Shown here piece by piece: positions 1 through 64,000 of a stretch of DNA of 64,000 nucleotides. The notes below the pieces were generated by a model. That model had not been told where the DNA came from and searched no databases. It worked only from the letters and a program-made list of their open reading frames with translations. This DNA is from Oceanicola sp. 502str15 (GTDB lineage: Bacteria; Pseudomonadota; Alphaproteobacteria; Rhodobacterales; Rhodobacteraceae). Each line of letters opens with the position of its first letter. Position 1 is the first letter of the stretch. The stretch covers positions 434,001 to 498,000 of the forward strand of contig NZ_WYDQ01000001.1 in the NCBI RefSeq assembly GCF_024105635.1, written 5' to 3'. Position numbers and translations under genes: made by a program.

Positions 1-794
1 AGGTCTCGATCAGCGACATGTTCCTCGCAGGCATCATCCCCGGCCTGCTGATGGGCGCTGCGCTGATGATTACGGTCTATATCCTGGCCGTCACCGGACG
101 GATCGAAGCACCGCTGCGCAAGCGCGCCGAGGTGCCCGACATCGGGCGCGCCTTCCTGCGCGCGCTGCCTGCCCTTGCTGCGCCGGTCCTGCTCGTGAGC
201 GGCTTGCTGTTTGGCGTGGCAACACCGACGGAGCTGGGCGCGCTGACCTGCCTCTACGCGCTTCTGCTGGGGCTGCTCTACCGCACGCTCTCCTGGCGGC
301 GTCTGCAGTTTGCCCTGCGTGAAACCGTGGTGTCCTGCGGGATGATCCTCTTCATGATTGCCGTGGGCATCCCGTTTGGCTGGATCATCGCGGTGAACAA
401 TCTTCCGGCGATCCTGACCGACAGCATCCTCGCCCTCAGTTCCGATCCGCTCACCGTATTGCTAATCATCAGCGCAGGTCTCTTCGTGGCCGGCATGGTC
501 ATGGAGCCGACGCCGATCCTGCTGATTGCGGTGCCGATGGTATATCCCTTGATCCAGGCCGTGGGGATCGACCCCATCCACTTCGGTGTCGTGGTGGTGG
601 TGAATGTCGTGATCGGCATCACGACGCCCCCGGTCGGGATGATCCTGTTCATCATGATGGACGTCGCGCAGGTTTCGATGTCGCGGCTGCTGGTGGCGAT
701 GATGCCGCTCTATATCCCGCTGCTCATTCTGCTGGGGCTGCTCATCGTCTTTCCGGCCCTCACCACATTCCTGCCAAATCTAGTTGGACAATAG
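1..794 (+). CDS. dctM: TRAP transporter large permease (DctM), 5' end cut off by window edge
   Basis: This is the C-terminal part of a TRAP DctM membrane subunit, which moves organic acids inward using an ion gradient with a periplasmic binding protein and a small DctQ subunit. The frame is open from base 3; the first residues (VSISDMFLAGIIPGLL) match the mid-protein 'GQLFIAGVLPGLL' region of DctM, so the ATG at 18 is internal. About 263 residues are visible, with several hydrophobic helices and the conserved late 'FGVVVVVNVVIGITTPPVGM' loop. The stop at 792-794 is 3 bases before the next ATG, so it is co-transcribed with the enolase-superfamily gene, whose substrate it may import. The rest of the transporter must lie to the left. 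Confidence 0.9.
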   Translation, partial: VSISDMFLAGIIPGLLMGAALMITVYILAVTGRIEAPLRKRAEVPDIGRAFLRALPALAAPVLLVSGLLFGVATPTELGALTCLYALLLGLLYRTLSWRRLQFALRETVVSCGMILFMIAVGIPFGWIIAVNNLPAILTDSILALSSDPLTVLLIISAGLFVAGMVMEPTPILLIAVPMVYPLIQAVGIDPIHFGVVVVVNVVIGITTPPVGMILFIMMDVAQVSMSRLLVAMMPLYIPLLILLGLLIVFPALTTFLPNLVGQ

Positions 795-797
795 ATC

Positions 798-1970
798 ATG
801 ACCGTCAAGCTTGAGACCATCCGGGCCGTGCCGCTGACGGCATCCTTCGCTGCGATCTACGGTGGGGAGGATCGTATTCCGCAGGAGATCCTGCGCCCGG
901 CCAGCCACTTCCAGTCGATCCCGCGCAGGGGGCAATATTGCACTTTGGTGCTGGCAACCTCCTCGGACGGGGCACAGGGGGTAGGCGAGTGTTTCGGGCT
1001 GCCGACGCCCTATCCGGTGGCCGAGTTCATCAATCGCGTCATGGCCCCGGCCCTCATCGGCATGCCCCTCGAAACGCCGTCTGCGATGACTGCGGCGCTC
1101 AAGCGGTTTTTCCTCGCGCTCGGTCACACCCGGGGCCCGGCCATGGAAGCGCTGAGTGGTGTCGATATCGCACTCTGGGATCTCGACGCCCATCGGGCGG
1201 GCAAACCTCTCGCCACGCTTCTCGGGGCCGCGCCCCGGCCAATCGAGACCTATGTCAGCCCCGTGCCGTTCCTGCCGACGCCTGAGCAGTCGGCAGAGGC
1301 GGCGCGCCGTTTGGTCGCCAGCTTCGCCGGTATGAAACTGAAGATCGGGCGCAAGAGCGCGGCCGAGGATATGCCCCACATCGTCGCCGTGCGAGAGGCC
1401 ATAGGCCCCGACAAGAAGCTCATGCTGGACGCCAATTGCGGCTACGACTTCGACGGCGCCCGCGAGCTGGTGGGCGCGCTTGCCGGGCTCGACATTGCAT
1501 GGCTGGAAGAGCCGTTGCCGCCGGAAGATACGGAGGGGCTGCGCAAGCTCGCCCGCATCACGGATATTCCTTTGGCCGGAGGCGAGAACGAATTTACACC
1601 GGAGGCGCTGGACCGGCTGATGGGCGAGGCGGGGCTTCGGATCATCCAGCCGAACGTGAGCCGCATTGGCGGCGTCAGCGCGATGCTGGAGGTGAACGGG
1701 ATGGCGCAACGCCGAGGCGCGACCATTGCGCCTCACGGCGTCGGGGGGAATGTCGCCGTTTCCTGCAGCCTGCACCTCGCGGCAGCGCTCGGAAACGTGT
1801 CGACATTCGAGGTCAATCGCCTGCCCAACCCGCTCAGGGATCAGCTCGGCGCGCAGGTCACTTTCGACGAGACGGGCCGCGCGCTTCCGCCTTCAGGCGC
1901 AGGCCACGGGGTGGAGATCGGCGAAGCGGACTATCGGGAATTTGCGGATTCCGAGACGACCGCCGCGTGA
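798..1970 (+). CDS. Mandelate racemase/muconate lactonizing enzyme family protein (enolase superfamily)
   Basis: This 390-residue cytosolic Mg-dependent enzyme would abstract the proton next to a carboxylate (racemase, dehydratase or cycloisomerase). Seen: the K-x-K base motif (K180, K182), metal ligands D211, E237 and E263, and H313 in 'IAPHG'. The spacings 29, 26, 26, 23 and 27 residues are identical to K166/D195/E221/E247/D270/H297 of mandelate racemase, which places it in the MR subgroup. The odd point is that the position of the His-partner Asp (D270) is Asn286 in 'QPNVSRIGG'. It sits between a TRAP permease and an SDR, so an imported hydroxy or sugar acid is the likely substrate; the exact reaction cannot be read from sequence. 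Confidence 0.85.
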   Translation: MTVKLETIRAVPLTASFAAIYGGEDRIPQEILRPASHFQSIPRRGQYCTLVLATSSDGAQGVGECFGLPTPYPVAEFINRVMAPALIGMPLETPSAMTAALKRFFLALGHTRGPAMEALSGVDIALWDLDAHRAGKPLATLLGAAPRPIETYVSPVPFLPTPEQSAEAARRLVASFAGMKLKIGRKSAAEDMPHIVAVREAIGPDKKLMLDANCGYDFDGARELVGALAGLDIAWLEEPLPPEDTEGLRKLARITDIPLAGGENEFTPEALDRLMGEAGLRIIQPNVSRIGGVSAMLEVNGMAQRRGATIAPHGVGGNVAVSCSLHLAAALGNVSTFEVNRLPNPLRDQLGAQVTFDETGRALPPSGAGHGVEIGEADYREFADSETTAA

Positions 1971-1986
1971 AACTGGAGCCAAGCAC

Positions 1987-2751
1987 ATGACGCTATCGGA
2001 ACGCCCGGACGGGTCCCTTGCAGGCAAGGTTGCCATCGTGACGGGGGCAGGGCGCGGCATCGGCGCGGCTATCGCAAAGGCGCTTCATGCACGCGGCTCG
2101 CGCGTCGCCGTGGTTGATGTAAATCACGAGACGGCTGCGGGCACCGCGTCCGAAATGGGCGCCAACGCCATCGGGATCGAGGCCGACGTGTCCCGGTCGG
2201 AGGCGGTCAGCGCAATGGTTGCGCAAGTCGTCGAGACCTTCGGTGGCATTGATATTCTGGTGAACAATGCAGGCATCGATCGCGCGGTGCCCATTTTGGA
2301 GATGGAGGAGGCGGAGTGGGATCGCCTTATGGAGATCAACCTCAAGAGTGTTTTCCTCTGCACGAAGGCCGCCCTTCCCGCGATGATCGAGCGCGGTGGC
2401 GGCTCCGTCATTTCGACCTCCTCCATCGTGGCCCGTCAGGGTGCGATGAATGGAGGGATCCACTATGCCGCGTCGAAGGGCGCCATCCTCGCCTTCACCA
2501 AGACACTTGCACGCCAGATGGCGCAGCATGGCATCCGAGCGAACGCGATTGCGCCGGGTGTTGTCGATACGGATCTGATCCGCGAGCACATGAGCGAGGC
2601 CATGCGCGAGAAGGTCACCTCTGCCATTCCACTGGGGCGTTTGGCGCAGACCACTGAGATCGGTGGACTGGTCGCCTATCTCGCATCGGATGAAGCGCGC
2701 TATGTCACCGGGGCGACGCTTGATATCAACGGTGGGTTCTGGATCGGTTAG
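1987..2751 (+). CDS. SDR family NAD(P)-dependent oxidoreductase
   Basis: A classical short-chain dehydrogenase of 254 residues. Seen: TGAGRGIG cofactor motif at residues 19-26, NNAG, catalytic Tyr160-x3-Lys164 with the Ser145/146 pair before it, and 'PGVVDTDL' plus a C-terminal 'TGATLDINGGFWIG', all typical of the FabG-like group. The frame is open upstream into the previous gene, but the ATG at 1987 follows a GGAG at 1974-1977 and fits the family start. The gap to the enolase-superfamily gene is 16 bases, so it is the third gene of the TRAP-enolase-SDR operon and probably oxidises the hydroxy or keto product of that enzyme. The substrate is unknown. Confidence 0.9.
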   Translation: MTLSERPDGSLAGKVAIVTGAGRGIGAAIAKALHARGSRVAVVDVNHETAAGTASEMGANAIGIEADVSRSEAVSAMVAQVVETFGGIDILVNNAGIDRAVPILEMEEAEWDRLMEINLKSVFLCTKAALPAMIERGGGSVISTSSIVARQGAMNGGIHYAASKGAILAFTKTLARQMAQHGIRANAIAPGVVDTDLIREHMSEAMREKVTSAIPLGRLAQTTEIGGLVAYLASDEARYVTGATLDINGGFWIG

Positions 2752-2921
2752 GGTCGCCCTTCGCTGAACGCGATTTGAAAAACGGCGCGGCGATCATCTC
2801 TGCTTCTCTTTCAGGGTCTCCGCGACGGGGTCGCGCAGAGTGGGCCATGGGATGCGGGCCATAACGGCACGCGAGAGGGCCGGGCGCTCCGCCTGACCGC
2901 GCCCCGAGCCGCATCCACATG

Positions 2922-3494
2922 TCAGCCCTGATCCTGGCTCGTGGCCTGCAGCAGCTCGGCAACGCGGCCCAATGCGCCCTCCAACATAAGGTTTTCGGCA
3001 GAGGCCGTCAGGTTTCCGTTGCCGTCAACCGGACCGCCGCTGGTGTCGGGGCGGAGTTGTTGCATGTGCACGTCCATGCCTGCGACCTGGAGCAGATGCT
3101 TCAGCGCGGGCAGCCCCCGCATGCCTCCAACGCCCATCGGGGCCGCTCCGACAAGTGCGGTCGGCTTGCCAGAGAGGACGGGGTGCGGAGCCGCTTTTGC
3201 GAGCATCAGCCAGTTCAGGGCGAGTCGAAACTGGGTGGAGAACGCGCCGGTGTACTCGTCGGCGCTGACAAAGAAGCCATCGGCCCCGTCGAAGAGTTTC
3301 GTGAGCGCTGCGACGCTCGGATCATCGGCGGCGGAAGGCTCAATGGGGGGCAGGTCGTACTCCATGAGGTCGACCGTCAGGACATTGATTTGACCGTCGA
3401 ACCTGGTCTCGGCAAAACGCGCGGCCGCGAGGGAGAGGCGCGCGTTCAGCGAGGTGCGAAGGCTGCTGCCCGAAAGGAAAAGGAGGGTGCGCAT
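2922..3494 (-). CDS. NADPH-dependent FMN reductase family protein
   Basis: A 190-residue flavodoxin-like protein. Seen: an N-terminal 'LFLSGSSLRTSLN' phosphate-binding loop for FMN, 'SADEYTGAFSTQFRLALNWL' (the family's PEYN-x-S-x-P..K/NxxDW region, degenerate) and 'ALVGAAPMGVGGMRGL'. Known relatives reduce FMN, quinones or azo bonds with NAD(P)H. The frame extends to 3707, but the ATG at 3494 follows an AAGGA motif and starts directly at the first beta strand, so I chose it. It is divergent from the aromatic dioxygenase cassette with 149 bp between starts, and could share its control region. It converges on the SDR; bases 2752-2921 hold no gene, only a weak CGCGAC/GTCGCG hairpin at 2821-2835. 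Confidence 0.8.
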   Translation of the reverse strand: MRTLLFLSGSSLRTSLNARLSLAAARFAETRFDGQINVLTVDLMEYDLPPIEPSAADDPSVAALTKLFDGADGFFVSADEYTGAFSTQFRLALNWLMLAKAAPHPVLSGKPTALVGAAPMGVGGMRGLPALKHLLQVAGMDVHMQQLRPDTSGGPVDGNGNLTASAENLMLEGALGRVAELLQATSQDQG

Positions 3495-3538
3495 GGGTGT
3501 CCTTCTTGTCTGGTCTTTTGCGTTGCTCATGCCGTGTC

Positions 3539-3567
3539 TTGACACTGCTGGGCACCATACGTAAACA
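3539..3567 (+). promoter_or_regulatory. Candidate sigma-70 promoter of the dioxygenase operon
   Basis: A perfect TTGACA at 3539-3544 is followed after 17 bases by TAAACA at 3562-3567, a weak -10. The -35 lies in a GTGTC-TT-GACAC dyad (3534-3545). Position fits transcription of the operon starting at 3644; start-site mapping would be needed. Confidence 0.4.
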
Positions 3568-3590
3568 CAAAAGTGCGAAGAGGGTACAGT

Positions 3591-3605
3591 GTTCGCATAT
3601 CGCAC
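3591..3605 (+). promoter_or_regulatory. Candidate IclR-family operator (PcaR-like box) upstream of the tph-like operon
   Basis: The 15-mer GTTCGCATATCGCAC agrees at 12 of 15 positions with the binding sequence described for the IclR regulator PcaR of Pseudomonas (GTTCGATAATCGCAC), differing only in the central three bases. It lies about 39 bases before the start codon and just downstream of the candidate promoter. The IclR gene at 12027-12782 at the far end of the same block is the natural candidate partner (inference). A second dyad, TGCGAA (3574-3579) and TTCGCA (3592-3597), overlaps it. Confidence 0.5.
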
Positions 3606-3643
3606 ATCGCGGGATGACCACTGCCAAGGGAGGACATGCGACG

Positions 3644-4909
3644 ATGGATGGTGCCAGGCCAACTTCCGAAACCACGCCCCATTGGGCCGAAGAAGACGGC
3701 GGCACACGTGTGCCCTACTGGGTTTTCCAGCGCGAGGACGTGCGGCGGCTGGAGACCGACAAGGTGTTCCACGGGCCTTGCTGGAATTATCTCTGCCTCG
3801 AATGCGAACTCGTCGCCCCGGGTGACTTTGTGGCTGTCCATGTCGGCGAGACCCCGGTGATCGTCACCCGCGACGCGGACGGCCAGTTCTATGCCTTCGA
3901 GAACCGCTGCGCCCATCGCGGCTCGCTTCTGGCACTGGAAGACCGGGGCAACGTGAAAGACTTCACCTGCGTCTACCACGCCTGGACGCACAGCCTGCAG
4001 GGCGACCTCGTGGGCATTGCCTTCAAGGATGGCATCAAGGGCTGCGGTGGCATCGCCGAAGGTTTCGACATGTCGAAGTACGGCCCGCGCAAGCTGCGGG
4101 TGCAGACGGTCGAAGGCATGATCTTCGGCAGCTTCGACGAGGATGTGGACGATCTCGAGGACTACCTTGGGGAGGAGCTGATCGGACGGATCGCACGGGT
4201 CTTCAACGGGCGCACCCCGGTCGTGCTGGCCCGCTTCACCCAGATCCTGCCGAACAACTGGAAGCTCTACGTGGAGAACACCAAGGACAGCTACCACGCC
4301 TCGATCCTGCACACCTTCTTTACCACCTTCGAATTGAACCGGCTCTCCCAGAAGGGCGGGATCATCGTGAGCGAGGAGGGGGGCTGCCACGTCAGCTACT
4401 CGATGATCGACCGCGATGCCGAGGAGAAGAAGAAAAACGCGAGCCTCTATGCCGAGCAGAAGATCCGCTCGGACAAGGATATCGCGCTTCAGGACACCTC
4501 GATGCTTCAGGGCTTCAAGGAATTCCCCGACGATATCACCCTGCAGATCCTCACGGTCTTCCCCAACTTCGTGTTGCAGCAGATCCAGAACAGCCTGGCC
4601 GTCCGGCGGGTGCAGCCGACCGCCACCGACAGCACCCAATTGCACTGGACCTACTTCGGCTTCGAGGAAGATACCCCGGAAGAGCGGAAGATCCGCCTGA
4701 AGCAGGCCAACCTCGTTGGCCCGGGGGGATATGTCTCCATGGAAGACGGCTGCATCGGCGGCTTCGTTCAGCGTGCCACGGCGACAGCCTCGGGCGAGCG
4801 GGCGGTGCTTGCGATGGGCGGATATGACATCGGGTCCGGCAACGACCGGATCACCGAGGCCTCGATCCGGGGGTTCTGGGCGGAGTACCGCGCGAGGACG
4901 GGCCTGTGA
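3644..4909 (+). CDS. tphA2: Terephthalate 1,2-dioxygenase-type oxygenase, large subunit (Rieske)
   Basis: Catalytic alpha subunit (421 residues) of a ring-hydroxylating dioxygenase. Seen: Rieske cluster ligands C89-x-H91-x17-C109-x2-H112; mononuclear iron site D215-x2-H218-x4-H223 inside 'NNWKLYVENTKDSYHASILH'; and 'VSMEDGCIGGFVQRA' near the end, holding the third ligand region. Long stretches such as 'FFTTFELNRLSQKGG', 'HVSYSMIDR' and 'PNFVLQQIQNS' match what I recall of Comamonas TphA2 almost word for word. Expected reaction: cis-dihydroxylation of terephthalate or a closely related aromatic carboxylate. The frame runs upstream to 3497, but the ATG at 3644 follows AAGGGAGGA and gives the family length. 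It overlaps tphA3 by 4 bases. A different para-carboxylated substrate cannot be excluded. Confidence 0.85.
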   Translation: MDGARPTSETTPHWAEEDGGTRVPYWVFQREDVRRLETDKVFHGPCWNYLCLECELVAPGDFVAVHVGETPVIVTRDADGQFYAFENRCAHRGSLLALEDRGNVKDFTCVYHAWTHSLQGDLVGIAFKDGIKGCGGIAEGFDMSKYGPRKLRVQTVEGMIFGSFDEDVDDLEDYLGEELIGRIARVFNGRTPVVLARFTQILPNNWKLYVENTKDSYHASILHTFFTTFELNRLSQKGGIIVSEEGGCHVSYSMIDRDAEEKKKNASLYAEQKIRSDKDIALQDTSMLQGFKEFPDDITLQILTVFPNFVLQQIQNSLAVRRVQPTATDSTQLHWTYFGFEEDTPEERKIRLKQANLVGPGGYVSMEDGCIGGFVQRATATASGERAVLAMGGYDIGSGNDRITEASIRGFWAEYRARTGL

Positions 4910-5391
4910 GAGACTACGTGCAAACCGCCGCCACCGCCGCCCGCATCGCCGAGGCTCAGGCCCGCTATGTGCACACCATCGACGATGGCAACTGCGTGGA
5001 GTGGCCCGAGTTCTTCGTGGATGACTGCTTCTACATGGTCACCACGGCCGACAACTTCGCACAGAACCTCGAGGCAGGGATCATCTGGCTCGACAGCAAG
5101 GCCATGCTGCACGACCGGATCCTGTCGCTCTTCGAGGCCAACGTCTACGAGCGGCACAGCTACCGGCACATGATCGGCCAGCCCTTTATCACTTCGATCG
5201 AGGGCGACGAGGTGGAGTGCGAAAGCTCTTTCATGGTCGCGCGGATCACCCGCGAAGGGCCGACGATGCTGTTTGCCACCGGGCGTTACATCGACCGCTG
5301 GCGGCTGTCCGACGAGCAGGCGCTCATCGTCAAGCGCATCGTCGTGCTGGACAGCGGCTACATCGACACGCTGCTGGGTTTCCCACTCTGA
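4906..5391 (+). CDS. tphA3: Terephthalate 1,2-dioxygenase-type oxygenase, small subunit
   Basis: Structural beta subunit (161 residues) of the alpha3beta3 oxygenase, with the NTF2-like cone fold seen in ring-hydroxylating dioxygenase small subunits. Seen: the N-terminal helix with 'ARYVHTIDDGNCVEWPEFFVDDCFYMV', 'RHSYRHMIGQPF' and the C-terminal 'VLDSGYIDTLLGFPL' that are usual for these subunits. It has no cofactor motif, as expected. Start at 4906 uses GTG overlapping the tphA2 stop (GTGA); its own stop overlaps the next ATG (TGATG), so the four genes are translationally coupled. Confidence 0.85.
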   Translation: MRDYVQTAATAARIAEAQARYVHTIDDGNCVEWPEFFVDDCFYMVTTADNFAQNLEAGIIWLDSKAMLHDRILSLFEANVYERHSYRHMIGQPFITSIEGDEVECESSFMVARITREGPTMLFATGRYIDRWRLSDEQALIVKRIVVLDSGYIDTLLGFPL

Positions 5392-6362
5392 TGGATTTCA
5401 CCCGCGACCGTATCCTGGTGTCCATCGGCGACCCGAACGGCATCGGCCCGGAGGTGGCGGTGAAGGCCGCCGCCGCGCTGGCGGGCGAGCCCGCGCTCAG
5501 GCCGGTGCTGGTGGGCGATGCCCATGTGATCGCACCGCTGGCCCAGGCCGTGGGCCTTGCACTGGCAGAAGGGCCGGGGGCCTGGGGTGCGGAGGGCGCG
5601 GTCGATGTGGCGCCCGTGGAGGCGCTTTCGAAAGCCGATCACACACCGGGCGCAGTTTGTGCCGAGGCGGGCCGGGCGACCGTGGCCTATGTCGAGGCGG
5701 CCCTGGCGCTGGTCGATGGTGGCACGGGCCGTGCCATCGTGGGCTGCCCGCATTCGGAAACCGCCGTCAACGCCTCCGGGCGCAAGTTTGCAGGCTACCC
5801 GCCGCTCATCGCAGAGCTGCGTGGTACTGGGCCGGACACGGTTTTCATGATGCTGGTGGGAGGCGGCCTGCGCATCATTCACGTCACCTTGCACGAGGGG
5901 CTGAAGGGGGCGCTCAACAGGCTATCCCCGGAGCTGATTGAGCGCGCCACCCTTGCGGGCGCCGATGCCCTGAAGGCGATGGGTATTGCGGCCCCCCGGA
6001 TCGGCCTCTTCGGCTTCAACCCTCACGCCAGTGAAGGCGGGCTTTTCGGCCCGGAAGACCTTGTAATCGTGACCCCGGCGCGCGAGAGCCTGCGTGCGAA
6101 AGGGCTCGACGTGGAAGGGCCAACCGGGGCCGACACCATGTTGGCGATGGAAGGCTTCGATGCCTTCGTCTGCATGTACCACGACCAGGGGCACATCCCG
6201 GTCAAGCTGAAGGCCGGGCGCACCGCCTCGGCGCTGGCAGTGGGCGGTGGCGTGCTGTTTTCCAGTGTCGGGCACGGGGCAGGGTTTGACATCGCAGGGC
6301 AGAACCGGGCCGACCCGGAAGCCATCCTGCGCACGATACGACTGATCGGAGGCATCCAATGA
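5391..6362 (+). CDS. tphB: TphB-type (PdxA-family) cis-dihydrodiol dehydrogenase
   Basis: A 323-residue PdxA-fold, metal- and NAD-dependent dehydrogenase. In terephthalate pathways TphB oxidises and decarboxylates the cis-dihydrodiol to protocatechuate. Seen: 'SIGDPNGIGPEV' near the N terminus; metal-site histidines H168 in 'HVTLHEG', H212 in 'NPHASEG' and H264 in 'YHDQGHIPVKL', at PdxA-like spacing; and 'CPHSETAVNASG', closely resembling the 'CPHHETAIHRAG' that I recall for Comamonas TphB. Its place between an oxygenase small subunit and a reductase argues for TphB rather than vitamin B6 synthesis. The start at 5391 overlaps the previous stop by one base; an in-frame upstream ATG at 5217 lies inside tphA3 and was rejected. 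Confidence 0.85.
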   Translation: MDFTRDRILVSIGDPNGIGPEVAVKAAAALAGEPALRPVLVGDAHVIAPLAQAVGLALAEGPGAWGAEGAVDVAPVEALSKADHTPGAVCAEAGRATVAYVEAALALVDGGTGRAIVGCPHSETAVNASGRKFAGYPPLIAELRGTGPDTVFMMLVGGGLRIIHVTLHEGLKGALNRLSPELIERATLAGADALKAMGIAAPRIGLFGFNPHASEGGLFGPEDLVIVTPARESLRAKGLDVEGPTGADTMLAMEGFDAFVCMYHDQGHIPVKLKAGRTASALAVGGGVLFSSVGHGAGFDIAGQNRADPEAILRTIRLIGGIQ

Positions 6363-7369
6363 GCCACACCATTACCGTGCAGGGCCAAGACATCGCCGTG
6401 GAGTGCGACGAAGGCGAAACCGTGCTGGACGCGATGGAGCGCGCCGGCTTCGCCATTCCCTACTCCTGTCGGAAAGGCGTCTGCGCGTCCTGCGAGGGAG
6501 GCCTTTGTGCCGGAGAGGCGCAGGTGCGGGGGCAGGGCCATCTGACCGGCCCCGAGCAGGGCGTGAAGCTGTGCCAGGCCCGGCCACTGACCGACATCGA
6601 GATCGCGCCAGCGCGCATCCGCAGGGTCGACCCGGTGGCGCGCAAGGTGCTGGAGGGCAAGGTGCGCAAGATCGAGAACCCTGCCGAGGACGTCGCGGTG
6701 ATCCACCTGCGCTTTCCCAACGGGCGCCGCGCGCCGTTTCGTGCGGGCCAATACCTGCGGGTGATCCTCCCCGACGGAGACAGCCGGAACTTCTCAATGG
6801 CCAACCCGCCGCAAAAGAACGATGGCCTGGAGCTTCACATCCGCCACGTTCCGGGCGGCAAGTTCTCGGAAGCGGTGCTGTCGGGCCTGGCACCCAAGGA
6901 CGTGCTCGAGGTCGAGCTGCCGTATGGGGAGTTCACCCTGACCGAGGCCGACACTCCGGCGCTGCTGATTGCCACGGGAACCGGCTTTGCCCCGATTGCC
7001 TCCATCATCGAAAACCAGGTGCGCAGCGGCAGCGCGCGCCCGCTCCATCTTTACTGGGGCGGCAACACGGCGGGTGATCTCTACAAGCGCGTCGAGATGG
7101 AGGCGCTGGCGGCAAGGCATGAGTGGTTCACCTTTACGCCCGTCGTCTCCGGCGACGACCCCCACTGGAACGGCCGCCGGGGGCTGGTGCACGACGCCGC
7201 GCTGCAGGACTACCCCGACATGGGCGGGATGGAGGTTTATGCCTGCGGCGCGCCGGTGATGATCGAAGCGGCGCAGCGGGACTTCTGCGCCAAGGCAGGG
7301 CTCGACCCGGAGATGTTCTTCTCCGATGCCTTCGTGCCGTCGGGTGATGCGGAGGCGCTCTCGGCATGA
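6359..7369 (+). CDS. tphA1: Terephthalate dioxygenase-type reductase, [2Fe-2S]/FAD/NAD domains
   Basis: Electron-transfer component (336 residues) that passes electrons from NAD(P)H to the oxygenase. Domain order: plant-type [2Fe-2S] ferredoxin (C37-x4-C42-x2-C45-x26-C72), FAD domain with 'RNFSMANPP' (the RxYS-type flavin motif) around residue 140, then the NAD domain with 'LIATGTGFAPI' and a 'CGAPVMIEAA' end. The N-terminal ferredoxin followed by the reductase is the TphA1 layout. ATG at 6359 overlaps the tphB stop by 4 bases. The gene is followed by a ThDP enzyme after 25 bases. Confidence 0.85.
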   Translation: MSHTITVQGQDIAVECDEGETVLDAMERAGFAIPYSCRKGVCASCEGGLCAGEAQVRGQGHLTGPEQGVKLCQARPLTDIEIAPARIRRVDPVARKVLEGKVRKIENPAEDVAVIHLRFPNGRRAPFRAGQYLRVILPDGDSRNFSMANPPQKNDGLELHIRHVPGGKFSEAVLSGLAPKDVLEVELPYGEFTLTEADTPALLIATGTGFAPIASIIENQVRSGSARPLHLYWGGNTAGDLYKRVEMEALAARHEWFTFTPVVSGDDPHWNGRRGLVHDAALQDYPDMGGMEVYACGAPVMIEAAQRDFCAKAGLDPEMFFSDAFVPSGDAEALSA

Positions 7370-7394
7370 CCGGCGGCGGGGAGGAGGCGCAGGG

Positions 7395-8942
7395 ATGAAC
7401 GGAGCGGAGGCATTGACGCGGGCATTGCTGGCGGGCGGGGTGAACACCTGCTTTGCCAACCCCGGCACGTCTGAGATGCATTTCGTCGCCGCGCTCGACA
7501 GGTTCGAGGACATGCGGCCCGTGCTCTGCCTGTTCGAGGGCGTGGCCACCGGCGCGGCGGACGGATACGGACGGATGGCCGACAAACCGGCTGCGACGCT
7601 GATGCACTTGGGTTTCGGGCTCTCCGGCGGGCTGGCCAACCTGCACAACGCGCGCAAGGCACCTTCGCCGGTTGTGAACGTGGTGGGCGATCATGCCTCC
7701 TGGCATCGCGCCTCCGGCTCGGCGCTGGTGAGCGATGTCGAGGCGCTGGCCAAACCGATGTCGGACTGGGTGAAGACCAGCGGCAGTGCCGCCGATGTGT
7801 CTTCCGATGCCACCGAAGCCATTGCAGCGGCGCGCTCGCGCGGCGGACAGGTGGCAACCCTGGTCCTGCCCGCAGACACCGCCTGGTCGGAGGGGGGCAT
7901 CGTAGCCGCCCCACCCGCGCCCGCGCCGGAGCCCGCCATCGATGAAGAGGCCATTTCAGCCGCCGCCAAGGCGCTCATGTCCGGTGAGCCGACAATGCTC
8001 GTGCTCGGGGGCCGCGCCCTGCGTGCCGTATCGCTCGCGTGCGCGGGGCGGATCGCCGCGGCCACCAGCGCAAGGCTGGCCACACCCTACGGCATCGGCA
8101 GGCTCGAACGCGGCGCCGGGCGGGTGCGGGTGGAGCGGCTGCCCGCGCTCATTGACCCGGCCCGCAAGGCCTTTGCCGGCATCCGCCACGTGATCCTCGC
8201 CGGCACCGGGAAGCCTGCCGCGATGTTCGCCTATCCCGACAAGCCGCGTGCGATGGAGGATCCGGGCACGACCTTCCACAGGCTCTGCGACGACCCGGCG
8301 CTGGCGCCCGCCGCACTGGAGGCGCTTTGCGAGGTGCTGGGCGCCAAAGCCGACGGGCCGGTGGAGCAGGCGCAGGATCTGGCCATTCCGGACGGCGCGC
8401 TCACCCCCGATGCGATCCTGCAATGCGTCGCTGCCGCGATGCCGCCGCAGGCCATTATCGTCGACGAGAGCATATCGGCCGGGCGTAACTTCTTTCCGCT
8501 GTCGCAGGGTGCTCTGCCGCACGACTACCTGCAACTGCCCGCCGGGGCGCTGGGCAACGGCATACCCGTCGCACTGGGCGCGGCGCTGGCCTGCCCGGAT
8601 CGTCCGGTGATCAACCTCGAAGGCGATGGCAGCGCGATGTACACGGTGCAGGGCCTCTGGACGCAGGCTCGCGAACAGGCCAACGTGACGACCATCATCT
8701 TCTCCAACCGCCGCTACAATATTCTCGATGCCGAGCTGAAAAATGTCGGTGTTACGGCAGAGATGGGCGCTCGGGCCCGCGGAATGCTCAGTCTCGACAG
8801 GCCCGATATCGGCTGGGTCGACATCGCCCGCGGTTTCGGGGTTGATGCGGAGCGCGTCGAGGACGCAGCCCGGCTGGCAACGCTCATAGCCAGTGCAGCG
8901 ACCCGGCAGGGCCCGCTCCTGATCGAGGCGGTGCTGCCATGA
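7395..8942 (+). CDS. Thiamine diphosphate-dependent enzyme, acetolactate synthase/benzoylformate decarboxylase-like
   Basis: A 515-residue member of the ThDP-dependent decarboxylase/ligase family. Seen: catalytic Glu48 in 'LFEGVATGAADGYG', a central domain, and the ThDP-Mg motif beginning GDG at residues 410-412 and ending in 'NRRYN'. Relatives act on 2-oxo acids by decarboxylation or carboligation; databases often label this group 'acetolactate synthase large subunit', but no small regulatory subunit is nearby. The frame is open from 7326; ATG 7395 was chosen because of the GAGGAGG at 7379-7385 and the family start 'MNGAEAL'. Its location after the dioxygenase cassette suggests use of a 2-oxo acid from aromatic breakdown. 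It is not part of the classic tph pathway. Confidence 0.8.
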   Translation: MNGAEALTRALLAGGVNTCFANPGTSEMHFVAALDRFEDMRPVLCLFEGVATGAADGYGRMADKPAATLMHLGFGLSGGLANLHNARKAPSPVVNVVGDHASWHRASGSALVSDVEALAKPMSDWVKTSGSAADVSSDATEAIAAARSRGGQVATLVLPADTAWSEGGIVAAPPAPAPEPAIDEEAISAAAKALMSGEPTMLVLGGRALRAVSLACAGRIAAATSARLATPYGIGRLERGAGRVRVERLPALIDPARKAFAGIRHVILAGTGKPAAMFAYPDKPRAMEDPGTTFHRLCDDPALAPAALEALCEVLGAKADGPVEQAQDLAIPDGALTPDAILQCVAAAMPPQAIIVDESISAGRNFFPLSQGALPHDYLQLPAGALGNGIPVALGAALACPDRPVINLEGDGSAMYTVQGLWTQAREQANVTTIIFSNRRYNILDAELKNVGVTAEMGARARGMLSLDRPDIGWVDIARGFGVDAERVEDAARLATLIASAATRQGPLLIEAVLP

Positions 8943-9013
8943 AGCAGGCACAGATTTTTCCGTTGTTACCCAGTCAAACCGAACGTTGAAACGCGCAAAA
9001 CCAGGGAGGAAAC

Positions 9014-10027
9014 ATGTTCAAATTCAACACATTCAAGCCAGTGGTGGCCGGCCTTGCTCTTGCAGCCGCCGCCATGGTCGCCGCGCCGCGGGCCGAGGCC
9101 GAGATTGTCGTCATGGGCGGCAACCCGGAGGGCAGCCTGTTCTACGCCCAGAGCCAGGCCATCGGCGCAGTGATCGGCAAGCACACCGACATTCGTGTCG
9201 ATGTGCTGCCGCAGTCGCCCACGGTCTACTTTCCAATGTTCATGACGCAGGAGGCCGACATCGGCCTGTCGAGCCCGATCGAGGCGGATTTCGCGGCGCG
9301 GGCCATTGGCCCCTACGAGGGCGCCAACGGCGGCGAGGGCTACCCGCTGACCACGCTGATGATCGGCTCGCCGATCCGGCTGTCGATCGTGGTGCGCGGC
9401 AATGCCGGCATCGAGACCCTTGCGGACCTGAAGGGCAAACGCGTTGTGGCCGACTACGGCGCCTTCGCGGGCTCGTCGATCACCGCCGAAGCCGCGCTCG
9501 CCAACGCGGGGCTTACCGCCGATGACGTCGAGGTGGTCAGCGTGTCGAGCTACCCCGAAGGGGTAAGTGCCGTGATCGAGGGCAGGGCCGATGCCGCCGT
9601 GGGCTCGATGGGCAGTGGCATTCTGCAACAGCTGAATGCCGCCGAAGGCGCCAAGCTCCTCTCCATCGACCCCTCCGACGAGGCGATGGCGCGCTCCCGC
9701 GAGATCGGCGCCGCCTTCGTGCCGCTCGAGGTCAAGGCGGGCCCGGTGGGCGCGGATGAGGACATCTTCGTTCTGAGCTATGGCACCACGCTCTATGCCC
9801 GCCCCGATCTGTCCGACGAAACGGTCACAACCGTGCTCAAGGCCGTCTGGGACCACTACGAAGAGCTGAAGGCCATCCACCCGTCGCTTGCGACCTGGAC
9901 ACCGGACCGCTTTGCCAGCACCCAGACCATGGTGCCCTACCACCCGGCGGCCGTCTCCTTCTACAAGGAGCAGGGCGTCTGGACCGATGAGGTCGAGGCC
10001 CGCAACGCGGAAGTCTCCGGCCAGTAA
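9014..10027 (+). CDS. TAXI-family TRAP transporter solute-binding protein
   Basis: Periplasmic substrate-binding protein of 337 residues. Seen: an N-terminal signal peptide of about 29 residues ending 'AAPRAEA', then 'IVVMGGNPEGSLFYAQSQAIGAVI', the usual TAXI opening (a glycine-rich strand followed by the family's first helix), and 'VVADYGAFAGSSITAEAAL' near residue 150. TAXI proteins work with a fused 4TM/12TM TRAP permease, which is the next gene. A GGGAGGA ribosome-binding site lies at 9003-9009. Because it follows the dioxygenase cassette, the likely cargo is the aromatic acid or a related acid (inference); classic tph clusters use a Tct-type receptor instead. Confidence 0.9.
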   Translation: MFKFNTFKPVVAGLALAAAAMVAAPRAEAEIVVMGGNPEGSLFYAQSQAIGAVIGKHTDIRVDVLPQSPTVYFPMFMTQEADIGLSSPIEADFAARAIGPYEGANGGEGYPLTTLMIGSPIRLSIVVRGNAGIETLADLKGKRVVADYGAFAGSSITAEAALANAGLTADDVEVVSVSSYPEGVSAVIEGRADAAVGSMGSGILQQLNAAEGAKLLSIDPSDEAMARSREIGAAFVPLEVKAGPVGADEDIFVLSYGTTLYARPDLSDETVTTVLKAVWDHYEELKAIHPSLATWTPDRFASTQTMVPYHPAAVSFYKEQGVWTDEVEARNAEVSGQ

Positions 10028-10035
10028 CGCAATTC

Positions 10036-10060
10036 GCCCTTCCGCCATGGGCGGGAGGGC
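10036..10060 (+). terminator. Intergenic RNA hairpin between TAXI binding protein and permease
   Basis: Bases 10036-10046 pair with 10050-10060 to give an 11-bp stem (one G-U pair) closed by a 3-base loop. A C-rich stretch follows and there is no T run, so full termination is unlikely. It may stabilise the upstream mRNA or cause partial read-through, keeping binding protein in excess of permease. Confidence 0.5.
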
Positions 10061-10130
10061 CCCCCCTTCCAGCCAGACCATCCGGCCCGGAGTGCGCGCA
10101 CCCGTGGCCGTCGAGGAAAGCGAGAGTAAA

Positions 10131-12044
10131 ATGGACAACAGGCGTCACCTTTCCGGAGTCTGGAGACTCGCGGTCTTCGCTCTGGCCATGCTGATCCCGC
10201 TCGCTTCGGTCGTCTATGCGCTTCAGCTCCTGCCGCGCGTGGGCATCATCATCTACAAGGAACAGTTCCTCGCGCTCTTTCTCGCCCTCTGCGTGGCGAT
10301 CACCTTTCTGACCAAGCCGGCGCTGCGCCGTGAGGTCTTCGCCCTGCGCTGGATCGACCTTCTCTGCGCCCTCGCGGCCCTGGCCGTGGGCGGCTACATC
10401 TTCATCGAATACGAAACCATCGTCCGCAATCTCGGCCTCATCACGACCGACAAGGTGATCGTCAGCGTGATCGGCCTCGTCCTGCTGCTGGAGTCCGCAC
10501 GGCGGCACGCGGGCTGGGCAATGGTCAGCGTCGGCCTGCTGGCGCTCGCCTATGCGTTCTTCGGCCACAACCTTTCAGGCATGTTCGAAACCCGCGTGAT
10601 CCGTTGGGACAGGCTGGTCACCTACAACTACCTGAACGCCGGCGCCGTCTTCGGCACGCCGCTCTACGTCGCCGCCACCATCGTGACCAGTTTCGTGATC
10701 TTCGGACAGATGCTGTTTCTGGTGGGCGGGGGAGATGCGATTTCCGATTTCGCTCTGGCCCTGATGGGCAAGCGGCGCGGGGGCCCTGCCAAGGTCTCCA
10801 TCGTCTCCAGCGCGCTGTTCGGCTCGCTCTCGGGCAGCGCCTCTGCCAACGTCTCGACAACCGGCATCCTCACCATCCCGCTGATGCGGCGCGTGGGCTA
10901 CAGCGCCGAGAAGGCCGCTGCCGTGGAGGCCGTTGCCTCGACCGGCGGGCTGGTCCTGCCCCCCGTGATGGCCGCCACCGGCTTCCTGATGGCCGAGTTC
11001 CTCGGCGTGCCCTATGCCACCATCGCCCTTGCGGCGGCAGTGCCCGCGCTGCTCTTCTACTTCTGCCTCTACCTCCAGGTCGACATGGAGGCCGGCAAGG
11101 CTGGGCTGTCGGGCGCAAGGGGCGAGGATCTGCCCGATCTGCGCGACGCCTCGATCCGGATCATCCCCGTCGCCGTGCCCTTTGCGGTGCTGCTCTATGC
11201 CCTCTTCGGCCTCAACTGGAACCCCGCCGCCGCAGCCTTCGCAGGTGCGCTGGCCACCGTGCTGCTTTCGCTCGCCCTGCCGAAATGGCGGCGCTCCTTC
11301 AAAGGCTATCTCAAGACCATTGCCGGTGCGGGCGAGGCTGCCGTTTTCATTGCAATCATGTGCGCCGTGGCAGGCATCGTGGTGGGCTGCCTCGGCCTCA
11401 CCGGCTTGGGCTCCAGCCTGTCGCAGAACCTCGTGGCGATCTCGGGCAACAGCATCTGGATGCTGCTGATGTTCTCGGCGCTGGGCTGCATCGTTCTGGG
11501 CATGGGGGTGCCTGTGACGGCCACCTATATCATCCTCGTCATCCTGATCGGCCCCGCGCTCGAAGAACTCGGGATCGACCGGCTGGCGGCCCATATGTTC
11601 ATCTTCTACTTCGGCACCCTGTCGTTCCTTACGCCGCCGGTATGCCTATCGGTCTTCGTCGCGGCGGCCATCGCCGGATCGGCCCCGATGCGAACCGCGA
11701 TGCACGCGCTCAAATTCGCGGTCGTGGCCTACATCATTCCCTTCGCCTTCGTGCTGAACACCGGCTACCTGCTGGTCGGAACATGGGGCGAGATCGCGGC
11801 CGCCATCGTTGCCGGGGTTGCCGGCGTGTTCATGCTCTCCTTCGCGCTGGTGGGCCATTTCGTGCGGCCCGTGGCGCCCTGGCTCCGGGCTGCGGCCCTC
11901 GCCGCCGGTCTCGCCGCGATCTTCCTCGTGGAGTATCACTGGGCCGTCGCGCTGGCTGCGCCGGTCCTGCTTGCGGCCTTCTACATGCTGCAGAAGAGGG
12001 GCGCGGCGGCAGACAAGCTGCGCCACTCAGAAGTTGCGGGATAG
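10131..12044 (+). CDS. TRAP transporter fused permease subunit (4TM/12TM type)
   Basis: A 637-residue inner-membrane protein that joins the DctQ-like and DctM-like parts in one chain, as usual for TAXI systems. Seen: about 4-5 hydrophobic segments in the first 160 residues, then the DctM-like core with 'GSLSGSASANVSTTGILTIPLM' near residue 225, 'TGGLVLPPVMAATGFLMAEFLGV' and 'LGMGVPVTATYIILVILI', followed by further C-terminal helices. The frame is open from 9888, inside the previous gene; the ATG at 10131 is the sensible start. The 3' end overlaps the convergent IclR gene by 18 bp. Confidence 0.9.
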   Translation: MDNRRHLSGVWRLAVFALAMLIPLASVVYALQLLPRVGIIIYKEQFLALFLALCVAITFLTKPALRREVFALRWIDLLCALAALAVGGYIFIEYETIVRNLGLITTDKVIVSVIGLVLLLESARRHAGWAMVSVGLLALAYAFFGHNLSGMFETRVIRWDRLVTYNYLNAGAVFGTPLYVAATIVTSFVIFGQMLFLVGGGDAISDFALALMGKRRGGPAKVSIVSSALFGSLSGSASANVSTTGILTIPLMRRVGYSAEKAAAVEAVASTGGLVLPPVMAATGFLMAEFLGVPYATIALAAAVPALLFYFCLYLQVDMEAGKAGLSGARGEDLPDLRDASIRIIPVAVPFAVLLYALFGLNWNPAAAAFAGALATVLLSLALPKWRRSFKGYLKTIAGAGEAAVFIAIMCAVAGIVVGCLGLTGLGSSLSQNLVAISGNSIWMLLMFSALGCIVLGMGVPVTATYIILVILIGPALEELGIDRLAAHMFIFYFGTLSFLTPPVCLSVFVAAAIAGSAPMRTAMHALKFAVVAYIIPFAFVLNTGYLLVGTWGEIAAAIVAGVAGVFMLSFALVGHFVRPVAPWLRAAALAAGLAAIFLVEYHWAVALAAPVLLAAFYMLQKRGAAADKLRHSEVAG

Positions 12045-12782
12045 GGCCTCGGCGTAGCGCCGCAACACCGGCAGCAGCTCGCTCTTCATCTGCGCCGCCG
12101 ACACCCGCGCCCGTGAGGCGGACACGCTCATTGCGGCAATCGTCTTGCCGTCGCGGTCCACCACGGGAACGGCCAGCGCGGCCATCCCGTCTTCAAGCTC
12201 CTCATCGGTGATCGCCACCCGCTCTTCGCGGACCTTCAGGATCACCTCGCGCAGCCGGCTCTTGTCGGTGACGGTGTGCCGCGTGAGCGGCTTCGGATCG
12301 AGCTGCTCGAGGTAGGTGTCGAGCTTGTCGTCAGGCAGGTCGGCAAGAAGCACGCGCCCGGTGGCAGAGCAGTAGCCGACCAGCCGGCGACCGACACGCG
12401 CCAGCGACGACACGATCTTTTCGGCTTCCGCCCGCGCGACGAAGACCGGTTCGTAATTGTCGAGCACGGCCAGCGAAACGGACTCCTGCACCTCGTCCCG
12501 CGCATGTTCGAGATGTGCCTGCGCCAGTTGCGGAAGCGAGGCGTTCTGGAAGTACGCATCGCCGAGCCGCAGCAGGCGCGGGGCAGGGTGGAAGGCCGAC
12601 CCCACCTGTACCACATAGCCTAGGTTCAACAGCGTCAACAGGCTGCGCCTTGCGCTCGCGCGACTGGTGTTCGTGGCCTGGGCCGCAGCAGAAATGGTCA
12701 AGGGTTTCCGGTCGGTCGAGAACACTTCAATGATGGCCAGCCCTTTTTCCAGACCTCCGATGTTGTCGCCGCTCTTGGTCAA
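12027..12782 (-). CDS. IclR family transcriptional regulator
   Basis: A 251-residue regulator with an N-terminal winged helix-turn-helix ('LEKGLAIIEVFSTDRKPLTISAAAQ' to about residue 60) and a C-terminal IclR effector domain ('VGYCSATGRVLLADLPDDKL', 'EELEDGMAALAVPVVDRDG'). IclR proteins often control aromatic catabolism (PcaR, PobR, TphR). I chose a TTG start at 12782 because it follows an AAGGGGG sequence and sits close to the HTH; an in-frame ATG at 12839 would add 19 low-complexity residues with a poor ribosome-binding site. It converges on the TAXI permease and is a candidate regulator of the dioxygenase block through the box at 3591-3605 (inference). Confidence 0.85.
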   Translation of the reverse strand: MTKSGDNIGGLEKGLAIIEVFSTDRKPLTISAAAQATNTSRASARRSLLTLLNLGYVVQVGSAFHPAPRLLRLGDAYFQNASLPQLAQAHLEHARDEVQESVSLAVLDNYEPVFVARAEAEKIVSSLARVGRRLVGYCSATGRVLLADLPDDKLDTYLEQLDPKPLTRHTVTDKSRLREVILKVREERVAITDEELEDGMAALAVPVVDRDGKTIAAMSVSASRARVSAAQMKSELLPVLRRYAEALSRNF

Positions 12783-12946
12783 GGGTCCCCCTTCGGCGAC
12801 ACATTCCCGATCCCGGGCCGGGGATCTCTGCCGTCGCATTCCCGGCGACCTTGCGGGATTAGGTGCATGAGCGCAACTCGGTTGGAATTGCCCCGGCAGC
12901 GGGGGCGCGCCCGTTTTTCGAGCGAACGCGCGCGACCGCTCCCCGC

Positions 12947-14239
12947 CTAATTCGCCATCTGCTCCGGCAGGAACAGGACCAGCGCCGGGAACAACAGGAT
13001 AAGGGCGAGGCGCAGCACATCCGCCGCGACGAAGGGCAGAACGCCCTTGAAGATGGTCGTGGTGGGGATTTCGGGGTTCACCGAGCGGATGATGAAGATG
13101 TTCATCCCGATCGGCGGGGTGATCAGGCTGATTTCGACCACCACCACCAGAAGGATGCCGAACCAGATCGGGTCGTAGCCCATTTCCTGCACCAGCGGAA
13201 AGACCACCGGCACCGTCAGCAGGATCATCGCGAGGCTGTCGAAGACGCAGCCGAGGATGAGGTAGAAGACGATCAGCAGCATGAGCACGCCGGTGGGGCC
13301 GAGGCCGGTGGCGCGGATCGCCTCGGTGATCATGCGCGGGGCACCGGCCATGTTGATGAAGCCCGAGAAGATCAGCGCCCCCACCAGCACCGCCATCAGC
13401 ATGGCGGAGGTGCGCACGGTTTCGGCGAAGATGCGGAAAAGCGCGGCGGCGTCGAGGGTGCGCTTGGCGAGCGCGATCACGAAGGCGCCCGCCGCACCGA
13501 CCCCGGCAGCCTCCGTGGCGGTGAAGACGCCGAGGTAGATGCCGCCGATCACCAGCGCGAAGAGCAGCAGGACCTGCCAAACGCGGCCGATCTCGCGCAT
13601 GGTCTGGCCGAAGGGCAGCGCCTCGCCCGCAGGCCCGGCGGACGGCACACGCCAGACCACCGCACGCACCGCCAGCGCGTAGAGCGCGATGCCCAGCAGG
13701 CCGGGCAGCACGCCGGCAATGAAGAGCTGGCCCACGCCGGTCTGCGTCATGGTGCCGTAGATCACCATGATCACAGAGGGCGGGATGAGGATGCCCAGCG
13801 TGCCGCCCGCCGCCACGGAGCCGGTGGAGAGGGCAGGGGAGTAGCCGTATTTCTTCATCGAGGGCAGGGCGATGGAAGACATCGTGGCCGCCGTCGCAAG
13901 GCTGGAGCCGGACACCGCGGCAAAACCGCCGCAGGCGAAGACGGTGGCCATCGCCAGCCCGCCCTTGAAGCGTCCGACCACGGCGTTGGAGGCGCGGTAG
14001 AGATCGCGCGACAGCCCGGCGTGGTTGACGAGATTGCCCATCAGCACGAAGAGCGGCAGCACCGAGAGCGAGTAGGAGCTGAGGGTGTCCCAGACGATCT
14101 GGGCAGAGATCGCGCCCGCAGGCTGAAGCGCGGTAAGCATCGCAAAGCCGACGAAGCCCACGACGCTCAGCGAAAAGGCCAGCGGCAGGCCGAAGAACAG
14201 CAGGACGAAGAGGGCGACGAAGCCGTAGATCGCGATCAT
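12947..14239 (-). CDS. dctM: TRAP transporter large permease (DctM)
   Basis: A 430-residue polytopic membrane protein, about 12 helices. Seen: 'LFFGLPLAFSLSVVGF' at the start, 'LSVLPLFVLMGNLVNHAGLSRDLY', 'AAVSGSSLATAATMSSIALPSM', 'LGILIPPSVIMVIYGTMTQTGVGQLF' and the late 'EISLITPPIGMNIFII' loop, all conserved in DctM. ATG overlaps the dctQ stop by 4 bases. It is the last gene of a six-gene minus-strand operon that starts with an aldehyde dehydrogenase at 18615. Confidence 0.93.
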   Translation of the reverse strand: MIAIYGFVALFVLLFFGLPLAFSLSVVGFVGFAMLTALQPAGAISAQIVWDTLSSYSLSVLPLFVLMGNLVNHAGLSRDLYRASNAVVGRFKGGLAMATVFACGGFAAVSGSSLATAATMSSIALPSMKKYGYSPALSTGSVAAGGTLGILIPPSVIMVIYGTMTQTGVGQLFIAGVLPGLLGIALYALAVRAVVWRVPSAGPAGEALPFGQTMREIGRVWQVLLLFALVIGGIYLGVFTATEAAGVGAAGAFVIALAKRTLDAAALFRIFAETVRTSAMLMAVLVGALIFSGFINMAGAPRMITEAIRATGLGPTGVLMLLIVFYLILGCVFDSLAMILLTVPVVFPLVQEMGYDPIWFGILLVVVVEISLITPPIGMNIFIIRSVNPEIPTTTIFKGVLPFVAADVLRLALILLFPALVLFLPEQMAN

Positions 14240-14769
14240 TTGGGGGATGTGTCCACAGAGAGATACCGGCGCAGGCGCAGCGCAGCGAGGGTGAGAGAGG
14301 CCAGCGCCGCAAGGGCGAGGCAGACCACCCCGAACCAGGTGATCCAGCCCACGGGCAGATGCAGCACGGAGGTGCGGTCGCCATAGCGCAGGAAGCGGGC
14401 GGCCAGCGTTGAAAGCTTCCAGGCGGCCCCCGCGAAGCAGGCGGCGATCACCAGGTGCCAGGCAAGGTCGCGGACCAGCCGGAGCCGGCCCCGGAAAAAG
14501 GTTTCGAACAGCCCGACGGTCACATGCGCGCCGCGCAGGGTGACGGAGGGCAGGGCGGCGAAGACCAGCACCGCCATGCCGATCTCGGTCATCTCGAAGG
14601 CAAAGCCGAGAGGGGCGTTGAGCAGGTAGCGGCCCAGCACGTCGAGAAAGGTCATCGACATCATGCTAAACAGCACAAGGCCCGCGATCACCACAGCCGC
14701 GGTGTCGAGCCAGGTCACCGGCCCCGGAAGACGCTCCGGGGCCGGCGTGGTGTCATCCTCGTGGCTCAT
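14236..14769 (-). CDS. dctQ: TRAP transporter small permease (DctQ)
   Basis: A 177-residue membrane protein with four hydrophobic segments (about residues 22-44, 58-80, 98-122 and 140-165), the normal DctQ topology. The 'FLDVLGRYLLNAPLGFAFEMTEIGMAVLVF' segment holds the family's conserved E-x-x-E/EIG helix. Overlaps of 4 bases on both sides (dctP stop and dctM start) mean coupled translation. Confidence 0.9.
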   Translation of the reverse strand: MSHEDDTTPAPERLPGPVTWLDTAAVVIAGLVLFSMMSMTFLDVLGRYLLNAPLGFAFEMTEIGMAVLVFAALPSVTLRGAHVTVGLFETFFRGRLRLVRDLAWHLVIAACFAGAAWKLSTLAARFLRYGDRTSVLHLPVGWITWFGVVCLALAALASLTLAALRLRRYLSVDTSPK

Positions 14770-15794
14770 TCAGCCGCCTCGAGCTCCGCGGTCTGGGCAC
14801 GGAAGAAGTCGAAGGCGGCCTGACCGTCGACGCCTTTCTCGGTGGCGGCGGCGATCCAGGCCTCGTGCAGCGGGGCGGTGGTGTCGCGGAACTCGGTCAT
14901 GAAGGCTTCGTCGGCCTCGATGATCTCGACGCCATCGGCCTTCATCTGCTCCACGGCGGCCGCATCGCCCGCGTCCTGCTGGGCGCCTGCCATCTTGGCC
15001 AGCGCCTCGCCGGAGACCGACATGATCTGCTCCTGCACCTCGGGCGAGAGGCCATCCCAGCTGGCGCGATTCATCACCACGAACCAGGCCGAGGTGTAGA
15101 AACCGCCGGGGATGATCGTGTCATGGGCAATCACGTCCTTCAGGGCGAAGGAGGTGTAGGCATCGGGTGCCAGCAGCACGCCATCGGCCACGCCCTGTTC
15201 GAGGATCTCGTAGATCTCGCCCGCGGGCGCGGCCACGTTGACGCCGCCCAGCGTGGTGTTGATTTCCTGCACCATGCCGCCGCCAACGCGGAACTTGGTG
15301 CCCCGGTAGTCGTCCATCGAGGTGACGGCGCCCTTGCCCTCGGTGGAGAGGATATGGCCGGTGCCGTTGCAGTAGAAGCCGAGCAGAACCACCTCGTCGA
15401 ACTCGCCGGCCTCGGCGAAGTACTCTTGGTGGGTGCGCCAGAGCGCCACGCTGAGGGCCTCGCCGCTGGTGCCCATCTGGGGCAGCTCGGAGACGGCGGG
15501 CAGGGCGAAGCGGCCCGGCGTGTAGCCGGTGACGCCGAAGGAGATGTCGACGATGCCGTCAACGGCAAGGTCGAACTGGCGCGGCGGGGCACCGAGCGAG
15601 GCATCGGTGAAGCGCATCTTCACCTCGCCGCCGGTGGCCTCTTCGACTGCGGCGAACCACGGCTCGAAGATGCCGGTGTTCATCGAATGGGTCGGCGGCA
15701 GCCAGCTGTTGACCAGCAGGTTTGTCTCGGCGGCGGCCGGCAGGGCGGCGGCGGAGATGAGCAGGGCCGCGAGGCCCGATTTCACGAGTTTCAT
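14766..15794 (-). CDS. dctP: TRAP transporter substrate-binding protein (DctP)
   Basis: Periplasmic receptor of 342 residues. Seen: signal peptide 'MKLVKSGLAALLISAAALPAAAE', then 'NSWLPPTHSMNTGIFEPWFAAVEEATGGEVKM', 'MDDYRGTKFRV' with the conserved carboxylate-binding Arg region near residue 170, and 'YTSAWFVVMNRASWDGLSPEVQEQI'. The frame continues upstream to 16046 without meaning; ATG 15794 follows AGGGAGGA. It lies 58 bases downstream of the 3-hydroxyisobutyrate-dehydrogenase-like gene. Ligand: unknown organic acid. Confidence 0.92.
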   Translation of the reverse strand: MKLVKSGLAALLISAAALPAAAETNLLVNSWLPPTHSMNTGIFEPWFAAVEEATGGEVKMRFTDASLGAPPRQFDLAVDGIVDISFGVTGYTPGRFALPAVSELPQMGTSGEALSVALWRTHQEYFAEAGEFDEVVLLGFYCNGTGHILSTEGKGAVTSMDDYRGTKFRVGGGMVQEINTTLGGVNVAAPAGEIYEILEQGVADGVLLAPDAYTSFALKDVIAHDTIIPGGFYTSAWFVVMNRASWDGLSPEVQEQIMSVSGEALAKMAGAQQDAGDAAAVEQMKADGVEIIEADEAFMTEFRDTTAPLHEAWIAAATEKGVDGQAAFDFFRAQTAELEAAE

Positions 15795-15852
15795 TGGTGT
15801 AGTCCTCCCTTGGGTGTGATGCCGCCCGACGCGAACCGGGCGGCCCTTGCGT

Positions 15853-16737
15853 TCAGCTTCCCGCCTTTTCCTCCCAGTGGCGGTAAGCGGTGGTATGATC
15901 GAGGGTGCCTTCGGTGGCCGAGAGCGCCGAGTCCCACCACTTGTCGGTCTGGGCGACCAGCGGCAGGTTGGCGCCGCTTTCGGTGGAGAGCTCGGCGGCG
16001 ATGTGCACGTCCTTGGCCAGCAGCCCGAGCTGGAAGCCCGAAGCAAAGCGCGCCTGGACCACCTCGTTGGGAATGGTCATCTCGGTCGAGAAGTTGCGCC
16101 CGGTGGAGGTGTTGAAGATCTCCACCATCTTGGCCGGGTCGAGCCCGTAGCGCTTGCCAAGGATGATCGCCTCGGAGGCAGCGGCAAAGCCGGCTGCGGC
16201 CACGTAGTTGTTGAGCGCCTTCATCGCATCGCCCGTGCCCGGTCCGCCGGTCTCGTAGATCCGGTTGCCCATGGCTTCCAGCACGGGGCGGGCGATTTCA
16301 AGGTGCCTGGGGTCGGCGCAGCCCACCATGATCGAGAGCGTGCCATCGGTGGCGCGCGGCACCGCGCCCGAGACCGGCGCGTCGATGAAGCCGATGCCCA
16401 TGGGCTTCAGTGCCTCGACCAGCTCGCAGGTGACGGCGGGCACGGAGCTTGTCATGTCGACGATCACTGCGCCTTCGGACAGGCCCTCGGCCAGCCCGCC
16501 CTCGAGCACCGCCGATTTGACGATGGCGCCGGTGGGCAGCATGGAGACGACCACGTCGCTGGCTTCGCCAAGCGCCTTGGGGCTGGCGGCGGCCTTCGCG
16601 CCGATCTTAGCGGCCAGCGCTTCGGCGCGGGCGGTGTCGGTGTCGTAGACGGTAAGCTCGAAGCCCTTGGCGGCAATGCAGCTTGCCATCGGGGCGCCCA
16701 TGTTGCCGAGGCCGATAAAGCCGACCCGCACCATCAT
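15853..16737 (-). CDS. NAD(P)-dependent oxidoreductase, 3-hydroxyisobutyrate dehydrogenase family
   Basis: A 294-residue beta-hydroxyacid dehydrogenase. Seen: N-terminal Rossmann motif 'VGFIGLGNMGAPMA', substrate loop 'DAPVSGAVPRATDGTLSIMVG' near residue 120, and the catalytic Lys in 'GTGDAMKALNN' near residue 170. Relatives oxidise 3-hydroxyisobutyrate, tartronate semialdehyde or similar hydroxy acids. The start overlaps the preceding stop (ATGATG over TGA); either ATG 16737 or 16734 would work. With the aldehyde dehydrogenase it could give a two-step hydroxyacid to semialdehyde to acid route. Confidence 0.88.
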   Translation of the reverse strand: MMVRVGFIGLGNMGAPMASCIAAKGFELTVYDTDTARAEALAAKIGAKAAASPKALGEASDVVVSMLPTGAIVKSAVLEGGLAEGLSEGAVIVDMTSSVPAVTCELVEALKPMGIGFIDAPVSGAVPRATDGTLSIMVGCADPRHLEIARPVLEAMGNRIYETGGPGTGDAMKALNNYVAAAGFAAASEAIILGKRYGLDPAKMVEIFNTSTGRNFSTEMTIPNEVVQARFASGFQLGLLAKDVHIAAELSTESGANLPLVAQTDKWWDSALSATEGTLDHTTAYRHWEEKAGS

Positions 16738-17117
16738 TTCACCTCCAGTTCATCGAGGATCTCTTCGCAGGCCTTCATCGCATCCACCATCAGCGGGATG
16801 CCGCAGTAGAGGTAGGAGTGCAGGAAGAGGTCCTGAAACTCGGCGCGGGTCACGCCGTTGGCGATGGCGCCCCGGGTGTGGATCTTGATCTCGTGGGTGC
16901 GGCCCATCGCGGCGAGCATGGCCAGCGTCACCAGCGAGCGGGTCTTCAGGTCGAGCGCCTCACGCTGCCAGCCTTCGCCGAAGCAGATGCGGGTGACGAT
17001 ATCCTGCAGGGGCTTCATGAAATCGGTGCAGGTTTCGGTCTGGCCTTCGGCGCCTTCGACGCCAAACATCTGGCGGCGCAGGTCGAGGCCGAGAACTTCG
17101 GGGGATTTTTCGCTCAT
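16734..17117 (-). CDS. Carboxymuconolactone decarboxylase family protein
   Basis: A 127-residue helical protein of the CMD/AhpD fold. Seen: 'CFGEGWQREALDLKTRSLVTLAMLAAMGRTHEIKIHTRGAIANGVTRAEFQDLFLHSYLYCGIPLMVDAM', cut here into its parts: the W-x-R-x-x-L-D segment, the 'EIKIHTRGA' helix with the conserved His, and the Gly-Val-Thr turn, as in PcaC. The CxxC of AhpD is absent, so a PcaC-like role or an unassigned lactone/aldehyde function fits better than peroxidase activity. ATG 17117 has an AAGGA site. It overlaps the next gene's start by 4 bases. Confidence 0.85.
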   Translation of the reverse strand: MSEKSPEVLGLDLRRQMFGVEGAEGQTETCTDFMKPLQDIVTRICFGEGWQREALDLKTRSLVTLAMLAAMGRTHEIKIHTRGAIANGVTRAEFQDLFLHSYLYCGIPLMVDAMKACEEILDELEVK

Positions 17118-17208
17118 CGCGGGGTCCTTCGTAGATAGGGTGGGCGTGGGTAGGGTGGGGCCGGGCGGCGCATCAAGCTTTCGCCGCCCGGTCGGGGAGA
17201 GTGGCGGG

Positions 17209-18615
17209 TCAGCCGAAGACGACCTGACGGTCGCAGTATTCATCGAGGCCGGCCTGGCCGAACTCGACGCCGAGGCCGGATTGCTTGGTGCCGCCGAATG
17301 GAACGTCGGGGCGGATCGCGCCGTGGGCGTTGATCCAGACCGAGCCGCATTCGAGCCGGAGCGCGAGGGCGCGGCCCTTTTCGAGATCCCGGGTCCAGAC
17401 CGAGCCGCCCAGCCCGTTGGGGTTGTCATTGGCGCGGGCGATCACCTCGTCGATGTCGCTGTAGCGGATGATCGGCAGGGCGGGGCCGAACTGTTCTTCG
17501 TCGACGAGGGGCACCCCGTTGTCGACATCGGCCACAAGGGTGATCGGGTAGAAGTTGCCCGGGCCGGTGGACGGCGCGCCGCCGGTCAGCACCCGGCCGC
17601 CCTGCGCCTTGGCGTCTTCGACCAGCGCCACGACCTTGTCGAACTGCATCCGGTTTTGCAGCGGGCCGAGCACGTTGGCCTCGTCCAGCCCGGAGCCCAT
17701 CGGCATGGCGGCGGTGAGCTTGGTCAGCTCGTCGCAGACGGCATCATAGACATCGTCATGCACGTAGAGCCGTTTCAGCGCGCCGCAGGTCTGGCCGGTG
17801 TTGATGAAGGCGCCCCAGAAGAGGCCCTCGGCGATTTCGGCCGGGTCCACGTCGGGCAGGACGATGCCCGCATCGTTGCCGCCAAGTTCAAGCGTCAGCT
17901 TCTTCAGCGTGTCGGCAGCCGAGCGCATGACCTTCACCCCGGTGGCCGAGGAGCCGGTGAAGACCATCTTGGCGATGTCGGGATGCGCCGACATGGCGGC
18001 GCCGATCTCGTCGGGGCCGGTGACCACGTTGACCACGCCCGCAGGCAGGATGGTGTTGATGATCTCGACCAGCCGCAGCGTGGAGAGCGGGGCCATGGGC
18101 GAGGGCTTCACCACGATGGTATTGCCCGAGCGGACTGCGGGGATGATGTGCCAGATGGCGATGAGCATCGGCCAGTTCCACGGCGTGATGGAGCCGACGA
18201 CGCCGACCGGCTTGCGGTGCATCGCGACGCGGCCCTCGTTGTCGTCCTGGATCATCTCCGGCTCCATCGAGAGCGAGGCCGCGTAGCCGGCCCAACCGCA
18301 GGCGCCGCCGACTTCGAAGCGCGAGCCGAGCCCCTGCAGGGGTTTGCCGGTTTCGCGGGTGATGAGTTGGGCCAGTGCCTCGGTCTCGGCCTCGATGGCG
18401 GCCGCGATCTGCGAGCAGTAGCCGCGGCGGGTTTCGTCGGGCAGCGCGGCGTAGGCCGGAAAGGCGGCCTTGGCGGCGGCCACGGCATCTTCGAGATCGG
18501 CGAGCGTGCCGTTCGGGGCCTGCCCGGCGACGTCGCCGGTGGCCGGGTCGGTCACGTCGAACGTGCTGTCGGCCATGCGTGTTTCGCCGCCGATGATCAT
18601 CGGGTAATCGGTCAT
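17209..18615 (-). CDS. Aldehyde dehydrogenase family protein
   Basis: A 468-residue NAD(P)-dependent aldehyde dehydrogenase. Seen: 'TPWNWPMLIAIWHIIPAVRSGNTIVVKPSP' for cofactor binding, 'FTGSSATGVKVM', general base Glu in 'LELGGNDAGIV' and catalytic Cys277 in 'NTGQTCGALKR'. The frame is open to 18690, but ATG 18615 follows AGGGAGGA. It is the first gene of the minus-strand operon ending at 12947 and is divergent from a LysR gene, 182 bp away. Substrate may be a small semialdehyde (inference). Confidence 0.9.
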   Translation of the reverse strand: MTDYPMIIGGETRMADSTFDVTDPATGDVAGQAPNGTLADLEDAVAAAKAAFPAYAALPDETRRGYCSQIAAAIEAETEALAQLITRETGKPLQGLGSRFEVGGACGWAGYAASLSMEPEMIQDDNEGRVAMHRKPVGVVGSITPWNWPMLIAIWHIIPAVRSGNTIVVKPSPMAPLSTLRLVEIINTILPAGVVNVVTGPDEIGAAMSAHPDIAKMVFTGSSATGVKVMRSAADTLKKLTLELGGNDAGIVLPDVDPAEIAEGLFWGAFINTGQTCGALKRLYVHDDVYDAVCDELTKLTAAMPMGSGLDEANVLGPLQNRMQFDKVVALVEDAKAQGGRVLTGGAPSTGPGNFYPITLVADVDNGVPLVDEEQFGPALPIIRYSDIDEVIARANDNPNGLGGSVWTRDLEKGRALALRLECGSVWINAHGAIRPDVPFGGTKQSGLGVEFGQAGLDEYCDRQVVFG

Positions 18616-18743
18616 CTGGTATCCTCCCTTGCGGGGTGGCCGGCCCCGGGGGCCGGCGGGCATGCCCTCCAGCATGCGCCCCGTAGGCACCCTTCTGGGC
18701 GATGCGAGGGGCCGCGAGCAACGGGACGGGGCCGAATTGTGGT

Positions 18744-18758
18744 ATCGACGAATTCGAT
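18744..18758. promoter_or_regulatory. Candidate LysR box (ATC-N9-GAT)
   Basis: The 15-mer ATCGACGAATTCGAT contains inverted arms ATCGA and TCGAT and fits the T-N11-A / ATC-N9-GAT rule for LysR-family operators. It lies in the 182-bp divergent region, 40 bases before the LysR start and 129 bases before the aldehyde dehydrogenase start. The rest of 18616-18797 shows no gene. Confidence 0.55.
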
Positions 18759-18797
18759 GGAAAGGCGGCTGAACCTTCGAGTACCTTGTGCCTTGCC

Positions 18798-19733
18798 ATG
18801 ACCAGCGACCTGCATCTCAAAGCCGATTTCCACAGCCTGCGCGTGCTGATCACCGTGCACGACAAAGGCTCGATCAGCGCGGGCGCTGACAGTCTCGGGC
18901 TGAGCCAATCTTCTGTGAGCTACACCATCGAGCGGCTGCGCGAGGTGTTTTCGGACCCGCTGTTCGTGCGGCTGGGGCGGGGGATTCGCCCCACCGAGCG
19001 GTGCGACTGGCTGGCCGAGGAGGCGCGGCGGCTGATCCAGCACTACGAGGAGATGGTGGTGCCCACCCGGTTCGATCCGGCCCGGGCGACCGACCGTTTC
19101 ACCATCTCCTGCAATTTCTACGAACGCGCGAGCCTGCTGCCGCAGCTTGTAAGCCAACTGGCGGTGGAAGCGCCCGGCGTCACGCTGTCCATCGTCTCGG
19201 CGGTGGGCGACGGGCTGGCCCAGCTCGAGCGCAACGACTGTGATCTCTGCATCTCGCCGGTGCCAGCGCGGGTCTCGGGGCTCTACTCGGAGGAACTGCT
19301 GTCGGAGCGGTACGGCTGCTTCGTCTGCCCGCAAAGCCGCTGGGCCGAGGAGGGGCTGGACCTTCAGCTCTATTCCGGCGCCCGCCACATCATGGTGCGG
19401 CCCGCCCCCAACTGGCGGCCTTACTACCTTGCCAAGCTCTCCCGCCTCGGGGTGGAGATCCGCCCGCATATCGAGGTGTCGTCCTTCGGCGAGATCGACA
19501 GGATCGTGAGCGGCACCGATCTGATCCTGACCGCGACCGAGGGCTTTGCCCGCATCTATGCCCCCCGCGTGGTTGCCGTGCGCGCGCCGTTCGAGGCGCC
19601 GTTCCGGGTGCACATGGCCTGGGCCGGGCGCACGCACCGGGCACCGGCCCATCTCTGGTTGCGCCAGCGCATGCGCGAGATCGCGGCGGCACTGCCCGAC
19701 CCCGAAATCCGCGACCCCTCCGCCGCGGCCTGA
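18798..19733 (+). CDS. LysR family transcriptional regulator
   Basis: A 311-residue LysR protein. Seen: N-terminal winged HTH ('LRVLITVHDKGSISAGADSLGLSQSSVSYTIERLREVFSDPLFVRLGRG', here residues about 14-63 in pieces) and a periplasmic-binding-like effector domain. The frame is open from 18702; ATG 18798 gives the family's usual distance to the HTH. It is divergent from the aldehyde dehydrogenase/TRAP operon and probably controls it through the box at 18744. It is clearly related to the LysR gene encoded head-on from the other side (shared 'NFYERxxLLPxL' and 'DLILTAxxGxARxxxP'). Confidence 0.88.
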   Translation: MTSDLHLKADFHSLRVLITVHDKGSISAGADSLGLSQSSVSYTIERLREVFSDPLFVRLGRGIRPTERCDWLAEEARRLIQHYEEMVVPTRFDPARATDRFTISCNFYERASLLPQLVSQLAVEAPGVTLSIVSAVGDGLAQLERNDCDLCISPVPARVSGLYSEELLSERYGCFVCPQSRWAEEGLDLQLYSGARHIMVRPAPNWRPYYLAKLSRLGVEIRPHIEVSSFGEIDRIVSGTDLILTATEGFARIYAPRVVAVRAPFEAPFRVHMAWAGRTHRAPAHLWLRQRMREIAAALPDPEIRDPSAAA

Positions 19734-19734
19734 C

Positions 19735-20664
19735 TCATCCTGCGCCCGGAGAGGGCAGCGGCAGCGGCGGGTCGTTGGCGACCTCGCGGATCATCTCGCG
19801 GATGCGGCGATGGCGGGCGCTGTTGTCGGTCCGGGGGGTCCACATCATGTTCACGTCGAAGCTGCACTCGAACGGCGTGGGCACCGCCTTCAGCGCGGGG
19901 GTGAAGAGGCGGGCGAGGCCGGAGGGGGCCGTCAGGATCAGGTCGGAGCCGGCCAGAAGGCGCTCGGCCCCGCCGAAGGAGGGCACCGTGACGGCGGGGG
20001 TGAGGCGGATGCCGAGGCGCAGCATCTCGTCCTGCCAGAACGGCCGCCAGCCCTCGGAATAGGCGATGGTCAGGTGCTGGCCGGTGGCAAAGCGCTCCAG
20101 CGTCAGCCCCTCGCGGGCGATGGAAGAGGCCGGATCGACGAAGCAGGTGTAATGCTCGCGAAACAGCCGCTCGACCCGCAGCTTGTGCGCGCCCGGCGCC
20201 ACCGGCGAGATCGCCACGTCGCATTGCCCGTCCTGCAACATCCGCTGCGGCGCATTGCTGGCAGGCACCATCGCCACCGGCATCAGTGGCGCGGCGGCAC
20301 GGAGCTTGGCGAGCAGCGGCGGCAGCAGCAGGCTGCGTTCGTAGAAGTTGCCGGCGATGGTGTAGGGCGTGGTTTCGCGGGCCATGTCGAAGCTGCCCTC
20401 CGACCCCAGCTCGCGCAGATCGTCGAGCGCGGGGCGCAGTGCGGCAACGATGGCATCGCAGCGCACCGTGGGCACCACCCCGCGCGCCGCCCGGTGGAAG
20501 AGACTGTCGCCAAAGGCCCGTCGCAGGCGCTCCAGCGTGTAGCTGGCGGTGGATTGCGCAATGCCCGCCCGCTCTGCGGCGAGCGTCAGCGACCCGGCCT
20601 CGTGGATCTTGCAGAGCAAGCCCAGCGCCTTGAGGTCCAGCCCCATGATATCGAGATCATCCAT
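19735..20664 (-). CDS. LysR family transcriptional regulator, paralogue of the neighbouring LysR
   Basis: A 309-residue LysR protein with HTH 'LLCKIHEAGSLTLAAERAGIAQ' and 'STASYTLERLRRAFGDSLFHR' in the first 65 residues. Effector-domain segments 'NFYERSLLLPPLL', 'CDVAISPVAPGAHKL' and 'GSDLILTAPSGLARLFTP' line up with the upstream LysR, so the two are paralogues. Its stop is separated by one base from the other LysR stop. It is divergent from the cytochrome P450 operon (81 bp) and is the probable regulator of that pair. Confidence 0.88.
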   Translation of the reverse strand: MDDLDIMGLDLKALGLLCKIHEAGSLTLAAERAGIAQSTASYTLERLRRAFGDSLFHRAARGVVPTVRCDAIVAALRPALDDLRELGSEGSFDMARETTPYTIAGNFYERSLLLPPLLAKLRAAAPLMPVAMVPASNAPQRMLQDGQCDVAISPVAPGAHKLRVERLFREHYTCFVDPASSIAREGLTLERFATGQHLTIAYSEGWRPFWQDEMLRLGIRLTPAVTVPSFGGAERLLAGSDLILTAPSGLARLFTPALKAVPTPFECSFDVNMMWTPRTDNSARHRRIREMIREVANDPPLPLPSPGAG

Positions 20665-20683
20665 ATCTCTTATCCCCTACTTC

Positions 20684-20697
20684 GTATTGCTCGATAC
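20684..20697. promoter_or_regulatory. Possible LysR-type dyad between LysR and P450 genes
   Basis: GTAT-N6-ATAC inverted repeat in the 81-bp divergent region; a T-N11-A spacing also fits at 20682-20694. Short arms make this weak evidence. Confidence 0.3.
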
Positions 20698-20745
20698 ATG
20701 AGGCCAGTGCAGATCGGAGGCAAGGGAGACTTCAGGGAGGAGACC

Positions 20746-21927
20746 ATGCCCAGGCCATTGCCTGTGATCGACGACGTGTCGCTGGCCGAGATGTACGACG
20801 ATCCCTATCCGATCTACGCGCGGCTGCGGCAGGAGGCGCCGGTGGCGTGGCTGGCGCCCGCCAATATCGCGCTGATCACCCGCTTCGATGACATGATCGC
20901 CATCGAGCGCGATGACGAGACCTTCCCCGCCAACGACCCGCGCAGCCTTCAGATCCGCTCGATGGGCCACTCGCTGATGCGGCGCGACGGCGCGGAGCAC
21001 GCTTCCGAGCGGGCGGTGCTGGTGAAGTCCTTCAGCCCGCCGATGGTCAAGAGCCACTGGTCGCCGCTGTTCCGCGAGATCGCTGATGAGCTGGTGGGCG
21101 ACATCGCGCCAAGGGGGCAGGGCGACCTCTTCACCGATTTCGCCGCGCCCATGGCGGCCCGCGCGTTGGCGCAGATCATCGGCATCCCCGAAACCGACTG
21201 GCGCGACCTGCTGTGGTGGAGCCAGGCGCTGATCGACGCCACCGGCAACTACGCCGACCTGCCCGAGCCGTGGGAGCGCTGCGCCCGCGCGAGCGAGGGG
21301 ATCGACGCCGCCATCGACCATCACGCCGCGCTCTGGGCAAAGGCGCCCAACCCCTCGGCGCTTTCCGCCATGGTGGCCGCGGGCTGGCCGATCGAGCGCA
21401 TCCGGGCCGATATCAAGGTGATCATCGGCGGCGGGCTGAACGAGCCGCGCGATTCCATCGGCACGGTGCTGCTGGGCCTGCTGTCCGATGCGGCGCAGCT
21501 CGAGGCGGTGAAGGCCGATCCGGCGCTGGGCCGCAAGGCCTTCGAGGAGGCGGTGCGCTGGGTGGCCCCGATCGGGATGTATCCGCGCCGCGTGGCGCGC
21601 GAAACCGTGCTCTCCGACACCGTGCTGCCCGCAGGCACCGCCATCGGCCTCAGCGCCGCCTCGGCCTGCCGCGATGAAAGCCACTTTGGCGAGAGTGCCG
21701 GGCGGTTTGACATGAACCGCCCCAAGGCGCAGCACCTCGCCTTCGGCTCGGGCCCGCACTTCTGCCTCGGCACCTGGATGGCCCGCTCGATGGTGGGCGA
21801 CATCGCCGTGCCCGCGCTGCTCGACGCCCTGCCGGAGCTGCGCCTCGATCCCCAAAATCCGCCCCGCATGGGGGGCTGGGTCTTTCGCGGCCCGCTTTCC
21901 CTGCCAGCCATATGGAGCCCGAAATGA
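20746..21927 (+). CDS. Cytochrome P450
   Basis: A 393-residue soluble class I P450. Seen: K-helix E268-x-x-R271, heme loop 'FGSGPHFCLG' with the thiolate Cys340, and an I-helix 'IIGGGLNEPRD' at 226-236. At the positions of the usual acid-alcohol pair (as in AGLDT) this protein has Asn232-Glu233, so oxygen activation may use different residues. The frame is open from 19546; ATG 20746 follows GGGAGGA at 20734-20740 and gives normal length. The ferredoxin is the next gene, overlapping by 4 bases; no ferredoxin reductase is nearby. Aromatic or fatty acid hydroxylation or O-demethylation is likely; the substrate is unknown. Confidence 0.92.
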   Translation: MPRPLPVIDDVSLAEMYDDPYPIYARLRQEAPVAWLAPANIALITRFDDMIAIERDDETFPANDPRSLQIRSMGHSLMRRDGAEHASERAVLVKSFSPPMVKSHWSPLFREIADELVGDIAPRGQGDLFTDFAAPMAARALAQIIGIPETDWRDLLWWSQALIDATGNYADLPEPWERCARASEGIDAAIDHHAALWAKAPNPSALSAMVAAGWPIERIRADIKVIIGGGLNEPRDSIGTVLLGLLSDAAQLEAVKADPALGRKAFEEAVRWVAPIGMYPRRVARETVLSDTVLPAGTAIGLSAASACRDESHFGESAGRFDMNRPKAQHLAFGSGPHFCLGTWMARSMVGDIAVPALLDALPELRLDPQNPPRMGGWVFRGPLSLPAIWSPK

Positions 21928-22247
21928 CCAAGCTCACCGTCATCACCCCCGCAGGCGAAAGCCGCGCCGTCGAGGCCGATCCGTCGACCTCGCTGATGGA
22001 GGCGATCCGCGATGCCGGCATCGACGGGATCGTGGCCGAATGCGGCGGCACCGCGGCCTGTGCCACCTGCCATGTCTTCGTCGACGAGGCGGCGCAGGCT
22101 GCCCTGGAGCCTGCTGACGAGCACGAGGAGGGCATGCTGGAGTTTGCCGCCGTCGAGGCCACGGCCGCCAGCCGACTGTCCTGCCAGGTACGGGTGGCCG
22201 ACCTGCCCGAGGGCGCGGTGGTGACGCTGCCCGATACGCAACTTTGA
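21924..22247 (+). CDS. [2Fe-2S] ferredoxin, adrenodoxin/putidaredoxin type
   Basis: A 107-residue electron carrier for the adjacent P450. Seen: cluster ligands in 'ECGGTAACATCHVFVDE' (C-x5-C-x2-C) and a fourth Cys in 'RLSCQVRV', the vertebrate/bacterial P450 ferredoxin pattern. ATG 21924 overlaps the P450 stop (ATGA), preferred over ATG 21912. The gene ends 43 bases before the convergent FAH-family gene. Confidence 0.9.
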   Translation: MTKLTVITPAGESRAVEADPSTSLMEAIRDAGIDGIVAECGGTAACATCHVFVDEAAQAALEPADEHEEGMLEFAAVEATAASRLSCQVRVADLPEGAVVTLPDTQL

Positions 22248-22290
22248 GCCATTGGCGGGACGCAGGCCGCGCCCCGCCATCCTTCTCCGA

Positions 22291-23268
22291 TCAGGGAGCC
22301 GCGATATGCGAGACATCGTTTTCCAGCCGTCCGAGGCCTTCGACCGTGATCCCGATGCGCCCGGTTACCTTGTTCAGAAGCAGGCTCTTGTGTCCGCGCG
22401 GAAAGCGCCCTTCGCCCTTGCCGGTGGTGCCGAAGGAGATCATGTCGCCCGGCTCCAGTGTGAAGTAGCGGCTGGCCTCGGCGATGCAGGTCTCGACGCG
22501 GAAGCGGTAGTTGCCGGTGTTGTCGCGGGCAAAGACCTCGCCGTCGATGTCGGCCACCACGGCGAGCGCGTTGGGGTCGGGCACCTCGGCGGCAGGTGTC
22601 ACCCAGGGGCCGACGGGGCCGAAGGTGTCGGTGCCCTTGGAGCGGGTGTGATAGACGTAGAAGACATCGCGGTCTTCGGGGCCTTGCAGGTTGCGCCACT
22701 TGTAGAACTCGGGATGCGCGAGGTCGGGGGCATAGGTGACGGCGATGGAATCCTTGCCGAACTTCAGCCCGTGCGACGTGACATCGTTGAGGATGGTCCA
22801 GCCGAAGACATGATCGAGCGCCTCGGCCTCGGAGATCCGCGAGGCGCGCTTGCCGATGATCGCGCAGATCTCGGGCTCGGGGATGGTCGGGCCCCAGTCG
22901 GGGGCGACCTCGATGGTGCCGCCGTGACCGATGAGGCAGGAGGGCGGCTTGAGAAAGAAGTTGGGCACGCCCGGGTCGTGGTGCGCGGTCTTCATCAGTT
23001 CGCGGTTGTTGAAGGCGACACCGAGGATCTTGGAGGGCCGCCGCACCGGGGGCGCGTAGATCAGCGCCGCTTGCGCCACGGTTTCACCGGTGAGCGCGGC
23101 GACACGGTCCAGCAGGGCAGGGTCGTCCTGCGCCGCCTCCAGCAGCTCGCCGAGGTCGCGCAGCGGCACGTCCGGCAGCGCGGAGGTCACATCAAGCGCG
23201 CGGTCCTCGCCCATGTCGCGCCACAGGCGGTTGGGCTGGCCCTCGAGATGGGCAGTTGCAAGTTTCAT
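22291..23268 (-). CDS. Fumarylacetoacetate hydrolase (FAH) family protein
   Basis: A 325-residue metal-dependent hydrolase/decarboxylase of the FAH superfamily. Seen: 'YAPPVRRPSKILGVAFNNRE' leading to the catalytic domain, metal ligand motif E-x-E in 'TIPEPEICAIIGKRA', 'GWTILNDVTSHG' and 'LEPGDMISFGTTGKGEG', all typical. Relatives split C-C bonds of 1,3-diketo acids or decarboxylate/hydrate meta-cleavage products. ATG 23268 follows GGAGGAGA; an ATG at 23283 is less well placed. Divergent from an IclR gene (80 bp) heading the LigAB operon, so it may act downstream of ring opening (inference). Confidence 0.88.
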   Translation of the reverse strand: MKLATAHLEGQPNRLWRDMGEDRALDVTSALPDVPLRDLGELLEAAQDDPALLDRVAALTGETVAQAALIYAPPVRRPSKILGVAFNNRELMKTAHHDPGVPNFFLKPPSCLIGHGGTIEVAPDWGPTIPEPEICAIIGKRASRISEAEALDHVFGWTILNDVTSHGLKFGKDSIAVTYAPDLAHPEFYKWRNLQGPEDRDVFYVYHTRSKGTDTFGPVGPWVTPAAEVPDPNALAVVADIDGEVFARDNTGNYRFRVETCIAEASRYFTLEPGDMISFGTTGKGEGRFPRGHKSLLLNKVTGRIGITVEGLGRLENDVSHIAAP

Positions 23269-23342
23269 TCCGGTCTCCTCCATGCGGTTTCGTCGCCCAG
23301 CTTAGGTGGGCCGGCGCCCGCGCGGGCGGGGACGGCGGGGCG

Positions 23343-23357
23343 TTTCACATGTTGAAA
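23343..23357. promoter_or_regulatory. Candidate IclR operator overlapping the IclR start codon
   Basis: TTTCA-CATGT-TGAAA is a perfect 5-bp-arm inverted repeat that contains the ATG of the IclR gene at 23349. A repressor bound here would block its own expression and could reach the divergent FAH gene. Confidence 0.4.
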
Positions 23358-24155
23358 TCCCCCGCCGCCCCCGCAGCACCGGCATCGGGGTGCTATGCGC
23401 CGCTCAAGTCGGTGCAAAAGACCATGGCAATCCTCGAGGAGTTGAGCCGACACCCTGCACGACGGGTCCGCGAGCTGGCGCAGGCCACGGCCATCCCGGC
23501 GCCCACGGTGGTGCGGGTGCTCGAAACCCTCTGCGCCATGAATTACGCCGCGCGGCTCCCCCACAGGGCAGGCTATTGCCTTGCCGAGCGCGCAGGGCGC
23601 CTCGCGGTGGGCCTGCACGGGCTTCCGGCGATCCTCCCCGCCGCCCGCGCCGCCGCCGAAACGCTGACCGCCGAGCTGCGCTGGCCGGCCTCGATCTGCA
23701 CTCGCGAGGGGACGGCGATGGTGGTGCGCTTCTCGACCATTTCCAACAGCCCGCTCGCCCACAAGCATTCCACCATCAACCGCCGCCTCAGCCTGCTCAC
23801 CCGTGCCCACGGCAGGGCCTGGCTGACGTGGTGCGATGAGGCCGAGCGCGCGCCGCTGCTGGAGGAACTGGTAGCGGAGGGGCAGCACCCCGGGCCGGTG
23901 GCGCGGTTGCAGGCAGAGATCGCCCCGGTGCTGGCCTCGGCGCGCGCCAGCGGCGTGGCCCGGCGCGACCCTGCGTTGGAACCCGACACCATGACACTGG
24001 CCGCGCCCGTTTTCTCCGGCGGGCGGCTGGTGGCGACACTCGGCATCACCCATTTCCTGCGCGCCGTGCCGGACCCCCTGCCGCTGGTGCGCCGCCTGAA
24101 GGCGCTGGCACAAGAGGCCGGGCGCGTCTCCGAGATCGAAGGGCAAACCGAATGA
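23349..24155 (+). CDS. IclR family transcriptional regulator
   Basis: A 268-residue IclR protein: N-terminal winged HTH 'LKSVQKTMAILEELSRHPARRVRELAQATAIPAPTVVRVLETL' (about residues 18-62, quoted in part) and a C-terminal effector domain ending about residue 255. The frame is open from 23256 but the segment upstream reads as intergenic sequence; ATG 23349 was chosen, within a dyad. It is the first gene of a tightly overlapping operon (next ATG overlaps its stop by 4 bases) that ends with LigAB, so it likely senses an aromatic acid and controls this operon and perhaps the divergent FAH gene. Confidence 0.85.
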   Translation: MLKSPAAPAAPASGCYAPLKSVQKTMAILEELSRHPARRVRELAQATAIPAPTVVRVLETLCAMNYAARLPHRAGYCLAERAGRLAVGLHGLPAILPAARAAAETLTAELRWPASICTREGTAMVVRFSTISNSPLAHKHSTINRRLSLLTRAHGRAWLTWCDEAERAPLLEELVAEGQHPGPVARLQAEIAPVLASARASGVARRDPALEPDTMTLAAPVFSGGRLVATLGITHFLRAVPDPLPLVRRLKALAQEAGRVSEIEGQTE

Positions 24156-24619
24156 CCGAAGCCGCACTGCAACAAATCCTCGACCGTCACGAGATCGAGG
24201 CGCTGAACCTGCAATTCGCCCGCGCGCTGGACGGCGGCACTGTGGAGCAGTTTCTGGCGATCTTCACCGAGGATGTGGATTACCGCAGCGGCGGGCGGGT
24301 GCTTCAGGGCCACGCGGCGCTGCGCGACTTCTTCGAGGCGCGGGCGGCGGCGGGCCGGGTCTCGCGCCACCTGATGAGCGGGCTCGACATTGCCTTCACC
24401 GGGGCAGACACGGCGCGGGTTCGCAGCACCTGGCTCACCTTCGCAGGCGCGGGGCCGCTGCCTGTGTCGGGCTGCACGCCCTTTCTCGTGGCCGATGTGG
24501 AAGACGACTGCCTCCGCACCCCCGAAGGCTGGCGTATCTCCCGGCGCATCATCACGCCCATCTTCCGCAATCCAGAGATTGCCGCTCCGGTGGCGACCGG
24601 CAGCGAGGCGCAGCAATGA
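24152..24619 (+). CDS. SnoaL-like/NTF2-fold protein
   Basis: A 155-residue single-domain protein with the NTF2-like cone fold. Seen: an N-terminal helix 'ALQQILDRHEIEALNLQFARALDGG', 'FLAIFTEDVDYRSGGRVLQGHAALRDFF' and the late 'GWRISRRIITPIFRN' strand, as in SnoaL-like isomerases and dehydratase-like proteins and in dioxygenase small subunits. No oxygenase large subunit is beside it, so an isomerase or hydratase step on the ring-cleavage product is a possible role. Overlaps by 4 bases on both sides. Confidence 0.75.
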   Translation: MTEAALQQILDRHEIEALNLQFARALDGGTVEQFLAIFTEDVDYRSGGRVLQGHAALRDFFEARAAAGRVSRHLMSGLDIAFTGADTARVRSTWLTFAGAGPLPVSGCTPFLVADVEDDCLRTPEGWRISRRIITPIFRNPEIAAPVATGSEAQQ

Positions 24620-25422
24620 CCCGGCGCATCGAGGTTCCCGGCGGCTGGCTCGCGGTTGAAGATCAGGGCGCCGGAGCGCCCGTGGTCTTCCTCCACGGGT
24701 TCTCGCTCGATCATCGGTCGTGGGAGCCGCAGATGAACGCCTTCCGCGCGCGGCACCGCTGCATCGCCTATGATCTGCGCGGCTTCGGGCAAAGCAGCCT
24801 GCCGCAGGGCGATTATGACCACGTGGCCGATCTGGAGGCCCTGAGGGCGGCCCTCGGCCTCGACCGCTTCAGTCTCGTCGGCCTTTCGCTCGGGGCCAAT
24901 GTGGCCCGCGCTTATGCGGCCAGCCACCCGGAGCGCGTGGCCGGTCTCGTCCTGGCCTCCAGCGGCCTTGCGGGGCACGACTGGGGCGGCGCACCGCGCC
25001 CGCCCGAAGAAGCCCTTCAGGTCGCGCAAGCCCAGGGGCCGGAGGCTGCACGCGCCTTCTGGCTCGCCCACCCGCTCTTTGCCTCGCTCGCCGACGCACC
25101 CGAAGCCCGCGCCTCGGTCCACCGGCAGGTCGCGGACTACGCGCTCTGGCACTGGCGCGCGCCCGGTCGCGCGGCGCGGATCGCGGATGCCGGTGCGCTG
25201 GCCGACCTGTCCGTGCCCACCCTGGTAATCTCCGGCGACCGCGACCTGCAGGGCTACCGCGACATCGCCGCCACGCTCGCCCGCGAGATCCCCACGGCCC
25301 GCCTCACGCGCATCGCAGGTGCGGGCCACATGGTGAACCTCGAAGCCCCCGAGACCTTCAACACCGCCCTCGCACAATTTCTCGCCACCCACGGCACCCC
25401 AGAGGAGGAGACCCAGCCATGA
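24616..25422 (+). CDS. Alpha/beta fold hydrolase
   Basis: A 268-residue alpha/beta hydrolase. Seen: 'VVFLHGFSLDHRSWEPQ' with the oxyanion HG, nucleophile Ser in 'GLSLGAN' near residue 93, Asp in 'ISGDRDL' near 212 and His in 'GAGHMVNLE' near 240, a complete triad. Relatives in aromatic pathways are lactonases (PcaD) or C-C hydrolases for meta-cleavage products. It overlaps ligA by 4 bases, so hydrolysis of a ring-cleavage product or an ester of the substrate is likely. Confidence 0.85.
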   Translation: MTRRIEVPGGWLAVEDQGAGAPVVFLHGFSLDHRSWEPQMNAFRARHRCIAYDLRGFGQSSLPQGDYDHVADLEALRAALGLDRFSLVGLSLGANVARAYAASHPERVAGLVLASSGLAGHDWGGAPRPPEEALQVAQAQGPEAARAFWLAHPLFASLADAPEARASVHRQVADYALWHWRAPGRAARIADAGALADLSVPTLVISGDRDLQGYRDIAATLAREIPTARLTRIAGAGHMVNLEAPETFNTALAQFLATHGTPEEETQP

Positions 25423-25796
25423 GCAACTCGATGGACCTCACGCTCGATCCGCCGGGCACCTATGTCTACACAGCCGAGATGGCGCTGAAGGGCCACCGGC
25501 TCACCGCCTTCGGCCTGTCGCTGAGGCGGGCGCACAACCGCGAGGCCTTCCTCGCCGATGAGGCGGGATACATGGGCCGCCACGGGCTTTCAGACACCGA
25601 GATCGCCCATGTTCTTTCCCGCGACTGGACCGCGCTCATCGCGGCGGGTGGCCACCTTCAGGCCATGCTCAAGGTGGCCGCGACCGTGGGGCAGAACCTC
25701 TGGCACATCGGCGCGCATAACTCCGGGATGACCGTGGAGGAGTTGATGGCCATTTGCCCGCGCAGGATCAGCGCCATACCGGGGGAGGAGGGCTGA
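25419..25796 (+). CDS. ligA: Protocatechuate 4,5-dioxygenase-type alpha subunit (LigA)
   Basis: The 125-residue small helical subunit of a type II extradiol dioxygenase. Seen: 'LKGHRLTAFGLSLRRAHNREAFLADEAGYMGRHGLSD', then 'DWTALIAAGGHLQAMLKVAATVGQNLWHIGAHNSGMTVEEL', both typical LigA helices that cover the active site of LigB. Its stop overlaps the ligB start by one base (TGATG), so the two subunits are made together. Confidence 0.88.
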   Translation: MSNSMDLTLDPPGTYVYTAEMALKGHRLTAFGLSLRRAHNREAFLADEAGYMGRHGLSDTEIAHVLSRDWTALIAAGGHLQAMLKVAATVGQNLWHIGAHNSGMTVEELMAICPRRISAIPGEEG

Positions 25797-26635
25797 TGGC
25801 GCGCATCGTCGGCGGCTTCGGCATTTCGCACACCCCCTCGATGGGGCTGGAGTTCGACAAGGGCATCGCGGGCGACTGGGCGCCGCATTGGAAGCCATGG
25901 TTCGACGGCACCCGGCCGGTGAAGGACTGGCTCGACAGAATGGCGCCGGACCGGTTGATGATCGTCTACAACGACCACCTCAACCACTTCGACTTCTCTG
26001 CCTGTCCAACCCTCGCTATCGGCGTTTCCGACACCTACCCGCAGGCCGACGAGGGCTGGGGGCCGCGCCCCTACCCGGACCTGCCGGGCGACACCGCCAT
26101 GTCGCTGCACATGACCGAACGCCTCGTGCGCGGCGGCTTCGACCTGACGGTCTGCCAGGACCTCTCGGTCGATCACGGCATATACTCCTGGCTGCCCTAC
26201 CTGCTCGATGCACCGTGGCAGGTGCCGGTCTGCCCGCTGGCGGTGAACATGGTGCGCCACCCGATCCCCACCAGCCAGCGGCTCTGGGATCTGGGCCGGG
26301 CCATCGGCACCGCGTTGCGCGAGATGCCCGGCGACGAGCGGGTCGTGGTGGTCGGCACCGGCGGCATGTCGCACCAGATCAGCGGTGCCCGCTTCGGCAT
26401 CGCCAACGAAGGCCTCGACAGGTGGTTCCTGCGCCACCTGCGAAACGACCCGCAGATGCTGGTCGACACCCCGCAGGAAGACTTCATGCGGCTGGGGGGC
26501 ACGGAGGCCTCGGAACTGGCGATCTGGTTCGCGATGCGGGCCGCGCTCTCCGAAGAGGTCGCGGAAGTCTACACCTACCATACCTTTCCCGCGGTCACGG
26601 GCTGCGGTGTCGTGGTCTATGAGGAGCAGGGCTAG
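25796..26635 (+). CDS. ligB: Protocatechuate 4,5-dioxygenase-type beta subunit (LigB)
   Basis: Catalytic Fe(II) subunit, 279 residues, of a LigAB-type extradiol dioxygenase that opens protocatechuate (or gallate or a related catechol) between C4 and C5. Seen: iron ligands H12 ('GISHTPSM') and H61 ('YNDHLNHF'), catalytic His193 in 'GTGGMSHQ', and 'PADEGWGPRPxPD'-like and 'SVDHGIYSWLP' segments that match Sphingobium LigB, including the exact numbering of H12 and H61. The frame is open from 25754; ATG 25796 is right. Together with the tph-like cassette it would allow terephthalate to protocatechuate to meta-cleavage. The later Lig enzymes are not in the window. Confidence 0.88.
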   Translation: MARIVGGFGISHTPSMGLEFDKGIAGDWAPHWKPWFDGTRPVKDWLDRMAPDRLMIVYNDHLNHFDFSACPTLAIGVSDTYPQADEGWGPRPYPDLPGDTAMSLHMTERLVRGGFDLTVCQDLSVDHGIYSWLPYLLDAPWQVPVCPLAVNMVRHPIPTSQRLWDLGRAIGTALREMPGDERVVVVGTGGMSHQISGARFGIANEGLDRWFLRHLRNDPQMLVDTPQEDFMRLGGTEASELAIWFAMRAALSEEVAEVYTYHTFPAVTGCGVVVYEEQG

Positions 26636-26801
26636 ACGGCCGGGCAGGGCGGCAGTCACCGCAGAGCCGCGCCCTCAGGACACGGCTCCGGCTCTCCGAA
26701 CCCGTGCAGGTGGGCCTTCCGCCCGGGCCGGTGCAGGCCCTGCCGTTGTCGCAGGCACCGCCGGTAAGGAAAAATACACGCTTCACCCGGCGCGCAGCGG
26801 T

Positions 26802-26828
26802 GATCTGGCGGGGGCTGCCCGCCAGATC
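26802..26828. terminator. Hairpin between convergent ligB and ABC-transporter operons
   Basis: GATCTGGCGGG (26802-26812) and CCCGCCAGATC (26818-26828) form a perfect 11-bp stem with a 5-base loop, 10 bases beyond the ABC ATPase stop on the minus strand and 166 bases beyond ligB. No T run on either side. Probably a bidirectional transcript-end structure. The remaining 26636-26837 shows no gene. Confidence 0.5.
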
Positions 26829-26837
26829 GGGGGCCAC

Positions 26838-27608
26838 TCAGGCCGAAAGCGACCGCAGGATCGTCTCGCGGATCTCGTCCAGCTCCGCCGGCGCGGTCTC
26901 GCGCGAGATGCGGATGTCATGCGCAATCTCGGCAGGGCGCTTGAGCACCACGATCCGGTCGCCGATGTCGAAGGCTTCCTGGATCGAATGGGTGATGAAC
27001 ACCGCCGTCTTGTTGTTCTCCCGAACCAGCCGGGCGAACTCGGTGCGCAGCCGCTTCGAGGTCATCTCGTCGAGCGCCGAGAACGGCTCGTCGCAGAGCA
27101 GCAGCGGGGCATCCGTCGCGAAGGCCCGGCTGATCGAGACCCGCTGGCGCATGCCGCCGCTGAGCGCATGGGGGTAGTCGTTCTCATGCCCCTCCAGCCC
27201 CAGCTTGTGCAGCCAGTACAGCGCCTTCTCGCGCCGCTCGGCCTTGGAGATGCTCAGCATCTCCAGCCCCAGCTCGACATTGTCGACCGCGGTGCGCCAG
27301 GGCAGCAGCCTGTCGTTCTGAAACACGATCGCCATCTTGCCGCGATACCAGTCGAAGTTGGCGAAGGGCGCGCGGCCCATCACCTCGACGGTGCCTTCGG
27401 TGGGCGAGGTGAGCCCCGAGATCATGTTGAACATGGTGGATTTGCCGCAGCCGGTCTTGCCGAGCAGCGCCACGAGCTGCCCCTTGCCGATCTCGATGCT
27501 GAGGTCGTCCACCGCCGTCAGCGCGCCGAAACGCTTGCTGACATTGGTGAAGCTGATCTCGGTTTCGAGGCTGGCAGTTTCCGTGGGGGCTGCGTCGCGG
27601 ATGTTCAT
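26838..27608 (-). CDS. ABC transporter ATP-binding protein, NitT/TauT type
   Basis: A 256-residue ATPase. Seen: Walker A 'GKTGCGKST' near residue 52, Q-loop 'VFQNDRLLPW', signature 'LSGGMRQR', Walker B 'LLLCDEPFSALD' and the switch His in 'FITHSIQEAF', characteristic of nitrate/sulfonate/taurine-type importers (TauB/SsuB). ATG 27608 has GGAG six bases before it; ATG 27620 overlapping the permease stop is an alternative start. Third gene of a binding protein-permease-ATPase operon. Confidence 0.92.
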   Translation of the reverse strand: MNIRDAAPTETASLETEISFTNVSKRFGALTAVDDLSIEIGKGQLVALLGKTGCGKSTMFNMISGLTSPTEGTVEVMGRAPFANFDWYRGKMAIVFQNDRLLPWRTAVDNVELGLEMLSISKAERREKALYWLHKLGLEGHENDYPHALSGGMRQRVSISRAFATDAPLLLCDEPFSALDEMTSKRLRTEFARLVRENNKTAVFITHSIQEAFDIGDRIVVLKRPAEIAHDIRISRETAPAELDEIRETILRSLSA

Positions 27609-27619
27609 TGCGGTCTCCA

Positions 27620-28426
27620 TCAGTGGCGCTCTGAAATGGCGCGGTAGCGGAAAGCGGCGCGCTCGATGAGGGAAAGAACCCACTGGAACAGCAGGACGAA
27701 AAAGACGAGCTGCAAGGTCCAGGCCAGGGCACCGGCCATGTCGAACAACTGCTGCTGCTGGAGCAGCTGGTAGCCGACACCGCCGGAGGAGCCGACGAGC
27801 TCTGCCACCACGACCACGCGGCTGGCATTTCCGAGGTTGACCTTCCAGGCCGTCAGCATCTCGGGCAGCACGGCGGGCAGCACCATCGAGGTGAAGTATT
27901 TCACCCGGCCGGGCCGGAAGCTCATCACCATCTCCGACAGATCCTTGTCCATGCCCCGCAGCGCACCGACCGTCTGGAAGGTGAAGGCGGGCAGGGTGGT
28001 CATGATCATGATGAAGATGATGCGAAACTCGACCCCGTGGAACCAGATGATCGCAAACACCACCCAGGACAGGGCAGGGATGCCCTGAAAGAAGGTGAGT
28101 GTGGGCGTCAGCAGCTTGTCGGCAATGCGGAAGTTGGTGATCGTGATGCCGAGGATCGCGCCGATCACGAAGGCCCCGGCAAGACCGCCCAAAATGCGCA
28201 GGGCCGTGGCCAGAACGCTGGAGAACTGCGACCAGGTCGTCAGGATCTCCCAGACCCGGGCAAAGACATCGATCAGCGATGGAAACAGGAACGGCGGAAA
28301 GAACGCCGCAGCGATCTGCCATGCGGCGGCGATCAGCACGAAGGGCGCGGCGATCCAGAAGATCCGCCGCGCCGCTCCGAAGGCCGGACCGGCGTAGGGG
28401 TGCTGTCCCGGCGTAACGTCGGTCAT
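27620..28426 (-). CDS. ABC transporter permease, NitT/TauT type
   Basis: A 268-residue inner-membrane protein with about six hydrophobic helices. The BPD_transp_1 EAA-loop region is present in 'KYFTSMVLPAVLPEMLTAWKVNLGNASRVVVVAELVG' around residues 175-215, with helix 'FFQGIPALSWVVFAIIWF' before it. It overlaps the binding-protein stop by one base and the ATPase gene starts within 12 bases, so this is a complete importer. Substrate is unknown; sulfonates, thiamine precursors and aromatic acids are all used by this family. Confidence 0.9.
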   Translation of the reverse strand: MTDVTPGQHPYAGPAFGAARRIFWIAAPFVLIAAAWQIAAAFFPPFLFPSLIDVFARVWEILTTWSQFSSVLATALRILGGLAGAFVIGAILGITITNFRIADKLLTPTLTFFQGIPALSWVVFAIIWFHGVEFRIIFIMIMTTLPAFTFQTVGALRGMDKDLSEMVMSFRPGRVKYFTSMVLPAVLPEMLTAWKVNLGNASRVVVVAELVGSSGGVGYQLLQQQQLFDMAGALAWTLQLVFFVLLFQWVLSLIERAAFRYRAISERH

Positions 28427-29400
28427 CAGTTGCCCTCACCGGAGTAGATGGTTGCGTCGGTGGGCATCTTCGGCAGGTATTCCAGCTCGACGCCAACCTT
28501 GTAGACGCTCCTGATCTCCTCGACGAGATCCGACGCCATCGCCACGTTCAGCCCCAGCCGATCATTCTGCTCGATCAGGTTGACGTAGTTGGTTTTCACG
28601 TCCTCTGTGCCGTCCCGTGCGATGATGGTCGCGGCCTCTTCGGGGTTCGCGGTGACCCACTCGGCGGCTTCGCTATAGGCGGCGTAGAGCGCCTGAACCG
28701 TTTCGGGGTTTTCGGCAACCCAGGAGGTATGCGCAGCCACGCCGAGGTAGGGAATATCATCGGAGCCGGCGAAGTCTTCCCAGGCGCTGGTGATGTTGAG
28801 GTCGATCGAGCGGATCGCCGGGTTCTGTGCCGAAAGCGAGGTGAAGGCCGGCTCCCAGAGCTGGACGGCGGCGGCGCGGTCGGCCATCGCATAGCCCACG
28901 AGGCCCGGAGGCGCGGTGTTCACGGCCGTCACCTTCGACAGGTCGACGCCCTGCTGCCCGGCGAGCCAGCGGAACATCTGGTAGTTGGTGGTTCCGGTCG
29001 CGGCGGCAAGGTCCTTGCCCTGCAGGTCGGCAAGGGTCTGCACGTCGTCGCGGGTGGTCACCACCGCGCCCCAGTAGTTGAACAGGTTGAAGAGGTAGGT
29101 CGCCTCTACACCGCGCGCTTCGGCCAGTCCGACGGTGAGCAGGGCGGCGCTGCCACCAACCTTGAACTCACCGGAGTTGAACTGCGCCGCATAGGCGTCG
29201 GGTGTGCGCTCCTCGAAGGTGATGTCGAGGCCATTGGCCGTATCGAACCCCTGCGCCTTGATCACCGGCGGCAGGAAGGCCCCGAGCGAGGGCGGGCCGA
29301 ACACCACGATGGACACTTCGGTGGGCGTGTCCTGCGCCATCGCAGGTGCGCCGATTGAAAGCGCGGCCGCAGCCAGCGCAATTATGCTGTATTGAGTCAT
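28426..29400 (-). CDS. ABC transporter substrate-binding protein, NitT/TauT type
   Basis: Periplasmic binding protein of 324 residues. Seen: a signal peptide of about 22 residues ending 'SIGAPAMA', 'VSIVVFGPPSLGAFLPPVIKAQGFD', the 'ADLQGKDLAAATGTTNYQMFRWLAGQQGVDL' segment typical of SsuA/ThiY-like proteins, and a closing helix with 'PTDATIY'. ATG 29400 follows GGAGGAC; the open frame upstream to 29448 is not used. First gene of the ABC operon, with a good sigma-70 promoter about 90-115 bases upstream. Confidence 0.9.
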   Translation of the reverse strand: MTQYSIIALAAAALSIGAPAMAQDTPTEVSIVVFGPPSLGAFLPPVIKAQGFDTANGLDITFEERTPDAYAAQFNSGEFKVGGSAALLTVGLAEARGVEATYLFNLFNYWGAVVTTRDDVQTLADLQGKDLAAATGTTNYQMFRWLAGQQGVDLSKVTAVNTAPPGLVGYAMADRAAAVQLWEPAFTSLSAQNPAIRSIDLNITSAWEDFAGSDDIPYLGVAAHTSWVAENPETVQALYAAYSEAAEWVTANPEEAATIIARDGTEDVKTNYVNLIEQNDRLGLNVAMASDLVEEIRSVYKVGVELEYLPKMPTDATIYSGEGN

Positions 29401-29487
29401 GTAGTCCTCCCATTGCTGACCGTCCTGCCCTGTCACCAATCGCCACAAGGCGCATCAGGATGGGAACATCTTGGTCATTGCGCTAAC

Positions 29488-29517
29488 ACTTTAGGGGCAA
29501 TATATCAAAATTGTCAA
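29488..29517 (-). promoter_or_regulatory. Candidate sigma-70 promoter of the ABC transporter operon, with dyad
   Basis: On the minus strand TTGACA (29517-29512) is followed after 18 bases by TAAAGT (29493-29488). The -35 is inside the perfect dyad AAATTG-T-CAATTT (29508-29520), a possible operator. The 29401-29697 divergent region is unusually AT-rich for this window. Confidence 0.5.
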
Positions 29518-29551
29518 TTTAAATGTGTGTCAATCTGGAGGGTGCGGTGTG

Positions 29552-29565
29552 TATTGTGGTACAAT
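29552..29565 (+). promoter_or_regulatory. Candidate extended -10 promoter and dyad before the TauE/SafE gene
   Basis: TGGTACAAT (29557-29565) is an extended -10 (TGn-TACAAT), lying in the dyad ATTGT-GGT-ACAAT (29553-29565). No convincing -35 is present. It would drive the permease gene at 29698 with a leader of roughly 125 bases, or mark an operator. Confidence 0.35.
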
Positions 29566-29697
29566 CTGTGCTGCGAAAGCGATCATGGGTGTGAGGTTTG
29601 CGGATTATAAGGGGTTTTCCGCAATTCGCGCTTTCGCAATTGCAGCATTCCTCGCCCTGGAATCCAAGATTGTCACACTTTTCGAGATGGCAAAGTC

Positions 29698-30456
29698 ATG
29701 ATTGATCCCCTCGCCGTCCTCATTGCCTCCTGCCTTCTCACCGCGGGGGCGACCATCAAGGGCCTGCTCGGAATCGGCCTCCCCATGGTGGCGATCCCCG
29801 GACTGACGCTGGTCTTCGGCCTGCCCACGGCGCTGGCCATGGTCAGCATCCCTGTCGCCGCCGCCAACCTCTGGCAGGTCTGGCTCTATCGCCGGACAGA
29901 GGGCATCTGGCCGGTGCTTCTGCCCTTCGTCTGCGCCGGGGCGCTGGGCACGGCGTTGGGCACGATCATCCTCGTATCCGTGGCAGAAGTGGTGCTGGAG
30001 CTGGCCCTCGCGGCGATGCTGGTCGCCTATATCGTCTTTCGCGTGGCCCAGCCGGGCTGGGCGCTCTCCGGCCGCAGGGCGAGGGCAGGGGCGCTGCCGG
30101 TCGGGCTGGCGGCGGGCATGCTGCACGGGGCCACCGGCATTTCCGGCCCCATCGGCATCACCTTCTTCCATGCGCAGGGGCTGCAACGCCCGCAGTTCAT
30201 TCTGGCCTCGGGCGTCATGTTCCTCTGCTTCACCCTCGTGCAGATCCCCATGCTGGGGGCCACCGGCGTCCTCGGCGGCAGCGAGGCCCTCGTGGGCATC
30301 GTCGGCCTGCCCGCGGTGGCGCTCGGCCTCTATCTCGGAGATCGCCTCGCGCGCCGGGTCGACCCGGTGCTCTTCGACCGTCTCGTGCTGCTGGTGCTGG
30401 GCTGGACGGCGGGCGCGCTCCTGTGGCGGGCGGTGGGCGCGCTCGTTGCCGGCTAG
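29698..30456 (+). CDS. Sulfite exporter TauE/SafE family protein
   Basis: A 252-residue membrane protein with about eight hydrophobic helices and the two TauE-type glycine-rich re-entrant motifs, 'LTAGATIKGLLGIGLPMVAIPGL' near residue 20 and 'GMLHGATGISGPIGITFFHAQGL' near residue 145. Family members export sulfite, sulfoacetate or other organic anions. It is divergent from the NitT/TauT ABC importer, which makes a sulfonate import/sulfite export pair plausible but unproved. Its stop codon lies in a CTAG shared with the convergent TauE/SafE gene. Confidence 0.87.
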   Translation: MIDPLAVLIASCLLTAGATIKGLLGIGLPMVAIPGLTLVFGLPTALAMVSIPVAAANLWQVWLYRRTEGIWPVLLPFVCAGALGTALGTIILVSVAEVVLELALAAMLVAYIVFRVAQPGWALSGRRARAGALPVGLAAGMLHGATGISGPIGITFFHAQGLQRPQFILASGVMFLCFTLVQIPMLGATGVLGGSEALVGIVGLPAVALGLYLGDRLARRVDPVLFDRLVLLVLGWTAGALLWRAVGALVAG

Positions 30457-31238
30457 GTGGCAAAGGCGCTGCGCAGAAACATCAGCGCCGCCCCGACCAC
30501 CAGCATCACCCGGTAGGCCTGAAAGAACAGCGTGTCCGTCATCCCTCGCGCCACCCGCGCCCCGATGAACCCGCAGACCATGCCGCCGGGCAGCAGCAGC
30601 AGCGCCTCGCAGAACACCGTCAGGGTCACATGGCCGGAGACCGAGAGCATGGTGGTGCGCCATACAAGGATCACCGCCGTCACAAGGATGATCGTGCCGC
30701 GAAAGCTGTATCGGTCAGGCGCGAAGATCCGCACGAAAAGCGAGATGAAGGCCACCGCGCCCGCCCCGATGATCCCCGAGATCAACCCGGCCACAACACC
30801 AAAGACCGGCGCCGCGAGCCGCTTGTGGCTGCGCACCCAAGGAGCCAGCGGATCGAGCAGCCCGCGCGCATCCGCGATCACCGAAAACATGATGACACCG
30901 CCCGCAAGCATCCCCAGCGACGCCCCGTCGATCCGGCTGAACACCCAGACCCCGAAGGCGATGGCCGGCAGCAGGAACACCCCCATCCGGAGCGTCAGGT
31001 CGCGCTGCCCGTACTTCAGCCCGTCGGGCATGTAGGGCAAGTGCAGCATCAGGTTGCAGAGCGCGGCGAGCACAACGGCCTGATGCGGCTCCACCAGAAA
31101 GGAGCCGACCACGATCAGGAACGGCACCGCTCCGTAGCCGAAGACGCCCTTCACGAAGAAGGCCGCCGCGTAGACACTGACCAGCAAGGTGATCTGCAGG
31201 GGCGTGAGCGCGTCGAAAGGAGTGATGCCGAAGATCAC
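30453..31238 (-). CDS. Sulfite exporter TauE/SafE family protein
   Basis: A 261-residue membrane protein of the same family as its convergent neighbour but not a close copy. Seen: 'AAFFVKGVFGYGAVPFLIVVGSFL' near residue 25 and 'GVVAGLISGIIGAGAVAFISLFV' near residue 148, the paired TauE motifs, in a predicted eight-helix protein. It lies 136 bases downstream of the aldehyde dehydrogenase on the same strand, so it may export an anion from that pathway. Bases 31239-31374 hold only a weak GGCCCG/CGGGCC hairpin (31271-31293). Confidence 0.87.
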   Translation of the reverse strand: MIFGITPFDALTPLQITLLVSVYAAAFFVKGVFGYGAVPFLIVVGSFLVEPHQAVVLAALCNLMLHLPYMPDGLKYGQRDLTLRMGVFLLPAIAFGVWVFSRIDGASLGMLAGGVIMFSVIADARGLLDPLAPWVRSHKRLAAPVFGVVAGLISGIIGAGAVAFISLFVRIFAPDRYSFRGTIILVTAVILVWRTTMLSVSGHVTLTVFCEALLLLPGGMVCGFIGARVARGMTDTLFFQAYRVMLVVGAALMFLRSAFAT

Positions 31239-31374
31239 GGGAGGGCCGAAGAGGTCACTCTGCGGGGGTCGGCCCGAACGCGATGGCCGGGCCTGGCGAA
31301 AAGGCGCGGGGCGAGGGCCGGCGGGGAGGGGGGATCACCCCGCAGCCGATCCGCCCCAGCACTGTGGCCCGGCC

Positions 31375-32805
31375 TCATGCCGCCGCGTAGCCGAGGATCG
31401 CCTTCAGCTCGGTGAAGTCCTCCAGCCCGTGCACCCCTTGCTCGCGCCCGTTGCCCGACTGGCGGTAGCCGCCAAAGGGCACGTCGCCCTTGGCCGCCGC
31501 GTAGTTCAGATAGACCCGGCCCACCCGGATCGCCCGCGAAACCCGCTTCAGCGCCTCCGGGTCGCTGCCCGACACATAGGTGGCCAGCCCGTAGGGCGTG
31601 TCATTGGCGATGGCGCAGGCCTCCTCCTCGCTGTCATAGCCGAGCAGGCAGAGCACCGGCCCGAAAATCTCCTCCCGAGCAATCCTCATGTCGTTGGTCA
31701 CGTCCCGAAACACCGTGGGGCGCACGTAGTAGCCGGTGTCCAGCCCCTCGGGTTTGCCGGGTCCGCCGGTCACGGCGGTCGCACCCTCCGAAAGGCCGCT
31801 CTCGATCAGCCCCTGCACCCGGTCCCACTGAACCTTCGAGACCAGCGGGCCAAGGTCGGTGCCCTGTTCGCGCGGATCGCCGGTCTTCATCTCTTCCGCC
31901 GCCCTTGCGGCAATCTCGGCGGCCTCGTCCATACGGCTGCGTTCCACCAGCATCCGCGTCGGCGCCTGGCACGATTGGCCGGTGTTGCGGAAGCAGAGCT
32001 TGGTGCCCGCGGCCACCGCCTTTGCGAAGTCGGCGGAGGGCAGGATCAGGTTGGCCGACTTGCCGCCCAGCTCCTGATGCACGCGCTTCACCGTGGCCGC
32101 GGCCGATTGCGCCACGGCGATGCCGCCCCGGGTGGAGCCGGTGAAGCTGACCATGTCGACGTCGCCGTGCGACGAAAGCTGTGCGCCGACCGAGGGCCCG
32201 TCGCCCTGCACCATGTTGAACACGCCCTCCGGCAGCCCGGCGGCGGCAATCGCCTCCGTCAGCACGATGGCGCTCAGCGGCGAGACTTCGGAGGGTTTCC
32301 AGACAATCGTGCACCCGGCGGCAAGGCCATAGGCGATCTTCGAGGCCGCCTGGTTCAGCGGCCAGTTCCACGGCGTGATGAAGGCGCAGACACCGACAGG
32401 CTCGCGCACTACCAGCGAGGTGCCGACCTGCTCCTCGAAGCGGTAATCCTGCAGGATCTTGGCCGCCATCACGAAGCGTTCGCGCGGCATGGCGATCTGC
32501 ACGCTGCGCGAAAACCCGAGCGGCGCCCCCATCTCGCTGGTCATCGCCTCCACCATCTCGTCGGCGCGCTTGTCGTATTCCACCAGAATGCGCTCCAGCG
32601 CGGCGCGGCGCTCCTGCGGGTCGCTGGTGCTCCAGCCGCCGTCAAAGGCGGCGCGGGCCGCGGCCACCGCATCGTCCACATCCTGCGCCGAAGCGGTGGT
32701 GATCGTCGCCTCCACGGCCTCGCTTGCGGGGTTGATGACATCGAGCTGCGTGCCGCCGGCCGGGCGCCAGGCGCCGTTGATAAAGGTGTCGCCGAGATGA
32801 TTCAT
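31375..32805 (-). CDS. Aldehyde dehydrogenase family protein
   Basis: A 476-residue NAD(P)-dependent aldehyde dehydrogenase. Seen: 'FITPWNWPLNQAASKIAYGLAAGCTIVWKPSE', 'FTGSTRGGIAVAQ', general base Glu in 'QELGGKSANLIL' and catalytic Cys279 in 'NTGQSCQAPTRM'. It is divergent from a benzoylformate-decarboxylase-like gene over an 83-bp region with a 20-bp palindrome. Decarboxylation of a 2-oxo acid to an aldehyde followed by oxidation to an acid, as in the mandelate pathway (MdlC then MdlD), is the simplest joint role (inference). Confidence 0.9.
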   Translation of the reverse strand: MNHLGDTFINGAWRPAGGTQLDVINPASEAVEATITTASAQDVDDAVAAARAAFDGGWSTSDPQERRAALERILVEYDKRADEMVEAMTSEMGAPLGFSRSVQIAMPRERFVMAAKILQDYRFEEQVGTSLVVREPVGVCAFITPWNWPLNQAASKIAYGLAAGCTIVWKPSEVSPLSAIVLTEAIAAAGLPEGVFNMVQGDGPSVGAQLSSHGDVDMVSFTGSTRGGIAVAQSAAATVKRVHQELGGKSANLILPSADFAKAVAAGTKLCFRNTGQSCQAPTRMLVERSRMDEAAEIAARAAEEMKTGDPREQGTDLGPLVSKVQWDRVQGLIESGLSEGATAVTGGPGKPEGLDTGYYVRPTVFRDVTNDMRIAREEIFGPVLCLLGYDSEEEACAIANDTPYGLATYVSGSDPEALKRVSRAIRVGRVYLNYAAAKGDVPFGGYRQSGNGREQGVHGLEDFTELKAILGYAAA

Positions 32806-32836
32806 GGCCGCTGCTCCCTGATGTGCTTGCAGATCA

Positions 32837-32856
32837 TACGTATTACGTAATACGTA
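32837..32856. promoter_or_regulatory. 20-bp perfect palindrome, candidate GntR/FCD operator
   Basis: TACGTATTACGTAATACGTA is its own reverse complement over all 20 bases. It is AT-rich in a GC-rich region, sits in the 83-bp gap between the divergent aldehyde dehydrogenase and ThDP enzyme genes, and resembles the short TnGTnnnACnA-type palindromes bound by FadR/FCD regulators. The GntR/FCD gene at 34656 directly follows the ThDP gene. Confidence 0.65.
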
Positions 32857-32888
32857 ATATGAGAGAGCGCAACGGGAGAGATGGCGGC

Positions 32889-34643
32889 ATGAGCGACGGC
32901 AAGCAGACGATAGGGTGGGGCTCCGACCTCATGGCGCAGGCGCTGCGCGAACAGGAGGTGGAGTGGGTCTTTCTCAACCCCGGCTCCAGCTTTCGCGGGC
33001 TCCATGATTCTCTGGTGAACTACCTCGGTGACGAGAAGCCCAAGATCGCCCTCGCAACCCACGAGGCCATCGCGGTGTCGATGGCGCACGGCTATGCCAA
33101 GGCGAGCGGCAAGACCGGTTACGCGATCCTGCACAACCTCGTCGGGCTGATGAACGGCTCGATGGGGGTGTTCAACGCCTTCTGCGATCAGGTTCCCATG
33201 GTCATCCTCGGCGGCTCGGGCCCCGCCGACCCGGCACAGCGGCGCTTCATCGACTGGGCGCATTCGGCCAATACACAGGGCGATCTGGTGCGCCCCTACG
33301 TGAAATGGACGGACGAGCCGGCCACACTCGACGGCGCCATGGATTCGATGCTCCGCGCCGGCAGGATCGCCCGCACGGGGCCTCCGGGGCCGGTCTACGT
33401 GTCGCTCGATGCGGGCCTGCAGGAAGAGGTGGTGGAGCCCGGCCGCGGGACCGGCGCCGACCTGCCGCGCTACCGCCCGCCCCATCCCGTCGCCCCCGAC
33501 CCGGAGGCGGTGGAGCGCGTGGCCCGCGCGCTGCTGGAGGCCGAAAGCCCGCTGATCGTCTGCGGCAGGCTCGGCATCGACCCCCGCGCAACCGCGCCCC
33601 TCGTGCGGCTGGTCGAGGCCACCGGCGCGGCCTATCTCGACGACCGCTGCATCGTCTGCCTGCCCACCCTCCACCCGCAAAATCTCAACGGCGACAAAAA
33701 GATACGCTCCGAAGCTGATGTTATCGTTGCACTGGATGTCCATGATCTGACCCTTGCAACCAAGGGCTACGGCACCGGGCGAAGCCAGATCATGGGGATC
33801 GGCGCGGGCAGCGAGGGTGCCCATGTGGTGGACGTGTCGCTCAACGACTGGTTCGGCAATTCCTGGGCCCGTTTCGGCGGGCCGACCCCGCCGCTCGACG
33901 ACCAGATCGCCGCCGATCCCCTGCGCGCCCTCAAAGCGCTCGCCGAGGCCGCCGAGCGGCTGGGCGGCGACAGCACCAGGATCGCGGCGCGCCGTGCGGC
34001 GCTGGGCGACCGCCACGCCGCCTGCCGGGCCGTCTCGGCGGCAAAGCTCGAAGAGCGGCGCGCCGAAAGCCCCGTCTCGATGCAGCGCCTGACCCACGAG
34101 GTCTATCAGGCGGTGAAGGACGAAGACTGGCGCCTCGTGGTACGCAACCACCGCAGCTGGCAGGATGGCTACTGGGACTTCCCCGGCTGCGGGTCGTACC
34201 TCGGCGGCGATGGCGGCGGCGGCGTCGGATACGGTCCGGGCGCAGCCGTCGGGGCGGCGCTGGCGCTGAAGGATACCGGCGCCCTGCCGGTGGCAATCAT
34301 CGGCGACGGCGACTTCATGATGGCGCCCGGCGCGCTCTGGACCGCCGTTCACCACGGCGCGCCCCTGCTTCTGGTGCTGATGAACAACCGCTCCTGGGGC
34401 AACGACGAGCTCCACCAGCGCGAGGTCGCCAAACACCGTGGCCGCGACGTGGCCCGCGCCCATATCGGCCAGCGCACGGAAGATCCGATCTGCGATCTTG
34501 CCGCCATCGCGCGCGGCTTCGGCGCATGGAGTTCTGGGCCGATCGAAGACCCCGACGCCCTTGCCCCCGCCTTGCACGAGGCGCTGGCGCGGGTGAAAAG
34601 GGGCGAGGTTGCCGTTGTCGAGGTGATCACATCGCTGGACTGA
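32889..34643 (+). CDS. Thiamine diphosphate-dependent enzyme, benzoylformate decarboxylase-like
   Basis: A 584-residue ThDP enzyme. Seen: 'VFLNPGSSFRGLHDSLV', catalytic Glu59 in 'ATHEAIAVSMAHGYAKASG', and ThDP/Mg motif GDG at 472-474 followed by 'VLMNNRSWGND'. The three-domain layout fits benzoylformate or phenylpyruvate decarboxylases and related carboligases. ATG 32889 was chosen (GGGAGAG upstream); in-frame ATG 32859 and a frame open to 32823 would place the start over the palindrome. It is followed after 12 bases by its likely GntR regulator. Confidence 0.83.
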   Translation: MSDGKQTIGWGSDLMAQALREQEVEWVFLNPGSSFRGLHDSLVNYLGDEKPKIALATHEAIAVSMAHGYAKASGKTGYAILHNLVGLMNGSMGVFNAFCDQVPMVILGGSGPADPAQRRFIDWAHSANTQGDLVRPYVKWTDEPATLDGAMDSMLRAGRIARTGPPGPVYVSLDAGLQEEVVEPGRGTGADLPRYRPPHPVAPDPEAVERVARALLEAESPLIVCGRLGIDPRATAPLVRLVEATGAAYLDDRCIVCLPTLHPQNLNGDKKIRSEADVIVALDVHDLTLATKGYGTGRSQIMGIGAGSEGAHVVDVSLNDWFGNSWARFGGPTPPLDDQIAADPLRALKALAEAAERLGGDSTRIAARRAALGDRHAACRAVSAAKLEERRAESPVSMQRLTHEVYQAVKDEDWRLVVRNHRSWQDGYWDFPGCGSYLGGDGGGGVGYGPGAAVGAALALKDTGALPVAIIGDGDFMMAPGALWTAVHHGAPLLLVLMNNRSWGNDELHQREVAKHRGRDVARAHIGQRTEDPICDLAAIARGFGAWSSGPIEDPDALAPALHEALARVKRGEVAVVEVITSLD

Positions 34644-34655
34644 GGAAACCCGCCC

Positions 34656-35363
34656 ATGGGATCTGAGCTGCCCGAAGACCTGTCACTGGACCGCCCGCAG
34701 GAGCTGTTGCGCGACAGGGTGCTCGCGCGGATCCGGCAGGCGATCGTCGCGGGCCGCTATCGCCCCGGGCAGCGCCTGCTCGAAAAGGAGCTTTGCGACG
34801 CGCTGGACGTGAGCCGCACCTCGGTGCGCGAGGCGCTGCGCCAGCTCGAGATTGAAGGTCTCGTCGAGGTCGGCCCCCGCGGGCGTCCCTTCGTGGCCGA
34901 GATGACGGCGGTGAAGGCCCGCCAGATCTACGAGTTCCGCGAGGTGCTCGAATGCGCCGCTGGCCGTCTCTTCGTCGCGCGCGCGCCCGAAAGCGCCTGC
35001 GCCGAGTTGCAGGCGCTGGCCGCCCGCTTTCGCGCCGCCCTCGACACCGGCGATCTGGTAGAGCGGCTGGCGGTGAAACAGGCCTTCTACGACGTGCTCT
35101 TCACCCATGCGGGCAACCCGGCGATTCACAGCGTCTTCGACCAGCTTTTCCACCGCATCGGCTTCCTGCGGTCGCGCTCGCTGGGCCAGCAGGTGCGGGC
35201 CGAGGCGCGGGCCGCCGAGCTCGACCAGATCGTGGCCTGCCTCGTGGCGCGCGACGCCGAAGGCGCCGCCAACGCCCTTGGCAAGCACATCCGCATGGTC
35301 AGCGCGGCGGCGGTCACATGGCTCGAAAGCCGCGAAGCCGGCGAGGAAAGCTGGGATGCCTGA
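34656..35363 (+). CDS. GntR family transcriptional regulator, FCD subfamily
   Basis: A 235-residue regulator. N-terminal GntR winged HTH ('LARIRQAIVAGRYRPGQRL' and 'LDVSRTSVREALRQLEIEGLV', residues about 22-75) followed by an all-helical FCD domain with 'YEFREVLECAAGRL', 'FYDVLFTHAGNPAIHSVF' and 'LGKHIRM', which carry the usual Asp/His metal-effector positions only in part. It is downstream of the ThDP gene and probably represses the divergent ThDP/aldehyde dehydrogenase pair through the palindrome at 32837. Confidence 0.9.
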   Translation: MGSELPEDLSLDRPQELLRDRVLARIRQAIVAGRYRPGQRLLEKELCDALDVSRTSVREALRQLEIEGLVEVGPRGRPFVAEMTAVKARQIYEFREVLECAAGRLFVARAPESACAELQALAARFRAALDTGDLVERLAVKQAFYDVLFTHAGNPAIHSVFDQLFHRIGFLRSRSLGQQVRAEARAAELDQIVACLVARDAEGAANALGKHIRMVSAAAVTWLESREAGEESWDA

Positions 35364-35865
35364 AGGACTCTGGCCGTTCTCGCTCCGCTTCTACGCCGAT
35401 GCCCCGGTGCAGGAGGCCTGCCTCGCCTTGCAGGACAGTCACGGCGGCGATGTGAACGTCGCCCTCTGCCTGCTCTGGCATGCGCGCGAGGGCAAGGTGC
35501 TGGGCCGGGCCGGGGCAGAGGCGCTTGAGGCATCGGTCGCCCCATGGCGCACCGAGGTCGTCGCCCTGCTGCGCGGTCTGCGCCGCAGGTTGAAGGGCTC
35601 CGACATGCTGGCCGACGCCGACGCGCTGGAAGCCTTCCGCAGCAAGGTGAAAGCAGTCGAACTCTCCGCCGAGAAGGTTGAGCAGACCCTGCTCGAAGCC
35701 GTGGCGGCCACGCCGGAGCGGCAGGCAGATATCGAAGAGGCCGGGCGCGCAAACCTCGCGGCCTACGGCGAAATCCTTGCCAGCCCGATTGCCCTCGAGA
35801 TCATCGATGCGCTCTGTGCCCGGCTGGTCCTAGTGGCGCGGCAGGCGAACGTGGACCAGCGCTGA
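35356..35865 (+). CDS. TIGR02444 family protein
   Basis: A 169-residue, mostly helical cytosolic protein of unknown function. Seen: 'GLWPFSLRFYADAPVQEACLALQDSHGGDVNVALCLLWHAREG', the recognisable opening of the TIGR02444 family, which is common in Proteobacteria. ATG 35356 overlaps the GntR stop by 8 bases. The last 36 bases overlap the convergent ThDP enzyme gene. Its link to this catabolic locus may be positional only. Confidence 0.8.
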   Translation: MPEGLWPFSLRFYADAPVQEACLALQDSHGGDVNVALCLLWHAREGKVLGRAGAEALEASVAPWRTEVVALLRGLRRRLKGSDMLADADALEAFRSKVKAVELSAEKVEQTLLEAVAATPERQADIEEAGRANLAAYGEILASPIALEIIDALCARLVLVARQANVDQR

Positions 35866-37581
35866 GTTCCCGCCGCGCACCGTGGCAATGGCCTCGTCGA
35901 ATGTCGCGCCCACGCTCTCCGGCTGGTCCATCGTCAGCCCCTTGAAGCCGAACATCTCGGCCATGGCCGCAAACCGCGTGTCATTCCTGAAATCCGAGGC
36001 AAAATCGCCCGAAGCATGGGAGGCCCCGTCGGGGTAGACGCGCAGGGTCGATTCCTTCACCGCCGACCATCCCGCATTGTCGAGCACCACCGTCAGCACC
36101 GGCAGCTCGTATTGCCGGGCAACGGCCAGCATCGAGGCCGGGCAGTTGTAGTAGAACGCCCCGTCGCCCACGATCTGCACCAGCATCCGCTCGGGCCGGG
36201 CCAGCTTGTAGCCCAGCGCCATCCCGCCCGACGCGCCCAGCCCGCCGCCAGCGGTGCGGGTCATCGTTCCCGGCACGGGGCGGGGGATCTGGCGCACCAT
36301 CACCGGCTGGTTGCGCACCGCTTCATGAAAGATCACGTCTTCCGGGTGCAGCCGCTCCCCGAGGGCCCGCAGCACGTGATGAGGGTTCAGCGCCCCGGGC
36401 TGCCCCGGGTCTTCGGCGGCCTCCCGGGCCGAGGCGCGCCGTGCGGCGCCGCCTTCGCGCAGCACCTCCACACGCGCGCCAGCCGCGGCGGCCTGTGCCT
36501 CGCTCCGGCGGGTCTCGATGATCTCGGCCAGCCGGGTGACGATCCGGGCGCTGTTGCCCTCCAGCCGAAGGTCCGCCGGAAAGCTCCAGATCGGCGAGCT
36601 GATCTTCAGCGCATCCACGTCGATATGCGCCCAGAAGGCCTCCGGGTCGGGCTGTCCCTGCGAGGGCAGCCAAGGCACGTCGCTGTCGACGATCAGCCCC
36701 ACATCCGCCGCCGGCAGCCGCTCGCCGGGCAGGCCGCCGGCAAAGCAGGCCATCTCGTGATTGACGTTGGACACCATCGCATTCTGTACAACCGCCGCCC
36801 CGACCAGCTCCGACAGCCGCTCGATCGCCTCCGAGGTGCCCGGCGTGTGGCCGCCGTAGGAGGTGACGATCAGCGGCCGCTCTGCGGCGAGGAGCCGATC
36901 GGCGAGGGTCTCAAGATCCGCATCCGGCACCGTGCCGGGGGTGAGAGCACCATGCTTGGTCGCCGGAAATCCGGGCAGGGCGGCCCCATCGGACTCCGCC
37001 ATCAGCGCTTCGCGCGGCAGCATCAGGTAGACCGGCCCGCGCGCGCCCGATTGCATCACCGTATGCGCCCGCCGCACGACCTCGCCCACATGCACCGGGC
37101 TTTGCAGGGTGTATTCCCACTTCACGTAGGGCCGCACGATGGCCCCCTGATCCTGCGGCTCCTGAATGAAGTGCACGTAGTTGTCGCGCGTGCCGGGCAG
37201 CTCCCCATGGCTGGTGTAAGGCGCCTTGCCCGCCATCAGCAGCACCGGAAGGCGCGAGCGGCAGGCGTTGTGCACCCCGGTCGCTGCATTGGTTGTGCCC
37301 ACGTCGACATGCACCAGAACCGCCTGACCGCGCCCGGTGGCAAAGGCGTAGCCCAGGGCCATGTGCATCGCGGTGTTCTCATGCGGACAGAGGATCACCT
37401 TGGGCGGCGTCCGCCCCTCCGCCTTCCAGCGGGCCAGCTCCTCGATGATCGGCGCATGATCCGTCCCGAGGTTGGCAAAGATGTAATCGACCTCGCAATC
37501 CACGAGCGCCTGCAACAGGTGATGCGCGGCGCTTCTGGCGTTGGTTTCCGCGGCGGCGAGGGGGGGCTGGGCAAGGGTCAT
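35830..37581 (-). CDS. Thiamine diphosphate-dependent enzyme, 2-oxo acid decarboxylase/carboligase-like
   Basis: A 583-residue ThDP enzyme. Seen: 'YIFANLGTDHAPIIEELARW', catalytic Glu68 in 'CPHENTAMHMALGYAFATG', and the cofactor motif 'IVGDGAFYYNCPASMLAVARQYELPV' ending in 'LDNAGWS'. It belongs to a different subgroup from the ThDP enzymes at 7395 and 32889. ATG 37581 overlaps the tctA stop by 4 bases; longer open sequence upstream in this frame is antisense to tctA reading and was rejected. It is the last gene of the 16-gene array and probably decarboxylates a 2-oxo acid made in that pathway. Confidence 0.83.
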   Translation of the reverse strand: MTLAQPPLAAAETNARSAAHHLLQALVDCEVDYIFANLGTDHAPIIEELARWKAEGRTPPKVILCPHENTAMHMALGYAFATGRGQAVLVHVDVGTTNAATGVHNACRSRLPVLLMAGKAPYTSHGELPGTRDNYVHFIQEPQDQGAIVRPYVKWEYTLQSPVHVGEVVRRAHTVMQSGARGPVYLMLPREALMAESDGAALPGFPATKHGALTPGTVPDADLETLADRLLAAERPLIVTSYGGHTPGTSEAIERLSELVGAAVVQNAMVSNVNHEMACFAGGLPGERLPAADVGLIVDSDVPWLPSQGQPDPEAFWAHIDVDALKISSPIWSFPADLRLEGNSARIVTRLAEIIETRRSEAQAAAAGARVEVLREGGAARRASAREAAEDPGQPGALNPHHVLRALGERLHPEDVIFHEAVRNQPVMVRQIPRPVPGTMTRTAGGGLGASGGMALGYKLARPERMLVQIVGDGAFYYNCPASMLAVARQYELPVLTVVLDNAGWSAVKESTLRVYPDGASHASGDFASDFRNDTRFAAMAEMFGFKGLTMDQPESVGATFDEAIATVRGGNSALVHVRLPRH

Positions 37582-39092
37582 TGGGCCAGATCCTCCTCGG
37601 TCTCGGTGCCTTTCTCCGCCTTGGCAGGCTTGAGCCAGACCCAGAGCAGCAGGCACATGAAGGCCAGCGTCACGGCGCTGATGGGCCGGGTCAGGAAAAT
37701 CGTCGCGTCCATCTGGTTGGCGGTCAGCGCGTTGCGCAGGTTCTGCTCCAGGATCGGCCCCAGCACGATGCCCAGCACCGCAGGCGCCGTCGGGATGCGG
37801 AAGCGCACCATCAGAAAGCCGAGCAGCCCGAAGATCACCACCAGCTTCAGGTAGAAGGGGTTGGACGCGAGCGAGAACGCCCCCGCCCCGGCCACCACGA
37901 GGATGCAGGGCACCATGATGCCATGAGGAATTTCCAGCACCTTCGCCGCCAGCCTGCGCCCGCCAATGCCCAGCACCAGCATCAGGACGTTGGAGATCAG
38001 CAGCAGCCAGAGGATGGAGTAGAACAGCTCGGTGTTCTGCGGAATGAAGAACGGCCCGGTCTCGAACCCCTGGATCATCAGCGCGCCCACCAGCACGGCG
38101 GTCACCGGGTCGCCCGGAATGCCGAGCGTCAGCAACGGCACCAGCGCCCCGCCGGTGACGGAGTTGTTGGCCACCTCGCAGGAGATCACCCCCTTCACTT
38201 CGCCTTCCCCGTACTTGTCGCCCGGCTTGGCGGTGCGCAGCGCGTCCGAGTAGCTGACCCAGGAGGCAATCGAGGGGCCGGTGCCCGGCAGCACACCGAT
38301 CAGCGAGCCGATGCAGGCGGATTTGAACATCAGCCACTTGTTGCGCACCATCGTCCCGAGGATCTCCGAGATCGGCGTTGTCGCCTGCACGGGCAGCACC
38401 TCGGAGTCGTCCTTCTTCCTGACCGTCAGCAGCATCATCTGGGCGATGGCGAAAAGGCCGATCAGAGCGGCGGTGGTCGGAATGCCGCCCATCAGGTTGG
38501 GCTGGCCGAACAGGAACCGGCCGACCCCCGACACCGGGTCGAGGCCCACGGTAGAGGCAAGAATGCCGATGAAGGCCGCCGCCATGCCCTTGACCATCGA
38601 GCCGCGCGAAATGCCGGCCACGCAGACAATCCCGACCAGCGCGAAGGTGAAGTATTCGACAGAGGTGAAACTGAGCGCCACGCGGGCGAGCGAGGGGGCG
38701 AGCAGGGCCAGCATGGTCAGCGAGAACAGCCCGCCGACGAAGGAGGAGAGCACCGCCGTCACGATCGCCTTGTCCCCCTGTCCCTGCTGGGCAAGGGCGT
38801 ATCCGTCCAGCGCCGTCGCCGCCGATCCCGGCGCGCCCGGCGTGTTGAGCAGGATCGCCGGGATCGAGCCGGCAAAGTAGCCCGAGCAATAGATCCCGAG
38901 CAGCAGCGCCATCGAGGTGGTCGGGCCCATCGCGTAGGTGACAGGCAGGAAGAGGACGATGGCGGAGGTCGCCGTCAGCCCGGGCGCAGCCCCGAAGACC
39001 ATGCCCACGACCGCGCCGAGCAGCAGGAAGAGCAGCACCAGCGGGTCGGCGATTGCGGCGGCACCCGCCGCGAGATGTGTGATCAGATCCAT
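37578..39092 (-). CDS. tctA: Tripartite tricarboxylate transporter permease TctA
   Basis: A 504-residue polytopic membrane protein, the large subunit of a TTT-family importer. Seen: 'GMVFGAAPGLTATSAIVLFLPVTYAM', 'IYCSGYFAGSIPAILLNTPGAPGSAATALDGY', 'GVLPGTGPSIASWVSYSDALR' and 'EVANNSVTGGALVPLLTLGIPGDP', the conserved TctA loops that carry the Gly-Pro signature repeats. ATG 39092 overlaps the tctB stop by 10 bases. With the TctC receptor it imports a tri- or dicarboxylate, in related clusters often an aromatic dicarboxylate. Confidence 0.93.
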   Translation of the reverse strand: MDLITHLAAGAAAIADPLVLLFLLLGAVVGMVFGAAPGLTATSAIVLFLPVTYAMGPTTSMALLLGIYCSGYFAGSIPAILLNTPGAPGSAATALDGYALAQQGQGDKAIVTAVLSSFVGGLFSLTMLALLAPSLARVALSFTSVEYFTFALVGIVCVAGISRGSMVKGMAAAFIGILASTVGLDPVSGVGRFLFGQPNLMGGIPTTAALIGLFAIAQMMLLTVRKKDDSEVLPVQATTPISEILGTMVRNKWLMFKSACIGSLIGVLPGTGPSIASWVSYSDALRTAKPGDKYGEGEVKGVISCEVANNSVTGGALVPLLTLGIPGDPVTAVLVGALMIQGFETGPFFIPQNTELFYSILWLLLISNVLMLVLGIGGRRLAAKVLEIPHGIMVPCILVVAGAGAFSLASNPFYLKLVVIFGLLGFLMVRFRIPTAPAVLGIVLGPILEQNLRNALTANQMDATIFLTRPISAVTLAFMCLLLWVWLKPAKAEKGTETEEDLAQ

Positions 39093-39523
39093 GTCGGCAG
39101 TACCATGCTGAAGCCACGGGTGAAGGCGTAGTAGAGGCCGAAGGCCAGTCCGAGCGGCAGGAAGATGAGAAGGGGGACCGAGCGGATCGAGAACATCCAC
39201 ATTGTCGCGAAAGCCAGCACCATCGCCCCGACGCGAAAGTCGATATAGGCGAAGAACCAGTAGAACAGGATCGTCAGCCCACCGACCACGGCCACCCGGC
39301 TGTCAACCAGCGTGGGCATTGGCCCGCTCTCAGCGCGCAACCCGCGCACCAGCAGGACCAGCCCGCAGATCAGAAGGCCGCCTGCACAGAGCAGCGGAAA
39401 GAAGTTGGGCGGCAGCGTGGCCCCTGTAGCACCCGTGCCCATGCCCAGCGACAACCAGGCGGCTGTGGTGCCAACGAAGGCGAGCGCAGCGCCGGCGACA
39501 GTGTCTTCGTGTTTTAGTGCCAT
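39083..39523 (-). CDS. tctB: Tripartite tricarboxylate transporter small subunit TctB
   Basis: A 146-residue membrane protein with four hydrophobic segments (about residues 10-30, 43-63, 78-98 and 105-135), the standard TctB topology. The motif 'LPPNFFPLLCAGGLLICGLVLL' is the conserved TctB helix start. It lies 82 bases after tctC with a strong hairpin in between, and overlaps tctA by 10 bases. Confidence 0.87.
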   Translation of the reverse strand: MALKHEDTVAGAALAFVGTTAAWLSLGMGTGATGATLPPNFFPLLCAGGLLICGLVLLVRGLRAESGPMPTLVDSRVAVVGGLTILFYWFFAYIDFRVGAMVLAFATMWMFSIRSVPLLIFLPLGLAFGLYYAFTRGFSMVLPTWI

Positions 39524-39556
39524 GATAACCTCATGCAGAACCGGGTGCCGGTGGGG

Positions 39557-39587
39557 TCTGCCCGCAGATCAGGCGTCTGCGGGCAGA
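39557..39587 (-). terminator. Intergenic RNA hairpin between tctC and tctB
   Basis: TCTGCCCGCAGA (39557-39568) and TCTGCGGGCAGA (39576-39587) make a perfect 12-bp stem with a 7-base loop. No T run follows on the minus strand. It likely protects the tctC message or lowers read-through into tctBA. Confidence 0.55.
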
Positions 39588-39605
39588 ACGGGGGCAGGGG
39601 CGGGC

Positions 39606-40583
39606 TTACTTCTCGGCCAGCCCGGCTTCTTCGAGGATCGGACGGAAGGCCTCGGCCTCTTCGTCGATCGCGGCCCGCATGTCCTGCGAGTTCAGGTAGG
39701 CGGGGTTGAAGTAGAACTGGTCCAGCCTCTCCTGAAAGCCCGGATCGGCCAGCGTCTCTTCGACCGCCGCGGAGATCTTGGTGATCGCCTCCTCGGGAAT
39801 GCCCTTGGGCGCAACCAGGCCAAACCACTGGGAGCGCAGGTAGTCGAAGCCCTGCTCGGTGTGGGTCGGCACATCGGGCAGGTACTTCCAGCGCTCCTCG
39901 GAGGCCAGGGCCAGCACCCGGATGTCGCTGTTGCCCTCATCGTCGATCATCGGCGGGTAGTTCGAACCGCCCCCCGAGAAAAAGTCGACCTCGCCCGAGA
40001 GCAGCTTGACCATGGCCTCGCCGCCGCTGTTGGAGTTCACGTAGGTCGCGCTCAGATCGTTCTGCGCAAGGAACACCGCCATGGCGAGATGCGGACCCGA
40101 GCCGATGCCGGACCCCGACCAGGTCAGGGTTTCACCCGCCTTCAGCGCGTCGACGAGGTCCCCGATCGTCTCGTAGGGGCTGTCCTTGGCCACCGCCATC
40201 CCCGAGGGGATCGAGACCATCCGCGCAATCGTGTCGAAGCTCTCGCCGGTATAGCCGGAGCTGTCCATGATCGGGCGCGCGGCGAGGGTGGAGTCCGAAC
40301 CCACGCCGATGGTGTAGCCATCCGGCCGCGCCAGCGCGAGGTTGGCCAGACCCACGGCACCACCGGCACCGGGCTGGTTCACGATCACGATCGGCTGGCC
40401 GAGCTTCTCCTCCAGCGCGGGCGCGAACATGCGGGCAAGCTGGTCGGTGGCGCCACCCTGCCCGAAGGGCACGACAAGCTGGATCGGCTTGGTGGGGTAG
40501 TCCTGCGCCACGGCAGGCGTGATCCCGGTCATCAACAGGGCCGCCGTTGCAGCGACGCCGGTCAGAAAGGTCTTCCGTTTCAT
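39606..40583 (-). CDS. tctC: Tripartite tricarboxylate transporter substrate-binding protein TctC (Bug family)
   Basis: Periplasmic receptor of 325 residues. Seen: signal peptide 'MKRKTFLTGVAATAALLM' ending 'TPAVAQ', 'YPTKPIQLVVPFGQGGATDQLAR', the Bug-family first strand and helix, 'IVIVNQPGAGGAVGLANLALARPDGYTIGV' and 'VPTHTEQGFDYLRSQWFGLVAPKGIP'. ATG 40583 follows GGAGGAGA. It is 120 bases downstream of the amidohydrolase-fold gene. Its ligand should be the substrate of the 16-gene pathway. Confidence 0.92.
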   Translation of the reverse strand: MKRKTFLTGVAATAALLMTGITPAVAQDYPTKPIQLVVPFGQGGATDQLARMFAPALEEKLGQPIVIVNQPGAGGAVGLANLALARPDGYTIGVGSDSTLAARPIMDSSGYTGESFDTIARMVSIPSGMAVAKDSPYETIGDLVDALKAGETLTWSGSGIGSGPHLAMAVFLAQNDLSATYVNSNSGGEAMVKLLSGEVDFFSGGGSNYPPMIDDEGNSDIRVLALASEERWKYLPDVPTHTEQGFDYLRSQWFGLVAPKGIPEEAITKISAAVEETLADPGFQERLDQFYFNPAYLNSQDMRAAIDEEAEAFRPILEEAGLAEK

Positions 40584-40703
40584 GTGTTCTCCTCCACATT
40601 CATGTTGCGTGGCCGGGGGCCGATGATGGCCTCCGGCGTCGGGTGCCCGCGTTGTCCGCGGTGCATTTCGCAGCCTCTCGAAAAGCGGAAACCGACCGCC
40701 CGA

Positions 40704-41945
40704 TCAGCTGCGATTTTTCTCGGCCTCCTTCTGCCGCCGGCGTTCCAGCTTCCAGTCGCTGAGCTTGTGCTCGAGGCCAAACAGCCTGGCGGCATTGCCA
40801 CCAAGAATGTCTCGCTTCGCGCTCTCATCGAGGAACGGCAGGTCGTAGATCACGCTGGGCAGGTCCATGTCCCAGTGCGGGTAATCGGACGAGTAGAGCA
40901 GCTGGCTCTCGGCCTTCATCATGTCGAAGGTCAGTTCCAGCGCGCGGGCGTTGTCCACCATCTCCATCGGCTGGGAGGTGTAGAACATGTCCTGCATGTA
41001 TTCCGACGGCTTCTTCTTCAGCAGCGGCGCATCGGAGTGGCGCATCATGTACTCGTTGTCGAGCCGCTGCATCATGAAGGGAATCCACGCCAGCCCGGCC
41101 TCGATCCACAGCACCTTCAGCTTGGGAAAGCGCTCGGGCAGGCCGTTGATGACCCAGTTCCCGAGGTGCAGCATGTTGTGCCACGCAAAGCCCAGCGCAT
41201 GCAGCGTCAGAAAGCGGTTGCAGGTCGAAAGCCCCGGCTCCTGCCCGCCCAGCCCGGTATGAAAGCCCAGCGGCAGCCCGCGCTCCTCCAGCATCCTGTA
41301 GGTGCGGGTATAGGCGTTGTCGTAAACCCCCTTGTAGCGCGTCGTCGTGACCATGAAGCCGATGACACCGGGATGATCGCCGAACTCCTCGATGATCTTC
41401 GGGCAGGCTTCCGGGTCGTTGAACGGCAGGTAGAGCATCGACTTGAGCCGGCTGTCCTCGCTCAGCACCCGCTCGCAAAGCCAGCGGTTGTAGGCGAACG
41501 CCAGCTCCACCTCGAGGTCGACGCGCGGGCTGAGGCCGAGGTTCAGCAGCGGGGTGGGGAACATGCAGGCAATGTCCACACCCATCGAGTCCATCCAGCG
41601 ACGCATCAGCGTCACGTCGCGGTGCGGCTTCTCCGGCACCGCCTCGCCCTTGCGCTCGGGGTAGCGCACCAGCCGTCCGCCGAGGTCCTGGTATTGGCCG
41701 AACCCGGTCGAGATGCCCTTGCGCGAGATCCCCTGATACTTGATTTCATTGCGCAGAACGTCGTTGGCGACGTATTCGGCAATCTCGGCGCTGGCCTCGT
41801 TCTCGTAGTGGTGGCTGTCCACATCGACGATCAGGAAGTCGTCGTAGTTGCGCGCCTCCGCCTGCTGTCGGGCATGGGCAAGGTGGGTGCGGGTGTCGAA
41901 GGGCTCGCTCGTCAGGTCGCGCTGCCCGGTGATCTGCCTGTTCAT
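40704..41945 (-). CDS. Amidohydrolase-2-fold protein with DSHHYE site, possible metal oxygenase component
   Basis: A 413-residue protein of the amidohydrolase 2 fold. Seen: 'IVDVDSHHYEN' at 39-49, where the classical H-x-H metal motif is replaced by D43-S-H45-H46-Y-E48; 'LPLGFHTGLGG'; 'LKVLWIEAGLAWIPFMMQRLDNEYM'; and 'LLYSSDYPHWDMDLPS' with the late Asp. Relatives with D-S-H-x-x-E are mostly uncharacterised; PtmU3 of platensimycin synthesis is a diiron hydroxylase with an amidohydrolase fold. Here the gene is coupled to a 116-residue protein and a dedicated Rieske ferredoxin, which points to a redox reaction rather than plain hydrolysis (inference). ATG 41945 follows GAGGAGG. Confidence 0.75.
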   Translation of the reverse strand: MNRQITGQRDLTSEPFDTRTHLAHARQQAEARNYDDFLIVDVDSHHYENEASAEIAEYVANDVLRNEIKYQGISRKGISTGFGQYQDLGGRLVRYPERKGEAVPEKPHRDVTLMRRWMDSMGVDIACMFPTPLLNLGLSPRVDLEVELAFAYNRWLCERVLSEDSRLKSMLYLPFNDPEACPKIIEEFGDHPGVIGFMVTTTRYKGVYDNAYTRTYRMLEERGLPLGFHTGLGGQEPGLSTCNRFLTLHALGFAWHNMLHLGNWVINGLPERFPKLKVLWIEAGLAWIPFMMQRLDNEYMMRHSDAPLLKKKPSEYMQDMFYTSQPMEMVDNARALELTFDMMKAESQLLYSSDYPHWDMDLPSVIYDLPFLDESAKRDILGGNAARLFGLEHKLSDWKLERRRQKEAEKNRS

Positions 41946-42292
41946 GCCACGGCCTCCTCGGGAAGATCGGCCAGCGATGTCGCGCGGGCCGGGCGGATGT
42001 TGGTCATCTGCTCCCACAGACCCAGCTCGAAAATCTCCATCCGGCCCGCGTCCAGCATTGCAAGCGAGGCAATGGCGATCTCGGTCGGCGTGACGGCAGT
42101 GTTGCGCCCGAAGGGCATGAGCTTGGCGCCGGTTTCCGCCTTGGCGACATAGAGCCGGGTCAGCGCGGCGAGGGCCTGTCCGAGTGCGTCGTTGTCGAGC
42201 GCCTCAAGGGTGCCATCGGCCACGGCGTCATCCACGAGCGCGGCGATCTCGCTGGCGGCGGTGGAGAAGCGGTCAGAGGGTGAGGAAGACAT
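41942..42292 (-). CDS. Hypothetical 116-residue protein between Rieske ferredoxin and amidohydrolase-fold gene
   Basis: I do not recognise this protein. It is mostly helical: 'AASEIAALVDDAVADGTLEALDNDALGQALAALTRLYVAKAE' forms one long amphipathic segment, followed by 'VTPTEIAIASLAMLDAGRMEIFELGLWEQM'. There are no cysteines, no signal peptide and no membrane helix. It overlaps the Rieske ferredoxin gene by 20 bases and the amidohydrolase-fold gene by 4, so all three are made together; a small auxiliary or coupling subunit of that complex is a reasonable guess. Confidence 0.75.
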   Translation of the reverse strand: MSSSPSDRFSTAASEIAALVDDAVADGTLEALDNDALGQALAALTRLYVAKAETGAKLMPFGRNTAVTPTEIAIASLAMLDAGRMEIFELGLWEQMTNIRPARATSLADLPEEAVA

Positions 42293-42638
42293 CGCCGTCC
42301 CTTTCCGTCACATCGAACTTGCGCAGTTTGAGCTTGTGATCGCAGACGTTCACCCCGTCCTCGAGCCGGTACTCGTAGCCATGCCAGGGGCAGACGATGT
42401 GCATCTCCGCCTCGTCGAACTTCTGGCCATGAAAGTTGCCCTCGGCATCGACATCGTCGAACACGCCCGCCATCCGAACCCCCTCGCAGGCCGGTCCGCC
42501 CTGATGCGGGCAGAGGTTGCGATAGGCATAGAAGCTGCCCGCCTGACGGATCACGCCGATCTCGAGATTGTCGACCTCGACGATGCGAACACCGCCATCG
42601 GGTATCTCGTCTCTTGAGCAAATTCGCAGTTCGGTCAC
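42273..42638 (-). CDS. Rieske [2Fe-2S] ferredoxin
   Basis: A 121-residue stand-alone Rieske ferredoxin, an electron carrier. Seen: first ligand pair in 'NLCPHQGGPACEG' (C-x-H) and second in 'IVCPWHGYEYRLEDG' (C-x-x-H), with a longer insert between them, 'RMAGVFDDVDAEGNFHGQKFDEAEMH', than in oxygenase-system ferredoxins. The start is GTG at 42638 with AAGGA eight bases before it. No oxygenase alpha subunit is near; the coupled partner is the amidohydrolase-fold protein. A cognate reductase was not found in this array. Confidence 0.88.
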   Translation of the reverse strand: MTELRICSRDEIPDGGVRIVEVDNLEIGVIRQAGSFYAYRNLCPHQGGPACEGVRMAGVFDDVDAEGNFHGQKFDEAEMHIVCPWHGYEYRLEDGVNVCDHKLKLRKFDVTERDGDVFLTL

Positions 42639-42695
42639 TGGCAGTTTCCTTTCATGACGTGAGGGAGGAATGGCTGGGCGAGGGGCGGCCCTGCG

Positions 42696-44348
42696 CTATT
42701 TTCGCAGTTTTCGCAGGCTCTCCTCGGGGTCGACGCGGCTTTCGGGCTTGAGCCCGGGCACCTGAAGCTGAAGGCTGATCCGCCCGTTCTCGAGATAGTC
42801 GCCCGCGGCCGCGCGCTGGGCGGCGGCATCCCAGATCTCGTGCCATGCCCCGAGCGAGTAGCCGTGCCACGGCGATTGCGGCGTGAGGCGCGGCATGTCC
42901 ATCTCTTCCCAGATCGCCCTCGCGCGCTCCATGTATTCGCGCCCGGGCAGGGCGAGCGGGGGCATCGGCGATTTCATCGTCGCATCGACCAGAAGCGTGC
43001 TGTCCTCCTCGCCGTCATGCTCGCGCTTGGGGCCGTGGCCCTGGCCGCGGTGGGCGATGGTCTGCATGTCCTCCACCGGGTTGGTCCGATAGGCCATCGC
43101 CCAGAGGATCGAGTCGGGGCTGTCGACGTCGATATCGTCGTTCACCGCGATGCAGATCTTGCCGCAGTCGCCCTTGAAGAAGGCCGCGCCATGCAGCGCG
43201 CGCCAGATCTCGGTGCGCGGGGTGCCGGGCTCCACCGTCACCACCGTCACCCGCAGCAGGCCGGTCAGCGGCTCGTGCAGCGACACCTTCTTGACCCCCT
43301 TGATCGACAGGGTGGATTTCAGGTGATGGGTGAAGAGCGGCTCGTAAGCCACGCGTTTGATGACAGAACTTTCCGAAGGCGCCACCTGGCTGATGTAGCT
43401 CGGAATGACCGCATCCCTGCGCCGTGTCACCGCCGTCACCCGCATCGGCATGTTGTATTCTTCCAGCGCCACATGGCCGTGGCTCTCGCCGAAGGGCCCC
43501 TCGGGCTCCACCTTGGTCACGTCGATGTAGCCCTCGATCACCACCTCGGCCTCGGCGGGCACCATCAGCGGCACGGTGCGGGCGCGCACCACGTTGATCG
43601 GCGCCCCGGCAAGCCCGCCGGCCACGTCGAACTCGTCCACGCCGATCGGCAGCTTCTGCGGCCCCATGAAGGCCACGTAGGGCGGGCAGCCCAGCACGAT
43701 GGCCACCGGCATCTCGGTGTCTCCGGCGGCCTGGTGCTTGAGGTAATGCTGATACCCCCCGGCACCGCCAACGCGGGTGGCCATCCGCACCACCATCCGG
43801 TCAGGCGCCTTCAGCGCACAGCGATAGGTGCCCATGTTCTGGATGCCGTCTTCCGGGTCGGCGGTGATCACGTTGGTGGCCGAAAGGGTGGGGGCCGAGT
43901 CGAACCCCGGCGTCGAGACCGGGATCGGCAGGATGTCGATGCCGTGGCCCTCCTCCGAAAGCGACGCACCCTCTTCCACGATCTCGTGGCAGGGCGCCTC
44001 GCTCACCTCGACCGGCTTGATAGGGTTGGCAATCGCCTCGGCCCACTTCCCGGCAATCGCGTCGAGATCGCAGCCCATCCCGGTGGCATAGACATCGCGG
44101 TTGGCCGCCATGCCGCCGACCATCACCGGAATATCGTATGTCCGGCCCTTGCCGTCGGTGATGTTGGTGAACAGGAACGCCTTGCGGTCCTCCTCCTTCA
44201 GCCCGCCGACATATTGCCAGCGCACCAGCGGGTGCATCTCGGCGTCCTTGTCGATCACCCGGTCGATGCGGTTGAGCAGCCCGGCCGCCTCCAGCGCGTC
44301 GATGTGGTCATGCAGGTCGCGGTAGTTGCGATCCGGTTGGTCTTTCAT
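42696..44348 (-). CDS. ubiD: UbiD family prenylated-FMN-dependent decarboxylase
   Basis: A 550-residue (de)carboxylase of the UbiD family, which removes carboxyl groups from aromatic, heteroaromatic or alpha,beta-unsaturated acids. Seen: 'GIQNMGTYRCALKAPDRMVVR', the region with the Asn metal ligand and active-site Arg; 'GYQHYLKHQAAG' with the metal His; 'VPAEAEVVIEGYID' with the metal Glu; and 'EPEGPFGESHGHV' with the catalytic Glu pair. The gene overlaps UbiX, the prFMN synthase, by 4 bases. It is probably catabolic, since it sits with a Mo hydroxylase and a Tct importer rather than with quinone genes; the symbol is the family name only. Confidence 0.9.
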   Translation of the reverse strand: MKDQPDRNYRDLHDHIDALEAAGLLNRIDRVIDKDAEMHPLVRWQYVGGLKEEDRKAFLFTNITDGKGRTYDIPVMVGGMAANRDVYATGMGCDLDAIAGKWAEAIANPIKPVEVSEAPCHEIVEEGASLSEEGHGIDILPIPVSTPGFDSAPTLSATNVITADPEDGIQNMGTYRCALKAPDRMVVRMATRVGGAGGYQHYLKHQAAGDTEMPVAIVLGCPPYVAFMGPQKLPIGVDEFDVAGGLAGAPINVVRARTVPLMVPAEAEVVIEGYIDVTKVEPEGPFGESHGHVALEEYNMPMRVTAVTRRRDAVIPSYISQVAPSESSVIKRVAYEPLFTHHLKSTLSIKGVKKVSLHEPLTGLLRVTVVTVEPGTPRTEIWRALHGAAFFKGDCGKICIAVNDDIDVDSPDSILWAMAYRTNPVEDMQTIAHRGQGHGPKREHDGEEDSTLLVDATMKSPMPPLALPGREYMERARAIWEEMDMPRLTPQSPWHGYSLGAWHEIWDAAAQRAAAGDYLENGRISLQLQVPGLKPESRVDPEESLRKLRK

Positions 44349-44947
44349 TTCACGTCTCCCTCAGAGGGTTTGCCCGGTTGGCCCTGCCAGCGCCTGACAG
44401 TGCCGGCGTCGATGCCCAGCAGGTCGAGCGCGCGGCCGGCAAGGTGGTCGATCATCTCCATCACGCTGGCGGGCTTGTAGTAGAGGCCCACCACCGCGGG
44501 CATGACGATGGCCCCCGAGGCCGTCACATCGGCCATGGCGCGGATATGGCCCGCGTGCAGCGGCGTCTCGCGGAACATCAGCACCACCCGGCGCCGCTCC
44601 TTGAGGCAGACGTCGGCAGCGCGCGAAATCAGGTCGTCGGTCAGGCAGGAGGCCAGGGCCCCCATCGTCTTCACCGAGCAGGGCGCGATGATCATGCCTT
44701 CCGCCTTGAAGGAGCCACTGGCGATGGAGGCGCCGATATCCTTGAAGCTGTGCACCACATCGGCCAGCCCCTGCACCTGCTCGGCGGTGTAGTCGGTCTC
44801 GATCAGCATGGTGCGGGTCGCGGCCGGAGACATGACCAGATGGGTCTCGACCTCCTCCACCGGGCGCAGCAGCTCCAGCATCCGGATGCCCAGCAGGGTG
44901 CCCGAGGCGCCGGTGATCCCGATGATGACGCGCTTTTTCTCAGCCAT
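44345..44947 (-). CDS. ubiX: UbiX family flavin prenyltransferase
   Basis: A 200-residue flavoprotein that makes prenylated FMN for UbiD. Seen: 'KRVIIGITGASGTLLGIRMLELL' for FMN/phosphate binding, 'SGSFKAEGMIIAPCSVKTMGALASC' and 'RRRVVLMFRETPLHAGHI', all signature UbiX/Pad1 segments. The frame is open to 45019; ATG 44947 was chosen, overlapping the upstream hydrolase stop. Linkage to its own UbiD suggests a dedicated cofactor supply. Confidence 0.92.
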   Translation of the reverse strand: MAEKKRVIIGITGASGTLLGIRMLELLRPVEEVETHLVMSPAATRTMLIETDYTAEQVQGLADVVHSFKDIGASIASGSFKAEGMIIAPCSVKTMGALASCLTDDLISRAADVCLKERRRVVLMFRETPLHAGHIRAMADVTASGAIVMPAVVGLYYKPASVMEMIDHLAGRALDLLGIDAGTVRRWQGQPGKPSEGDVK

Positions 44948-45743
44948 CGGCGGCCTCGATCCCGGCCACAAAGCCTTCGAGCGCAGCGGCAAAGCCTTCG
45001 GCATCTTCGATCGCCGCAATATGCGCGGTGTCGAGCACCACCATCTCGCCCCTCTGCGCGGTCGCCATCAGCTCCTCGCTGCGCGCCACCGGGGCCGACA
45101 GGTCGTGCCGTCCGGCAATCGCCAGGGTGGGGCCGGGGTATCCGGCAAGGGCGGCGGTGGTATCTCCGGTTTCAAGCGCGTGGCAGGCGGCGGCGTAGCC
45201 TTCGGGCGGCATCGCCTCCAGCATGGCGCGCACGTCCCCGGTGGCCTCCGGGTTCGCCTCGCGCCACTGCGCGCCCAGCCAGCGTTCCAACGTGGGTTGC
45301 ACCAGCCCCGGCCAACCGTCGGCCCGCGTTGCGGCGGCCCGGTCCTGCCAGAGGCTGGGCGGTGGAAAGCTGGTTGCGGTATTGGCCAGCACCAGCCCGG
45401 CCACCCTCTCGGGCGCAAGCTCCGCCGCCTTCATCGCCGTCAGCCCGCCGAGCGACAGGCCACAGAGCACGGCGCGCTCCAGCCCGGTCGCCGCCATGAC
45501 GTCCAGCGCATCCTGTGCAAACCCCGCCACGGTCATCTGGCCGGGTGTCACCTCCGATTGGCCATGCCCGCGCGGGTCATAGGCCACGTTCAGGCGGCTC
45601 ATCCGGGCGCGCACCGCCTCCCACATCCGGTGATCCGCAGCCACGGAATTGATGAACAGCACGGGCAGCCCACCAGCCCCGCGCAGTGACACATGCAGCG
45701 CATGGCCCCCCGCGGTCTCGATTGTTCTGGTCTGGTCGTGCAT
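44940..45743 (-). CDS. Alpha/beta fold hydrolase, 3-oxoadipate enol-lactonase-like
   Basis: A 267-residue alpha/beta hydrolase. Seen: 'VLFINSVAADHRMWEAV' near residue 28, 'YDPRGHGQSE', nucleophile Ser in 'CGLSLGGLTAMKAAELAPERVAG' near residue 95, Asp in 'AGRHDLSAP' near residue 210 and His in 'TAHIAAIE' near residue 240. The NSV..D.RMW and GLSLGG pattern is typical of PcaD-like lactonases and N-formylmaleamate deformylase-like enzymes. A hydrolytic step after ring hydroxylation and opening is likely. ATG 45743 follows GGGGAGGA. Confidence 0.83.
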   Translation of the reverse strand: MHDQTRTIETAGGHALHVSLRGAGGLPVLFINSVAADHRMWEAVRARMSRLNVAYDPRGHGQSEVTPGQMTVAGFAQDALDVMAATGLERAVLCGLSLGGLTAMKAAELAPERVAGLVLANTATSFPPPSLWQDRAAATRADGWPGLVQPTLERWLGAQWREANPEATGDVRAMLEAMPPEGYAAACHALETGDTTAALAGYPGPTLAIAGRHDLSAPVARSEELMATAQRGEMVVLDTAHIAAIEDAEGFAAALEGFVAGIEAADG

Positions 45744-45778
45744 CGCTGTCCTCCCCTTCAGCGGTTTGCGGTCTTGCC

Positions 45779-46240
45779 CTACGCGGTCGCGTTCACGTCC
45801 TCGTAGTGCTTTCGCAAAGCCTTGAAGAATTGCTTGGTCAGGTGCTTGGCAACCGAGCCCAGCACCCGCTGGCCAACCCCGGCCACCAGCCCTCCGATCT
45901 CGCCCGAGCCCTCGTAGTCGAGCTGGGTGGTCTCGGGGCCCGTCTCGGTGAGGGTGAACTTGGCGCGGCCCTCGCCGGTGCCGAGCGATCCGCCGCCGGA
46001 GACGGTGATGTGGCAGGTGGTGGGCGCGTCCTTGTCGAACAGCTTCACCTTGCCGTCGAAGGTGCCGCCGACCGCAGCCACCTTGAGCTGCATCTTCACG
46101 TCATACGCATCCGGCCCGGTCTCGGTCATCTCCTTGCAGCCCGGAATGCACTTGGTCAGCACATCGGGGTCTTGCAGGCCTTCCCAGAGCTGCAGGCGCG
46201 AGGCGGCGATCTCCTCGCTGCCCGAAAGATCCATCTTCAT
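45779..46240 (-). CDS. CoxG-like SRPBCC family protein
   Basis: A 153-residue SRPBCC-fold protein (CoxG, PF06240). Seen: 'DLSGSEEIAASRLQLWEGLQDPDVLTKCIPGCKEM' then 'TFDGKVKLFDK', 'LDYEGSGEIGGLVAGVGQRVLGSVAKHLTKQFF'. CoxG proteins accompany molybdenum hydroxylases of the CO dehydrogenase family and help attach or deliver them at the membrane. Here it is two genes downstream of the Mo hydroxylase subunits, which fits. It overlaps the upstream amidohydrolase stop by 4 bases. Confidence 0.88.
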   Translation of the reverse strand: MKMDLSGSEEIAASRLQLWEGLQDPDVLTKCIPGCKEMTETGPDAYDVKMQLKVAAVGGTFDGKVKLFDKDAPTTCHITVSGGGSLGTGEGRAKFTLTETGPETTQLDYEGSGEIGGLVAGVGQRVLGSVAKHLTKQFFKALRKHYEDVNATA

Positions 46241-47223
46241 GCGGTTTCTCCCATCAGTTTCAGGGCCAGCCCGCTCTCGATGCTGGCGCGGTCGGCGGGT
46301 GAAAGCTCGATCTTGTCGAGAATGGCGCGCGGCACCGGGTCGCCGATCGGAAAGGGCATGTCCGAGCCCAGCATGATCCGGTCGGCACCAACGGTGTCGA
46401 TCAGCAGCTGCAGCGCCGCGGGCTCGTGCACCAGGGTGTCGTAGTAGAGCATCGACATGGCCTTCACCGGGTCGGCCATGTCCTCGGGGTGCAGCGCGTG
46501 GTTGTGGCGCAGGCGCCCGATCACATAGGGCAGGGCGGCGCCGCCGATCCCGATGACGATCTTGGCGCCGGAATACTTCTCGACATGGCCGGAATAGATG
46601 ATCCGGGTCACCGCAATCAGGCTGTCGGTGATGCGGCCGAGCGCGTTGGGCATCCCGAAGTCGCGCACCCGCGCGTCGCCGGCGTCGAACACCGGGTGGA
46701 TCGCAACGATGCTGCCCAGCTCATGCGCGGCCTCCCAGAAGGGGGTCATCTCCGGGGCGTCCAGTTCGGCCCCGCCATTGTCGGGCTGGGTCCCGATCAT
46801 GGTGCCCGACATGCCCGCGCCATGGGCCTCGCGCAGCACCTCGGCGGCCAGCGTTCCGCTCTGGGTCGGCACCACGGCAAGCCCCGAGAAGCGGCCGCCA
46901 TTGTCCTTTTCGGCCGCCAGCATGTGCGCGTTGATGGTCCGCGCCCAGGCCGCGCCCTCCTCGGCGGGAAGGTCATTGCCGAACATGTCGAGCCACCCGG
47001 CAACGACCTGGCGGTCGATCCCGTTCTCGTCCATCCAGGCAAGCCGCTTGGCAATGTTGGTCAGCCCCGGCGACACCGGGCGCGTGGCCTTCTTTCCGGC
47101 AAAGGAAAAGCTCAGGCTGCCATCCTTCGGCGTCATCTCGACGCTGGGAAATTCGCTCTTCCGGTCCTGCAGCTCTTCCAGCAGGGCAGGGGGCACAAGG
47201 TGGGCGTGGGCGTCAATGATCAC
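46237..47223 (-). CDS. ACMSD-like amidohydrolase 2 family protein, decarboxylase-type fold
   Basis: A 328-residue metal-dependent enzyme. Seen: H6-x-H8 in 'IIDAHAHLVPP', 'RPVSPGLTNIAKRLAWMDENGIDRQVV' and 'GADRIMLGSDMPFPIGDP' with the late Asp, all in the order found in 2-amino-3-carboxymuconate-semialdehyde decarboxylase (ACMSD) and gamma-resorcylate-type decarboxylases; the third His is in 'IVAIHPVF'. The active-site His of ACMSD ('GHGGG', H228) is Ile226 here ('VIGIGGA'). So it may be a hydrolase, hydratase or an altered decarboxylase. The start is GTG at 47223, 3 bases after the large Mo subunit stop. Confidence 0.83.
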   Translation of the reverse strand: MIIDAHAHLVPPALLEELQDRKSEFPSVEMTPKDGSLSFSFAGKKATRPVSPGLTNIAKRLAWMDENGIDRQVVAGWLDMFGNDLPAEEGAAWARTINAHMLAAEKDNGGRFSGLAVVPTQSGTLAAEVLREAHGAGMSGTMIGTQPDNGGAELDAPEMTPFWEAAHELGSIVAIHPVFDAGDARVRDFGMPNALGRITDSLIAVTRIIYSGHVEKYSGAKIVIGIGGAALPYVIGRLRHNHALHPEDMADPVKAMSMLYYDTLVHEPAALQLLIDTVGADRIMLGSDMPFPIGDPVPRAILDKIELSPADRASIESGLALKLMGETA

Positions 47224-47226
47224 GGG

Positions 47227-49611
47227 TCAGTCTTTCTTTTCTGCGGCGGCGATCGCGTCACTGATCGCGCTCATGCGGATGGGCAATTTGTTCAGGTGAA
47301 GGCCCCATGGGCTGAGGGCATCGTGGATCGCGCCCGAAATCGCCGCCGGAGCGCCGAGGTAGCCGGACTCGCCCGAGCCCTTCTGGCCAAACTCGGTGAG
47401 CGGCGAGGGGGTGCAATGGTGCACGATCTCCACCTCGGGCACCTCGTGGGACGAGGGCATGAGGTAGTCGAGGAAGCTCTGGGTCATCAGCTGGCCCTCG
47501 CCGTCATAGGCGAACTCTTCGAGCAGGGCCGCGCCGATCCCGTGGGCAATGCCCCCGAGCGTCATGCCCTTCACGATATGCGGGTTGATGACCACGCCGC
47601 AGTCATGCCCCATCACGTAACGGCGCAGCTCGGGCTTCGCGAGCACCGGGTCGAAGACCATGAGCACGAGGTGGAACTCGAAGGAGTAGCAGGGATACAT
47701 CTGCACCTTGTCGTCCTTCGGCAGCGCCGTGCCGGTGGGCACTTGCTGGATGAAGGAAGCGGTGAGGCCCGGGTTGGTGCCCTCGGGCAGATCGTGAAAC
47801 CGCCGATGGGCAACATCCACGATCTCGTCCCAGCCAATCGTCCGCCCGTCGGGCGCGTGCACCGTGCCCTGCGCATAGCTCAGCGTGTCCGCCGGCGCAT
47901 CGAGCAGTTTCGCCGCGATTGCAATGGCTTGCGTCTTGATCTGCCGCGCCGCATTGGCCGCCGCCCCGCCGAGCATGATCGCCATGCGCGAGCCGACCGG
48001 CGAGTTGCCGGGCAGCGAGCCAAGCGAGTCCGGGCGCACCACACGAATGCTGTCGGGGTCCATCTCCAGCACCTCGCCCACCACGGTGGCGGCCAGCGTC
48101 TCATGGCCCTGCCCCGAGGAGGTGGTGTGGATCGACACCGTCACATCGCCCAGCGCATCCACGTTCACCCGGCTGCCCTCCATCCAGGTGGAAGTGCGGT
48201 TCTTCGGGTTCAGCAGCGGCTCGAAGGAGGAGTTGCCCCCCGACGGCTCGAGGCAGGCGGCAATGCCGATGCCCGCACAAAGCCCCTCGGCGCGCAGCTT
48301 GTCGCGCTCGGCAACAAGGGCGTCATAGCCGACATGGGCCATCACCTTGTCGATCACCGCGTGATAGTCGCCGGAGTCGTATTTGCTGCCCGACGGGATC
48401 TCGTAAGGGAACTGGTCGGCGCGGATCAGGTTCTTGCGGCGAAATTCGATGCGATCCATGCCCAGATGCGCCGCGACCCGGTCCATCATCGTCTCGATGG
48501 CGTAGTTGGTCGGCGACTGGCCGAAGCCGCGCACCGCCTCCTGCACCGTCTTGTTGGTGGTGACCGACATTGCCCGGTATTGCACCGACTTGATCTGATA
48601 GGGCCCCACGATGGCGCTGATCGGCTTGCCAAGCTGGAACGGCGCCCGCCCCGCGTAGCCCCCGGCATTGTCGAGCGCGCGCATCTTCATCGCGTTCACC
48701 CGGCCATCCTTGTTGAAGGCCACCTCGATGTCGAAAATCCGCTCCGGCCCATGCGCATCCCCGGCCCGCATGTTCTCCAGACGGTCCTCGATCAGCCGCA
48801 CCGGGCGCGAGAGCTTGCGGGCGAGGTAGCCGGCCAGCACCGTGTGCTTGATGCCGCGCTTCACGCCGTAAGAGCCGCCCACGTCCACATCGTAATGCAC
48901 CCGCACATCATTGCCGCGCAGGTTCATCGCGCGGGCGATCTGGTCGGCGTATTTGGGCATCTGGATCGAGGCCCAGACGTCGAGCACATTCTCCCAGGCG
49001 TTCCACTCGGCAATCACCCCGAAGGTCTCGATCGGCACGGTCGAATTGCGGCCCCATGTGACGCGCAGCTTGAGGGTCTCGTCGCTGGCGGCAAAATCGT
49101 CGTCCACCGGGCCCCAGTCGAAGGTGCGGTCAAGCAGCAGGTTGGAGCCGTGATCGGGGTGGACCGGGGCCGACGTCTCCTTCAGCGCCTCCTCGGCGTC
49201 GATCACGTAGGGCAGGGGCTCCACCTCCACGCGCACCTTCTCGGCGGCGTCCTCGGCCACGGCCCGGCTCTCGGCGACAACGGCGGCAATCCACTCGCCC
49301 GCATAGCGGTTCTGCCCCACGGCGAGCGGGTAGCGGCGCACATTCGGCGTGTCGAGCCCGTTCATGAGCTGGTTGGTCGCGCCCGCCAGCTCGGCCCCGT
49401 CGACCACGTCGACGACGCCGGGCATCGCAAGCGCCTCGGAAGCGTCGATCTTCAGGATCTTCGCAGAGGGGTGCTGCGCGGCAACCAGCGCCACATGGAG
49501 CATTCCGGGGCGCTCGATATCCTGCACGAACCTGCCGTTGCCGACCACGAAGCGCCTGTCCTCGCGCACGCGGCGGCTGGACGAGATGAAGCGGTTTGCG
49601 GGGGTGTTCAT
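47227..49611 (-). CDS. Molybdenum hydroxylase large subunit (xanthine dehydrogenase/CoxL family)
   Basis: The 794-residue molybdopterin-binding subunit of a three-subunit aldehyde oxidase/xanthine dehydrogenase family enzyme, which hydroxylates carbon with water-derived oxygen. Seen: N-terminal 'RRVREDRRFVVGNGRFVQDI', 'VGGSYGVKRG', 'QEAVRGFGQSPTNYAIE', 'SSGQGHETLAATVVGEVL' and the catalytic Glu in 'KGSGESGYLGAPAAISGAI'. The CO dehydrogenase active-site signature AYRCSFR is absent, so it is not form I CoxL. ATG 49611 overlaps the small subunit stop by 4 bases. Aromatic N-heterocycles or aldehydes are the usual substrates. Confidence 0.9.
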   Translation of the reverse strand: MNTPANRFISSSRRVREDRRFVVGNGRFVQDIERPGMLHVALVAAQHPSAKILKIDASEALAMPGVVDVVDGAELAGATNQLMNGLDTPNVRRYPLAVGQNRYAGEWIAAVVAESRAVAEDAAEKVRVEVEPLPYVIDAEEALKETSAPVHPDHGSNLLLDRTFDWGPVDDDFAASDETLKLRVTWGRNSTVPIETFGVIAEWNAWENVLDVWASIQMPKYADQIARAMNLRGNDVRVHYDVDVGGSYGVKRGIKHTVLAGYLARKLSRPVRLIEDRLENMRAGDAHGPERIFDIEVAFNKDGRVNAMKMRALDNAGGYAGRAPFQLGKPISAIVGPYQIKSVQYRAMSVTTNKTVQEAVRGFGQSPTNYAIETMMDRVAAHLGMDRIEFRRKNLIRADQFPYEIPSGSKYDSGDYHAVIDKVMAHVGYDALVAERDKLRAEGLCAGIGIAACLEPSGGNSSFEPLLNPKNRTSTWMEGSRVNVDALGDVTVSIHTTSSGQGHETLAATVVGEVLEMDPDSIRVVRPDSLGSLPGNSPVGSRMAIMLGGAAANAARQIKTQAIAIAAKLLDAPADTLSYAQGTVHAPDGRTIGWDEIVDVAHRRFHDLPEGTNPGLTASFIQQVPTGTALPKDDKVQMYPCYSFEFHLVLMVFDPVLAKPELRRYVMGHDCGVVINPHIVKGMTLGGIAHGIGAALLEEFAYDGEGQLMTQSFLDYLMPSSHEVPEVEIVHHCTPSPLTEFGQKGSGESGYLGAPAAISGAIHDALSPWGLHLNKLPIRMSAISDAIAAAEKKD

Positions 49612-50120
49612 CGGCTCGCCTCCGGCACGGCTGCAATGTTGCTTTCGCGCAGGCGCTTGGCGGCCAGCCGGATCGCCTCGATGATCTGGCCGTAGCCGGT
49701 GCAGCGGCAGATATTGCCCGAGATCGCCTCGCGGATGTCCTCGTCGGTCGGGTCGGCCTCGCGGGCCAGCAGCGACTTGGCCGCCAGCACCATGCCGGGC
49801 GTGCAGTAGCCGCACTGCAACCCGTGGGTCTCGCAGAAGCTGTCCTGGATGATGTCCATCTCGCCCTCGGTCGGGGCGGAGCTTTCGATGGTCGAAATCT
49901 CCATGCCCTCGCATTGCACGGCGAACATCAGGCACGAGCGCACGGCATCGCCGTCCACCAGCACGGTGCAGGCCCCGCAGACGCCATGCTCGCAGCCCGC
50001 GTGGGTGCCCTTCAGGTTCAACTCGTCGCGCAGGGTGTCGAGCAGCGTCATGCGCGGCTCGACAGTGACACTGCGCAGCTCGCCGTTCACCTTCAGGTCG
50101 GTTTTCATCGGGCGGGTCAT
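49608..50120 (-). CDS. Molybdenum hydroxylase small subunit, 2x[2Fe-2S]
   Basis: The 170-residue iron-sulfur subunit. Seen: plant-type cluster 'GCEHGVCGACTVLVDGDAVRSCL' (C-x4-C-x2-C-x11-C) and the second cluster 'CGYCTPGMVL' with 'GNICRCTGY', the complete eight-Cys set. It passes electrons from the Mo site to FAD. Order medium-small-large matches coxMSL. A second in-frame ATG five codons in is possible. Confidence 0.93.
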   Translation of the reverse strand: MTRPMKTDLKVNGELRSVTVEPRMTLLDTLRDELNLKGTHAGCEHGVCGACTVLVDGDAVRSCLMFAVQCEGMEISTIESSAPTEGEMDIIQDSFCETHGLQCGYCTPGMVLAAKSLLAREADPTDEDIREAISGNICRCTGYGQIIEAIRLAAKRLRESNIAAVPEASR

Positions 50121-50989
50121 GCGGCGGCTCCAATGGCTTGGTCGCGGGCCTGCACCATCGCCTGCTCTGCAAGGCGGGCGGCGGCGCGGCGGCGGTAGGT
50201 TGATGTGGCGTGCAGGTCGTCCACGCAGTCCAGATCGGCCAGCGCGGCCTCGACGGCACCGGCAATGTCCTTGCCCGTCAGGCGGCTGCCCGCGAGGCCG
50301 GCAACGTCCACCGCCACCGGCACATCGCCGACACTGCCGATGCCCAGCCGGGCCTCGGTGCAGGTGCCGTCTTCCGCCAGCACGATCTGTGCGCCCGCCG
50401 AGGCAAAGGCATAGTCGCTGCGCCGCGACGCGATCTCGCGAAAGCCGACCCCCAGCGCGCCCTCGGGGCGCTTGGGAAAGAGCACCCGGGTGAGCAGCCC
50501 GCCCATCGGCGCCATTGTCACGGTCGGGCCGATGAAGAACTCCTCGGGCGAGAAGGTCTCCATCTCGTCCTCGGTCCTGAATTCGATCTGCGCCTCGAGG
50601 ATTGTCGCAGCCAGCGCGATCTCGGCGGAGGGGTCGCCATGGGCGATCGAGCCTCCGATCGTGCCGCGCGCCCGGGTCGGCGGGTGGCCGACATGGGGCA
50701 GGGCGGCCGCCAGCAGGGGCACCTGCTGCGCGATGAGCGGGTTGGTCAGCGCCTCCGCCTGCCGCACGGCCGAGCCGATAGCGACATGCGCGCCGCTGTC
50801 GTCGATACCGCGCAGCTCGGACAGCCGGGCAATGTCGACCAGCTGCGAGGGCCGCGACAGGCGCATCGCCAGCATCGGCACCAGCGTCTGGCCTCCGGCG
50901 ATCACGCGCGCCTCCATGTCACTGGCCATGGCCTCGCAGGCTTCGGCCAGTGTGGACGGGCGATAGTATGAGAACGGAGCAGCTTTCAC
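50117..50989 (-). CDS. Molybdenum hydroxylase medium subunit, FAD-binding
   Basis: The roughly 290-residue FAD subunit. Seen: N-terminal 'FSYYRPSTLAEACEAMAS', FAD pyrophosphate loop 'VIAGGQTLVPMLAMRLSRPSQLVDI', second FAD loop 'RARGTIGGSIAHGDPSAEI' and a CODH flavoprotein C-terminal domain. I chose GTG at 50989 ('MKAAPFSYY'); a TTG at 50998 three codons earlier is also possible. Next gene overlaps by 4 bases. It is 29 bases downstream of the NIPSNAP gene. Confidence 0.9.
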   Translation of the reverse strand: MKAAPFSYYRPSTLAEACEAMASDMEARVIAGGQTLVPMLAMRLSRPSQLVDIARLSELRGIDDSGAHVAIGSAVRQAEALTNPLIAQQVPLLAAALPHVGHPPTRARGTIGGSIAHGDPSAEIALAATILEAQIEFRTEDEMETFSPEEFFIGPTVTMAPMGGLLTRVLFPKRPEGALGVGFREIASRRSDYAFASAGAQIVLAEDGTCTEARLGIGSVGDVPVAVDVAGLAGSRLTGKDIAGAVEAALADLDCVDDLHATSTYRRRAAARLAEQAMVQARDQAIGAAA

Positions 50990-51018
50990 GGCGGTCAACA
51001 GTCCTTGCTAAACGGCAC

Positions 51019-51339
51019 TCAGGTGAGCGGAAGGTCGGGCATCACGGGCAGCAGCACCGACTTGTGCTGCTTCGCGATCAGGGGGCCGTCGGTCTCCGAG
51101 GCCGCCTTGGCCGCCAGCCACCCGGCATCGCTGCCGAACGAGCCCCACGCCTTTTCCCGTGCCTCGGCATCGGGAAAGCGGGTGAGGTAGTTCAGCATCC
51201 CGGTGGCTTCGTCGGTGAAGGCCCCCAGCAGCTCGATTCCGTGGTCCGGAAAGCGTGTCGCCACTTCCTTTTCGAAGCGCTCGCGCACCTGATCGGCGCA
51301 CCCTTCAACATGTTCGTAGATACGAAGTTCATACAGCAC
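51019..51339 (-). CDS. NIPSNAP family protein
   Basis: A 106-residue protein of the dimeric alpha/beta barrel type. Seen: 'LYELRIYEHVEGCADQVRERF' and 'GIELLGAFTDEATGMLNYLTRFPDAEAREKAWGSFGSDAGW', the standard NIPSNAP sequence ('YELRxY', 'YLxxFxD...R...W..F..D..W'). Function in bacteria is unknown; members recur in catabolic clusters. No ATG fits; GTG 51339 follows GGGGAGGAG. It is the first gene of the 16-gene array and is divergent from the MocR regulator. Confidence 0.83.
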   Translation of the reverse strand: MLYELRIYEHVEGCADQVRERFEKEVATRFPDHGIELLGAFTDEATGMLNYLTRFPDAEAREKAWGSFGSDAGWLAAKAASETDGPLIAKQHKSVLLPVMPDLPLT

Positions 51340-51457
51340 GCGGCTGGCTCCTCCCCAGGAATTGTCATCGTGTTCGTTGCGGAGGGTAGGGGGACAATTC
51401 GGCGCGGTCAATCGAAAGATACACAAAAGGTGGGATAATTTGCCCTATTGGGGTGCT

Positions 51458-51489
51458 GCAATGCAGTAATATTCCTCGCCGCATTGCAA
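51458..51489. promoter_or_regulatory. Inverted repeat upstream of the MocR gene
   Basis: TGCAATGC (51458-51465) and GCATTGCA (51482-51489) are exact reverse complements, 16 bases apart, in the 248-bp divergent region. Candidate operator for control of the minus-strand array or of MocR itself. Confidence 0.4.
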
Positions 51490-51539
51490 AAACCCCTGCG
51501 GAACCACTTGAAAATGCGTTTTATTTGGAAAGGTGTTGC

Positions 51540-51557
51540 GACAATCGGCGGATTGTC
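51540..51557. promoter_or_regulatory. Palindrome next to the MocR start, candidate autoregulatory operator
   Basis: GACAATC-GGCG-GATTGTC, 7-bp perfect arms and a 4-base centre, 30 bases before the MocR start codon. Likely operator; the other inverted repeat at 51458-51489 is 50 bases away. Confidence 0.45.
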
Positions 51558-51587
51558 CTATTTCTTGGCCAACACAAGAGGACTGTT

Positions 51588-52961
51588 ATGGATTGGTACC
51601 CGACCCTGCCGTTTGGCGAAGGCCCCCGTTATCTGCAGATCGTTGCGGCATTGCGCAACGACATTGCCACCGGGGCCGTCGCCTCCGGCCAGCGGCTCCC
51701 GACTCATCGCGAAATGGCTGCAAAGCTGGGGCTGAGCGTCGGCACGGTCTCCAAGGCCTATGCCGCCGCCGAGCGCGGCGGGCTGATCTCGGGGCAGGTC
51801 GGGCGTGGCACCTTCGTGTCGCCCTCCACCCCCGATATCGGCGTGTCCGAGAATGCCACCAACGAGTCGCAGCGGGTCAATCTGGCGCTGAACGCGCCGC
51901 CCGACACCGGCGAATCCGAGGCGCTGGCCGCCACCCTCTCCGAGATCGCCGCCGACCCGAACTTCTCGCGGCTCATGGGATACCTCCCCCATCAGGGCCT
52001 CGAAGCCCACCGCACAATCGTGGCCGACTGGCTCTCCGAGGTGCACTCGCCCACCGCCGCCACCGGCGTCTACATCACTCAGGGCGCCCAGCACGCGATT
52101 TCCGTCGCCATGCGCCTGCTCGCGCGGCCCGGATCGCCGGTGCTGGTCGAGAACATGACCTACTCCGGCATGACCTCGCTGGCGATCATGGAGGGCTACA
52201 ATCTCGCCGGCGTCGCGATGGATGAGGAGGGGCTCATTCCCGCCGCGCTCGAGGCCGCCTTCTCCCAGACCGGCGCCTCCGTGCTTTACTGCACGCCCAC
52301 TCTTCAGGCCGCCACCGGCGCGATCATGAGCGCCGAGCGCCGCCGCGAGGTGGCCGAGATCGTGCGCAGGCATGACGCCTGGATCGTCGAGGACGACACC
52401 TACGGCTTCCTCTGCGAAACACCTCCGCCCACGCTCTCCTCGCTCCTGCCCGAGCGCAGTTTCTACGTGGTCAGCTTTGCCAAATGCCTCGCCCCCGGCC
52501 TGCGGATCGGCGCGATGACCGCGCCCGTCCAGTTCCGCGACCGCATCATCAACGCCATCCGCTCCACCGGCTGGATGGCCAATGCCATCATGGCCGAGGC
52601 CGTCACCCGCATGATCCGCTCGGGCGAGCTCGACCGCCAGATCGTGCGCAAGCGCGCGGCGGCGGCAGAGCGCACCGGGCTGGCGCAGGACATCCTCGGC
52701 CATCACCTGCAAAAGGTCTCGGTTCCCGCCTTCCACGTCTGGCTGAACATGCCCGCAGGCCGCACCTCCTCCGGCCTTTCGGCGCAGGCCGCCCTGTCCG
52801 ACGTCACCCTCGTGCCGCCCAACCCCCTCAGCGCCACCTCCGGCGGCCGCGACGGGCTGAGGCTGTGCCTCGGCGCCGCCCGATCCACCGACTCGCTGGT
52901 GCGCGCCCTCATCACCCTGAGCGAAATCCTCTCCGACACCGAAGAGATGGCGCTGATCTGA
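51588..52961 (+). CDS. MocR-type GntR regulator with aminotransferase-like domain
   Basis: A 457-residue regulator: GntR winged HTH in the first 75 residues ('LQIVAALRNDIATGAVASGQRLPTHREMAAKLGLSVGTVSKAY', quoted in part) joined to a fold-type I aminotransferase-like domain. Seen: 'YITQGAQHAISVAMRLLARPG', 'VLYCTPTLQAATGAIM', 'DAWIVEDDTYGFL' and the PLP-binding Lys in 'VSFAKCLAPGLRIG'. MocR proteins use PLP and often sense amino acids or amines. Frame open from 51453, but ATG 51588 has AGAGGA before it. It is divergent from the 16-gene array and is its likely regulator, which hints at a nitrogen-containing inducer (inference). Confidence 0.9.
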   Translation: MDWYPTLPFGEGPRYLQIVAALRNDIATGAVASGQRLPTHREMAAKLGLSVGTVSKAYAAAERGGLISGQVGRGTFVSPSTPDIGVSENATNESQRVNLALNAPPDTGESEALAATLSEIAADPNFSRLMGYLPHQGLEAHRTIVADWLSEVHSPTAATGVYITQGAQHAISVAMRLLARPGSPVLVENMTYSGMTSLAIMEGYNLAGVAMDEEGLIPAALEAAFSQTGASVLYCTPTLQAATGAIMSAERRREVAEIVRRHDAWIVEDDTYGFLCETPPPTLSSLLPERSFYVVSFAKCLAPGLRIGAMTAPVQFRDRIINAIRSTGWMANAIMAEAVTRMIRSGELDRQIVRKRAAAAERTGLAQDILGHHLQKVSVPAFHVWLNMPAGRTSSGLSAQAALSDVTLVPPNPLSATSGGRDGLRLCLGAARSTDSLVRALITLSEILSDTEEMALI

Positions 52962-53071
52962 GCCCACCCTCGGGCCACGCGCCAAGCTGCAAGCGACAAA
53001 ACCCGCACCCATCCCCCGGGTGAGGTGCCTAATATTTGTGCGCCGCACCGCGCCCGCCGGGAAAACAATAC

Positions 53072-53093
53072 AAACAGTCTTGACTGTTTTTTT
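53072..53093. terminator. Short hairpin with T run: MocR terminator or isochorismatase operator
   Basis: AAACAGT-CTTG-ACTGTTT followed by a T run (53087-53093), 111 bases after the MocR stop. It reads as a weak Rho-independent terminator. The same stretch contains TTGACT (53080-53085) with CATTCT 16 bases further, so it could also be an operator over the promoter of the gene at 53138. A CACCC/GGGTG dyad lies at about 53006-53022. Confidence 0.45.
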
Positions 53094-53137
53094 AAGTGGC
53101 GCATTCTGACCCCCTGACTGACAGAGGGGATGGCCAG

Positions 53138-53782
53138 ATGACCAGCGAAGACGACTACAAGCAGCGCAGCTACGGCGAAATTCCGGTCGGAACTGGCGCA
53201 AAGCCCGGCATCGTCGTGGTCGATTTCCAGAAGGGCTTCACCGAGTCGCAGTACCCGCTGGGCGGGGCGCCGCTGGTGATGCGGGCGCTGGAAAACACCG
53301 AGAAGCTGCTGAAAGTGGCCCGCGCCATGAACGTGCCGGTGGCCAGCTGCAACACCGCCTACATGAACGAACGCGAAATGCCCTACTGGAAGATCACCGC
53401 CGTCCGCGAGACCTTCCGCCACGACCACCCCAGCGCCGCGCTCGACCCGCGCATCTACGACCCCGACTATGATCTCGTGGTCTGCAAGAAGGGGCCGTCG
53501 ATCTTCTTCAACACCGATGTGGCCGACTACTTCGCAAAGGAGCGGGTCGATACCGTCATCGTCACCGGCTGCAACACCAGCGGCTGCATCCGCGCCAGCT
53601 CCATCGATTCCTTCAGCCACCGCTACCGCACGCTGGTGCCCGAGGATTGCGTTGGCGACATCGAGGAGCAGCCCCACCGCGACAACCTGCGCGACCTCGG
53701 CCGCCGCTACGTCGACGTGGTCGATCTCGATTACGTGCTCGCCTATCTCGACCGCTGGAACGCGGCGCAGGCCGCCGCCTGA
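53138..53782 (+). CDS. Isochorismatase family cysteine hydrolase
   Basis: A 214-residue hydrolase. Seen: catalytic triad Asp in 'VVVDFQKGFTES' near residue 28, Lys in 'VVCKKGPSIFFNTDV' near residue 118 and Cys in 'VTGCNTSGCIRASSID' near residue 150, preceded by the cis-peptide region. The sequence is of the N-carbamoylsarcosine amidase/maleamate amidohydrolase type, which release ammonia from amides. The frame opens at 53096; ATG 53138 was chosen. It is the first gene of a plus-strand block with an amidohydrolase, HAD and TRAP genes. It could also complete a pyridine-type pathway with the divergent array (inference). Confidence 0.85.
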   Translation: MTSEDDYKQRSYGEIPVGTGAKPGIVVVDFQKGFTESQYPLGGAPLVMRALENTEKLLKVARAMNVPVASCNTAYMNEREMPYWKITAVRETFRHDHPSAALDPRIYDPDYDLVVCKKGPSIFFNTDVADYFAKERVDTVIVTGCNTSGCIRASSIDSFSHRYRTLVPEDCVGDIEEQPHRDNLRDLGRRYVDVVDLDYVLAYLDRWNAAQAAA

Positions 53783-53855
53783 GCAGGGCAGGGGCCCGCC
53801 ACAGACATAATGAAGAGGGCGCGGCAGGTCCGCGGTCCGACACAATGAGGAAAGA

Positions 53856-55091
53856 ATGACAGTAAGACTGCTGAAGAACGCGCGGATCGTCGATGGCACC
53901 CGCCTCGAACCCACCGAGCCCATGGGCATCGTCATCGAAGACGGAAAGATCCGCGAGGTCGCGCCCGGCGCCATCGCCGACACTGACGAGGTGCTCGACC
54001 TCGAGGGGCTCACCGTGATGCCTGGTCTGATCGACTGCCACGTGCATGTCATCGCCACCACCGCCAACCTCGGCCTCAACGCCTCGCTGCCCTCCTCCCT
54101 CATCGCCGCGCGCTCCAGCCTACTGATGCGCGACATGGTGATGCGCGGCTTCACCACCGTGCGCGACCTCGGCGGCGCCGATCGCGGGTTGCAGCAGGCG
54201 GTCGAAGAGGGGGCCTTCCTCGGCCCGCGCCTCGTGATCTGCGGCAAGGCCCTGTCGCAAACCGGCGGCCACACCGATTACCGCGGCCCCTACAGCAACC
54301 GCGACGTGTCGTGGTATCCCTCCAGCCTCGGCGCCATGGGCCGGGTCTGCGACGGCATCCCCGAGGTCCAGCGCGCCGCGCGTGAAGAGATCAAGAACGG
54401 CGCGCAATTCGTGAAGGTCATGGCCGACGGCGGCGTCTCCTCGCCCTCCGACCCGGTCGGCTACCAGGTGTTCTCGGTCGACGAGCTGAAGGCCATGGTC
54501 GAGATCGCCAAGGGCTTCGGCACCTATGCCACCGGCCACCTCTACTCCGACGAGGCCATCGTGCGCGCGCTCGACTGCGGCTTCGAGTGCATCGAGCACG
54601 GCAATCTGATCGGCGATGCCACCATCACCCGGATCGCCCGCGAGGGCATTCCGGTGGTGCCCACCAACATCACCTACGACGTGCTGCACCGTTCGGGCGC
54701 GGAGTTCGGCCTGCCGGCCGAGTCGGTCGCCAAGATCTCCGATGTGCGCGAGGCCGGGCTGGAGCGGCTCGAAAAGTTCCACGAGGCCGGCGTGCTCATG
54801 GGCTACGGCTCCGACCTTCTGGGCGGCATGCAGACCGAGCAGTCCGGCGAGTTCGGCCTGCGCGGGCGCTACCTGCCCGCCGATGCGGTGATCCGCTCGG
54901 CCACCGTCGATGCCGCCCGCGTGCTGCGGATGGAAGGCGAGATCGGGGCGATCACCCCCGGCGCCCATGCCGACATCATCGCCGTCGAGGGCAACCCGCT
55001 CGACAATCTCGATCTTCTCATGAACCAGGGGGCACACATGCCGCTCATTCTCAAAGGCGGGGAGGCGGTCAAGCAGGCCGCGTCGCTCTGA
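53856..55091 (+). CDS. Metal-dependent amidohydrolase, Xaa-Pro dipeptidase/imidazolonepropionase-like
   Basis: A 411-residue TIM-barrel amidohydrolase. Seen: 'VMPGLIDCHVHVIATTANLGLN' (H-x-H metal site near residue 62), 'GAQFVKVMADGGVSS' with the carboxylated Lys region, 'YATGHLYSDEAIVRALDCGFECIEHG' with two metal His, and 'MGYGSDLLGGM' with the late Asp, plus a C-terminal 'GAITPGAHADIIAVEGNPLDN'. This is the group of Sgx9260-type prolidases and related cyclic-amide or dipeptide hydrolases. Its stop overlaps the HAD start. Substrate may be an N-acyl or cyclic amide imported by the TRAP system. Confidence 0.87.
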   Translation: MTVRLLKNARIVDGTRLEPTEPMGIVIEDGKIREVAPGAIADTDEVLDLEGLTVMPGLIDCHVHVIATTANLGLNASLPSSLIAARSSLLMRDMVMRGFTTVRDLGGADRGLQQAVEEGAFLGPRLVICGKALSQTGGHTDYRGPYSNRDVSWYPSSLGAMGRVCDGIPEVQRAAREEIKNGAQFVKVMADGGVSSPSDPVGYQVFSVDELKAMVEIAKGFGTYATGHLYSDEAIVRALDCGFECIEHGNLIGDATITRIAREGIPVVPTNITYDVLHRSGAEFGLPAESVAKISDVREAGLERLEKFHEAGVLMGYGSDLLGGMQTEQSGEFGLRGRYLPADAVIRSATVDAARVLRMEGEIGAITPGAHADIIAVEGNPLDNLDLLMNQGAHMPLILKGGEAVKQAASL

Positions 55092-55813
55092 TGGCTGCCC
55101 TGCGCGATTACACCGCCCTCAGCTTCGACGTCTACGGCACGCTGATCGACTGGGAGAGCGGCATGCTCACCGGCCTCAAGCCGCTGACCGACCAACTCGA
55201 AACCGAAATCTCCGACGATGCGGTGCTCGAGATGCACGCCCGCAACGAGAGCTTTGCCCAGGCGCAAACCCCGGGCCGGGCCTATAGCGACATCCTCGCC
55301 ACGGTCTACCGCCGCTGCGCCGAGGAGCTGGGCCTTGCCGCCGACTGGGAGGCCTGCGCCCGCTACGGCGCCTCGGTGCCCGACTGGCCCGCCTTCGAAG
55401 ACAGCGCCGAGGCACTCGCCTACCTCAAGCAGCACTACCGCATGATCGTGCTCTCCAATGTCGACAACCGCAGCTTCGCGGGCTCCGCCAAGCGGCTCAA
55501 GATCGACTGGGACGGCGTGTTCACCGCCGAAGACGTGGGCAGCTACAAGCCCAACCAGCGCAATTTCGACTACCTGCTCGCAGGGGTCGCGCGCATGGGT
55601 CTGAAAAAGTCCGAGCTTCTGCACACTGCCGAAAGCATGTTCCATGACCACGTGCCCGGCCGTGCCAACGGGCTCGACAACGCCTGGATCTACCGCCGCC
55701 ACGCCAAACAGGGCTTCGGCGCCACCATGGACCCGGGCGACCTGGCCGAAAACACCTTCCGCTTCAACTCCATGAAGGAGATGGCCGAGGCCCACGAAAG
55801 CGGCAAGATCTGA
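55091..55813 (+). CDS. HAD family hydrolase, haloacid dehalogenase type II-like
   Basis: A 240-residue HAD hydrolase. Seen: nucleophile Asp in 'LSFDVYGTLIDWESG' near residue 13, Ser/Asn in 'MIVLSNVDNRSF' near residue 120, Lys in 'DVGSYKPNQRNFDYLL' and motif IV as 'AESMFHDHVPGRANGL'. In 2-haloacid dehalogenases motif IV differs, so a phosphatase or other HAD reaction is possible. ATG overlaps the amidohydrolase stop (TGATG). The frame upstream of 55091 is not used. Confidence 0.85.
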   Translation: MAALRDYTALSFDVYGTLIDWESGMLTGLKPLTDQLETEISDDAVLEMHARNESFAQAQTPGRAYSDILATVYRRCAEELGLAADWEACARYGASVPDWPAFEDSAEALAYLKQHYRMIVLSNVDNRSFAGSAKRLKIDWDGVFTAEDVGSYKPNQRNFDYLLAGVARMGLKKSELLHTAESMFHDHVPGRANGLDNAWIYRRHAKQGFGATMDPGDLAENTFRFNSMKEMAEAHESGKI

Positions 55814-55888
55814 GCTTAACCCCCGGCCGACCCCTGCGCAGAACTCCGGGCGGCCACCCCCACCACTCAACCAACTGGGAAACTCCAC

Positions 55889-57013
55889 ATGAAGAAACTT
55901 CTCTCCTACACCGCCCTTGCCGGCATGCTGATGACCGGCGCCGCCACCGCGGAAACCAACTTCATCGCCAACAGCTTCTATGACGGCGCCGTGCCGATGT
56001 CGGGCGAGGGCTACATCCGCTGGGCCGAACTGGTGGAAGAGCTTTCCGATGGCGATCTCGTCCCCGAGGTCTTCACCGGCACCGTGCTGCTGGCGCCCCG
56101 CGCCTCGCTTCAGGGCATTCAGGACAACGTCGTTCAGGTGGCACACCACGCCGCCATCTACACCCCCTCCGACATGCCGGTCGCCAACGCCGTGCAGGAG
56201 CTGGGCTTTGCCTATTCCGACCCGCTCGCCGCGATCTTCGCCGTCACCGACTTCTCGATGAACAACGAAGTCCAGCTTCAGGAATGGGCCGACAAGAACG
56301 TGGTCTACCTCGGCGCCTACGCCACCCCGGCCTACGTGCTGATGTGCTCCAGCCCGGTGCGCAACCTCGAAGAGATGAAGGGCAAGCGCATCCGCACCGC
56401 CGGCTCCGCCGTGTCGGTCTGGGTCGAGGACGCCGGCGGCATCCCCGTCAACGTGCCGTCCTCCGAAATGTACACCGGCCTCGAGCGCGGCACCCTCGAT
56501 TGCGCCACCAACGCCGCCAGCGACCTTGTGGACCGCTCGCTGCTCGAAGTGGCCGAGCACACCACGCTGCTCTCCACCGGCATGTATTATTCCGGCCCGC
56601 AGTGGGGCTACAACCCGGGCTTCTGGGCCAGCCTCACGCCTGAGCAGCGCTCGGTGCTGATGGAAGCCTCGGCCCGCTCCATGGCCCGCATCGTCATCGC
56701 CTACGGCTCCAAGGTCGATGCCGGCCTCGAGGCTTCCAAGGCCGCCGGCGGCAACGTCTACGAGCCCGAGCAGGACCTGGCCGATCACGTCGCCGAGTTC
56801 CGCGACCGCACCACCGCCGCCGCCGTCGAGAAGGCCGGCACCGATTTCGGCGTGGCCGACCCCGAGGCGCTGATCGGCGACTTCCAGGCCACCATGCAGA
56901 AATGGACCGACCTGCTGGCCGACGTCGATCCCACCGACGAAGATGCATTGACCGCCCTGGCGATGCAGGAAATCTTCTCCAAGATCGACCCCGCCACCTA
57001 CGGCGTGAACTGA
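55889..57013 (+). CDS. dctP: TRAP transporter substrate-binding protein (DctP)
   Basis: Periplasmic receptor of 374 residues. Seen: signal peptide 'MKKLLSYTALAGMLMTGAATAE', 'NSFYDGAVPMSGEGYIRWAELVEELSDGDLV', 'LEEMKGKRIRTAGSAVSVWVEDAGG' with the ligand-carboxylate Arg, and 'YTGLERGTLDCATNAASDLV'. The protein is longer than the TRAP receptor at 14766 and not close to it. It is 75 bases after the HAD gene, so one transcript with it is likely; a strong hairpin separates it from dctQ. Confidence 0.92.
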   Translation: MKKLLSYTALAGMLMTGAATAETNFIANSFYDGAVPMSGEGYIRWAELVEELSDGDLVPEVFTGTVLLAPRASLQGIQDNVVQVAHHAAIYTPSDMPVANAVQELGFAYSDPLAAIFAVTDFSMNNEVQLQEWADKNVVYLGAYATPAYVLMCSSPVRNLEEMKGKRIRTAGSAVSVWVEDAGGIPVNVPSSEMYTGLERGTLDCATNAASDLVDRSLLEVAEHTTLLSTGMYYSGPQWGYNPGFWASLTPEQRSVLMEASARSMARIVIAYGSKVDAGLEASKAAGGNVYEPEQDLADHVAEFRDRTTAAAVEKAGTDFGVADPEALIGDFQATMQKWTDLLADVDPTDEDALTALAMQEIFSKIDPATYGVN

Positions 57014-57020
57014 ACCAAAC

Positions 57021-57054
57021 CGGGCGGGCCCGTGCTTCGGCGCAGGCCCGCCCG
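57021..57054 (+). terminator. UUCG-loop RNA hairpin between dctP and dctQ
   Basis: A 10-bp GC stem (57021-57030 with 57045-57054), one C-A mismatch, then four more pairs (57032-57035 with 57040-57043) closed by a C(UUCG)G tetraloop, among the most stable loops known. No T run follows. Probable 3'-end stabiliser or attenuator for dctP. Confidence 0.6.
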
Positions 57055-57071
57055 CCAACCCGGGAAGCTCG

Positions 57072-57566
57072 ATGCAACTCCTCCACAGCGTCATCCGCTG
57101 GCTCAACATCGGCACGGTCACGGCGGCCTGCCTCGTCATGCTGCTGATGATGGCCCATATCACCCTCGACGTGGGCGTGCGCTACTTCGTCAACGGCCAG
57201 ATCGTCGGCACGCTGGAATGGGTCTCCTTCTACTACATGGTCGCGCTGGTCTTCCTGGCCTTCGGCTATGTCGAGCTGAAGAGCGAGAACATCCGCGTCG
57301 ATCTCTTCGCCCAGATGATGCCCAAGCCCGTGCAGCTCGGCCTCTACGTCTTTGCCTGCGCGCTCGGCCTGATCTTCTTCGGCATGCTGTTCTGGCAGTC
57401 GCTCTCCGACGCCCTCCGCGCCACCCGCAACGCGGAGGAGGCCATGAGCAACTTCCGCTTCCTGATCTGGCCCGCCCGCTGGGCGCTGCCCATCGGCTTT
57501 GCCGGGGCGTTGCTGGCCGTCCTCTCCAATCTCCTGCGTGCGCTCACCCGGCGGCAGGCGCTTTGA
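57072..57566 (+). CDS. dctQ: TRAP transporter small permease (DctQ)
   Basis: A 164-residue inner-membrane protein with four hydrophobic helices. Seen: 'CLVMLLMMAHITLDVGVRYFVNGQIVGTLEWVSFYYMV' (helix 1, loop and conserved E-W helix 2) and 'VDLFAQMMP' before helix 3. It lies 58 bases after dctP across the hairpin, and 34 bases before dctM. Confidence 0.88.
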   Translation: MQLLHSVIRWLNIGTVTAACLVMLLMMAHITLDVGVRYFVNGQIVGTLEWVSFYYMVALVFLAFGYVELKSENIRVDLFAQMMPKPVQLGLYVFACALGLIFFGMLFWQSLSDALRATRNAEEAMSNFRFLIWPARWALPIGFAGALLAVLSNLLRALTRRQAL

Positions 57567-57600
57567 TGCAATCCCCGACCGCGCCCTCGGAGGCCTTCCA

Positions 57601-58908
57601 ATGAGCAACCTCGAAATCGGCATCGCCGGCGTCGTCGCCGCCCTCGTCCTCATCGCCATCCGCGTGCCCATCGGCATTGCCCTCGGCCTGGTGTCGATCC
57701 TCGGCATCGGCGTGATGTTCAACATGAACGTGGCCTGGGGCATGATCTCGGCCACCCCCTTCGACTACGTCGGCCAGTGGGAGCTCTCGGCGGCGCCGAT
57801 GTTCCTGCTTATGGGCTTCATCTGCTCCTCCACCGACATGACCCGCGGCCTCTTCCTCGCCCTGCGCCTTTACCTCGCCCGCCTGCCGGGCGGGCTGGCG
57901 ATCACCTCGGTGGGGGCCTGCGCCTTCTTCGCTGCCGCCTCCGGCTCTTCGGTCGCGACCGCCTCGGCCATGTCGCGCATGGCGGTGCCCGAAATGCTCG
58001 ACAACGGCTATGACAGGGGCCTCGCCACCGGCACCATTGCCGCCTCCGGCACGCTCGGCTCGCTGATCCCGCCCTCGGTGCTGCTCATCCTCTACGGGGT
58101 CTATGCGCAGGTCTCCGTCGGCCAGCTCTTCATGGCCGGCTTCATCCCCGGCCTGCTCTCGGCGCTGATCTACATGGCCATGATCGTGATCCGGGTGAAG
58201 CTGAAGCCGAGCCTCGCAGGCAATGTCGAGTTCAACCCCACCCCCGAGGAGCGGCGCGAAGCCTTCCGCGATGTCTGGCCGCTGCCCACGCTCATCCTCG
58301 TGGTGCTTGGCGGCATCTTCTCGGGCATCTTCTCGCCCACCGAGGCCGGGGCGCTCGGCGCCTGCGCCGCCCTCGTCATCGCTGCCCTGCGCCGCAAGCT
58401 CACCCGCGCCGCGATGTTCGAGGCGGTGTCGCAGGCCGTGGTCTCCACCGCGTCGATCTTCATCATCCTGATCGGCTCGCTGTTCTTCACCCGCTTCCTC
58501 GCGCTCTCCGGCTTTCCGCGCGCCTTCTCCGACGCGATCCTCTCGGTCAGCACCGAAACCTGGTGGATCCTCTTCGCCGTCACCGTGATCTTCCTCGTGC
58601 TCGGCATGCTGATCGACAGCATCGGCCTGCTGCTGCTGACCCTGCCGATCCTCGTGCCGCTGGTGAACGAGGCGGGCATCAACCCGGTCTGGTTCGGCAT
58701 CATCGTCATCAAGCTGCTGGAAATCGGCCTCATCACCCCGCCGATCGGGCTGAACGTCTACATGATCAACGGCGCGCTCAACAACCGCGTGACCCTGCCC
58801 GAGATCTTCCGCGGCATCACATGGTTCCTCGCGATGGACATGCTGACGCTGGTGATCCTCATCGCCTTCCCGATCCTGACGCTCTGGTTGCCGTCGCTCG
58901 CGTATTGA
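57601..58908 (+). CDS. dctM: TRAP transporter large permease (DctM)
   Basis: A 435-residue polytopic membrane protein. Seen: 'AIRVPIGIALGLVSILGIGVMF', 'LSAAPMFLLMGFICSSTDMTRGLF', 'AASGSSVATASAMSRMAVPEML', 'LGSLIPPSVLLILYGVYAQVSVGQLFMAGF' and the late 'EIGLITPPIGLNVYMI'. ATG 57601 follows GGAGG at 57585-57589; the open frame from 57499 lies inside dctQ. The TetR gene follows after 42 bases and is probably on the same transcript. Confidence 0.93.
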   Translation: MSNLEIGIAGVVAALVLIAIRVPIGIALGLVSILGIGVMFNMNVAWGMISATPFDYVGQWELSAAPMFLLMGFICSSTDMTRGLFLALRLYLARLPGGLAITSVGACAFFAAASGSSVATASAMSRMAVPEMLDNGYDRGLATGTIAASGTLGSLIPPSVLLILYGVYAQVSVGQLFMAGFIPGLLSALIYMAMIVIRVKLKPSLAGNVEFNPTPEERREAFRDVWPLPTLILVVLGGIFSGIFSPTEAGALGACAALVIAALRRKLTRAAMFEAVSQAVVSTASIFIILIGSLFFTRFLALSGFPRAFSDAILSVSTETWWILFAVTVIFLVLGMLIDSIGLLLLTLPILVPLVNEAGINPVWFGIIVIKLLEIGLITPPIGLNVYMINGALNNRVTLPEIFRGITWFLAMDMLTLVILIAFPILTLWLPSLAY

Positions 58909-58950
58909 TTGCATTGTAACGCCTCGGCACGAGGAGGAGGAGGACGCGGC

Positions 58951-59637
58951 ATGACGGCAGCCCGGAAAACCCGGCAACGCGGCGAACGGCCCGCGCAGGC
59001 CCGCAGCATCGCCACCCGCGACAAGCTGGTGCGGGCCGCGCTCGATGTGATCCTCGAAAAGGGCTACAACTCCGCCTCCACCACCGATTTTTCCGAGGCC
59101 GCCGGGGTGTCGCGCGGGGCGCTGCTGCACCACTTTCCCACCCGCTCCGCCATCATCATCGCCGCCATGGAGCTGCTGCTGGAGGAGGCCACCGCAGAGA
59201 TCCGCGAGGTCGCCGCCAAGGTCGCGCTCACCGAGGTCAGCCTTGGCGACTTCATCGAATTTCTCTGGGAGATGTTCTCGGGCCGGGTCTTCTACCTCTC
59301 GCTGGAGTTCATCAACGAGGCCCGCACCGACGCCGACCTGCGGGCCGGGATGATGCCGGTGGTCAAGGATTTTCACGCCGCGCTCGACAGCATCTGGATC
59401 GAGTTCGAGCGTCAGGCCGAGGGCCAGCCGCAGGCCCGTCTGGTGGCGCTCAACATGACCGTCTGCCTCGTGCGCGGCATGGGGGTGCAGACCGTGCTCA
59501 AGGACGATCCCGCCTATTTCCGCTCGATGATCGAAACCTGGAAGGTCATCCTGCCCCAGCTTCTGGCCGACGGGCCGGAGGGGGTGGCGCGCCTCGACGG
59601 CTCGGGTGCCGCCGGGGTGGCAGGGCAGGGCGCCTGA
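58951..59637 (+). CDS. TetR family transcriptional regulator
   Basis: A 228-residue TetR protein. Seen: N-terminal HTH 'RDKLVRAALDVILEKGYNSASTTDFSEAAGVSRGALLHHFPTRSAII' (about residues 24-70, quoted in part), with the typical 'VSRGALLHHF' recognition helix, and a variable all-helical ligand domain. It follows the TRAP operon on the same strand and probably regulates it. The GAGGAGGAGGA at 58931-58941 supports ATG 58951. Confidence 0.9.
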   Translation: MTAARKTRQRGERPAQARSIATRDKLVRAALDVILEKGYNSASTTDFSEAAGVSRGALLHHFPTRSAIIIAAMELLLEEATAEIREVAAKVALTEVSLGDFIEFLWEMFSGRVFYLSLEFINEARTDADLRAGMMPVVKDFHAALDSIWIEFERQAEGQPQARLVALNMTVCLVRGMGVQTVLKDDPAYFRSMIETWKVILPQLLADGPEGVARLDGSGAAGVAGQGA

Positions 59638-59686
59638 ACGCCCCCACCCGTCGTATTTCCGGTTTGGTCTTCCCGGTACTGCGGGC

Positions 59687-60319
59687 TCAGCCCTGCGTCA
59701 CCTGCGGCTCCGCCGACAGATCCACGCCGCCGTTCTCCGCCGCCGGGTAAAGCACCACCTTCGCGTTCATCGGGGTGCGCCGGTAGAGGTGCACGATCTG
59801 GTTGTTCACCAGCCGCGCGCAGCCGTTGGAAACCCGCTTGCCGATGGTGCGCGGATCGTTGGTGCCATGGATGCGCAGGAAGGTATCGCCGATCTGCGGC
59901 TTGAACAGGTAGAGCGCCCGCGCGCCCAGCGGGTTGGCCGGACCACCGGGCATCCCGTCCTCGAATTTCTTGTACTGCTCGGGCGAACGCTCGATCATGT
60001 CGGGCGTCGGGGTCCATGCCGGCCACTGCTTGCGCGCGCCGACAAAGAAGGTGCCGGGCTCATACAGGCCGGGGCGGCCGATGCCGCAGGTGTAGCGAAT
60101 GGCACGTCCGCTGCCGAGGGTGAGGAACAGCGCAAAGCGGCTCGGGCTCACGTGAATTTCCTGAGCCGGCAACTCTTCGGAAACATTGACATAATGCGGC
60201 AGCAGGTTGATCGGCAGCCCGTAGGGCTTCAGGGTTTCGTCAAAGGCAAGGGCAGGGGCCCCGGCCACAAAGCCGGCACCCAGCGCAGCGCTGCCTGCCA
60301 GAAAGTCTCTTCTCTTCAT
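59687..60319 (-). CDS. L,D-transpeptidase (YkuD domain)
   Basis: A 210-residue exported cell-wall cross-linking enzyme. Seen: a Tat-type signal 'MKRRDFLAGSAALGAGFVAGAPALA' and the YkuD catalytic motif 'RIHGTNDPRTIGKRVSNGCARLVN' (quoted in parts: HGTNDP and S-N-G-C-A-R), with catalytic Cys near residue 176. Expected role: 3-3 cross-links in peptidoglycan or lipoprotein attachment. ATG 60319 was preferred to the open frame reaching 60364. It is a housekeeping gene inserted between catabolic ones and converges on TetR. Confidence 0.9.
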   Translation of the reverse strand: MKRRDFLAGSAALGAGFVAGAPALAFDETLKPYGLPINLLPHYVNVSEELPAQEIHVSPSRFALFLTLGSGRAIRYTCGIGRPGLYEPGTFFVGARKQWPAWTPTPDMIERSPEQYKKFEDGMPGGPANPLGARALYLFKPQIGDTFLRIHGTNDPRTIGKRVSNGCARLVNNQIVHLYRRTPMNAKVVLYPAAENGGVDLSAEPQVTQG

Positions 60320-60429
60320 ATCACTCGAACCTTGGGCAATTTTGGGCGAACATGCCCAAAACACCGCAGAAACCCAAGCCCTTTGTGCGCTTTCTCACGC
60401 TGTCGTAACTGCTTGTGCTGCAAATCGGC

Positions 60430-62043
60430 TCACCCCGCGGGCGCGTATTGCCGCCTCAGCGTCAGTTTCGAAACCTTGCCCGTCGCGGTCAGCGGCAGGT
60501 CTTCGACGAAGAGGATGTCATCGGGAAGCTGCCACTTGGCAAAATGCGGCGCCAGCATCTCGCGCAGCGCCTCCGCCTCCGGCGCCTCGCCCTTGGGCAC
60601 CACCACCAGCATCGGCCGTTCGCCCCATTTCTCGCTCGGCACGGCAATCGCGGCGCAATTGGCCACATCCGGGTGGCCCATCACCACATTCTCCATGTCG
60701 ATCGAGCTGATCCACTCGCCGCCCGACTTGATGAGGTCTTTCGTCCGGTCGGTGATCGAGAGCGTCCCATCCGGCGTGATCCGGGCAATGTCGCCGGTGC
60801 CGAACCAGCCCTCGCCGTCAATCGCCTCGGCACTGGCCTCAGGGTTGTTGTAATACCCCGCCGCAATGGTGTTGCCCCGCACGAAAAGCTCGCCCTCCGC
60901 CTTGCCGTCCTGCGGCTGGGCGCTGCCATCCTCCCCGATGATCTTCATCTCCACGCCAAAGGCCCGCCGCCCCTGCTTCTGCTTCACGTCGAGCCTGTCG
61001 GCGAGCGGCGCATCCGCCATCGACGGGGGCAGGTTGCCCACCGTGCCGATCGGGCTCATCTCGGTCATGCCCCAGGCGTGGCACACATCGACGCCCCGGC
61101 TCTCGAAGGCCTCGATCATCGCCCGCGGCGCCGCCGAGCCGCCCACCACGAGGTGCCCGAACCCCTCCGTCAGCCGCCCCTGCGCCGCAATCTCCTTCTG
61201 CAACCCGAGCCAGACCGTCGGCACGCCCCAGGCCGAAAAGACCTTCTCCGCGTCCATCAGCGCAAACAGCGAAGGCCCGTCCAGCCCCGGCCCCGGCATC
61301 ACCAGCGACGCCCCGGTGAGCGGGGCGGAATAGGGCAGGCCCCAGGCGTTCACATGAAACAGCGGCACCACCGGCAGGATCCGGCTGCCTTCGCGCAGCA
61401 CCTTGGGCAGGCTGATCGCGGTGCAGAGCGCGTGCAGCACCGTCGAGCGGTGCGAATAGAGCGTGCCCTTGGGGTTGCCGGTGGTGCCCGAGGTGTAGCA
61501 GAGCGCAGCGGCGGTGGTCTCGTCGAACTCCGGCCAGTCGTAGCACTCCGGCTGCCCCGCCAGCATTGCCTCGTAATTCAGCAGCTCCACCTTGCTCTCT
61601 GGCTGCCTGTCTTCATCCACCATCGCCACATAGCGCAGCGCGGGCGGAAACTGCCCGCTCAGCCCCTCGATGATCGGCAAAAAGGTGGTGTCGAAAAACA
61701 GCAGGCTGTCCTCGGCATGACCCACGATATAGGCCATCTGCTCCGCCGAAAGGCGCGGGTTGATCGTGTGGCACACCGCCCCGATCCCGCTGATCGCGTA
61801 GTAAAGCTCGAAATGCCGGTAGCCGTTCCACGCCAGCGTCGCCACCCGGTCGCCGGGCTTCACCCCCGCCGCGATGAGCCCATGGGCAAGCTGCGCCACC
61901 CGCGCGGCGGTCTGCGCATAGCTCTGGCGGTGAATGTCGCCCTCGGTGCGGGCCGAAACGAGGCCCTCCCCGGGGTAGACCTGCGCCGCATGGGTCAGAA
62001 TATCCGCAATCCGCAGCGGACGGTGCATCATCAGGCCTTCCAT
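60430..62043 (-). CDS. AMP-dependent acyl-CoA synthetase, DmdB-like fatty acid-CoA ligase
   Basis: A 537-residue adenylate-forming enzyme. Seen: 'ALCYTSGTTGNPKGTLYSHRSTVLHAL' (P-loop-like A3 motif), 'HAWGMTEMSPIG' (A5), 'GWFGTGDIARITPDG' (A7), 'DRTKDLIKSGGEWIS' (A8) and C-terminal Lys in 'LTATGKVSKLTLR' (A10). The N-terminal part ('CHTINPRLSAEQ', 'DYDWPEFDE'-like) resembles DmdB, the 3-methylmercaptopropionate-CoA ligase of roseobacters, and medium-chain acyl-CoA ligases. ATG 62043 follows GGGAGGAGAG. It may make CoA thioesters for the SDR/MaoC genes downstream. Confidence 0.88.
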   Translation of the reverse strand: MEGLMMHRPLRIADILTHAAQVYPGEGLVSARTEGDIHRQSYAQTAARVAQLAHGLIAAGVKPGDRVATLAWNGYRHFELYYAISGIGAVCHTINPRLSAEQMAYIVGHAEDSLLFFDTTFLPIIEGLSGQFPPALRYVAMVDEDRQPESKVELLNYEAMLAGQPECYDWPEFDETTAAALCYTSGTTGNPKGTLYSHRSTVLHALCTAISLPKVLREGSRILPVVPLFHVNAWGLPYSAPLTGASLVMPGPGLDGPSLFALMDAEKVFSAWGVPTVWLGLQKEIAAQGRLTEGFGHLVVGGSAAPRAMIEAFESRGVDVCHAWGMTEMSPIGTVGNLPPSMADAPLADRLDVKQKQGRRAFGVEMKIIGEDGSAQPQDGKAEGELFVRGNTIAAGYYNNPEASAEAIDGEGWFGTGDIARITPDGTLSITDRTKDLIKSGGEWISSIDMENVVMGHPDVANCAAIAVPSEKWGERPMLVVVPKGEAPEAEALREMLAPHFAKWQLPDDILFVEDLPLTATGKVSKLTLRRQYAPAG

Positions 62044-62166
62044 GACCTCTCCTCCCTGTTTCACGGCCTCCCCGCCGCGTTTGTCCTCAGCCTAGGCGCG
62101 CCGTGGCCACCCCTGCAACACCTGCCAAGGTGGGCCCCCCGCTAGCCGCCTTGCGCAACGCACCGT

Positions 62167-62925
62167 TCACCCCATCGCTGACCAGCCGCCATCCACGATC
62201 AAGGTCTGTCCGCTCATCCAGGCCCCCGCCGGCGCGGCCAGCATCACCGCCACCCCGGCAATATCCTCCGGCTCCCCGAGCCGCTTCAGCGCATAGCTCT
62301 CCGCCGTGCGCCGCGCCTTCTCCGGGTCTTCATAGAGCGCGCGGGCGAAATCGGTCTTCACCACCGCCGGGGCAATCCCGTTGACCCGGATGTTGTCGCT
62401 CCCATAGGCCACCGCGAGGTTCCGCACGATCTGCGTATCGGCGGCCTTCGTCACCGCATAAATCCCCAGATGCTCCGAGCCCTTGAAGGCCGCAATCGAG
62501 CTGACAATCACGATCGCCCCGCCGCCCTTCGCCTGCATCCCCGGAATCACCCCCTTGCAGAGCCGCATGTTGGCCCGGATGTTCACCGCGATGGTCTTGT
62601 CGAAGGCCTCGTCCGGCGTATCGAGGAACGGCCCCATATAGGGGTTCACCGCCGCGTTGCAGACGAGGATATCCACCGCTCCCAGCCGCGCCTCCGCCTG
62701 CTCCAGCAGCTGCGCAATCGCCCCGTCATCCGAAACGTTGCAGGCAATCGGCACCGCCGCCGGGCCGATCTCCGCCGCCACCGCCGCGCAGGCCTCGGGT
62801 TTGCGCGACGAGATCACCACCTGCGCCCCCCGCGCCACCATCGCCTCGGCAATCGCCCGGCCAATGCCCCGCGTCGAACCGGTGACAAGCGCCACCTTTC
62901 CCGTAAGATCAAACAGATCGCCCAT
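62167..62925 (-). CDS. SDR family oxidoreductase
   Basis: A 252-residue short-chain dehydrogenase. Seen: TGSTRGIG at 15-22, 'NAAVNP', Ser in 'IVIVSSIAAFKG' and Tyr-x3-Lys in 'IYAVTKAADTQ', 'NGIAPAVVKTDFARAL' and C-terminal 'SGQTLIVDGGWSAMG'. It is of the FabG-like 'SDR family oxidoreductase' type often near acyl-CoA or aldehyde metabolism. It is divergent from the next SDR (116 bp) and lies 123 bases downstream of the acyl-CoA ligase start, both on the minus strand. Confidence 0.88.
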   Translation of the reverse strand: MGDLFDLTGKVALVTGSTRGIGRAIAEAMVARGAQVVISSRKPEACAAVAAEIGPAAVPIACNVSDDGAIAQLLEQAEARLGAVDILVCNAAVNPYMGPFLDTPDEAFDKTIAVNIRANMRLCKGVIPGMQAKGGGAIVIVSSIAAFKGSEHLGIYAVTKAADTQIVRNLAVAYGSDNIRVNGIAPAVVKTDFARALYEDPEKARRTAESYALKRLGEPEDIAGVAVMLAAPAGAWMSGQTLIVDGGWSAMG

Positions 62926-62967
62926 AGCGTCCTCCTCATGCGCGAGCAGACAGGGGGCAGGGCGGGC

Positions 62968-62995
62968 TTGTCAAGCAGGTGCGGAATTGTATTCT
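62968..62995 (+). promoter_or_regulatory. Candidate sigma-70 promoter of the SDR-MaoC operon
   Basis: TTGTCA at 62968-62973 and TATTCT at 62990-62995, 16 bases apart, about 46 bases before the ATG at 63042. The -10 lies in a GAAT-TGT-ATTC dyad. Confidence 0.4.
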
Positions 62996-63041
62996 GCATT
63001 GCGAAACGGGCGCGCGGGGAGGCGCGCCAGCGGAGGAAACA

Positions 63042-63863
63042 ATGGACGCGGCGAAACTCTTCGACCTCACCGGCAAGCTTGCGCTTGTCACCGGCGGCTC
63101 CTCGGGCATCGGCGAAATGGCCGCCGAAGGGTTGGTGCGGGCCGGGGCGCATGTGCTGCTGGCCTCTCGCCGGGGCGAGGCCTGCGAGGCCGTCGCCGCC
63201 CGCCTCAACGCGCTGGGCGCGGCAGGGCAGGCCGAGGGCTTCGCCGGAGATGTCTCCACCGCCGAAGGCGTCGCCGCGCTCTCCGCCGAGGTTCACGCCC
63301 GCACCTCACGCCTCGATATCCTCTTCAACAACGCTGGCCGAAGCTGGGGCGCCCCTCTGAGCGATTTCCCCCATGCCGCGTGGGACAAGGTGATGAGCCT
63401 CAACGTCGCCGGCCTCTTCGAACTCACCCGCAGCCTGCTGCCGCTCCTGCGCGCCGCCGCGAGCGACGAAAACCCCGCCCGCGTCGTCAACACCGGCTCG
63501 GTCATGGGCGAGGTGCCGATGGGCGATGACGCCTATTCCTACGCCGCCTCCAAGGCCGCCGTGCACCACCTCACCAAAATCCTCGCCAAGGAACTGGCCG
63601 CCAGCCGCATCACCGTCAACGCCCTCGCGCCCGGCCCCTTCGTCTCCAAGATGACAGCCTTCGCCACCGGCGACGACAGCATGCGCAGCCGCGTCGGCGC
63701 GCAAGTCCCCCTTGGCCGCGTCGGTCGCCCCGAAGATATCGCCGCCGCGCTGCTCTACCTCTGCGGCCCCGGCGGCGGCTACGTCACCGGCGCCATCCTC
63801 CCCGTCTCCGGCGGCATCAACGTCCAGACCGGCCCGGATATCTTCGCCGAGGGCAAACCGTGA
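63042..63863 (+). CDS. SDR family oxidoreductase
   Basis: A 273-residue short-chain dehydrogenase. Seen: TGGSSGIG near residue 19, 'NNAGRSWGAPL', Ser in 'VVNTGSVMGEVP', Tyr-x3-Lys in 'YSYAASKAAVHHL', 'NALAPGPFVSKMT' and 'TGAILPVSGGINVQTGP'. ATG 63042 follows GGAGGAA; upstream open frame from 62979 is intergenic. Its stop overlaps the GTG of a MaoC gene, so it may oxidise or reduce a 3-hydroxyacyl-CoA together with that hydratase. Confidence 0.88.
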   Translation: MDAAKLFDLTGKLALVTGGSSGIGEMAAEGLVRAGAHVLLASRRGEACEAVAARLNALGAAGQAEGFAGDVSTAEGVAALSAEVHARTSRLDILFNNAGRSWGAPLSDFPHAAWDKVMSLNVAGLFELTRSLLPLLRAAASDENPARVVNTGSVMGEVPMGDDAYSYAASKAAVHHLTKILAKELAASRITVNALAPGPFVSKMTAFATGDDSMRSRVGAQVPLGRVGRPEDIAAALLYLCGPGGGYVTGAILPVSGGINVQTGPDIFAEGKP

Positions 63864-64000
63864 CGCTGGACGACATGAAAAACCGCATCGGCGAGGAGCT
63901 TGGCGTGTCGCGCTGGTTCACCATCGACCAGCCCCGGATCGACGCCTTCGCCGATCTCACCGAAGACCACCAGTTCATCCACACCGACCCGGCCCGCGCC
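63860..64000 (+). CDS. MaoC-like (R)-specific enoyl-CoA hydratase, N-terminal fragment cut by window end
   Basis: The first 47 codons from a GTG at 63860 that overlaps the SDR stop (GTGA). The reading is 'MTLDDMKNRIGEELGVSRWF' followed by 'TIDQPRIDAFADLTEDHQFI' and 'HTDPARA'. The D-x(4)-H pattern in 'TEDHQFIHTDPARA' is the hydratase 2 (hot-dog fold) active-site Asp/His of MaoC and PhaJ-like proteins. The rest lies beyond the window. Confidence 0.75.
   Translation, partial: MTLDDMKNRIGEELGVSRWFTIDQPRIDAFADLTEDHQFIHTDPARA

Follow-up and report, generated by a model that had tools for sequence, protein, structure and literature searches.

The furan-2,5-dicarboxylate (hmf) pathway shares UbiD, UbiX, and a Mo hydroxylase with the gene array analyzed here, whereas the array lacks a CoA ligase, carries Ser at the UbiD position aligned with a His of HmfF, and contains in addition a candidate amidohydrolase-related dinuclear oxygenase (ARO) and thiamine-diphosphate (ThDP) enzymes. 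In picolinate (pic) and nicotinate (nic) degradation, the first hydroxylation is carried out by a dehydrogenase of the Mo type and an amidohydrolase-family protein takes part, as in the array, which differs by its UbiD/UbiX pair and by lacking the dihydroxypyridine dioxygenase and maleate isomerase families. The lumichrome (lum) pathway of Nocardioides simplex has a ThDP enzyme, a xanthine-oxidase-type enzyme, and a Rieske protein in common with the array, but the ThDP type, the oxygenase, and the rest of the set are different. A plasmid cluster of Neorhizobium/Sinorhizobium (L157, L159) also resembles the array in UbiD (56%), UbiX, Mo subunits, CoxG, ThDP, Tct, and GntR genes; it encodes, however, two large Mo subunits, and no match to AH1 or the ARO module (both described below) was found in it. 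AibH1H2/AibG/AibF of Rhodococcus wratislaviensis and SfbO are similar to the array in their PF04909 domain, the six metal ligands, and a small Rieske ferredoxin in the gene run. In contrast to them, the array has one oxygenase chain with a 116-residue protein (p116) in place of the AibH1 partner, no adjoining reductase, and a Mo/UbiD catabolic context. Another protein that may be ARO-like is HpoB, from the degradation of 2-hydroxypyridine. Two papers describe AROs as recently recognized non-haem oxygenases, some of them Mn/Fe enzymes, of which hundreds are predicted and few have known substrates (PMC10401708, PMC10811679). Among open-licence PMC papers, none with the present gene set was found, in line with the sequence-only reading of this DNA, which could name none.

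Layout and catabolic core of the array

The window, i.e., the whole stretch of 64,000 nucleotides that was analyzed, contains 16 ORFs on the minus strand at 35830–51339 (15,510 bases), all of them intact with the start codons that we chose, which bears out the one-strand array of approximately 15.5 kb described in the sequence-only reading. Most junctions had been said to overlap by 4–20 bases; the range was right, and the correct count is 9 of 15 (4, 4, 4, 8, 4, 20, 4, 10, and 4 bases), with gaps of 20, 3, 35, 57, 120, and 82 bases at the other six. The gene identities given there agree with Pfam for 15 of the 16 genes, the 116-residue protein having no Pfam match over the cut-off. Over 35000–53200, we counted 6 terminator-like sites (shuffle mean, 8.2), which is no excess, and 3 promoter-like sites (shuffle mean, 1.9; sd, 1.2), which is not a clear one. 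Nothing in these counts therefore points to a split of the array into unrelated transcripts, an objection that the earlier reading had itself raised, and nothing in them proves a single transcript for the 16 genes.

The first gene encodes a NIPSNAP-family protein (51019–51339; 106 aa; PF07978, E 5.6e-15). It is followed by the FAD subunit MoM (50117–50998; 293 aa; PF00941, PF03450), the 2Fe-2S subunit MoS (49608–50120; 170 aa; PF01799, PF00111), and the large subunit MoL (47227–49611; 794 aa; PF02738, PF20256, PF01315) of a Mo hydroxylase. Q217 and E748 of MoL are invariant in 33 rows, and its nearest PDB chains, which are tied, are those of quinoline 2-oxidoreductase (1t3q) and CoxL (8uem). 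The next protein, AH1 (46237–47223; 328 aa), had been called an ACMSD-like amidohydrolase. Its H6, H8, H176, and D288, which we take to be the metal ligands of the ACMSD-type pattern HxH, H, D, are invariant in 32 rows. The position of what is presumably the catalytic His of ACMSD is occupied by I226; the motif around it reads GIGG in 14 rows of at least 51% identity (window included) and (S/C/A)HGG in the remaining 18 of the 32. The assignment is thus kept for the family and the metal ligands, and lost for the catalytic His. Downstream lie CoxG (45779–46240; 153 aa; PF06240, E 1.2e-26) and ABH (44940–45743; 267 aa; PF00561), an alpha/beta hydrolase resembling the 3-oxoadipate enol-lactonase PcaD, which reached 205.1 bits against TIGR02427 and so falls below the PcaD cut-off of 255.85. 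The flavin prenyltransferase UbiX (44345–44947; 200 aa) belongs to NF004685, scoring 248.4 bits against a cut-off of 188. The adjacent UbiD-family decarboxylase (42696–44348; 550 aa; PF01977) is the sole UbiD match in the genome. By itself it does not tell which pathway this is, since genes for acyl-CoA dehydrogenase and CoA ligase accompany relatives at 63–65%.

Candidate oxygenase module and p116

AH2 (40704–41945; 413 aa; PF04909) had been listed as an amidohydrolase-fold protein; the fold is retained, and the protein is now read as a probable oxygenase. Its five best PDB matches are all AROs (8sm7, 8sm9, 6m1w, 8sm6, and 8sm8; E 1e-40 to 3e-26), of which 8SM6–8SM9 are so described in PMC10811679, while the best non-ARO match is 5-carboxyvanillate decarboxylase (4icm, E 9e-15) and ACMSD follows at E 8e-10. 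The six metal ligands given for AibH2 in PMC7782822 (D25, H27, H211, E265, D337, and H340) all have equivalents in AH2, namely D43, H45, H229, E282, D354, and H357. These are invariant in 40 of 40 alignment rows (the window and 39 chosen from 120 listed) and complete in 44 of 46 tree-set rows, the two exceptions (L048, L176) being incomplete at one end. A small Rieske protein is encoded in the same gene run, as expected of an ARO. AH2 is therefore a candidate and probable O2-using enzyme of the ARO type, and the earlier suggestion of an O2-dependent step fed by a Rieske protein is likewise supported as probable. This Rieske ferredoxin (42273–42638; 121 aa; PF00355) has its C-x-H and C-x2-H halves separated by 37 residues, and such long spacing also occurs in the 15 ARO-linked relatives aligned.

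The p116 gene (41942–42292) shares 20 bases with the Rieske gene and 4 with the AH2 gene. The protein is not an orphan: it has 910 clustered relatives, and belongs to an undescribed family linked to AROs for which there is no Pfam or NCBIfam model. Its relatives adjoin a Rieske gene in all 16 surveyed places and an ARO in 15 of them. Three haloarchaeal oxygenases of the ARO type are without p116, and six alphaproteobacterial ARO rows are not linked to it; in two of these six, p116 lies 3.8 and 5.8 kb away. A single gain of the linkage on the ARO tree was rejected, as 6 changes are needed and at least 5 are forced by well-supported branches. One of 16 members showed a match to DUF2336 below the cut-off (E 0.0037). 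No match of p116 to solved structures was found, from which a new fold does not follow. We regard p116 as a putative component of the oxygenase.

Transport, ThDP enzymes, and flanking genes

The array continues with the solute receptor TctC (39606–40583; PF03401), TctB (39083–39523; PF07331), and TctA (37578–39092; PF01970), and ends with ThDP1 (35830–37581; 583 aa), which scored 608.9 bits against the equivalog model NF006203 (PRK08327; cut-off, 456) and is nearest in the PDB to BbmA and benzoylformate decarboxylase. Of 24 ARO clusters, 6 have a ThDP gene within 10 kb, where 1.7–1.9 would be expected (nominal P 0.006–0.009); when the window is excluded, the count is 5 of 23 (P 0.02–0.03). These values assume independence, which fails: a single genome (G948) contributes two of the six clusters, and another two come from one family (G794, G689) with ThDP genes that are themselves packed. 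For the remaining 18 of the 24, no ThDP gene is listed over this distance. Catabolic genes cluster anyway. An alpha-hydroxy acid oxidase gene was observed approximately 6 kb from the ARO module on plasmids of Phaeobacter, Thioclava, and Salipiger, with clusters that are close copies.

The MocR (PLP-type) regulator that had been noted is present, divergent from the array on the plus strand (51453–52961), with GntR and aminotransferase domains; its nearest model is the ectoine regulator EhuR (NF052286), whose cut-off of 480 bits it does not reach (409.4). On the other side, some neighbors accompany the array among 80 UbiD loci collected from other genomes as a comparison set. They are a GntR/FCD regulator (34656–35363, plus; 6 of 80), a second ThDP enzyme adjoining the array (ThDP2, 32823–34643, plus; 5 of 80), an aldehyde dehydrogenase that may be a partner of the ThDP enzymes (31375–32805, minus; PF00171; 3 of 80), and an NMT1-type ABC transporter receptor and permease (27620–29448, minus), with relatives near UbiD in 7 and 8 of the 80 loci, respectively.

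Conservation and proposed pathway

All 16 genes were found in unchanged order in 4 of the 80 loci (L028, L029, L030, and L044), which answers the call for a search of the same order elsewhere and indicates that the array is more than chance. The 12 loci with UbiD of at least 78% identity include these four, another four that retain the core without Rieske, p116, AH2, and ThDP1 (L032, L033, L034, and L046), and two with UbiD (84%) and no array gene at the thresholds used (L035, L037). Six loci of this close clade bear the ARO (the four complete ones, L031, and L036). ThDP1 accompanies it in five of these six and is in none of the four ARO-less core loci (Fisher P 0.048; L035 and L037 left out); an aldehyde dehydrogenase gene immediately follows ThDP1 in L031 and L044. 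The array is modular: the MoM-S-L/AH1/UbiD core is widespread, and the Rieske-p116-AH2-ThDP1 part comes and goes. MoL was detected in 35 of the 80 loci, AH1 in 33, and both in 30. MoL is missing from the other 45 partly because contigs are short, but where more than 6 kb is available on both sides, it is also missing from 14 of 35 loci, indicating that UbiD relatives work elsewhere too. Judged by how the records are titled, core relatives stem both from alphaproteobacteria in culture and from MAGs of marine, soil, and groundwater origin.

We read the array as one conserved operon-like unit that takes up and oxidatively degrades a ring compound with an acid group, most likely aromatic or N-heteroaromatic, and give this reading, with the following order of steps, about an even chance. 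The acid would be imported by Tct, and perhaps also by the nearby ABC system. The Rieske ferredoxin, p116, and AH2 would together make up an O2-activating hydroxylase, amidohydrolase-related and dinuclear (Fe2 or Mn/Fe), that attacks a C-H bond, probably in a side chain; this chain would be oxidized to a 2-oxo acid. ThDP1 would decarboxylate this acid to an aldehyde, and an aldehyde dehydrogenase may convert the latter into a ring carboxylate. UbiD, with prFMN supplied by UbiX, would take off this carboxylate, and MoM-S-L would put water-derived oxygen onto the ring, with CoxG perhaps assisting maturation of the Mo hydroxylase. ABH and AH1 may then hydrolyze the resulting lactone or lactam. 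The chain has gaps, since neither a ferredoxin reductase nor an alpha-hydroxy acid dehydrogenase is in the array. The claim of a single catabolic array with Tct uptake genes, a Mo hydroxylase, and UbiX/UbiD decarboxylation has stood up; that of a complete pathway has not, because Pfam finds no ferredoxin reductase and no classical ring-cleavage dioxygenase family among the 16 genes, because ThDP2, GntR/FCD, the aldehyde dehydrogenase, and the NMT1-type transporter lie outside it and accompany it in some genomes, and because only 4 of the 12 closest loci hold the whole set.

The modularity could also mean two adjacent pathways under shared regulation, one acid being degraded by the MoMSL-AH1-CoxG-ABH-UbiX-UbiD core and another by Rieske-p116-ARO-Tct-ThDP1. 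The four close-clade loci with the core only, many deeper loci like them, and the ARO modules without UbiD or Mo matches in most class-survey and plasmid loci argue for such a division. We nevertheless consider it unlikely, as the ARO module sits between UbiD and TctC in 6 of 6 ARO-bearing close-clade loci and recurs next to Mo hydroxylase genes in other lineages: L167 has Rieske-p116-ARO-MoM-MoS-MoL-AH1 on one strand, L178 has the module with NIPSNAP, MoM, MoS, and MocR, and L048 holds ARO, p116, MoM, MoS, MoL, AH1, and UbiD together, with no Rieske gene within its stretch. In L069, Rieske and p116 adjoin MoM-S-L, AH1, and UbiD, and no ARO is in the fetched stretch.

Going by the nearest pathways suggested earlier, pyridine acids may still be the substrates. 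In a picolinate/nicotinate-type route, AH1 would be a PicC-like decarboxylase, and an isochorismatase and an alpha/beta hydrolase would perform late amide-cleaving steps. In L069, MoMSL-AH1-UbiD is followed by an isochorismatase and an amidase, L048 has an alpha/beta hydrolase, an isochorismatase is encoded at 53096–53782 of the window, and PicC is an amidohydrolase-family protein according to PMC10142695. This route is nonetheless improbable: AH1 of the close clade is without the ACMSD catalytic His, no isochorismatase match occurs in the stretches of 1.1–8 kb beyond MocR in the 8 MocR-bearing loci, and the 16 array genes, to which that search was confined, include no member of the 2,5-dihydroxypyridine dioxygenase or of the maleate isomerase family. 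Still less probable is a CoA-free furan (di)carboxylate route, in which UbiD would take one carboxyl, the Mo enzyme would hydroxylate the furan to an enol-lactone, and PcaD-like ABH would open it toward 2-oxoglutarate. HmfF (6h6x, E 2.7e-35) is the nearest solved structure to UbiD, and ABH resembles enol-lactonases. The furan dicarboxylate assignment is weakened, however, because the His to which PMC7976604 links the furan specificity of HmfF aligns with UbiD S327/S328, both invariant in 81 rows, in a register that a two-residue gap nearby makes tentative. Moreover, Pfam assigns none of the 16 genes to a CoA ligase or enoyl-hydratase family, and the ARO and ThDP enzymes would be left unexplained. 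A quinoxaline/lumichrome-like route, with direct ThDP decarboxylation of a heteroaromatic acid followed by xanthine-oxidase-type ring hydroxylation, is very improbable. For lumichrome, PMC12746152 does describe such a succession of decarboxylation by a ThDP enzyme, hydroxylation by a Mo enzyme, and a step that depends on a Rieske protein. Lumichrome catabolism is set aside on gene content, since none of the families of that set (LumK/LumL of 20 and 23 kDa, a P450, Rieske dioxygenase alpha and beta, and a catechol dioxygenase) is among the 16 array genes.

Returning to the single oxidative unit, a broader reading can tentatively be drawn, in which we place less confidence. In it, p116 would characterize a large branch of alphaproteobacterial AROs with three components, as an all-helical coupling or electron-transfer subunit that the Rieske ferredoxin and the dinuclear oxygenase need between them, akin to the effector proteins of four-helix-bundle diiron monooxygenases. 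In the present array, such an oxygenase would feed a previously unknown CoA-free route that unites an O2-dependent attack on a side chain with decarboxylation by a ThDP enzyme and by a prFMN enzyme, and with ring hydroxylation from water. As a tightly linked small third component, p116 would provide a handle on electron delivery to AROs and a better genomic marker for them, as well as a reason to ask whether AROs reconstituted without it are missing a part. The array, with its Mo hydroxylase, UbiD, ThDP enzyme, and Tct, offers a concrete metabolic setting for finding an ARO substrate.

Gene content and distribution of the array

The array at 35830–51339 is composed of 16 minus-strand ORFs that are all intact and closely spaced, with overlaps at 9 of the 15 junctions and gaps of 3–120 bases at the other six. 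Pfam matched 15 of them to NIPSNAP, the M, S and L subunits of a Mo hydroxylase (MoM, MoS and MoL), two PF04909 proteins (AH1 and AH2), CoxG, an alpha/beta hydrolase (ABH), a UbiX-type flavoprotein, UbiD, Rieske, TctC, TctB, TctA and a thiamine-diphosphate (ThDP) enzyme, ThDP1; the 116-residue protein gave no family match above cut-off. This bears out the 16-gene one-strand array described in the sequence-only reading. Consensus scans showed no surplus of terminators across the array (6 found, 8.2 expected), and UbiD gave a single match in the 4.44-Mb genome from which the 64-kb window is taken. Genes covering Rieske electron supply, alcohol oxidation, or entry into central metabolism were absent from the array. 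After the divergent regulator MocR, the plus strand at 53096–58905 carries an isochorismatase and a PF01979 amidohydrolase, followed by ORFs resembling a putative TRAP transporter; beyond MocR, no isochorismatase match was found in any of the 8 other loci that carry MocR.

UbiD relatives were obtained from a genome_contigs scan (one genome per species), of which the best 80 of 109 were kept. Among these best 80, at the thresholds applied, MoL was located near UbiD in 35 loci, AH1 in 33 and both in 30, followed by CoxG and UbiX (12 each), each Tct gene, NIPSNAP and ABH (8 each), AH2 (7), Rieske and the 116-residue protein p116 (6), and ThDP1 (5). Flank lengths were unequal, exceeding 6 kb on both sides in 35 of the 80 loci, and MoL was present in 21 of these 35. 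Twelve loci have a UbiD of at least 78% identity, and in 4 of these 12 the whole 16-gene set was found with its order unchanged, namely an Oricola MAG (label per record; L028), Rhodobacterales HKCCE2091 (L029), Roseitranquillus sediminis (L030) and Arsenicitalea aurantiaca (L044), so that the search for the same gene order elsewhere, proposed earlier, was successful in four genomes. Rieske, p116, AH2 and ThDP1 were missing from another four (L032, L033, L034 and L046); Tct was retained in L033 and L034. L031 keeps CoxG-UbiX-UbiD-Rieske-p116-AH2-Tct-ThDP1 with no Mo genes within reach; L036 has Mo genes downstream of Tct, with no AH1, CoxG, ABH or UbiX within reach; and UbiD alone of the array genes was detected in L035 and L037. 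In the same family, UbiD at 85% or higher occurred in 3 of 295 genomes, the present one counted, and at 56–57% in another four, and no p116 was found in the four same-genus genomes shown. Such patchy occurrence is consistent with horizontal spread of the array. In L033, L034, L047, L053, L054, L055, L060 and L076, UbiD has nearby a relative of the NMT1-type ABC transporter encoded at 27620–29448 of the window.

AH2, AH1 and the p116 family

The five closest solved relatives of AH2 are the 8SM6–8SM9 entries and AibH2. PMC10811679 identifies 8SM6 as SfbO and 8SM7–8SM9 as other amidohydrolase-related dinuclear oxygenases (AROs), which were located through Rieske neighbours. The six AibH2 metal ligands, given in PMC7782822, are all kept in AH2 and do not vary across the 40 rows of its alignment with 39 relatives picked from 120 listed. 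All six were also present in 44 of 46 rows of a more distant tree set, the two exceptions being incomplete at one end; in another aligned set the same gene (L131) has Thr at the D354 column. AH2 is probably an ARO. Three clusters (L163, L165 and L174) contain two ARO genes with one p116 and one Rieske gene, which recalls the AibH1/AibH2 pair.

The likeness of AH1 to ACMSD, as noted earlier, held for its overall relationship and its mononuclear ligand set, unlike that of AH2, but the position of the ACMSD catalytic His is changed. It is replaced by GIGG in 14 of 32 rows, all at 51% identity or higher, and His stands there in the remaining 18; the family divides cleanly into a His clade and a GIGG clade, the latter including the present AH1. 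Because the ligand sets differ and the catalytic-His position is lost in AH1, the two amidohydrolase-fold proteins are predicted to do different things.

For p116, a single-sequence search yielded 24 proteins including its own cluster, versus 910 with a 16-row profile, and no Pfam or NCBIfam model scored above cut-off for the 16 rows. ARO (E ≤ 1e-60) and p116 (E ≤ 0.001) matches fell in the same 11 of the 289 genomes of the class, the present one included. A Rieske gene was located within 1.5 kb of p116 in 16 of 16 places and an ARO in 15, the sixteenth having its ARO approximately 6 kb off; conversely, 18 of 23 ARO places had p116 inside the 1.5-kb flank (the five without are L115, L122, L128, L130 and L132). 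In the tree set, which contains near-copies and some rows obtained via p116 itself, p116 was within 1.5 kb in 37 of 43 alphaproteobacterial rows, and at 3.8 and 5.8 kb in two more. In each of the six annotated alphaproteobacterial plasmid records examined, out of 27 with a match, the Rieske and amidohydrolase genes flank a hypothetical protein, and the profile detected p116 in a seventh, unannotated one. A 213-bp BKC-1-like stretch was flagged in the plasmid table at the start of the Thioclava plasmid record (L155). In the three haloarchaeal records examined, out of four with a match, Rieske comes directly after ARO and the profile detected no p116, and in the phylum p116 occurred in 3 of 299 genomes, all three of this class. 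The portions of the ARO papers' text consulted make no mention of a p116-like protein. Its predicted structure has four helices (pLDDT 80, pTM 0.60), with no clear fold match among the solved structures compared. The linkage and gene overlap suggest that p116 is a linked third component, possibly a subunit or coupling protein, and we file Rieske-p116-ARO as a three-gene variant of the ARO kind.

Linkage to the Mo/UbiD core and proposed pathway

A Rhodospirillales MAG (L048) holds ARO, p116, MoM, MoS, MoL, AH1 and UbiD in one locus, with no Rieske found within the stretch, and its ARO falls in the sister clade of the one that contains AH2. L069 has p116, Rieske, MoMSL, AH1 and UbiD together, the ARO being absent from the fetched stretch. 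L167 carries Rieske-p116-ARO-MoM-MoS-MoL-AH1 on one strand, and L178 the three-gene module near NIPSNAP, MoM, MoS and MocR; the AROs of both fall in a different clade from AH2. This recurring pairing favours one pathway over accidental adjacency.

A ThDP gene was located within 10 kb of at least 6 of 24 ARO clusters, versus 1.7–1.9 expected from 179 PF02776 matches in 13 genomes (nominal P 0.006–0.009), and of at least 5 of 23 with the present cluster left out (P 0.02–0.03). These P values are optimistic, since independence does not hold among the clusters (genome G948 has two of them and one family another two) and proximity was counted by eye from coordinate tables. Outside this count, ThDP genes also occur near the module on Neorhizobium petrolearium and Sinorhizobium terangae plasmids. 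At least five ThDP enzyme genes lie within approximately 20 kb of ARO genes around L163 and L165 (G794:C2 and G689:C22).

The closest solved relative of UbiD is HmfF, from which it differs by Ser at the aligned specificity His, in a tentative register. No published pathway with this gene set was found in searches of the open-licence literature, in agreement with the sequence-only reading, and the array is classed here as a catabolic gene cluster that is so far undescribed. A different but related type of cluster was seen in the same family (L024–L027) and on Sinorhizobium/Neorhizobium plasmids (L157 and L159), with UbiD at approximately 56–57%, two Mo large subunits, ThDP, Tct, GntR and mostly UbiX.

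In the proposed pathway, Tct would take up the substrate, the Rieske-fed ARO would hydroxylate a C–H bond, and ThDP1, which resembles benzoylformate decarboxylase in the solved-structure comparison, would decarboxylate a 2-oxo acid. The aldehyde may then be oxidized by an aldehyde dehydrogenase, whose gene follows ThDP1 in L031 and L044 and lies beside a second ThDP gene, ThDP2, in the window. The UbiD stage would be a prFMN decarboxylation, the Mo enzyme (for which a CoxL chain ranks level with quinoline 2-oxidoreductase as nearest solved relative) would hydroxylate with water, and the PcaD-like ABH and AH1 would act in hydrolysis. In other lineages, the genes accompanying the core encode an isochorismatase and an amidase in L069, an alpha/beta hydrolase in L048, with an FAD monooxygenase in both, and a VOC-domain protein and FAA hydrolase in L047. 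These partner genes suggest that the substrate class is broadly that of aromatic or N-heteroaromatic ring compounds, rather than pointing to any single named compound.
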